Shown: piece by piece, positions 1-64,000 of the stretch
Position numbering within the stretch: position 1 is the stretch's first letter
Layout of the letters: each line of letters begins with the position of its first letter
Source of the DNA: Apostichopus japonicus
Lineage: Eukaryota > Echinodermata > Holothuroidea > Aspidochirotida > Stichopodidae
Direction: 5' to 3'
Length of the DNA: 64,000 bases
NCBI RefSeq assembly: GCF_037975245.1
Contig: NC_092565.1
Coordinates: forward strand, 15,839,499 to 15,903,498
Made by a program: the position numbers and the translations under genes
Notes under the pieces: model-generated
Databases searched by the model: none
What the model was told of the DNA's origin: nothing
What the model saw: only the letters and a program-made list of their open reading frames with translations

Positions 1-116
1 TACCGATTGCTAGGGCATCCGGGTGAAACGTGTATTAAGCATTACCCTGGTTACATGAGATTCTCAGCTGTTCGAGGGAACATGTACGTGTGTAGGCCTA
101 CTATAGGGCCTATATG

Positions 117-789
117 AATCAACGAGGTAAATGAATCTGGAGAAACTATCACACAGTAAATACGCGCGTACGCGCGTACCATGTATGGAGGGTCATGTGA
201 TGTGTTCCAGGGTGGTACTAATATACTACTCTCCCTATTACGCATGATGATTTCATCCAACTAGTACGTAAATGTGTTTGCGTGCTTAGAGCAGCAGACG
301 ACACCCGTTACCTAGCAATAACCGTGCCTGTAGCCTAACGTGATAGCTATATTCACGTCGAGCAGCATTAGGCTCTGTTCCATGGAGAATTCCGTGGTTG
401 CACTGAACTAAACATTTCCCCACATTTCCCATTTCTACATTCACTTATAGCATGTAGTAATAACGTTAGGCCATATGAGACAAAGCTTGCCCCTAGAGCT
501 GTATTAATAAGTAAGATTATGTAGGAGGCCTGCCTTCAATCAAGAGAATAAGGTTGAACGTTAGCATATTAGCACTATTTCGTAGGCCTGAAGTACCAGT
601 ACCTTCTTATGCCGTTAGTTCCCATGTCCGAACCGACCAATCTTTCACGAAGTCACTAACACTGTTCTCGAACTGCTACAGAGAAATATCAGTATAGTAC
701 CACCCTGGAACACATCACATGACCCTCCATACATGGTACGCGCGCACCCAATTGACATGAATCCTCCAGATTCATTTACCTCGTTGATT
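117..789. repeat. Foldback repeat with ~110-bp inverted arms
   Basis: The segment at about 117-227 reappears as its reverse complement at about 691-789. Shared blocks include CGCGTACCATGTATGG, GGTCATGTGATGTGTTCCAG and AATCAACGAGGTAAATGAAT. The arms are separated by about 460 bp of unique non-coding sequence, and some indels lie around the CG-rich core. This is the layout of a foldback element or of an inverted pair of insertions. No terminal target duplication was identified. Confidence 0.8.
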
Positions 790-2580
790 TGAATACTATG
801 AGGGTGCATATATGTACTATATCAATACCTAGGGCGCAATAATACATTTTGTTGTTATAGGGCCAATGAAGCCTACAGTCAACTATTTTTGCTTTATAAA
901 GACGCTTTATTTGAAAAGATCGCACTGCGTTTATGGTAGACGAGAAATGAAGCTAAAAAAGAGCCGTACATTAACGAAGATGCATAAATGTAGGCATGAA
1001 AATATTCTTATCCCTGGCATTTGGTGGGGGGGGGGGATATGGTGCATTACATCCCCTCCACCCATTTTCATGTGGGGATATATCCCCCCTCCACCCAGGA
1101 TCGCCGTCCGTGGCCATATGTGATCCATTTTTCGACCTTAAAAATAAGCAACATTTCCAGTAAATATGGACACAAAATGCACAATTTAGTATGGCTGGCA
1201 TGTCACTTAGTGTTTATAGTGATAATACAAACACAATTACCATCTATGTTTCTAAAACTATTATGCCGCCGAACTTCGCCAGAACCTTTTTTTGGCAAAC
1301 AAAAAATAAAGCATACGGGAGGGGGGGGGGGTGTTGAGCGATCACGGACATCTCACATAAAGGTCGTCATCAATTTTTTTTTTTTTTGCTAAACTTCTTT
1401 TTTTTGGGGGTGACGGCCAATAGGGGGGCGCGCGCCTGTTGCGCCCCCCTGGATACGCCCCTGGTTAGTAAAGGTTAACTTGGCGTCAATATCAACTCCT
1501 AAGTACATAGCATGAGATCCTACCCGCTCAACAATGGAGCCTTGAACACAAGTTTACAGTTTGCTATCTAGATGTATTGTATTTTACTTATTATTTTCAG
1601 TTTTAAAATTAATCGTAATACATGATGGAGATTTCTTCCTCCTTTAACCTTTTCCAAAAGTACATTACTTTATAAGATAATTTAACTGCAATATGTGGAA
1701 ATATGACAGATAAAGGAATTCCTCCTCTTTTTTTTCCTTCTTTTTCTTTACAGGTTACAGCTTGTGTGTTTGGTAACGTATATTATCCTCTCAAACCAAG
1801 CTGGTTGTTTGTTATACAAAATAACTGGAAAATGTAATTTACTACTAATTGTTTACGACAGCAAATAAATATCGTTCCTGTATTTGAACGGCTGTTATAA
1901 TATTACGTGATATCTTGAAATGCGATTGAGTCAGTTCATTGCGATGTTATATACACATAGTATTCCTTGCGGACCTGAATCTGTTTATGGGATGCTCTTT
2001 GTAGGGCAAGGATTGTTGTGGAACTCTGAGGGTGTTCGAACTTTGATACCTGGTTTGTTTATGATTCCACGTACAGACAAACAGTGTGTATAGACTATAG
2101 ACCATATATCATTAGGTCTAAACGCTAATACATCCGCATATACTTTTAATTGCAATCCAAGGCGTTATGTTTAATGTTCATCTTCGGCAAGAATTGCAAA
2201 CTTCAGTTTGTTGTTTGAGATATAAAATATTGCAGTTTACTCACTTAATTGAGATGAGTATTAATAATCTGATTTAATCAATAAATGTTGTTATTTTTCT
2301 TAAACATTGAAATGATTACATAACCGTTATATAATCCTATAATTTATACAACAACAGTAAAGCATATACAGGTAGTCATGCATTTAATTGTGAAATATAA
2401 ACTTACTAAAAAAAAAACATTCATCCAAATTAAATGACTAAACTAACGGCCTGCTGGAACAGGCTATCAAGATGGGAACTGGAAGAGCCAATGTCTTTTT
2501 TTTAATTTATTATGTACAGTATAGCTCAACGTTCTTTGTTTGTTTCACTTTTGTCGTTTAATGGTTTTGGACTTCACTAA
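790..2580. other. Non-coding stretch with G-run element debris
   Basis: No convincing exon was seen. Two patches, about 1018-1112 and 1320-1465, hold G and C homopolymers and end in motifs such as GGATCGCCGTCCGTG and GGATACGCCCCTG. These resemble the termini of the hAT-like elements found elsewhere in the window, but no matching left ends or target duplications were found. They are probably truncated copies. The rest, 1470-2580, is plain AT-rich DNA. Confidence 0.5.
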
Positions 2581-2706
2581 CCCAGTTGGAAGTCTGACCT
2601 CAATATATGGCCGTTACTAGCAAATTTTCGAGCACAGCTACTTGACCCGGAAGTAATTGTTTCGTGCAAATCCGGTTCTACGGACTTCGGTTCGCTACTT
2701 CCATGT

Positions 2707-2880
2707 ATGGATGTAATCGGTAAAATTCGCAAACATCCCAATGTCATTCGGGTTTACGAGTATCGTAGCTCGATAAAGGATACTTTAGAGACTCAAATAC
2801 GATCATTTCCGGAAAGAAACGAAGATTTTACCAATAGAACAGTGCATTTTCTTATCGACGACCAACGCAAAAACATAAAG
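2707..2880 (+). CDS. Exon-like ORF, unknown protein
   Basis: An ATG at 2707 opens 58 codons that end at a good splice donor (AAG|GTAAGT at 2881). The predicted piece is hydrophilic and rich in Arg, Lys, Asp and Glu, starting MDVIGKIRKHPNVIRVYEYR. No family was recognised. About 60 bp around and after the donor resembles 6851-6910, so the segment is repetitive. It may be the first exon of a transposon gene or of an unrelated duplicated gene. No downstream partner exon was found. The open frame and donor are seen directly; its status as a real gene is uncertain. Confidence 0.3.
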
Positions 2881-3269
2881 GTAAGTCAAATCGAGTCGAC
2901 GTCTATCGTTATGTGACTTTCGCGTCTTAGACAACTTTTAACCGTAAAAATAGCATTTTTGTAATATATAAGCTTGAATCTTACTCATATTTTTCAGAAA
3001 AGTTGTAACTCCCCCGAAAAGTGTGATTTTTTGGTCAACGAAAATGGTGCTCCTATGTGCTTTTGGTTGCCCCTAATACATGTATCCTAACGTACATAAT
3101 ACACATATACACGAAAGCACCGTATCCTATAACGTGCAGCCTAGCGCTATATGTCGACTATGATGTAGCTAGTGCTAGATTTGCAACGTCTCGTATTTTT
3201 CGTAATCTTTCTATTCGGCATAGATTCCCTTCATTTTTTTGCGTTAATATGGAAAAACCAGGGAGTTGA

Positions 3270-4850
3270 TAAGTCACGGTACTACTTATGGCTACTAAAT
3301 AGTTAAAATTTAAATTTCGAGGGCATAGCGGACAGTAATATTACTGTACTAGGCCCCTAGTACAAGCCTAGGCTAGCCTATAGGCCTAGTACTTTTGTAT
3401 TTACTAAAGTAATATACTACGACAAGTTTTTACTACAGGTAGGCCCTAGCCTAGTTTTAGTAATACTAGAATACCTGCATAGTTTAGTCCAATTTTAATA
3501 ATGGACTAAGGCCTATAACCTTTAGTTCTTAGCCTACGCCTTCTCGTCCTTGTGTAATAATTCTAAGGGGCCTGTTCTTGAAAAGATTTGGACTGCATAA
3601 GATACAATTTAGTATTATTATTATTTTACAAAAATTATTAGTAGTACAAGTAGACTGCCTTTGTACTATGTATAAGTTAAGATCATGGCTTATGATGAGT
3701 TTTATTAAAGCTGGACTGGGTGAAAATTTCCGCCATCCTGGGATCGGGATCCATTTCAATGTCACTTTGTTACAAGTGTTCAAGACCGGTATTAGATCCA
3801 TGACTTAAGTCTAGGCCCAATTCCCTATGCTTAATATGTAGAGCAAGATACGTAACACAGAAATAAAACTAGCTTGCTTTATACTGCTTACACTTTATAC
3901 TTATTGCTATTACAGTTAGACCTACTGCTGGTACTTGAGAACAATTGCACCTCATAGAGCCATGTAGTTGTACATAGCTACTTATAATTCCAGGTGACTT
4001 AAAACAATATCAGGGATCATTTTGTGACAACATGTTTTGCTGTTAACGAGAGTTTACGATCTTTTTATTGTTATGTTGTTTTCTATGATAGGTACAGTAG
4101 TAGAAGTACTTAGTTAGTCATTCACGTACAGTCTTCCCTATGTGTGTGTGTGTCACACACAGATTTCTCTAAGGTGCTTTCCCATGTATATATGACCAAA
4201 AAAAAGTTATTCCCAAAAAGAAGAAAAGTTTCATTCACTATTAGATTTGTTTTGTTATGTATAATGACTAACATTGCAAAATGCAGTTCCACTGGTATTA
4301 AGTATTAGCCCAGAGAGCTTCCAGAGTTTATTACATCCTCATGTTTATTATCCTCATATCTGAAGTCTTCATATAAGAGTTTATTTATAGAAATCTGTTA
4401 ATAAATGTAGTCTCACATTCTATTTAATACTATATATCTTTAAGTTCCTAGCTCTCTTATATGTACCCGTAGTAAGAAGGAATGCAGCCTGTGGATCAGT
4501 TAAGTGCCTGTTGTTACAACTCTGCTCCAAACTATTGTTTGTTTAATCAGGTTGTATTATTAGTGTGCTACCTTTAAGCAATTTTGTTTTCTATATATGT
4601 GTAATTTACATTTTTCCTCAGTTTCTGTTATACTCTTATAGAAAGAACAAGTTGTGTGCAGCAACAGGCTGTAATATACTCAGCAGTCTCATGCCTATTC
4701 TCTAGCTAACTCGAACAGGTTATTGGCCCAGACACATACACTGGAAGTTAACTGTGTAGAATAGATTGTTGTTTGGAATTTATGTTCTGATTTTGGAACC
4801 ATTTCTTGGGAATTGTCGGTACTTAAATTGGTTAATTTAGTCGTGACAAC
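3270..4850. other. Non-coding AT-rich stretch
   Basis: No supported exon, RNA gene or transposon body was seen on either strand. The region is AT-rich, with short simple repeats such as a TG run at about 4140-4152. It precedes the Copia gag remnant, but no LTR or primer-binding site was recognised upstream of that remnant. Confidence 0.5.
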
Positions 4851-4859
4851 TGACCAATA

Positions 4860-5330
4860 TGGCTGGAACAACAGAAAATATGACGTGGAAAATTAACAAA
4901 ATGGATGGCTCGAACTGGCTGACATGGAATTTCCAGATGAGACATTTGTTTCTTGCAAAAGGCCTGTGGGCTATGAGGATGGCTCAGGAAAGTTGGGGGT
5001 TACTGTATGTGAGAAGTAGAAGAGTGCAAACTTGAAAAAGACACAACTGGCATTTTTCACCATTGTGCTTGCAATAGCATCTAGTCAGCTGGAATTAATT
5101 ACAACAAGTGAGAAACCTAGTGATGCTTAGGATGCCTTGCGTACTCTGTTCGAAAAGGATTCTCTAACCAACAAAATTCAGCTCAAGAAAAAGTACCTCA
5201 GAACTGAAATGGCAGAGGGCAAGTCAGTTGGAAATAATTTGAATTATATGAAAGGAAGTATGGATCGTTGGGCTGCTATTGGTGCTCCTATTTCTGAAGA
5301 AGATCAGGTTGTTAAAGTTATATGTCAAGT
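4860..5330 (+). pseudogene. Ty1/Copia-type gag remnant
   Basis: A start at 4860 reads MAGTTENMTWKINKMDGSNW and then a typical Copia gag N-terminus, ending around LFLAKGLWAM. The frame breaks after about 4990. Gag homology resumes in another frame at about 5137-5320, with the family's DAL..LFEKDSLTNKIQLKKK block, a spaced LNYMKGSMDRWAAIGAPISE block and then EEDQVV. The zinc knuckle, protease, integrase and reverse transcriptase are absent, and no LTRs were found. This is a decayed, frameshifted retrotransposon fragment. Assignment to the Copia gag (UBN2-like) family rests on motif recognition. Confidence 0.75.
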
Positions 5331-6830
5331 TTGGACTTATTTATTTACTTTCTACTCTTACCTTTTAATTTTATATATTTGTCTTTTAATTTTAATCTTA
5401 TGCTATATGTCACAGGTATATCTCACCATTTCAAAGTTACAAAACTATCCATCCTGCCACCTGAACTGTTTTTGCTATGTCATGCCTTCACTATGCCACC
5501 TTGAAATACCCCTTCCAGTCATAATGCACTTGACATTGTGTGTGATTTTTTTTCAGACAACATTATTGTATGAAGTCTTCACAGTATGAAGTGTGTTTCA
5601 TTTCAAGAAGTATTCAAATTTTGTTAAGCTATTCCTTCCATTTGAACAAAGTATTTCACTTTGAAGTGATCGAAGTAATTTATATTTCATGCCCATATTT
5701 TCACAGGACATTAAAACATGTTCTTTCATGGAGAGTGTCACACAAATGTTTTTTGTTTTCTTTTTTCTGTTGCTTAAAGTGCCTTATTGTTACAGTTATA
5801 AAATCAATAAAAGACCAGGCAACTCTATTTCCACTGTTGACTTATGTTCTACTATGCATGTGCAAAAGAAAAAGAAAACAGCCCTACTCAAAATATTTGG
5901 TCAGAGTATCCATAGAACGTAATGTATCCAAACACGTCCTGTGTACTGAAAGTCAGCTTTTAATTAAAGTCCCCATATGTGGCAAAACCACCTCATCCCT
6001 CCAAAATACCCTAACTCTTCCCAAAGCTGGTGAACACCACACCCATCCCAAAGCTGGGAAACTCCAAACCCTTCCCCACATCCGCTAAGCACCACATTCC
6101 CTCCCCAAAACCCCTAAAAACACCACACCCCTCCCCTAAACAACACACCCCTACCCAAGCCACAGTACTTAACTTCAATATTGGCAAGCAGTTATGTAGT
6201 GTGATACATGAACCAAACAAGGATTGGTATTGACTGGAAAACTGTTAACTGATATTTATTGATGAATATAAGCAACAGATGAGTACCCAGCTTTGCAGAA
6301 TCTCACTGAGTAAGGGCTACTGTGGAATTATGGTAAGTGGGTAAGTATAAATCATTTGGTATTGTAGGTATAAATCATTCGGAATTGTTGGAAGTTCCTT
6401 AGAAAGCAACTAGAAATAAGGTTTGGCCTAGGCCATGTTACCTTTGTATATTCAATGTGGTATGACCCCTTCAGTTTTGACAACAGACTCAGGAAAATTT
6501 GTGTTACCTTAATAGTTACCACCATTAATTTAGCTAGAAAGGAAACACCATCTCCCTTGCCCCCTCCCCCATTTTGTCTCTCTTACCCCTCCCATACGCA
6601 GCTCTCAGTAATTTCACATTTTACCTAATCATATATTAGAATTTGGGACAAAATTTCTTCCAAACCTTAGCACAACTTAAATTACTTAATTTCACGCCAC
6701 AAAACCTAACATTCCTAATAGACCGTACACTAAAGGAATGGGTTCCACTACATTGAAAACGATTTGAATGAAGTCTTGTCGGTAGTAGCCCATAGCATGA
6801 AAACGGCTTGGCGAAAGTCTACCTAATTTC
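5331..6830. other. Non-coding stretch with C-rich patch
   Basis: No supported exon was seen. Positions 5990-6165 form a C-rich, pyrimidine-biased patch with a loosely repeated unit (CCCAAAGCTGG, CACCACACCC). Open frames through it are compositional and not evidence of coding. A second short C-rich patch lies at 6548-6600. Confidence 0.5.
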
Positions 6831-6834
6831 AAAA

Positions 6835-6868
6835 TGGCGGCGACAGCAACAAAATCGCCGAGTCGAGG
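6835..6868 (+). other. Possible short first exon (MAATATKSPSR)
   Basis: An ATG in a strong Kozak context (A at -3, G at +4) opens 11 codons in CpG-containing sequence and reaches a possible donor, GAG|GTAATC, at 6869. The sequence after it resembles the sequence after the donor at 2881. It may be a 5' exon or part of a repeat. No downstream exon was found. Confidence 0.2.
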
Positions 6869-7324
6869 TAATCGTTTTGTGACTGGCCGTCTTAGACAAC
6901 CATTTCACCGAAACTTTACAGCATCATGTAGGAGAGTATAAGATCCACAAATGGGAGAACTTTTTTGCTGTAACTCTCTTTCGTTGGTTCGTTTTGGCCT
7001 ATTTTGTGTCAGTTAGGAATACATGTGTGAGGACGAAGTTCAATTGCAATCGTTGTTTCATAGGTTTTCGTTGATTTTTTCTCGGGTATCTTTGCCCTAC
7101 CATACATTGGAATTACTTTTAATCCATTCTGCGAGGTTCCGGTAAGTTGTAAACTATCAATGTCTGTAAATTCTGTGAGTGAAACGTAGGACCGACTTTA
7201 CGTTAAATGCGGGCAAATTCAAATTTAATGATATGCGTGATCGTTGATCATTCTTCGAGGTCACGGGGTCAGACTTCCAACTGACCCTTCACGTATCCAC
7301 TGTGTTGTAATTATTAATATCTGC

Positions 7325-8404
7325 CAGGCGCGGCGGAACGGAAAAATTATTGGGGGGCTAATGTGTTGAGACTATCTAAGCGGAGCGCCACCATCGGTTG
7401 GCGCGGAGCGTACAAGAAAATTTTGGGTTTTTTTCAAACCCCCAGATGGCCGGAAACGGCACTTCCCGAGTGTTTTATGCTGCGAATACCTAGCCCTTAA
7501 ATATGGGTCTCAAGCCTGCAATTTCTCAGATTGAACGAGAAAGTTTGTAAAAACATTGTAATTTGTATATTCGATGGTGTTTTAAGAGAGTAGCTAGTAC
7601 TCGTAGTGTACTCGCAAAGACGTTTTTGAGTGTAGTAAGGGCAGTGGCGGAGCTAGGGGTATTGGTCAGGGGGGGGGGACAAGAATGGTCTGTAGGGCGC
7701 TTTCGACACTATCTAAGCGGAGCGCCACCACAGGTTGGCGCGGAGCGTACAGAAAATTTTTGAATAAAGATACTCTATAGATTGCAGGAAATGACCCTTT
7801 CCGTGCCTTGCTAATTTGTAGATAAACGGAGAATAAATAGGTGTAGTCGCCATTTTGTCGGAAAATTACACCAACAGAATATGACAAATGTCAATAGGTA
7901 GATGAGAGCGCTATAAAATAGTCAATAATAGCGAATAAGTAAAAAGTAGTGAAAAGCTGAAAAGTGCGCCAGCAGTCCATTTGAGTCCGTCAGGGGGGGG
8001 GGGGGCATCTGCCCCACTGACTGTATGGACGCTCCGCCACTGAGTAAGGGGATGTTGGAGAACTGGCTGAAATGAGGCAAGTCATTGTCCTAAGACGAAA
8101 TTGTGTTGCGCTTACCGGTACTCCACGGTACTTCCACTTTTCACGGGGCGTGAAGACGCGGTTGGGGTGACAATGTGGTCTATAGTCAGGGGACGGGCCG
8201 AGGGTCCCCCCAGCATTTACTAAAATTATTACATCTATATAGTATACGTGTGCATCGGACAGATCGACAAGTATGCATTGAAAAATGGGCAGATGCACGT
8301 TTCGGAGCCTTGGTAAATATTGGGGGGCTAATCATGCATTTGCCCCCTCAACTTTTTCATTGGGGGGCTGAGCCCCCCCAAGCCCCCCGGTTCCGCCGCC
8401 ACTG
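7325..8404. mobile_element. Nonautonomous hAT-like element, outer of a nested pair
   Basis: The left end is CAGGCGCGGCGGAACGG. The right end, read inward, is CAGTGGCGGCGGAACCGG. Perfect 8-bp target duplications ATATCTGC flank it at 7317-7324 and 8405-8412. Termini starting CAG with an 8-bp duplication are the hAT signature. There is no transposase. A GCGCCACC..GGTTGGCGC hairpin block sits at about 7371-7470, close to the left end. A second element with its own duplication is inserted at 7642-8042, leaving about 679 bp of this element proper. Confidence 0.9.
7642..8042. mobile_element. Nonautonomous hAT-like element nested in 7325-8404
   Basis: The ends are CAGTGGCGGAGCTAGG and, inverted, CAGTGGCGGAGCGTCC. 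Perfect 8-bp target duplications AGTAAGGG lie at 7634-7641 and 8043-8050. The 401-bp body has no coding capacity and carries G runs at both ends. It has the same GCGCCACC..GGTTGGCGC block (about 7708-7760) as its host element, so a related element inserted into it. Confidence 0.93.
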
Positions 8405-8412
8405 ATATCTGC

Positions 8413-10410
8413 CTGTACAGTTTAGCCTTATGAAACCGTTTACAGATTCTCCGTCACTTGGAAGGAGTCTATTCAACCTGTGGGAACAGACACAGGTTTC
8501 TAATACTTAGGCCTACTACGTACTTTGGTGGGAAAAAAAATAATCTGAAACTTCAGTGACGTGGGTAAAAAGTATGACGGGAAGGAGGGGCGAGTGGTAT
8601 AGTGAATGGGAGGGATGTGGACATAAGCTCCAGTATGTTTGGGGTTTCTTCTCTAGCGGCAATTGCAAAGGTACAACCGTTCAACCTGAACATTTAAGCA
8701 GCCCATCCCCCAATTTACCAAAGTCTCTGAAAATGGGAGGGGACACCCTTCCTCTGGTGCAAATGTGCCCCAAAAAAACTTCTTTCATAGTAATCTACTT
8801 GATAGTTACATTTTGAAAATCAGCCGTTGTGGGCGGGACGTTTCCACTGTACGGTAATAACTACGGAATCGTATAAACGACATAAACTAAATGACATATA
8901 CATCTACATGCACAATCACACAGTAAAAACCATGCAAATCTGGGATTACCAACTTTTTTTTCGTCAGGGACGTCAAAAATATGTAAATTATAATTTCGTA
9001 CACTTTCATACCACCATGGTAAAAAACTATTTTTGATGAAACTTTGATTATCTGTGAAATGGTGGAAATCTGACTTTACTCTTCTATCCGAGTCAGATGG
9101 CTGTGCCAAGGAAGGGGGGGGGGGTGTCAGAGCCGTATATATATATATAGACACGGCTTTGGGGCATGCGTGGGGAGAGACATGTTTCCTCCAATCATGA
9201 TGCGTCCGCCGGCCCACCGAACATTCGGTTGCGGTAAAAGAAAACTAGAACACCTTCTCTTCTGTCTACATTTCCCAGATTTGGGTAATATTAAAGGCTA
9301 ACAAACTGCTACAAGTTCACCGGGCTTTGAAGTTTCAGTTATATTCAAAGTAGTCAAGTAGTAGCAAGAGACCTATATCTGAAAGCAGGGTCCAAACTCC
9401 AGGGCTCGGGACTACCTTCCAGAGAATTTCAGTTCCTCTTTCTGAAACTTTTGCAGGTTCAAGTGCCCCTGGGGCCCAAGGGCTTTAGTATAAAATTCCA
9501 TGCAGATTATTATTCGGGGTTTAATTGCTCGTTACTAGAGAACAGAGATATCTGAAAACGCTCAGCCTGAGCGTTACCCTGGGTCCCCTCTTGACCCCTG
9601 AGATACATTACATAGAAATTAAGGCGTTTAATATATACTAGTGTTTGCGCTCCAAAATCGCTTCGAAAGCGAACAAGACTGTTTAACAAATAATGCCATA
9701 TAGCTGTAATTATATTAAAGCAAGTTGCCGCTTATGTTGTTCAGGTAGCCTATAGTCACTACAGTCGATTGCCGAAAGCTAATTGGAGTTGAAATCGATC
9801 AACTTCCCTCTTGGAAAATGGTGAATGTGCGACTCTGGTTATACGACATTGAAATCTGTCGCAACTTTAAATTTCCTGTAAACTTAAAATTTCAATAAAT
9901 TACATTTTGGATCACCAGTGGAGTTTGGGGGAGGACGCGTTTCCCCGATCTCCTACCGGCCCCTAAATTTGCCCGTAATGTTCTCTTTATACAGGCGCGT
10001 TTTCAGTATTTTGCCTTCTTATCCTGAGGGCATAACTTTTTGCTTGCTCCCAGTTGTCCCCCTACTCTGAAAATCCTTCTAACGCCATTGAAGCTCCTAA
10101 CAAGTCCAATTCTTGTGAATTATCTATCGTTTTGAGGAGCGTTTCTCTCTTTCCAAATTGTAACGAAATGTCTGTTATATGCTTCCGTAATAAAGCTTCC
10201 ATAGACTTTCATTGAAAGAAGGGCGGGCGTGACTGATTCCGCAAAAGCAGAGCTGCACAAAAGTAGTAAACATTACTAAAAGGGTTGGCGTTGCGAGGAA
10301 GCTGGCATAGTCGACAGTTTTCTTAGAAGGGTAACACAGACGTAAGTGTTCGGATCGTTTTGCCAATTTTCTCATTTTCCAAGTGACAAAGCTTATCGAA
10401 GCATTTGAAG
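8413..10410. other. Upstream flank of the DM13/DOMON gene
   Basis: No exon was recognised. Positions 9106-9126 hold a G run followed by a short palindrome around a TA repeat (AGCCGTATA...). Positions 9944-10003 are a reverse-strand copy of a repeat also found at 19733-19793. The last few hundred bases before 10411 should contain the promoter and 5' UTR of the downstream gene. No TATA box is evident at a plausible distance. Confidence 0.4.
9944..10003 (-). repeat. Dispersed repeat, copy 1
   Basis: Its reverse complement matches 19733-19793 over about 55 bp, including the run AAATTTGCCCGTAATGTTCT and a CAGGCGCG junction. It looks like a piece of an unidentified interspersed repeat that ends in a hAT-like CAGGCGCG terminus. 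Confidence 0.7.
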
Positions 10411-41843
<31,433 letters not shown>

Positions 41844-42049
41844 ACAGTAGGTTTTAAAAAAAATGATTAAATTTACATCCTTCAGATACATATATCTAAG
41901 ATCAGCTCATTGCAAATTAGGCAACATTTGATTTTTGAAGAGTGAAAGTTGGAGGGTGTCAAGATGGGAATTCCTTAAATCACATTCTCCGTGAAGAGGC
42001 AGGTAGAAGGGCTTCTGTAGGTAGCCTTACAAATATTTTACATATTATG

Positions 42050-43060
42050 TCACTTACATATCCAACCCTGGCATCATTACCTTACCCCTTGTTTGACTTA
42101 CATTACCTAGCCTGACCTAATACCTTACCTATTATTTGACTTACACAGCTATCTAGCCATAAATGATATCTTTACCTATTATTTTACTATTCATTACCTA
42201 GCGTGACCTCATATCTTACCTATTTTTTTGACGTACACTACCTAGCCTTAACTGATACCTATACCTATTATTTTACTATTCATTACCTAGCATGACCTAA
42301 TACCTTACCTATTATTTAACTTACATGACTTAGCCTGACCTAATACCTTACATATTGTTTGACTTACATTACCTAGCCTGCCCTAATACCTTGGCAATTA
42401 TTTGACTTACATTACCAAGCCTGACCTAATACCTTACCTAATGTTTGACTTACATTACCAAGCCTGACCTAGTACCTTACCTATCATTTTACTTACATTA
42501 CCTAGCCTGACCTAATACCTTACATATTGTTTGACTTACATTACCAAGCCTGACATAATACCTTACATATTTTTGACTTACATTACCTAGCCTGACCTAA
42601 TACCTTGGCAATTATTTGACTTACATTACCAAGCCTGACCTTATACCTTACCTAATGTTTGACTTACATTACCAAGCCTGACCTAATACCTTACCTAATG
42701 TATGACTTACATTACCTAGCCTGACCTAATACCTTACCTAATGTTTGACTTACATTACCTAGCCTGACCTAATACCTTACCTATCCTTTGAATTACATTA
42801 CCTAGCCTGACCTAATACAAATTACTTATTGTTGGAATTACATTACCTAGCCATGACCGGTTTCTTACCTAATATTTGACTTTTCATTACCTACCCTGAT
42901 ATCTCCTCAATTTTTTTGACTTACTTTACCTAGCGTTTACAATATTTTCAACTAGAACTTGATTTGTACTACCTATTCGTAAATGATACCTTACCTATAA
43001 TTTGTCTTTCATTAACAACTTTACTTCATTTAACTTACCTATTATTTGAGTTACATTTAT
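42050..43060 (+). repeat. 43-bp minisatellite, ~22 copies
   Basis: The unit is GACTTACATTACCTAGCCTG followed by ACCTAATACCTTACCTA and (A/T)TGTTT. The 43-bp spacing is seen, for example, from 42421 to 42464. Copies degrade toward both edges. It starts about 200 bp after the stop codon of the DM13/DOMON gene. Confidence 0.95.
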
Positions 43061-46000
43061 GCTATACATTTCATTTCTTATAGAGTTGAGCTCAGTCTGA
43101 TGTCTGTGCCACTGTTGCCATGGTAATCATCTGATGGCTCTCCACAAGAAGTGCAAACAGTCAATATACTACTAGTACTGTATTGTATTAATTACAAGTT
43201 TCTAATCAGAAGCAATAGTTTTTAGTCTTTCTGTCTTGTGTTTTCTTTTGCTAGAAACTTTTCAGTAACTGTTTAGAAGAACCACAGTTAACCAGTCCAA
43301 TTCCCATGTATTTAACTATTAAATGAATTTCATACATCATAAATTCATAGTTCACCCGTTGGAACATAAATTTCAGCATCTTTAAAGCTTTAAAAGTTTT
43401 GAATTGTTTGGCATATAAATAGTTGTTCCTGTTTCATATACACTAAGATTTAGAAATCTGTCAACTGCATATCGTTTGGGAACGAAATTTTTTTTTTTCA
43501 AAGATAAAAACTAGAATATTAGTTGGTTGTCTATATTTGTTCATCATTATACTGTTAGATGTGATTAAGTTATTGCAAAGTTCCAAAACAATTGAGTCGC
43601 TTCAAATTTGAGAATTTACAAACAAAACATGAAGGTGGCCTTACTTAGTGGCTGAAATACAGGAAGATGACATTAAGCACTTGCTAGGTGTTGGGAAGCA
43701 TTAAAAAATTTCTTCGTAAAACATTCTTCAATAGTGTGCTTTTCAAAATTCTATCTTAGATTTATAGACTTTTCATGTATATTGACTTTTCAAATATTAT
43801 GATAGGTTAGTGTTAGTTTTTAATAGTCAATCCTATTTACAAAATGCCATTTTCCTGCACCAGTTTGTTCAGAGGACAGTCTTTCAGTGAAGTGTTGCCT
43901 TTTTTTGTTTATCAAGTACAGAGTTTTAGTTAAAGTGTTTGTCTAGATAGAGTATCTCACACTGTTGACATCTTTTTTTGTAATCATGATGTTGATTTTG
44001 TTGATAAGCAATCTTAACCAATTCCTCAGAAAACAGACTTAATGTAATACCTCAATTTGTTGATGCTGGTAATAGCTTTTATACACAAGTCAGCATGTTG
44101 AGATAACTTTTTTCAACATGTTGACTTACACCAACATGGATGAGTATTAGACCTTTTATTATGATGACTGCTACTTAAAGTCTACATTGTGTCAGAAGCT
44201 GTTGACATTGGAAAATATCAACATGGTAAAATTAGTTACCTCAACATGGTTACATTTGGTTTGTTACCTTTGAGATCTCTGTCATAGGGATTAAGCTATA
44301 TATGTTGTCAACTTTTGGACATCAGTCTCAGAATTATAGCTAAAACAAAGAACTTATTTGTTCTAATTTAGTAGGATTTGATGGCTAGTCATTGTTGTCA
44401 CTAAATCACTTATGTGGCACTTTTAACAAAAGAAGCACAGAACAGTCACATCAAAGCCATGTTACTAGGGAAGGGTGTACCATCCCTTCCAGTACCCCAT
44501 CACATCCGACAGGATGATGAAATGTAATTAGACAATTTCTTCATTAAGTAATGGTTCCAGATTAGTGGACATAATAAGGAAATAATGACAGGATAAATAT
44601 TGCAGCAATTTGAAGCTGTGAACAGAAATGAGAGATTTAGAATTTGTAATAAAAATTGTTTATTGTCTGAGTGGGTTTTCAGGGTTTTTCTTCAGTACTA
44701 AATTATATGAGGCTATTCCATAGAGTGAAATTTGTAGTAAAATATGTATTTTTTTGTAATCAAATTTCAAAGTTAACTTTTTAATCACATTTTACATAGT
44801 TCTATTTCTGTTTGGGTAAGTCTATGAATAATAGCTTTGCTCCTGCAATACTTTAACAACAACGAAAGATGTCAATGCTTATTTTGGAATATCACCACAG
44901 CACTGAAATAATTATATTTGTCTTCATCAATTGTCAATTTTGTAAATGAACTTCTGTTTAGATAGACAAAGTGGCCTTAAGAATACGGGTGGCTGCACAT
45001 TGTTCCTTTCTCTTGTTTTTACCCAAAAATTTGATTTGTTGCTGCTGAAATGATTAAATATATTCTTAAAGAGTGTATGAAAGTGGGTTTAGAACCATTA
45101 AGTCTTTCAGGATGAAAAACAGATAAAATGTGACAATCAATTTCCCAAAAATATTTGAAAAGAGGGCTGTATGGAAATATTTAGCATAATGTTGTCAAAG
45201 AGAGAATGTCAAAGAGAAAAAGGGTTTTAGATTCAATTTCATAAAAAAAAAATGAAGAAGTAACATGTTAAAAATAAATTCACATGGACAGCTCAATGGG
45301 GACAAAGAAACACTGCATTCTGAATAATCGACCAACTTTTGTGTATAGTTTGCCAAACCATCCCATATTATGTGTTTGATGTTTTTCGACCTATCAGACC
45401 ACCAAATTTGTGACTGTTCAAACTTCTGTTATTTTTATAATTGCATGAGAACTAAAAAATAGCCATCGTTGTCAATAAAACGCTGTTAACACATCCGATG
45501 CGACGTTTTAATGGTCATGTGACTAGGAAGCATGTATACAACACCAGTACCCTACCTGGAGCTAGCGGGATGTAATTATACAGTGTTTTGATGGTAGTGA
45601 GACTACATGGAGGTATTGTCAGAACACTCGCTACTTCCTTCAGAAGCAGAGGTTCTCATCAAAGAAAACCCAGCAAAGTAGCCAATGGAAATTATTAATT
45701 GTTGGAATCAAGGGAAAAGGGCAAATATTTATGACACAGTGGACCAAGTTTAATTCCCTTAGTTTGAAATTAAATGAATCAATTTTCCCTCTAATCTCTC
45801 TCTCTCTCTCATTTCCCAAGTGAATTTTGTTAAGTTTTACAGTTTATGTTATTTTGTATTTGCTAATGTGGTGAGACGCATCTTTCAAGCACAAATTCTT
45901 TCAATTGAATAACATTTCCCATACTCTGGGATTATGAATAATGATTATATGAATGCTTTACATTTTTAACTTTACATACTTGAGATTGCACAAAGTTTTG

Positions 46001-48169
46001 TCTTATTGTCCATATACGATGAATATTGGTTCATGGAAATTGCTTTTGTGTGTGTATATCATCAATACAATTTATTCTTGTTTTATTGGCTTAGTTACCG
46101 TCAAAATATAGTAATTTTGTAGTATTTTCAATGAGAAATGTTGATACTTCAGTGATCTTCAATAGTATTAGTAGATATGTCTTTCAGCAAACTTCTCCTC
46201 AATGATGTTATCTTAACTGGTAAGTTTGTTCTTCATCTGAAATTGACCAGGTATATCAATGAGATCTCCTTAAACAGAATAGTACATATATCGTTTGTCA
46301 AAGATACAGAGGAAAGTGCATGTATTATCGGGGCTACACTTTGCCCAAACTTGTACCATTATTGTTAATAACACTAGAGTGTACCACTACACTCCTAGAA
46401 GAAGATGCAAAATAAATTCAGGTGGAATTAGCAATTTTGAGTAATTTTAGTTGCGACAATGTAACATCTTTATTCCTCCTCATGTACACAAACAAGTAAA
46501 CAGGAGATGTTTTTAGATAAATATTACACTGATCTTAAGATTACTTACACCTTAAGTTTGGTTGGGTGTAATTTGCCATACGTACGGTAGCACAAAATAA
46601 TAAACATACCATATGCATGTACAGCAGCACATGTTCTGTACATGGCATATTGCTATATAATATTACTTACGAGATTGTTCACAAATGTACAATGCATTTA
46701 TTAAAAGAGTTTTACAAACCCTACTCTCGCACCCCTCATTATATCCATGTTTTTAAGTATAGATCTTCACCTGCACATAGTGTTATGGATTTTTCACATA
46801 TGTCATATCGTAACAATTATCAAGTTTGTAATTTTTAAAGAATTTTTTTAGAATTCTCCGCACAAAATGTCAATAAATATATTGGGTTAATGTATGCTTG
46901 TTTTGAAATGGTATATTTTTCTTTATGTGCGTTAAGGTACTTAAGGATTCCTTTACAAAAAAAACGAAGAAATCACTATTAACTTTTAAGGCTTCTTGTG
47001 TTACTTCCCAATTATCGCTCCCTAAAGACGCCCTCTATTTAACTCAATCCCTTTCCCGGTTACTGAAAAGTCTCTTTTGCTCTGTCCCGTTTGATATCAA
47101 CAGATAAAGTCAGAAAACATTTTAGTTATGGTAATTGCAAGAGCTTGGATGCCATTAATGGTGGTAGGTAGGTCCCCATCATAGCAAGAACCGTCTCTGT
47201 CAGCAACCGTTATAGCGAATACATGAAAGTCTGCGCAAGATCGGCTTGAGGTATTGAAGACCATCTATCATGGTGACGGTTGTTGGCACCGTAAATTATC
47301 CTTGTGAGAATATCTGAACCCTACCCTACCCCGCCCCCCCCATCCCTGTTTAAGACTGGAGTAATCAGAAAAGATTTTCGAAATCTACAAATCATTTGTT
47401 TATATGGATGCAGAAGGGAAATTTCCCACATAAACAAAAGGAGGCGAGGGTGGCGGAAGCTCGTTGGGTCTACCTCCGAAACGAGCTTGTTTCTTGCATT
47501 TCATTGTAATAATCTTTTCGAGCAATGTTTATACAGTTTCATCCCTTTCATTGGTTCAATCTGGCTAAGAGGTATGTATATGGGCCAGGGGGGGGGGGTG
47601 GGGCACAGGTACATGTTTGAGTGGGGACCCTGTCTGATTGTCTAAATGGACATAGAAAAAGTCTTTCAGGTGAGGCAGGAAGGTGAGTACATCACGTGTG
47701 ACCGACTGTTCTTCACGTACAGATGGAAAGAAGGGTTATCGATCAACAAGCCCCAATCTTGGTCAAAGGTTACGTAAGCGAGGTACGCTGCATTTTCCGG
47801 TACTACCGGATTCATTTGACTTAATTTCCTTTCAAAGTGGTCCGAATGAAGGTAAATTATATCTTAAGTTAACTCCTGGACTTTTAAACATAAGATAGAC
47901 AATCTTAATTGCTTCCTTTTGGTTATGAGCCAATGGTATATATGGGCTTATAGTGATTAATTTGAAATAGGTAGTTTGTCATTGTTTTTTTTTGGTAGGA
48001 AGGCATTTACACAATGAGGAAATCAACCTTTTCGTGGAGTAGTTGAACTCTTTACCAATTAACTTTATCATTTCAAAAAAAAAAAAACATTCTTGACTGC
48101 GTACCCTGATATATCTAAGCTACTCGCTCCCCTTCTCATAAAATTAGAACAGTTTCTCATCTAACTAAA
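43061..48169. other. 3' flank of the DM13/DOMON gene and intergenic space
   Basis: No protein-coding exon or RNA gene was recognised. Several AATAAA motifs occur (for example at about 45475), any of which could serve the upstream gene. A C-rich then G-rich pair of patches lies at 47327-47345 and 47590-47605. A 43-codon frame from 47648 (MDIEKVFQVRQEGEYITCDR...) matches nothing recognised and is not called. A TATA-like GATATATCTAAG near 48107-48118 lies about 55 bp before the lipase start. Confidence 0.4.
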
Positions 48170-51100
48170 ATGTTGACTTTTAAATGTGCCATCTTTTTGG
48201 GAATACTTTCAATGTGCTTCTGTGGAGCATTTGGATGTGATCGACGCTCGGTGGAGAGGGTCTACGTCAATGTTGATACTGGTAAGTATTCCTTACTACA
48301 TTCTATAGAATAAGTTTTTAAAGAAACGTGGTGTGAAGTGGGCGGGGTTGGAGGGGTGCTTTGTGACCTTTGCTGCCCATCTGTACAGAAAAGAATCACG
48401 GTACGGTACCTCGTCAAAATGAAAAACCCATGGAAGCCGTAACTGTAACATTTATGGCGCATATATGCAACAGACATGAGTTTCTCGATGTAACGGATAG
48501 GCAGCTTCATTGCCGTTGGTTACTTTGTTGGAACGCCGCTATCTTCCCAGGTTCCTACATCTGTATATAATGGTAGGAGGGTACGTTACATGAATGTCAA
48601 GGAATCATTTGATATGGTACCTGAAAACAATCCGTTTCTCTGAAGTATACAAAAATCGCCATTTGGAATGGGAAAGTAAAACAAGGTTTGCGAATATAAC
48701 AGTATAATACATTTAATTTGTGGGACAAATTTCTGTATGACATGAGAAGGTGAATCACTCAATTACTATACAAGAAGTATAGAATCAGGCAAGTGGGTTG
48801 TGTCTTTGCTAGAATGAGAGTGTCCGATAATTATGAGTGAATATTACATATCTTGTTCAGAGAAATGCAAAGTCATTGAACGCAAAATGTAGCTCGAAGG
48901 TTGTCATTAGTTACGGAAAATGTTTGTCAGGAGTAGTGGCGTATAGGCAGAGGAGGTAGGTGGGAGCAAGGGCGTAGGAACCGGGGGGCTGGGGGGCGCC
49001 AGCCCCCCCAGTGAAAAATGTGGAGGGGCGGAAGTATCATTCCACCCCCCCCCCCCGGTTCGCAAGTCAGAAAACCCCTTCTTCATTTCCAAATGAGAAA
49101 AAAAATCTCATTTGGAGCACCAAATTGCATCTTAGGCCAGGTGAAAATACAAAATTAAGTTTACAAAATGGAGTGGGTATTGAAGTGTGCTATATTGCAA
49201 CAAATTGCATCTGAGGCCACCTGGAAATGCAAAACTAATTCCAAAGGGGAGGGGGACACCCCCTCCCCTTAGACCCCTCCCCCAGGCCGGCCATCAGTGT
49301 TCAGCCCCCCCCCCCCACTCAAAAGTACCTTCCTACGCCACTGGGTGGGAGTAAGGGTGGGATCTCCCCACAGACGTTTTCAGGTACGAAATGGGTTGGC
49401 AAAAGATATAAATAGCCATGATATATATGCTATTGGATAGGACACTTGTTTTATAGAACTGTGTGATTTGCTTCTCAGAAGGTTTGTTTTTTCAATTAAG
49501 CGATATCCTCAGCATGGAGAGAGATTTCTCTGACCAAGTTAACTTGATTCAGTGATTGTCAAAGTTCCGTGCGTCGTATGTAACTGGATTGTCGTTTATT
49601 TAATTAAAATATAAACATATTTTCATTTGGTTCATGCATACACTATAGATGTAAGCGATATATACCTACGTGTAACTATACCCACACGTATATACTGTTA
49701 CGTATTTGTAATCGTTTCATATCGTTAATATGTACGGTACAGGGCAGTATATCCACTGAGGACAATATTACACTATAGGTAATGTTACTTTAGGTTGTAT
49801 GATATTACGTAACACTGGCGGATCCAAGGGGGGGCAAGGGGGCCATGGCCCCCCAAAGGTGAGCCAAAAAGTGTTTCCGAACATCCGCTAAAACATATGA
49901 TTGGAACTTAAAAAAAATCGAGAGGAATAGCAGTGGTAGACTAGTCTAAACCTTTTCGTTTTCTGGTTTAAAATTAAATGCAGAGCTCCCAACTGACCCG
50001 CAATTCGCGGGAATTAGACCCGCATTCTAACACCCAAACCCGCTGACCCGCACAAGCGTCCGAAAAAAACCGCATTGTAATTGTCAAGTATACATAAAAA
50101 AATTTGCATCAAATTTTGACTTAGCAACCATCATTTCTTTAGCATTTAGCATAATAGAGTATAAAACCTCCTTTACAGCATCATTTGAACCTCAAATTAG
50201 CCTATATTTCTTTTCATTTGGGGCGAGCAGCGAACATTTTCATGCCACGGGAAAGAATGAATTATCACCTACTATTCAATTTATTGATGTTACACACAAA
50301 AAAATGCATATTTCTCAGAAAATTTTGGGTGACAAAAGCCTTTCTAAGTGCCACCATTTTACATGTAGGCATCACCAGGATTCCAAAAAAATCCAAAAGG
50401 GGGAGGGGGACACCCCCTCCCCTTATACCCTTCCCCCAGGATGGCGATTCGATGCATGGACCAGCATTTGCATTCTCAAGAGTTGGGAGCTATGTAAATG
50501 TATGAGCATGAGGAATTACAGTTTAACACCATTTTGCAGTTACAGGCTGGTTGTAAGAAATTTATAACCTATGAGAAATAAACTTTCTTGAGAAAGATGA
50601 TCCCAACTTTGTTTTATAAATATTTTAGAAAATTACACCTGGGAAACATTTTTTTTAGAAGTAAATTTACATCACCATTGTACACTTTTGTCGCACCAAA
50701 TTGCATCTGAGGGCATTCAGCAATAGAAAATTTTCCAAAGGGGAGGGGGTCACCCCCCCTTAGACCCCTCCCCCATATCACTCTAATGCCACTTTGGCCC
50801 CTCCCAAACAAAGGCCCTGGATCCGCCAGTGTTACGTAATAGTATATTACTTCATATTTTAGTAGTCTTAGTGATATAGGTAAATCTCAAATTCCCCCAT
50901 GATCAACTGTGGTTTGATCGCTTATCTCCAATTTGCCTCTGAAAGCAATATCATAGCAATTGTTGGTGTTTTGGGGGTAAATCTTTTTTTCTCTTTAATC
51001 CAAACTGATCCCATACATTTAAGGGGATCAAATAAAACGAGTGCATTTGTTGCAAAGGGTTTAAGATTGTGTCTTCGAGAAAGAAAACAAATGTAATCAA

Positions 51101-53870
51101 TTAATTAATTTGCCTTTTCTTTACAGTTGATATGCAAGAGGTATGTTTCGATGGGTTGGGATGTTTTAACAACAGCCTGTATTGTCACCGATTCGGTTTC
51201 CCTCCCGACCATCCGGATGCGACAAATACTCGGTTTTACTTATACACCAGATCAAACCCAGATCAACCGGATCAGCTAGATAGAAACGACAAGAAGACAT
51301 TTGGTCGTTTTGATCCTGTCCGAGAAACTAAAATAATCTTTCACGGTTACATGGATAGCCACCAAGTATCACATATGGTCAACCTGAGAGAGTCGATTTT
51401 ACGCACAGTAAGTGAAAAGATTAATAACGACAGGGGCGGATACAGGTTTTACAAAAGGAGGGGTGTGTGGCTTTCAGGTTGTTGATATCGACTCCTTTAT
51501 AGATGGGGGTGGGGTGGGGGTGGTGGGTATATCCCCAACGGAAGAAAACTCAGACTGGTAGTCGTGCTAATAACTACCTTAATTTTCGTGTGTAGCTGAA
51601 AAAGTATGCACACTCGCAGGCTTTCCCCTGGATATCCGCACACTGAATGAATGCCTACAAAATGATGAAGTTTTAGTTGCAGTTTGAAATTGACCGTAAC
51701 CACTGTCAGATAAATTTACTTTTTAATACCATTTTTGCGTTTGATTGCTAGCATTTGTCAAACAAATGTACGGAAGGTTAACTTTAATCAGGCATGTTGC
51801 AACAGGAAAGTTATTATCTTCAATAACTCATTTTCCAATATATTGTAGTTTTTCTTCAGTGACCAAAGTACACCAAATATTTTAGTGATTTTGTTTTAAT
51901 ATTTCTATTTAGCTTAAATAATGTCTTTGATTCAATTATAAGATTATTAAAACAATGGATTTACCATGGCGAACAGGGCAGAACTAAACATACAGACGTC
52001 ATCATGGAATTGGTGGTAAGAGAAAAAAAATCAGATATTTTAAATTTGAATATCGTAAAGTAAAATATAGTTGGATAATTGCCTAAATATAAGCGCAAAG
52101 GTTTGTGCTATGTTGTAGCACTATCGATGATATATCGACACTAAAAGTATATAGAAAGACATACAGAAGCGCATATAAACGGAATGCTTGACTGAAGACA
52201 TTTGATGTGTAATTTTAATAAGTAACATGTTTAAATCGTGACTCCTATAGGCTATACTTTATAATATGATGCGCTGTTTCCTATATATATGATTATTGTT
52301 TACACTCTCACAGGCTTCGTAGACAGGCCGGGCACAGGGGAGGCGACTTGTCCTTCCCACCAAACGTCCACCCCAGCGCAGACTACATGTTTGCCCGGGT
52401 CCACCTAAGCAACCATCACATGTACAAAAACTGCCCTTCCGACATAAACGCGGTCCCTCCTACTCAAAATTCCTGGCTCCGGACCTGTTTATTAATATTC
52501 CAAGCTGATGATGTCATTACATTTTACTCTTTACTTTATTCCACCCACAGGATAACGTTAACCTGATTATGGTCAATTGGAATGGAGGGGCTGATGGACA
52601 CTATCACACAGCACGTCTAAATATTAGAGTCGTTGGTAGACAGACCGCTACCATGATAAAGTTCATCAGAGAGAACTTTAACTCTGATATGAATATTCAT
52701 TTAATTGGTCATAGCCTTGGAGCTCATGCTGCTGGGTATGCAGGCGAGGAAGCTGGTGGAATACAAAGAATCACTGGTATTTAAATATATTCTTCCAAAT
52801 TCTTGCAAATTTAATATATTTACTATTTATTTGGACAAACGACTGTGTATGGGAGGCTATCACTTTGGAGTTATATCCTTACCACATCACGTGACTTTAT
52901 GTGAAACTGAAGTAGATTGCTCGTGCGCAGTTGTAAGAAACAATAGCAAATTCAGTCGTAAGATATAAGCAAACCTTTCTCCATTGATGGCGATCAAAAT
53001 AAATTTAGATAACATGTGCCAAGCCGTCATGACGTCATCGCAAGCGAATTACAATACTGTTCTTGAGAAGCAGTACTCGCGAGAAGGAACTTCGATATAA
53101 CGATCAAATCAAATTGATATGAAAGCAAAATTAAAAGAAATTCATATTCCGTCAAGCTGCTTTGAGATATTGAAGATATGTTTTACAATCTTATATCGAC
53201 AGGGCTGGACCCGGCTGGTCCTTGGTTTAGAAATGAAGTGAATCCTTGCCGCCTAGACATCACAGATGCTTCGTTTGTCGACGTCATACACACCAATGCA
53301 AACGCATATGGGTTTGGCCTCCCGGATCAGGTAGGATTTCGGTGATATCAAAATAGGACTGAAGGGCATATTTTGATTAACCGTAACATAACACCCCCCC
53401 CCCCCAAAAAAAAAAACAGTGGGAAGCTGCAAATGTAGATTTTTCGAAGCGTAATTTCTAGTACATATTGAAGCCGTATCAATGTGGTAGGTTAGTGTTC
53501 ACGTAACTGCATGTATTAAGTCGGTAACATGATCCAATTTTATCATTCCCAAAATCAAACCATTTCTTGTTTTTAACAGCTTGGCCACCAAGACTTTTAT
53601 CCAAATGGCGGGTCGAGCATGCCAGGATGCGGTATGTTTAGCGTTATCTGTCATCATCTTCGCAGTATTGGATATTTCATTGCAAGTATGAGCTGTCCAT
53701 TCACTGCGTACCGATGCGACAGCTGGGAAGATTTTACTTCTGGTGTTTGCAACACTGACTGTTCTAACGGAGTGTGTGCTGAGATGGGATATCACGTAGG
53801 GCAAAACCAATCAAGTGGAAAATATTACCTGAGAACCGAGAAATATGAACCATTTTGCTCTTCAAACTAA
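48170..53870 (+). CDS. Secreted single-domain pancreatic-type lipase, short lid (phospholipase A1-like)
   Basis: Five exons: 48170-48281, 51127-51407, 52551-52776, 53203-53330 and 53580-53870. All junctions are GT-AG and phases are consistent; the sum is 1038 bp, or 345 residues. Residues 1-22 are a signal peptide. Exon 2 carries the family N-terminus (EVCFDGLGCFNN, NTRFYLYT, TKIIFHGYMD). Exon 3 has VNWNGGA, NIRVVGRQ and the nucleophile motif GHSLGAHAAG (Ser186). Exon 4 has GLDPAGP (Asp209) and DVIHTNA. Exon 5 has CHHLRS (His275). The triad is complete. The lid between the paired cysteines, Cys266 and Cys273, is only six residues, against about 23 in pancreatic lipase. The protein stops where the PLAT domain would begin. 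Both traits point to phospholipase A1-like or galactolipase-like substrate use, which is inferred. It probably acts in digestion or is otherwise secreted. No other gene shares its transcription unit. Confidence 0.95.
48967..49343. mobile_element. Nonautonomous hAT-like element
   Basis: The left end is CAAGGGCGTAGGAACC and the right end, inverted, CAGTGGCGTAGGAAGG. Perfect 8-bp target duplications GGTGGGAG lie at 48959-48966 and 49344-49351. The 377-bp body has G/C runs near both ends. The GGGGAGGGGG ACA CCCCCTCCCC hairpin block (about 49195-49290) is close to the right end. It lies in intron 1 of the lipase. Confidence 0.92.
49813..50831. mobile_element. Nonautonomous hAT-like element hosting a nested element
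   Basis: The termini CACTGGCGGATCC and GGATCCGCCAGTG are perfect inverted repeats. Perfect 8-bp target duplications TTACGTAA flank them at 49805-49812 and 50832-50839; being palindromic, they make the inverted repeat look longer. The interior lacks transposase. The G/C hairpin block at about 50693-50775 is near the right end. A second element occupies 49981-50494. It lies in intron 1 of the lipase. Confidence 0.93.
49981..50494. mobile_element. Nonautonomous hAT-like element nested in 49813-50831
   Basis: The left end is CAGAGCTCCCAACT and the right end, inverted, CATAGCTCCCAACT. TAAATG flanks both ends (49975-49980 and 50495-50500); the missing two bases of an 8-bp duplication may have mutated. 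The GGGGGAGGGGGACACCCCCT block at about 50393-50450 is again near the right end. Removing this element restores a host element of about 500 bp. Confidence 0.8.
51431..51645. mobile_element. Possible small hAT-like element in lipase intron 2
   Basis: It starts CAGGGGCGGATACAGG just after exon 2 and may end at GGATATCCGCACACTG. The flanks AATAACGA and AATGAATG match poorly, so the boundaries are doubtful. Confidence 0.3.
52316..52505 (+). other. GC-rich, coding-like segment in lipase intron 2
   Basis: About 180 bp is clearly more GC-rich than its surroundings. The frame containing 52348-52350 stays open with a protein-like composition: LSFPPNVHPSADYMFARVHL followed by SNHHMYKNCPSDINAVPP. No family was recognised. 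It is not needed for the lipase, whose exons 2 and 3 join in frame without it. It could be a retrocopy or transposon fragment. Confidence 0.35.
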
Positions 53871-54029
53871 ATAAGCAGGCTGGACACTTAGAATAGTATC
53901 TTGTCGAGCAATTCATAGTTTTAGATTATGTTCGTAATTTAAGGTGTTGACTATTAAATAATGATGACAAAATCAAAACTTGAAGCAAAACGGAAATACA
54001 TCAGTTTTGAAATTAATCGAAGTTTTAGA
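53871..54029 (+). other. Start of the lipase 3' UTR
   Basis: The region follows the TAA at 53868-53870 and is AT-rich. There is no AATAAA before the palindrome that starts at about 54030. The first clear AATAAA is near 54609, which would put the palindrome inside the 3' UTR. Confidence 0.4.
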
Positions 54030-54233
54030 CCAACATGTTTGTTATTATACAAATAATGAATGGTTATGAGTGCAATAGTGCAAATATTTCATGAGTTGAA
54101 AGATGTAATTTGTTCCATTCAACGAGGCGCAGCCGAGTTGAATGGAACAAATTACATCTTTCAACGAATGAAATATTTGAACTATTGCACGAATGGAAAC
54201 CATTCATTATTTGTTTTATACAACATATTTTAT
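54030..54233. repeat. ~200-bp near-perfect palindrome after the lipase stop
   Basis: The left arm (54050-54123) and right arm (54137-54213) are near-perfect inverted copies, 74 and 77 bp. They share TTGAAAGATGTAATTTGTTC and CAAATAATGAATGGTT. The loop is the 13 bp GAGGCGCAGCCGA. Weaker complementarity continues outward to about 54030 and 54233. This resembles a foldback MITE. No target duplication was identified. If transcribed it forms a very stable hairpin. Confidence 0.93.
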
Positions 54234-54469
54234 TAAGATGGGTAAAATGCACTCATGCAACAGATTGTTTTGAACAGACAGGTTTCTCTGCTCTCTTACC
54301 ATTGAAAAAAGGGCTACCAAAAAAGTATAACCCATGGTTCTATTTCATAGAGTGGAATAGAGCGGATTTTGCATGCAATCAACGAGCCATTGACCAATCA
54401 AATGACCAGAATGCAATTAGATGTTGTATAAACTCCTTTAATATATATAACTCATGAATTGCACTGGTG

Positions 54470-56789
54470 AACCACGTTATAGAGCATCACGGATACCAAA
54501 CTTAACCTGAAACCAGTTCTAAAATATGAAACCTTGTTGCAGGTACTGTATGGTTTCAAAGCAAGCATTACCATTAGCATTGTCGAAATGAACGTTATCC
54601 CCTAAAGAAAGAATAAACATGTAAAACAGTCAAACTTATATATACATGACTTTCACCTGTGATTCTTATATACGGTGACCGGCTTGCGTATTTTTTTCTT
54701 CCCCCAGGACGAACGTGGGTTTCTGGTTTTTTCAGGAATTTACAAATTCGTTTGAAATCAGAGTTAGGGTTTAGAAAGTGGGAGACCGGCTTTACACACC
54801 TTCTACTTGAAATCAGTGACCTTTATACACCGCTCTAGTTGATGTGTTTGTTGGAAGGAACTTGTAACAGATGCAGTGTATACGTTTTCACGATGTAGGC
54901 TAACGATTATCCTCCATGTATTAAAGGATTGGTTCAGGTGTCTGACATGTCTATCTTGTATGAAAGAGCTTAAAAAGACAAACAGAATAGTGAAGAAACT
55001 ACCATGATAGAATTCTCCGTTAAGGAGATATCACATTTTGAAGATTTCAAAATAAATTTCTTTGCAAATGACTGGTGTAGAAAGACTAACTGTGAGGGTG
55101 TGATGTCACATCCTCACTTCCTTAACATGTGTCAATATATTTCATTAAAAAATAATTACATTTTTTTTCACAAATCTAAAAAATATAATCAAACATTCTT
55201 CAGATGCTAAATCTCAAATACTTCCCTTGACACATAAGAGATCTCCTGACGTATATTTTGGTTGTAAGTCATAAAATCTTACAAAATATTTTAATAAAGT
55301 AACAAAAACTTTTCAGGAATGTGAGGATATGACGTCACAGCTAGTCTAATTTCAGCAGTTTCTACACAATCAGATAGAACTTTAAACTTGAATATCTCCT
55401 AAACGGAAAAAGATATTTGAATAATTTCTTCACTATTGGGTTTCTTTTATTGCCCTCTTTCATATAAGATAAACATTTGTGACACCTAAACTATTCCTTT
55501 AATCAATTGCACAAAGCTACATGTTGGCAATAAAATTTATGTTGAAACGATCGTTGACTTAAATGATTGACTAATGATTGTTTTCATCAGACTAATTAAC
55601 TATCGCAAGTGAAAAATGTTCGCATCTTTCAGTTTAGTAATCTAAAATGAAATATCGCTGATTTCACTATACACGTCTATATCCGTTACCTGAAAATTTG
55701 AGGTATTATGGGCCGGGGAATTTCATATTGTTGACAATGTTATTGTATAGACATTTCGCGCTTCTGCTATTGCTGATTGCTATTGGTCAGTTCCTTGTAT
55801 CTGTAGGTTGAGTTAGTTTGAATTGGTTTTTCTTTCAGATACCCTTGTATACAATTACTAATCTCTTCTAAAAATGTCAATACACCTTATCGTCTCACCA
55901 TAACATTACTTATACCGGACTAAACTTTTGGAATCATGCATTCCTGATCATTTAAAACTCCCTTGTAGCAAATCCGCCTTTAAGAATAAGGTAAAACGTT
56001 ACTTAATTAGTCGGCTGGCGATTAATGCTTTCATCTAAGGCTCACAGACCTTATGTGTTTGTGTTCATCTATTCTTCTTGCTTTGTTTTGCCTTGTCTAG
56101 TTTTGATAATTATACTTTACGTAATTCTGTTATGAAATGGAAGCCGCCTACGTTTACAAGCTTTGTATAGCTATCTGTGGGTTCCTCCAAAGCTCGTTCA
56201 CTTTGTTATTTTGTATTTTGTTACAACAAAATGAGTTTAAATAAATGTTACGAAATCGAATTATCATCTCATGTTTATAGAACATGTGTGAACTACGTTG
56301 ATAAAGTGTTATATCAATAAATATGGAATCAACCAATCACGTAATCACGGAGATGCGTCTTTTGGAAGAGCTAAATTAACCCGATTGCCTGTGGACTGTT
56401 ATATTTCAAATGAACGTTATTTTAGAATTGTAATATTCCACCAAAATGTGCTAAGTGAACTGGCCGCATTATTTGAATAAAAGATCTCTTCATAATTTCC
56501 TTTTTGTGATTGATAGTAAGTTACAGAACGCTTCTGACCATATAGGTGTGTATCGAGTGGACGAGGGAGAGAGTGGACGGAAATCATTCAGCAAATGTAG
56601 AGTTTACAATAATGATCACAATTTCACGCCAGGATTTCATAAGTTCAAATATCCTTGTACTCACGTTTTCTCTAGTAATTTTTTCTTGTGTGTGTTTCAT
56701 ATGTGTGAGATCTCTTATGTGACAATATAGGCTGCAATTATAATGTATTTTTAATTAATGACGTAAAGTCGAGAAATAATCGCTTTACG

Positions 56790-56790
<1 letters not shown>
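54470..56790. other. Intergenic, no gene recognised
   Basis: The stretch is AT-rich. Open frames of 60-90 codons (for example 55004-55210 and 56455-56730) have no recognisable motif, no splice partners and compositions expected of AT-rich DNA. An AATAAA at about 54609 could end the lipase transcript. Confidence 0.45.
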
Positions 56791-58215
<1,425 letters not shown>

Positions 58216-58329
58216 GGTAACAATACAAGAAAAAGACTGAATGACTCGAATCATGGGTGTAATATTTGTTGTTATGTTCAATTGTCTTGCTTCCTAATGC
58301 TGAATGACATATCGCGAGTGGATCAGCTA

Positions 58330-58726
58330 ATAATAATAATAATAATACACAGTTCTTATAAAGCGCAAATACACACTTAAGTCTCAGTGCGCTGATTATT
58401 ATTAACCCCTGGTCATTGGTAACTTGTCACACCCACACACCAAAGTGTGCACAATTCAATCAATCTCTCCTGGGGCACCACAGTGCACCACAACCACGTG
58501 TCCCCTGGGGGACTTCCCATAGGGTGCAGCCACAAACCGGCGCACGCAACTATATTTACAAGTTACCTCGCAGGTCCCCATTTATACACCTGGGTGAAGA
58601 GAGGCAATGGAGATAAAGCGCCTTGCCCAAGGACACAACGCAATGATCTGGCCAGGGCTCGAACCTGTAATCCTTAGATCACAAGTCCACTGCCTTAACC
58701 ACTTGACCACAACGCCCCCCCCCCCC
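58330..58726 (-). mobile_element. tRNA-derived SINE, full length, copy 2
   Basis: On the minus strand the head has an A box (TGGTCAAGTGG) and a B box (GGTTCGAGCCC) with tRNA-like spacing. The body follows (CCTTGGGCAAGGCGCTTTAT, TTGCCTCTCTTCACCC, GGTGTATAAATGGGGACC). The end is GCGCTTTATAAGAAC with an ATT-repeat tail. CAGCTA flanks both sides (58324-58329 and 58727-58732), a likely 6-bp target duplication. The conserved body resembles SINE cores widespread in marine animals; the exact family name is not certain. Confidence 0.88.
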
Positions 58727-58897
58727 CAGCTAGGGAGCGATGTCTTCTAAAAGTATGGTATAGGGATGCAAATGCGGCTTTCAGGAAGACTATGAATTTA
58801 CAAAATGCCCCTGAGCAAGTTTCTATGCTGCCAACGGAGGAACAAGTTCAAAGTATTAACCCTAAGATATTGACTTGGTATCAAAGTACCACATCCA

Positions 58898-58944
<47 letters not shown>

Positions 58945-58946
<2 letters not shown>

Positions 58947-59925
58947 CAAACTATGAAAGAAACAATTACTATACAAGCTAAAGAAGAATAAGTGACTAAA
59001 TCTGCTGCTGCAGTTTATACAACTTGGGAAATAATTAATCCTGCAGCGCCTGACTATGACGATGTTTCATATACAATATGGTATACTCAACGACTTGGCG
59101 CACTGTATTAGCTATAGAGCGAGACTTTCTTTTTCACTTCGAACCCCAGTGAAGGCTTTTGCCGATCTTTTGCACCTCATGCTTGCATTAGGAGCCCTAA
59201 CTATTAGATAATCAGCATAATATCTCAACCGATACAGTGGCGCGACGGCTGAAAGAGCAGATATAATGTTTTAGCTCAATATCGGATAAAATTCACTACA
59301 TCAAAATTAAATTCAAACGTAAGATTGAGGGTATGTGGCGATTTTATATATTTTAAGGATTTATCATCTTTAGGCTGTTGTGAAAAGGAAAAGGTCAACG
59401 GTATTTCGACAGATCAGTCCGTTACTGAATACGAATCCATGGTCCTGTTTTGAAACCCTTCTATGATGGGCGGTATAGCAATTCCGGACGTAAGAAAGAG
59501 ACCTTGTAATTGTTTTACATTAAAAACACTGCTCCATTGCAGAAGTGATAATTGTAACGACCCATGTAACCCGAACGGATAGTTAAAAAATGTAGTCCCA
59601 AGCCTTATTTTACTTAATTTAGTTTTATGCACGTGTAATCCTTACTAGATCGTGGTGGACTGGGCATAAATAATTGATATCGCCTCAGTGATCCCGGTGA
59701 CGCTGGGACTTTGAACCGAGTGAAGCATTTTGGGCCCATGGTGAAACTATACTGCATCATTTCAGATCAAGAGGAAATTGGCGCCTCGGGTCTAGCAATA
59801 TATCGGTTCCCGAGTCGGTAAATATTATGACAAACTTAACGATTATAAAATCATGCAGCCGATGCTTACATTCTTCATAACGGCCATAACGGCAATAAAG
59901 TAGGATTAATATTCGGCATAACCAG
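58945..59925. other. Intergenic, no gene recognised
   Basis: A TA array ends at 58944. Beyond it no exon, RNA gene or transposon terminus was identified on either strand. Confidence 0.45.
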
Positions 59926-60160
59926 TATTTTCTAATAGGGTTGTGAATGAGTGGAACGGTTTGCCTTAGAAAGTTGTACTTGCAAGTAGTGTCAATGGGT
60001 TTAAGAATGCTTTGCACAAGCACTTTAAGCATTGTAATCGGGTCTGAGTGTTTGTGTCTTCAGTTTTTTTCTCTCTCCTATATAGGGTCCTTGATGGGGA
60101 CAATTGAGTGTCCCCCTGATCCTTTTTTTTTCTACTAAACTAAACTATAACTAAACTAAA
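59926..60160 (+). mobile_element. LINE 3' end with (CTAAA)n tail, copy 2
   Basis: It starts at the SNRVVNEWNGLP motif of the reverse-transcriptase C-terminus and is closely similar to 26800-27024. The GGGTCCTTGATGGGGACA 3' UTR block and CTAAACTAAACTA repeats follow. The 5' end is truncated. Two copies sharing this tail define one LINE family. It lies about 470 bp upstream of the exportin-7 start. Confidence 0.9.
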
Positions 60161-60626
60161 TTTTGCTGTCCGAGTCATTGACTTTCACCAATTATCGCTG
60201 CTGTAGGCTGGTTTCAATGCACGCGTCAATTTTACCACCAAAAAGTGCAAGTTTATGCCATTTACGCCAGTTTATGCCAGATCTTTCTGTGAGTGGTTAA
60301 TGGTACACATTTGGGACCGGGACCTAGCGTGCATGCGACTCCTTATCTTACGGTTATCTTTCACCGCATACTTTAACCAGGGACTTGCTATCTTAATGGC
60401 AACTTCCTGCTTTAACAACGCTATAGCTTGCGCTCAGTAAAGCAATTTAACTTTGACTTCTGTATGGCGATTTGTTTTTGCTGCGCTTTTTGGCACCCAT
60501 TTGCTTATCATAACCATTTTGGAACGGGGTTGGCTTTCCCCAGTCTAGCGTTTTTCTCAATTCCATAATGGTAACTGTAGTTTGAAGTTACAAATTTGTT
60601 CGCGCTAAACCAAACCAGAGGAAAAC
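60161..60626. promoter_or_regulatory. Exportin-7 upstream region (putative promoter)
   Basis: Non-coding sequence lies between the LINE tail and the likely exportin-7 start codon. No TATA box was identified. The interval is short, so promoter function is inferred from position only. Confidence 0.3.
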
Positions 60627-63600
60627 ATGGCGAATATAATAGAACAGGTGCCCAGGTTTTATTCTCAACAATTAACAAAACTCTTCTGGGATACTTTTCT
60701 TGAAGCATTTCATATATGTCTTTTGAAACTTATCGTAGTCACCTGAAGTTACGAATAACATATATTTAGAGCGATGTTTACTACAGAACCATGTTTTAGG
60801 CTAATCTCAATTCACCTTAATATGTTAGGCTCTTAGAAACATGTCCTAGTGTTACATGTAAACATGTACCGAAGTCTAGACTTCACTTGGCTTCACCTAA
60901 CTTGTGTAGGCCTACAGCACAGATCACATGTAGCAAAATAAGAGTAAAACGAAAGATTTGCTCAAAAATTGTCGAGATTATTTACTAACTATTGTACCTT
61001 TTATGTTTTTGTTAGGGCTGGTTTGATTGATCTTGTTCACATCAAAGAATTATAGAGTGTTCTTCATTCATTATTAATTGGAATGAATGAGATGAATTCT
61101 CAGTATAGTCTTTGGATTTAGCCTCAGCCTAGACTTAATCCTAAGCTAGCCTTGGATGCCTTGAATATTATGGTGGTATACATTAACTTCACATGTCCCC
61201 TAACTTTGTATAAGTACTGTCTCGTACAAGGCTATGTTAGCCTAGCTGTCAAATTATAGCCACTTTTTCAATCACAATTTTAATCTGCAAAGCATTAATG
61301 AAATGGCTTAATTGCCACAGTGAAGCAAGGATATATTAATTTTGTATTTGAGACACTTAACTAGATTATTCCGCCCAATTTGTGAAATTATACAGTAAAC
61401 TTCCAATGCATGTGCAAAGTTAGGGAAATTTTTTCCTGCTCTGAGCATTTTGCTTCCCAACCTTTACATGTGTAACTCAAGATTTCTATTTCTGGCAGAA
61501 TCTGGTCAAACCATCCATGAAGTAGCATAGCTAAAGGATAGAACTAAACCACTGAGCAACATGAGGGATATTTTTATCACTGCGATACTTGAAAAGAACA
61601 ATAAAAGAAACTGTCGCAAATTTAACATATACCATCATACTAGATCGGGGGGGGGGGGGGATAGGCTGGCCCAACTTAGAATGAATTTCCATGCTTTGTG
61701 AGTTAAATAGGAGGAATAGCTCTTCAACCTTTAGCCCCTGCCTAATACTAGTACCAGGGGTGGCGATTTGTTTCAAATATGGGGGGGGGACATTTGCTTG
61801 GGTGCAGGCGAATTACTATCAAAGCAGAGCGCCACCATTGGTTGGCGCGCAGCGTACAAGAAAATTTCTGGTTTTGATAGCCCCCCAGATCACCGGAAAT
61901 GGCACTTCTCGGACTTGAAAATGACCAACCAGATGTTTACTTTTGCCTGAGAACCAAGTTTTTCCCAATAGTTTTTTTTCATTCATAACCTTTTTCAAGA
62001 TTGTCATCAGTCACACTTCATGTTCGACCTCATCGCATCTCCTGTGGATCATTGCTTTTGTAGGTTATTCTACGTAACGCCCCACAATACCCGTCAGCCC
62101 CACTTTTCAAGGTTTTAAGCCCATTATTTGTTCAGAATTTGAATAATAAATTCACTTCAAATCATACCCATAATGTTGCACAAAATTTCATCTATGGACA
62201 ACCAATATTGAAAAACCACCTTCAATCCCTAACAGACCGGTCAAAATTGCACGAATAGAGGGAAATATGATGCAGGATGTTGGTCAAGGAATTTTCGAAA
62301 ATTCAGACACAGTTAATTTCTTGGTGTACATATATTAAAACCTCTTATAACGGCTACTATAAAATTATAACCTCCTCCCCTTGGCTACGCGCCTGCGGTT
62401 AGAAATCTTGTAGGAAACAGGTCAAATGGAAACCCTGTGAACCCATATCGATGTGGATCATATATGTGATTGTACGTACTTACACTCATACACAAGAGAT
62501 GTACAGACAATATGATAATAATCATGAGTGACAACATGCTATACGGTCAGTGGTCACAAAAACGACCACGAAGAGTCATTTACCTCATGCAGCATGTGTT
62601 GGATGAAGTTTTAGCCACCGCAAAATATGATTTGGATAAATAATCTCACGCATTATTTTCTATTTATAGCCACACAAAAAAATCATGCCACCAAATATTG
62701 GTGGGGGGGACACTAGTTACTATTAGATATACCGTATATCCCCCACCTAAAATATTGGGGGGACATATATATACATATATATATATATATAATATATATA
62801 TACAGGGTTATAGCCAAGCCGGCCGGCGGCGGCCGGTGGTAACCGCCACTCACGCCTGCCGGCCGGCATTGGAAGTGAATAAACAGTCCACCGGCCGGCA
62901 CAAAAAAATAGTAAAATGCTTGTGAAATACAACAAAAGTAACAAATTTATCTTTCCCTTGCCGTAAAACATGATAATAGCGTCACCTTTTTCTGTTATTT
63001 ACCAAAATACCCTTGACCCCACTGGGGCGTTGCCCTGGACCCCACCAGGGGCCCTTAAGCGGGCCCCTGGACCCCTGGCCGTGAGATGCAAGAGCTTCGC
63101 TCGCTACGCTTCGCAAATTTATTTAACCAGCACTCACAATCTCCTAGCTATAACCCTGTATATATATATATATATATATTTTCCTTATTCATCGGCAAAC
63201 CAAATTTCATTACGGATGCGGTCCGTCTAGGTATTCATTTCGAAAAAAGTAAAACCTATACTTTCGGCTGTAGTAACAAATTGTGACACGGTTAGACAGG
63301 CGCCATGCGAGAGATTTGCCAGGTAGGGGCGAAGCTTGTAGGCAAACTATCTAAGCGTAGCGCCACCATAGGTTGGCGCGAAGCGCAAAAGAAAATTTTG
63401 GCCGAAAATGCCTCCCAGATCGCTGGAAATGGCACTTCCCAGGCCTTGTAAGTTGCATCTAAGCATTTTCTATTTTGAAATTATTAACGATATCATGAAA
63501 AAACTACAAAAAATATGCTAAAAAAAAACTATGCCACCAAATATTGGGGGGGATATTAGATACTATATCCCCCCACCTAAAATATTAGGGGGGACATGTA

Positions 63601-63971
63601 CCCCCCATGATCGCCGCCCATGACTAGTACACAGCGCATCATCGGTGTCATGATCCAACAACCATAATGCTATGACTGAGAGCCCACTAGTAAGAGGCAT
63701 GTCGTCAAGAGCAACTGTGGACAAAGACACAATTGATAAGTGGGGTTGCCTTCTTTATGTCAAAGCTTTGTCATTTCATTTCACGTTCATCTACTACCCA
63801 GCTTTCCCACTTTTTCATTCACTTTAGGACCTGGTACAGTTAGAAAGACTTTGTAAGCAGCTCTACGAGAGTCCTGACAGTGCACAGAGAGCACTAGCCG
63901 AAAAAGCACTGGTTGAGTTTACCAATGCTGCAGATCTCAACAAATGCCAGATGCTCTTAGAAAGAGCTGAT
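60627..63971 (+). CDS. xpo7: Exportin-7, N-terminal two coding exons (partial)
   Basis: The securely identified exon is 63828-63971, with a CACTTTAG acceptor and GAT|GTAAGT donor, 144 bp in phase 0. It encodes [17 protein letters not shown], then [10 protein letters not shown] and [11 protein letters not shown]. This is the N-terminal HEAT region of exportin-7, an importin-beta family nuclear transport receptor that binds Ran-GTP and moves cargo through the nuclear pore. The residues fit exportin-7 better than its vertebrate paralogue RanBP17. A start exon at 60627-60647 (MANIIEQ, strong Kozak context, GTG donor) joins in frame and has the expected length before the QLE..CKQLYE motif. Its donor CAG|GTGCCC is weak, so this exon is less certain. 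The roughly 3.2-kb first intron is largely transposon. The rest of this usually ~1,090-residue protein is beyond the right edge. Confidence 0.92.
61755..63622. mobile_element. Composite hAT-like element in exportin-7 intron 1
   Basis: The left end is CAGGGGTGGCGATTTG and the right end, inverted, CATGGGCGGCGATCATG. Perfect 8-bp target duplications ACTAGTAC lie at 61747-61754 and 63623-63630. The interior contains two direct copies of each of two blocks: the GCGCCACC..GGTTGGCGC block (61817-61912 and 63346-63444), and a block with CACCAAATATTGG and ACCTAAAATATT (about 62686-62766 and 63532-63602). It looks like two related elements joined under one outer duplication, with a third small element at 62803-63158. 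No transposase. Confidence 0.88.
62803..63158. mobile_element. Small nested element in a TA array
   Basis: The termini CAGGGTTATAGC and GCTATAACCCTG are perfect 12-bp inverted repeats. They are flanked by TA repeats on both sides (TATATATA), compatible with an 8-bp target duplication inside a microsatellite. The left part is very GC-rich (GCCGGCCGGCGGCGGCCGG). A CCCCTGG-rich part follows at about 63015-63080. No coding capacity. Confidence 0.8.
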
Positions 63972-64000
63972 GTAAGTCCACACTTTGCAATGTACTTATC

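What the first reader, a model, noticed from the sequence alone, without database searches (positions are those of the whole stretch)
7325..63622. Ten hAT-like elements fall into two groups defined by a fixed subterminal hairpin block
Block A (GCGCCA..TGGCGC, followed by GGAAA.GGCACTTC about 60-80 bp later) occurs five times, always inside elements 7325-8404, 7642-8042, 56904-57930 or 61755-63622. In each it starts about 45-65 bp from one end, counting 56904-57930 as inverted; the fifth copy (63346) is internal. Block B (GGGGAGGGGG ACA CCCCCTCCCC, then GACCCCTCCCCCAGG) occurs five times in 25181-25641, 30306-31153 (weak), 48967-49343, 49813-50831 and 49981-50494. Each time it is plus-oriented and ends about 35-85 bp from the right end. 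No element carries both. Such placement suggests transposase-binding or replication hairpins that define two lineages whose other sequence has diverged.
Basis: seen in the sequence. Interest (0 to 1): 0.8.

Follow-up and report, generated by a model that had tools for sequence, protein, structure and literature searches.

The report
Swapped end modules of hAT transposons
Several different jumping-gene families in what looks like a sea cucumber genome carry one of two closely similar 100-base blocks near one end, even where their jumping enzymes are only distantly related, so the block looks like a swappable handle for the enzyme rather than a mark of two lineages.

Summary
The two blocks and their placement are real. 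Block A's palindrome (two free bases) has 9,171 exact matches and block B's hairpin 2,577 in the host genome, against 0 for reversed patterns. Of 88 sampled copies, 71 lie 39-96 bp from a known family terminus, 0 of 88 on the mirror side; 31 of 86 have matching TIRs and TSDs, 0 of 86 mirrored. Twelve representative elements share the block but not their termini. Transposase-coding relatives carry the same blocks 3' of the gene; one is complete (5,519 bp, perfect 8-bp TSD, no block at its 5' end). The 'two lineages' reading fails: A and B both occur on both main branches of the transposase tree, and two transposases about 26% identical share a block about 90% identical. The B hairpin fold is not strictly kept. 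Two of the nine listed elements are nested parts of amplified composites. Best reading: a subterminal docking module for the transposase, exchanged between hAT families. The closest printed parallel found is the coral piggyBac CMITE group. The host is probably Apostichopus japonicus. Binding was not tested.

The parts
7325..8404 (-). A1 hAT MITE, TIR CAGGCGCGGCGGAACG/CAGTGGCGGCGGAACC, TSD ATATCTGC; looks like a deletion derivative of the 796-aa element (L080+L112)
7365..7490 (+). block A copy 1; palindrome 7385-7404, starting 61 bp from the left end
7642..8042 (-). A2 hAT MITE nested in A1, TSD AGTAAGGG; the same nested junction occurs in L062 and L077 (both sides), L067 (3' side) and L086 (5' side)
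7695..7826 (+). block A copy 2; palindrome 7722-7741
56904..57930 (+). A3 hAT MITE, TSD ATCAGTCG
57758..57876 (-). block A copy 3, near the right end of A3
61755..63622 (-). A4 hAT MITE, TSD ACTAGTAC
61809..61931 (+). block A copy 4, subterminal
63344..63462 (+). block A copy 5, second direct copy, as in the A4 relative L051
25181..25641 (+). Bc element, TIR CAGGCATGAGACT/CAGGGATGAGACT; 6-bp TSD in five other family members, 7 matching bp here
25485..25613 (+). block B in Bc (hairpin 25549-25571, 3 mismatches)
30306..31153 (+). B2 hAT-like element, TSD TGGAATAT/TGGAAGAT
31001..31078 (+). block B remnants without hairpin
   Evidence: two fragments, 12.2 and 11.6 bits
48967..49343 (+). Ba hAT MITE, TSD GGTGGGAG; the most common B family in the sample (24 of 53 B copies)
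49181..49310 (+). block B in Ba (hairpin 49246-49268, exact)
49813..50831 (+). Bd hAT MITE, TSD TTACGTAA, host of nested Be
50689..50780 (+). block B of Bd, imperfect hairpin
49981..50494 (+). Be element nested in Bd (6 matching bp TAAATG); the same junctions occur in L011, L015, L033
50338..50462 (+). block B of Be (hairpin 50400-50422, exact)

Best explanation
Each block is a roughly 100-bp subterminal module near one end of hAT transposons and their MITEs, on the 3' side of the transposase gene where a gene is present. It is most likely a cluster of transposase docking sites. Block A has an inverted GCGCCA/TGGCGC pair inside two direct GCGGAGCG copies. Block B has three CCCCTCCCC-type units, one inverted, around TTAGA. 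Bound as double-stranded DNA by the N-terminal zinc fingers of the transposase, it would make the two ends unequal so that one left and one right end are paired for cut-and-paste. The module has moved between hAT families by exchange of end segments, so families with different TIRs and distantly related transposases carry nearly the same block. Shown: position near one end, genome-wide copy number, presence in transposase-coding elements, sharing across TIR types and transposase branches with sharp edges, tandem growth inside one family. Inferred: binding by the transposase, the need for end asymmetry, recombination as the route of exchange.
For: 71 of 88 sampled copies have a known family end 39-96 bp beyond the palindrome on one side, 0 of 88 on the other (the end strings were taken from these same elements). 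TIR/TSD pairs: 31 of 86 against 0 of 86 mirrored (20 of the 31 are one family, Ba). The best local matches of all 10 A-A and all 21 B-B pairs among 12 representatives contain the block or its remnant and none runs to the terminus. Of 22 transposase loci read on the 3' side, 10 loci of 6 families carry the block in what appears to be their own 3' end: A in L080/L085, L086/L095, L087/L088; B in L079/L089, L083, L081. In L080/L085 and L086/L095 homology runs through the block and stops at the terminus. L080+L112 is complete with TSD ATCGGATA on both sides and a single block. Both types occur on both main branches of the transposase tree. L080 and L087: 25.8% protein identity; 75 bp of block upstream of the palindrome 0.91 identical, flanks 0.60 against a random mean of 0.57; 0.90 over 109 bp of block. 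Precedent: in Hermes two subterminal repeats form a quasi-palindrome bound by two BED zinc fingers, and end asymmetry is needed for activity (PMC10368747, passages). That gene-less MITEs carry the block points to a cis transposition signal (inference).
Against: No binding data. The zinc finger (C-x2-C..H..H, e.g. YCLAC..HSVCEYH in L079) was seen by eye; Pfam reports only DUF4371 and the hAT dimerisation region. 8 of 22 transposase loci had no block at E < 1e-4 in the 2 kb read and 3 had only weak or partial matches, so the block is not universal in hAT here. The 5' side was read fully only for L080+L112, and partly for L079, L081 and L083 (L113); the only 5'-side block there is a Ba MITE beside L081, so 'only 3' of the gene' rests on few loci. 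L083 and L081 are single copies without a found 5' end; L088 has a second TIR-like site 0.8 kb inside its 3' end. The sampled copies were picked by the block, so its presence in them proves nothing. Neutral spread of a recombination-prone G/C-rich block is not excluded.
Confidence: 0.47

Rival explanations
1. Neutral hitch-hiking: the G/C-rich palindromic block is a recombination or template-switch hotspot, so end segments are exchanged between abundant nested hAT copies; the block has no own function.
For: Nested composites that amplify as units exist (A2 in A1, Be in Bd; A pairs 329-338 bp apart in 4 of 99 neighbouring pairs of listed places). Tandem 138-bp arrays of block B exist. One B copy continues into an inverted half (C1:8872199). 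In L096 an A3-like body is joined to a different terminus at the block edge.
Against: Does not by itself explain the fixed side and tight distance to the terminus (e.g. Ba 68-76 bp, A6 53 bp; 0 of 88 mirrored). Because the sample was picked by the block, retention across families cannot be used against this view.
Confidence: 0.25
2. A transcript-end element: the block is the 3' UTR or polyadenylation/termination signal of the transposase gene.
For: It lies 3' of the ORF in the same sense in the 10 loci with an own block.
Against: Gene-less MITEs carry it. The distance from the gene varies from about 0.2 kb after the ORF (L081) and 0.7 kb (L080) to about 1.8 kb after the dimerisation domain (L087, L088), while the distance to the terminus is tight.
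Confidence: 0.1
3. One reading: two vertical hAT lineages, each defined by its hairpin, with the rest diverged.
For: A and B are not together in 51 bounded elements.
Against: Transposase branches are mixed for block type; L080 (A) is closer in protein to L083 (B, 35%) than to L086 (A, 30%). The A1 and Ba families share the opposite end.
Confidence: 0.1
4. A single-stranded or replication hairpin needed for mobility.
For: Exact 10-bp arms in 19 of 48 B copies chosen by flanks only; one complementary double change in a tandem-array unit (C1:2189309).
Against: 15 one-sided pair changes and one non-complementary two-sided change against 1 complementary; long-ORF elements with half-lost or imperfect B hairpins (L081, L079, L083, L089); folding z-scores mostly weak; hAT cut-and-paste has no single-stranded substrate that I know of (recalled).
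Confidence: 0.06

Closest known systems
CMITE, coral piggyBac MITEs (Wang et al. 2010, PMC2872659; abstract, passages and one discussion section read)
   [quoted passage not shown] tandem arrays; new composite element made by insertion; authors suggest the region helps transposition and cross-mobilisation
   Different: piggyBac, TTAA TSD, elements of about 100 bp; the origin of the internal region was not found. Here hAT, block near one end (two copies in A4), and present in several transposase-coding elements
Hermes (hAT, Musca domestica) left-end STR1/STR2 quasi-palindrome (PMC10368747, passages read)
   Same: Palindromic subterminal site at one end, asymmetric ends, zinc-finger transposase of the hAT superfamily
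   Different: Hermes sites are AAGT-type, the palindromic pair within the first 27 bp; here GC-rich blocks roughly 40-185 bp from the end, shared between families; binding untested; L080 matches Hermes chains only in the C-terminal region, E 0.012 at best
hAT6 (6-bp TSD hAT group; PMC12730594, passage read)
   Same: Bc family has 6-bp TSDs in the 5 other copies with both ends found, of 6 examined
   Different: No transposase assigned to Bc, and it carries the same block B as 8-bp TSD families

Membership tests
hAT superfamily DNA transposons (elements carrying the blocks) | 8-bp target-site duplication | tested here: met
   Perfect 8 bp in six of nine window elements and in 30 of the 31 pairs found (that search demanded at least 7 of 8); the Bc family is an exception with 6 bp
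hAT superfamily DNA transposons (elements carrying the blocks) | Short TIRs of the CAGNGGCG type | tested here: met
   Bc and Be have divergent TIRs
hAT superfamily DNA transposons (elements carrying the blocks) | Transposase with hAT C-terminal dimerisation region in the autonomous copy | tested here: met
   L079, L080, L081 proteins: PF05699 and DUF4371 above cut-off; complete element L080+L112
Transposase-bound subterminal repeats (Hermes-like) | Zinc-finger domain of the transposase binds the repeat | not testable with these tools
   no binding data
Transposase-bound subterminal repeats (Hermes-like) | Asymmetric arrangement at the two ends | tested here: met
   One block A in the complete 5,519-bp element, at one end only; mirror side 0 of 88; exception: A4 family with two direct copies
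hAT6 | 6-bp TSD plus hAT6-clade transposase | tested here: inconclusive
   6-bp TSD in 5 of 5 other Bc copies with both ends found; no transposase assigned

The most novel reading that the evidence does not exclude
The block is a portable 'passport': a subterminal module recognised by several distantly related hAT transposases, spread between hAT families across TIR types, transposase branches and even TSD classes (8 bp and 6 bp), so that whole MITE communities share one mobilisation code and can be cross-mobilised.
Probability: 0.25. Interest if true: 0.75.

Novelty: new variant of a known kind. Interest (0 to 1): 0.5.

Why it matters
How one transposase moves many MITE families with little shared sequence is a long-standing question. 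Here the shared part is small, has sharp edges, and can be followed into elements whose transposases differ widely, so the docking hypothesis becomes directly testable. It also warns that sharing a subterminal block does not mean common descent of the whole element, which matters for repeat classification.

Tried and rejected
A-B homology: alignment of the A and B consensus upstream parts was not significant (136 of 2000 shuffles as good), and profile cross-searches gave best E-values of 0.08 (B on A) and 0.58 (A on B). Both have CTTAGA after the palindrome, but I do not claim common origin.

Block A as an internalised pair of TIRs: 31 of 500 shuffles match as well, not supported.

Rfam (0 hits), tRNA (0), and exact palindromes in viral contigs (0 and 0): nothing. 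No collection here holds other named animal genomes, so spread to other species was not tested.

L096 was first counted as an autonomous element with block A. It was dropped because the block belongs to an A3-like element lying 3' of the ORF. The wA1/wA2 rows compared overlapping stretches and are not used; one search replaces them. In one search the L087 entries toward the terminus are cut by the end of the locus and are not used. In one search the 36-bp random comparisons reached 0.92 once, so I rest on the longer stretches. One search cut the joined L080+L112 element one base short (5,518 instead of 5,519).
Full report
Host. The window is G000:C5:15839499-15903498 of a 671,581,487-bp genome in 35 contigs, one of them 46,036,110 bp. 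The published Apostichopus japonicus assembly has 671.6 Mb, 34 scaffolds and 23 chromosomes of 18.21-46.02 Mb (PMC10344927, passages). The totals and contig numbers are close but not identical.

Observation. The elements and blocks are present as described in most points. Corrections are in the observation check. The two most important: the A palindrome has an 8-nt spacer, and two of the nine elements are nested parts of composites. The nested Be-in-Bd junctions of the window recur in L011, L015 and L033. The A2-in-A1 junction recurs at both sides in L062 and L077, at the 3' side in L067 and at the 5' side in L086. A-A pairs 329-338 bp apart make up 4 of 99 neighbouring pairs among the 100 places listed. 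So the composites have been copied as units.

Genome scale. Exact A palindrome with two free bases: 4614+4557; exact B hairpin: 1304+1273; reversed controls 0. With the hairpin left free and only the flanks fixed, block B gives 1806+1830, control 0. The copies read came from the start of the contig lists (C1, C2), so they are a sample of convenience. In 88 distinct copies (35 A, 53 B), 71 have one of 13 family end strings 39-96 bp beyond the palindrome, and 0 of 88 on the mirror side. The end strings were taken from these same elements, so the test shows placement, not membership. The other 17 are 9 in 138-bp tandem arrays, 2 with other termini (L003, L010), 4 truncated, 1 interrupted by another element's TIR, and 1 A copy (L074); the split is my reading of the printed rows. 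A TIR+TSD search that knew no family ends found a partner in 31 of 86 copies on the expected side and 0 of 86 on the mirror side. Twenty of the 31 are the Ba family. The rest run beyond the fetched stretch, are damaged, or have 6-bp TSDs.

What is shared. Twelve representative elements (5 A, 7 B) were compared over their last 260 bp. The best matches of all 10 A-A pairs and all 21 B-B pairs exceed the 99% shuffle level. The A-A matches run from about 53-75 to 150-186 bp from the terminus, and none of the A-A or B-B matches reaches the terminus. Of 35 A-B pairs, 4 exceed the level, one of them at the TIRs and two in the AT-rich stretch before the palindrome. At the other end, several families share TIR plus a G-run palindrome; the A1 and Ba families are alike over 62 bp there although their 3' blocks differ. 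So ends appear to combine freely.

Transposase-coding elements. A PF05699 search scored 150 of 633 candidate loci. I read the 3' side of 22 of them (2 kb for most). Ten loci (six families) carry a block in what appears to be their own 3' end, in one orientation: A in L080/L085 (796 and 624 aa open), L086/L095, L087/L088; B in L079/L089, L083, L081. One locus (L096) has a block that belongs to another element, three have weak or partial matches (L097, L099, L100; L097 also has an A block in the opposite orientation beyond its B end), and eight have none at E < 1e-4 (L082, L084, L090-L094, L101; L101 has a 10-bit match). In L080/L085 and L086/L095 the two copies are homologous through the block and part within 3 bp of the terminus. 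L087/L088 are homologous up to the block and have different 3' flanks, although L088 has a TIR-like site 0.8 kb further in. L079/L089 are homologous to the end of the L079 locus, with different 3' flanks. In these four families the block therefore seems to move with the gene. L083 and L081 are single copies, and a search of 1.4 kb on the 5' side of L083 did not reach its 5' end. L080 with L112 is a complete element: TSD ATCGGATA on both sides, 5,519 bp, one block A. A1 MITEs match both of its ends at roughly 89-95% and look like its deletion derivatives. On the 5' side the profiles found no block in L112, L113 and the upstream part of L079; beside L081 there is a Ba MITE. The 5' sides of the other loci were not read. 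The proteins of L079, L080 and L081 are DUF4371 plus hAT dimerisation proteins.

Block type against transposase. In a tree of 12 transposase pieces, one branch holds A (L080/L085, L086) and B (L083), and the other holds A (L087/L088) and B (L079/L089, L081). The L083+L080/L085 node has support 0.97 and the second branch 0.89. L080 and L087 proteins are 25.8% identical. The 75 bp upstream of the palindrome are 0.91 identical, flanking 100-bp stretches 0.60 (random mean 0.57). Over 109 bp of block the figure is 0.90, and 0.51 outside (no random run with that measure). L080's block is closer to L087's (0.90) than to L095's (0.83), although L086, the better-covered copy of the L095 family, is on L080's branch. 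Vertical descent of the whole element hardly gives this; exchange of end segments, with or without selection on the block, can.

Hairpin or docking site. In 48 B copies selected only by flanks, 19 hairpins are exact, 17 have another length and 12 have base changes; changes hit one side of a pair 15 times and both sides twice, one of these complementary (array units are not independent). Transposase-coding elements have imperfect hairpins (L079, L083, L089) or have lost one arm (L081). In the 100 listed rows, where A flanks were fixed, I read 11 with a damaged arm and none with a compensated one (by eye). Repeated short units are visible in both blocks: GCGGAGCG twice directly around the A palindrome; CCCCTCCCC-like units three times in B. 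This is what a docking array would look like. In Hermes, two subterminal repeats form a quasi-palindrome that takes two BED domains, and unequal ends are needed for activity (PMC10368747, passages). I therefore prefer duplex docking over a folded strand, at 0.47.

Related phenomena. The B family Bb carries 138-bp tandem repeats each with a block: 7 units listed at C1:2188359-2189208 and 4 blocks in the TSD-bounded L044 element. The Bc family, with block B, has 6-bp TSDs in the five other copies with both ends found, of six examined, as described for hAT6 (PMC12730594, passage). The nearest printed case I found is the coral CMITE group (PMC2872659). That I found nothing closer rests on nine searches of the open PMC library, in which I saw listings only, apart from passages or sections of the four papers named. 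Repbase itself was not searched.

Verdict. A real and well-placed observation; a known kind of thing (hAT subterminal sequence) in an uncommon form (one module shared across transposase branches, TIR types and TSD lengths). The mechanism is inferred, not shown.

Noticed in passing
window 120-786: Element with perfect 14-bp TIR CAACGAGGTAAATG and a 7-of-8 TSD; no block found there by the profiles; superfamily not assigned
   Followed up: no
window 42022-43057, 37165-37731, 35891-36446, 24390-24791: Tandem arrays with units of about 43, 56, 168 and 14-88 bp
   Followed up: no
G000:C1:2188359-2189208 (L048) and L044, L047: Tandem arrays with block B, 138-bp units, belonging to the Bb hAT family; one unit (C1:2189309) has a complementary double change in the hairpin
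   Followed up: partly
G000:C1:8872199-8872290: Block B whose hairpin continues into the inverted left half, as if template switching occurred at the hairpin
   Followed up: no
L096:108-1513 (ORF orientation): A3-like element whose homology stops at the block edge and is followed by a different hAT terminus
   Followed up: partly
L051 and window 61755-63622: A4 family carries two block A copies in direct orientation, one near each end
   Followed up: partly
window 5131-5586 and 51105-51482: copia-type gag fragment (PF14223, E 1.3e-7) and a possible lipase exon (PF00151, 22 bits, below the Pfam cut-off of 27)
   Followed up: partly
window 26811-27021 and 59928-60147: 90% identical interspersed repeat, same strand
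   Followed up: no
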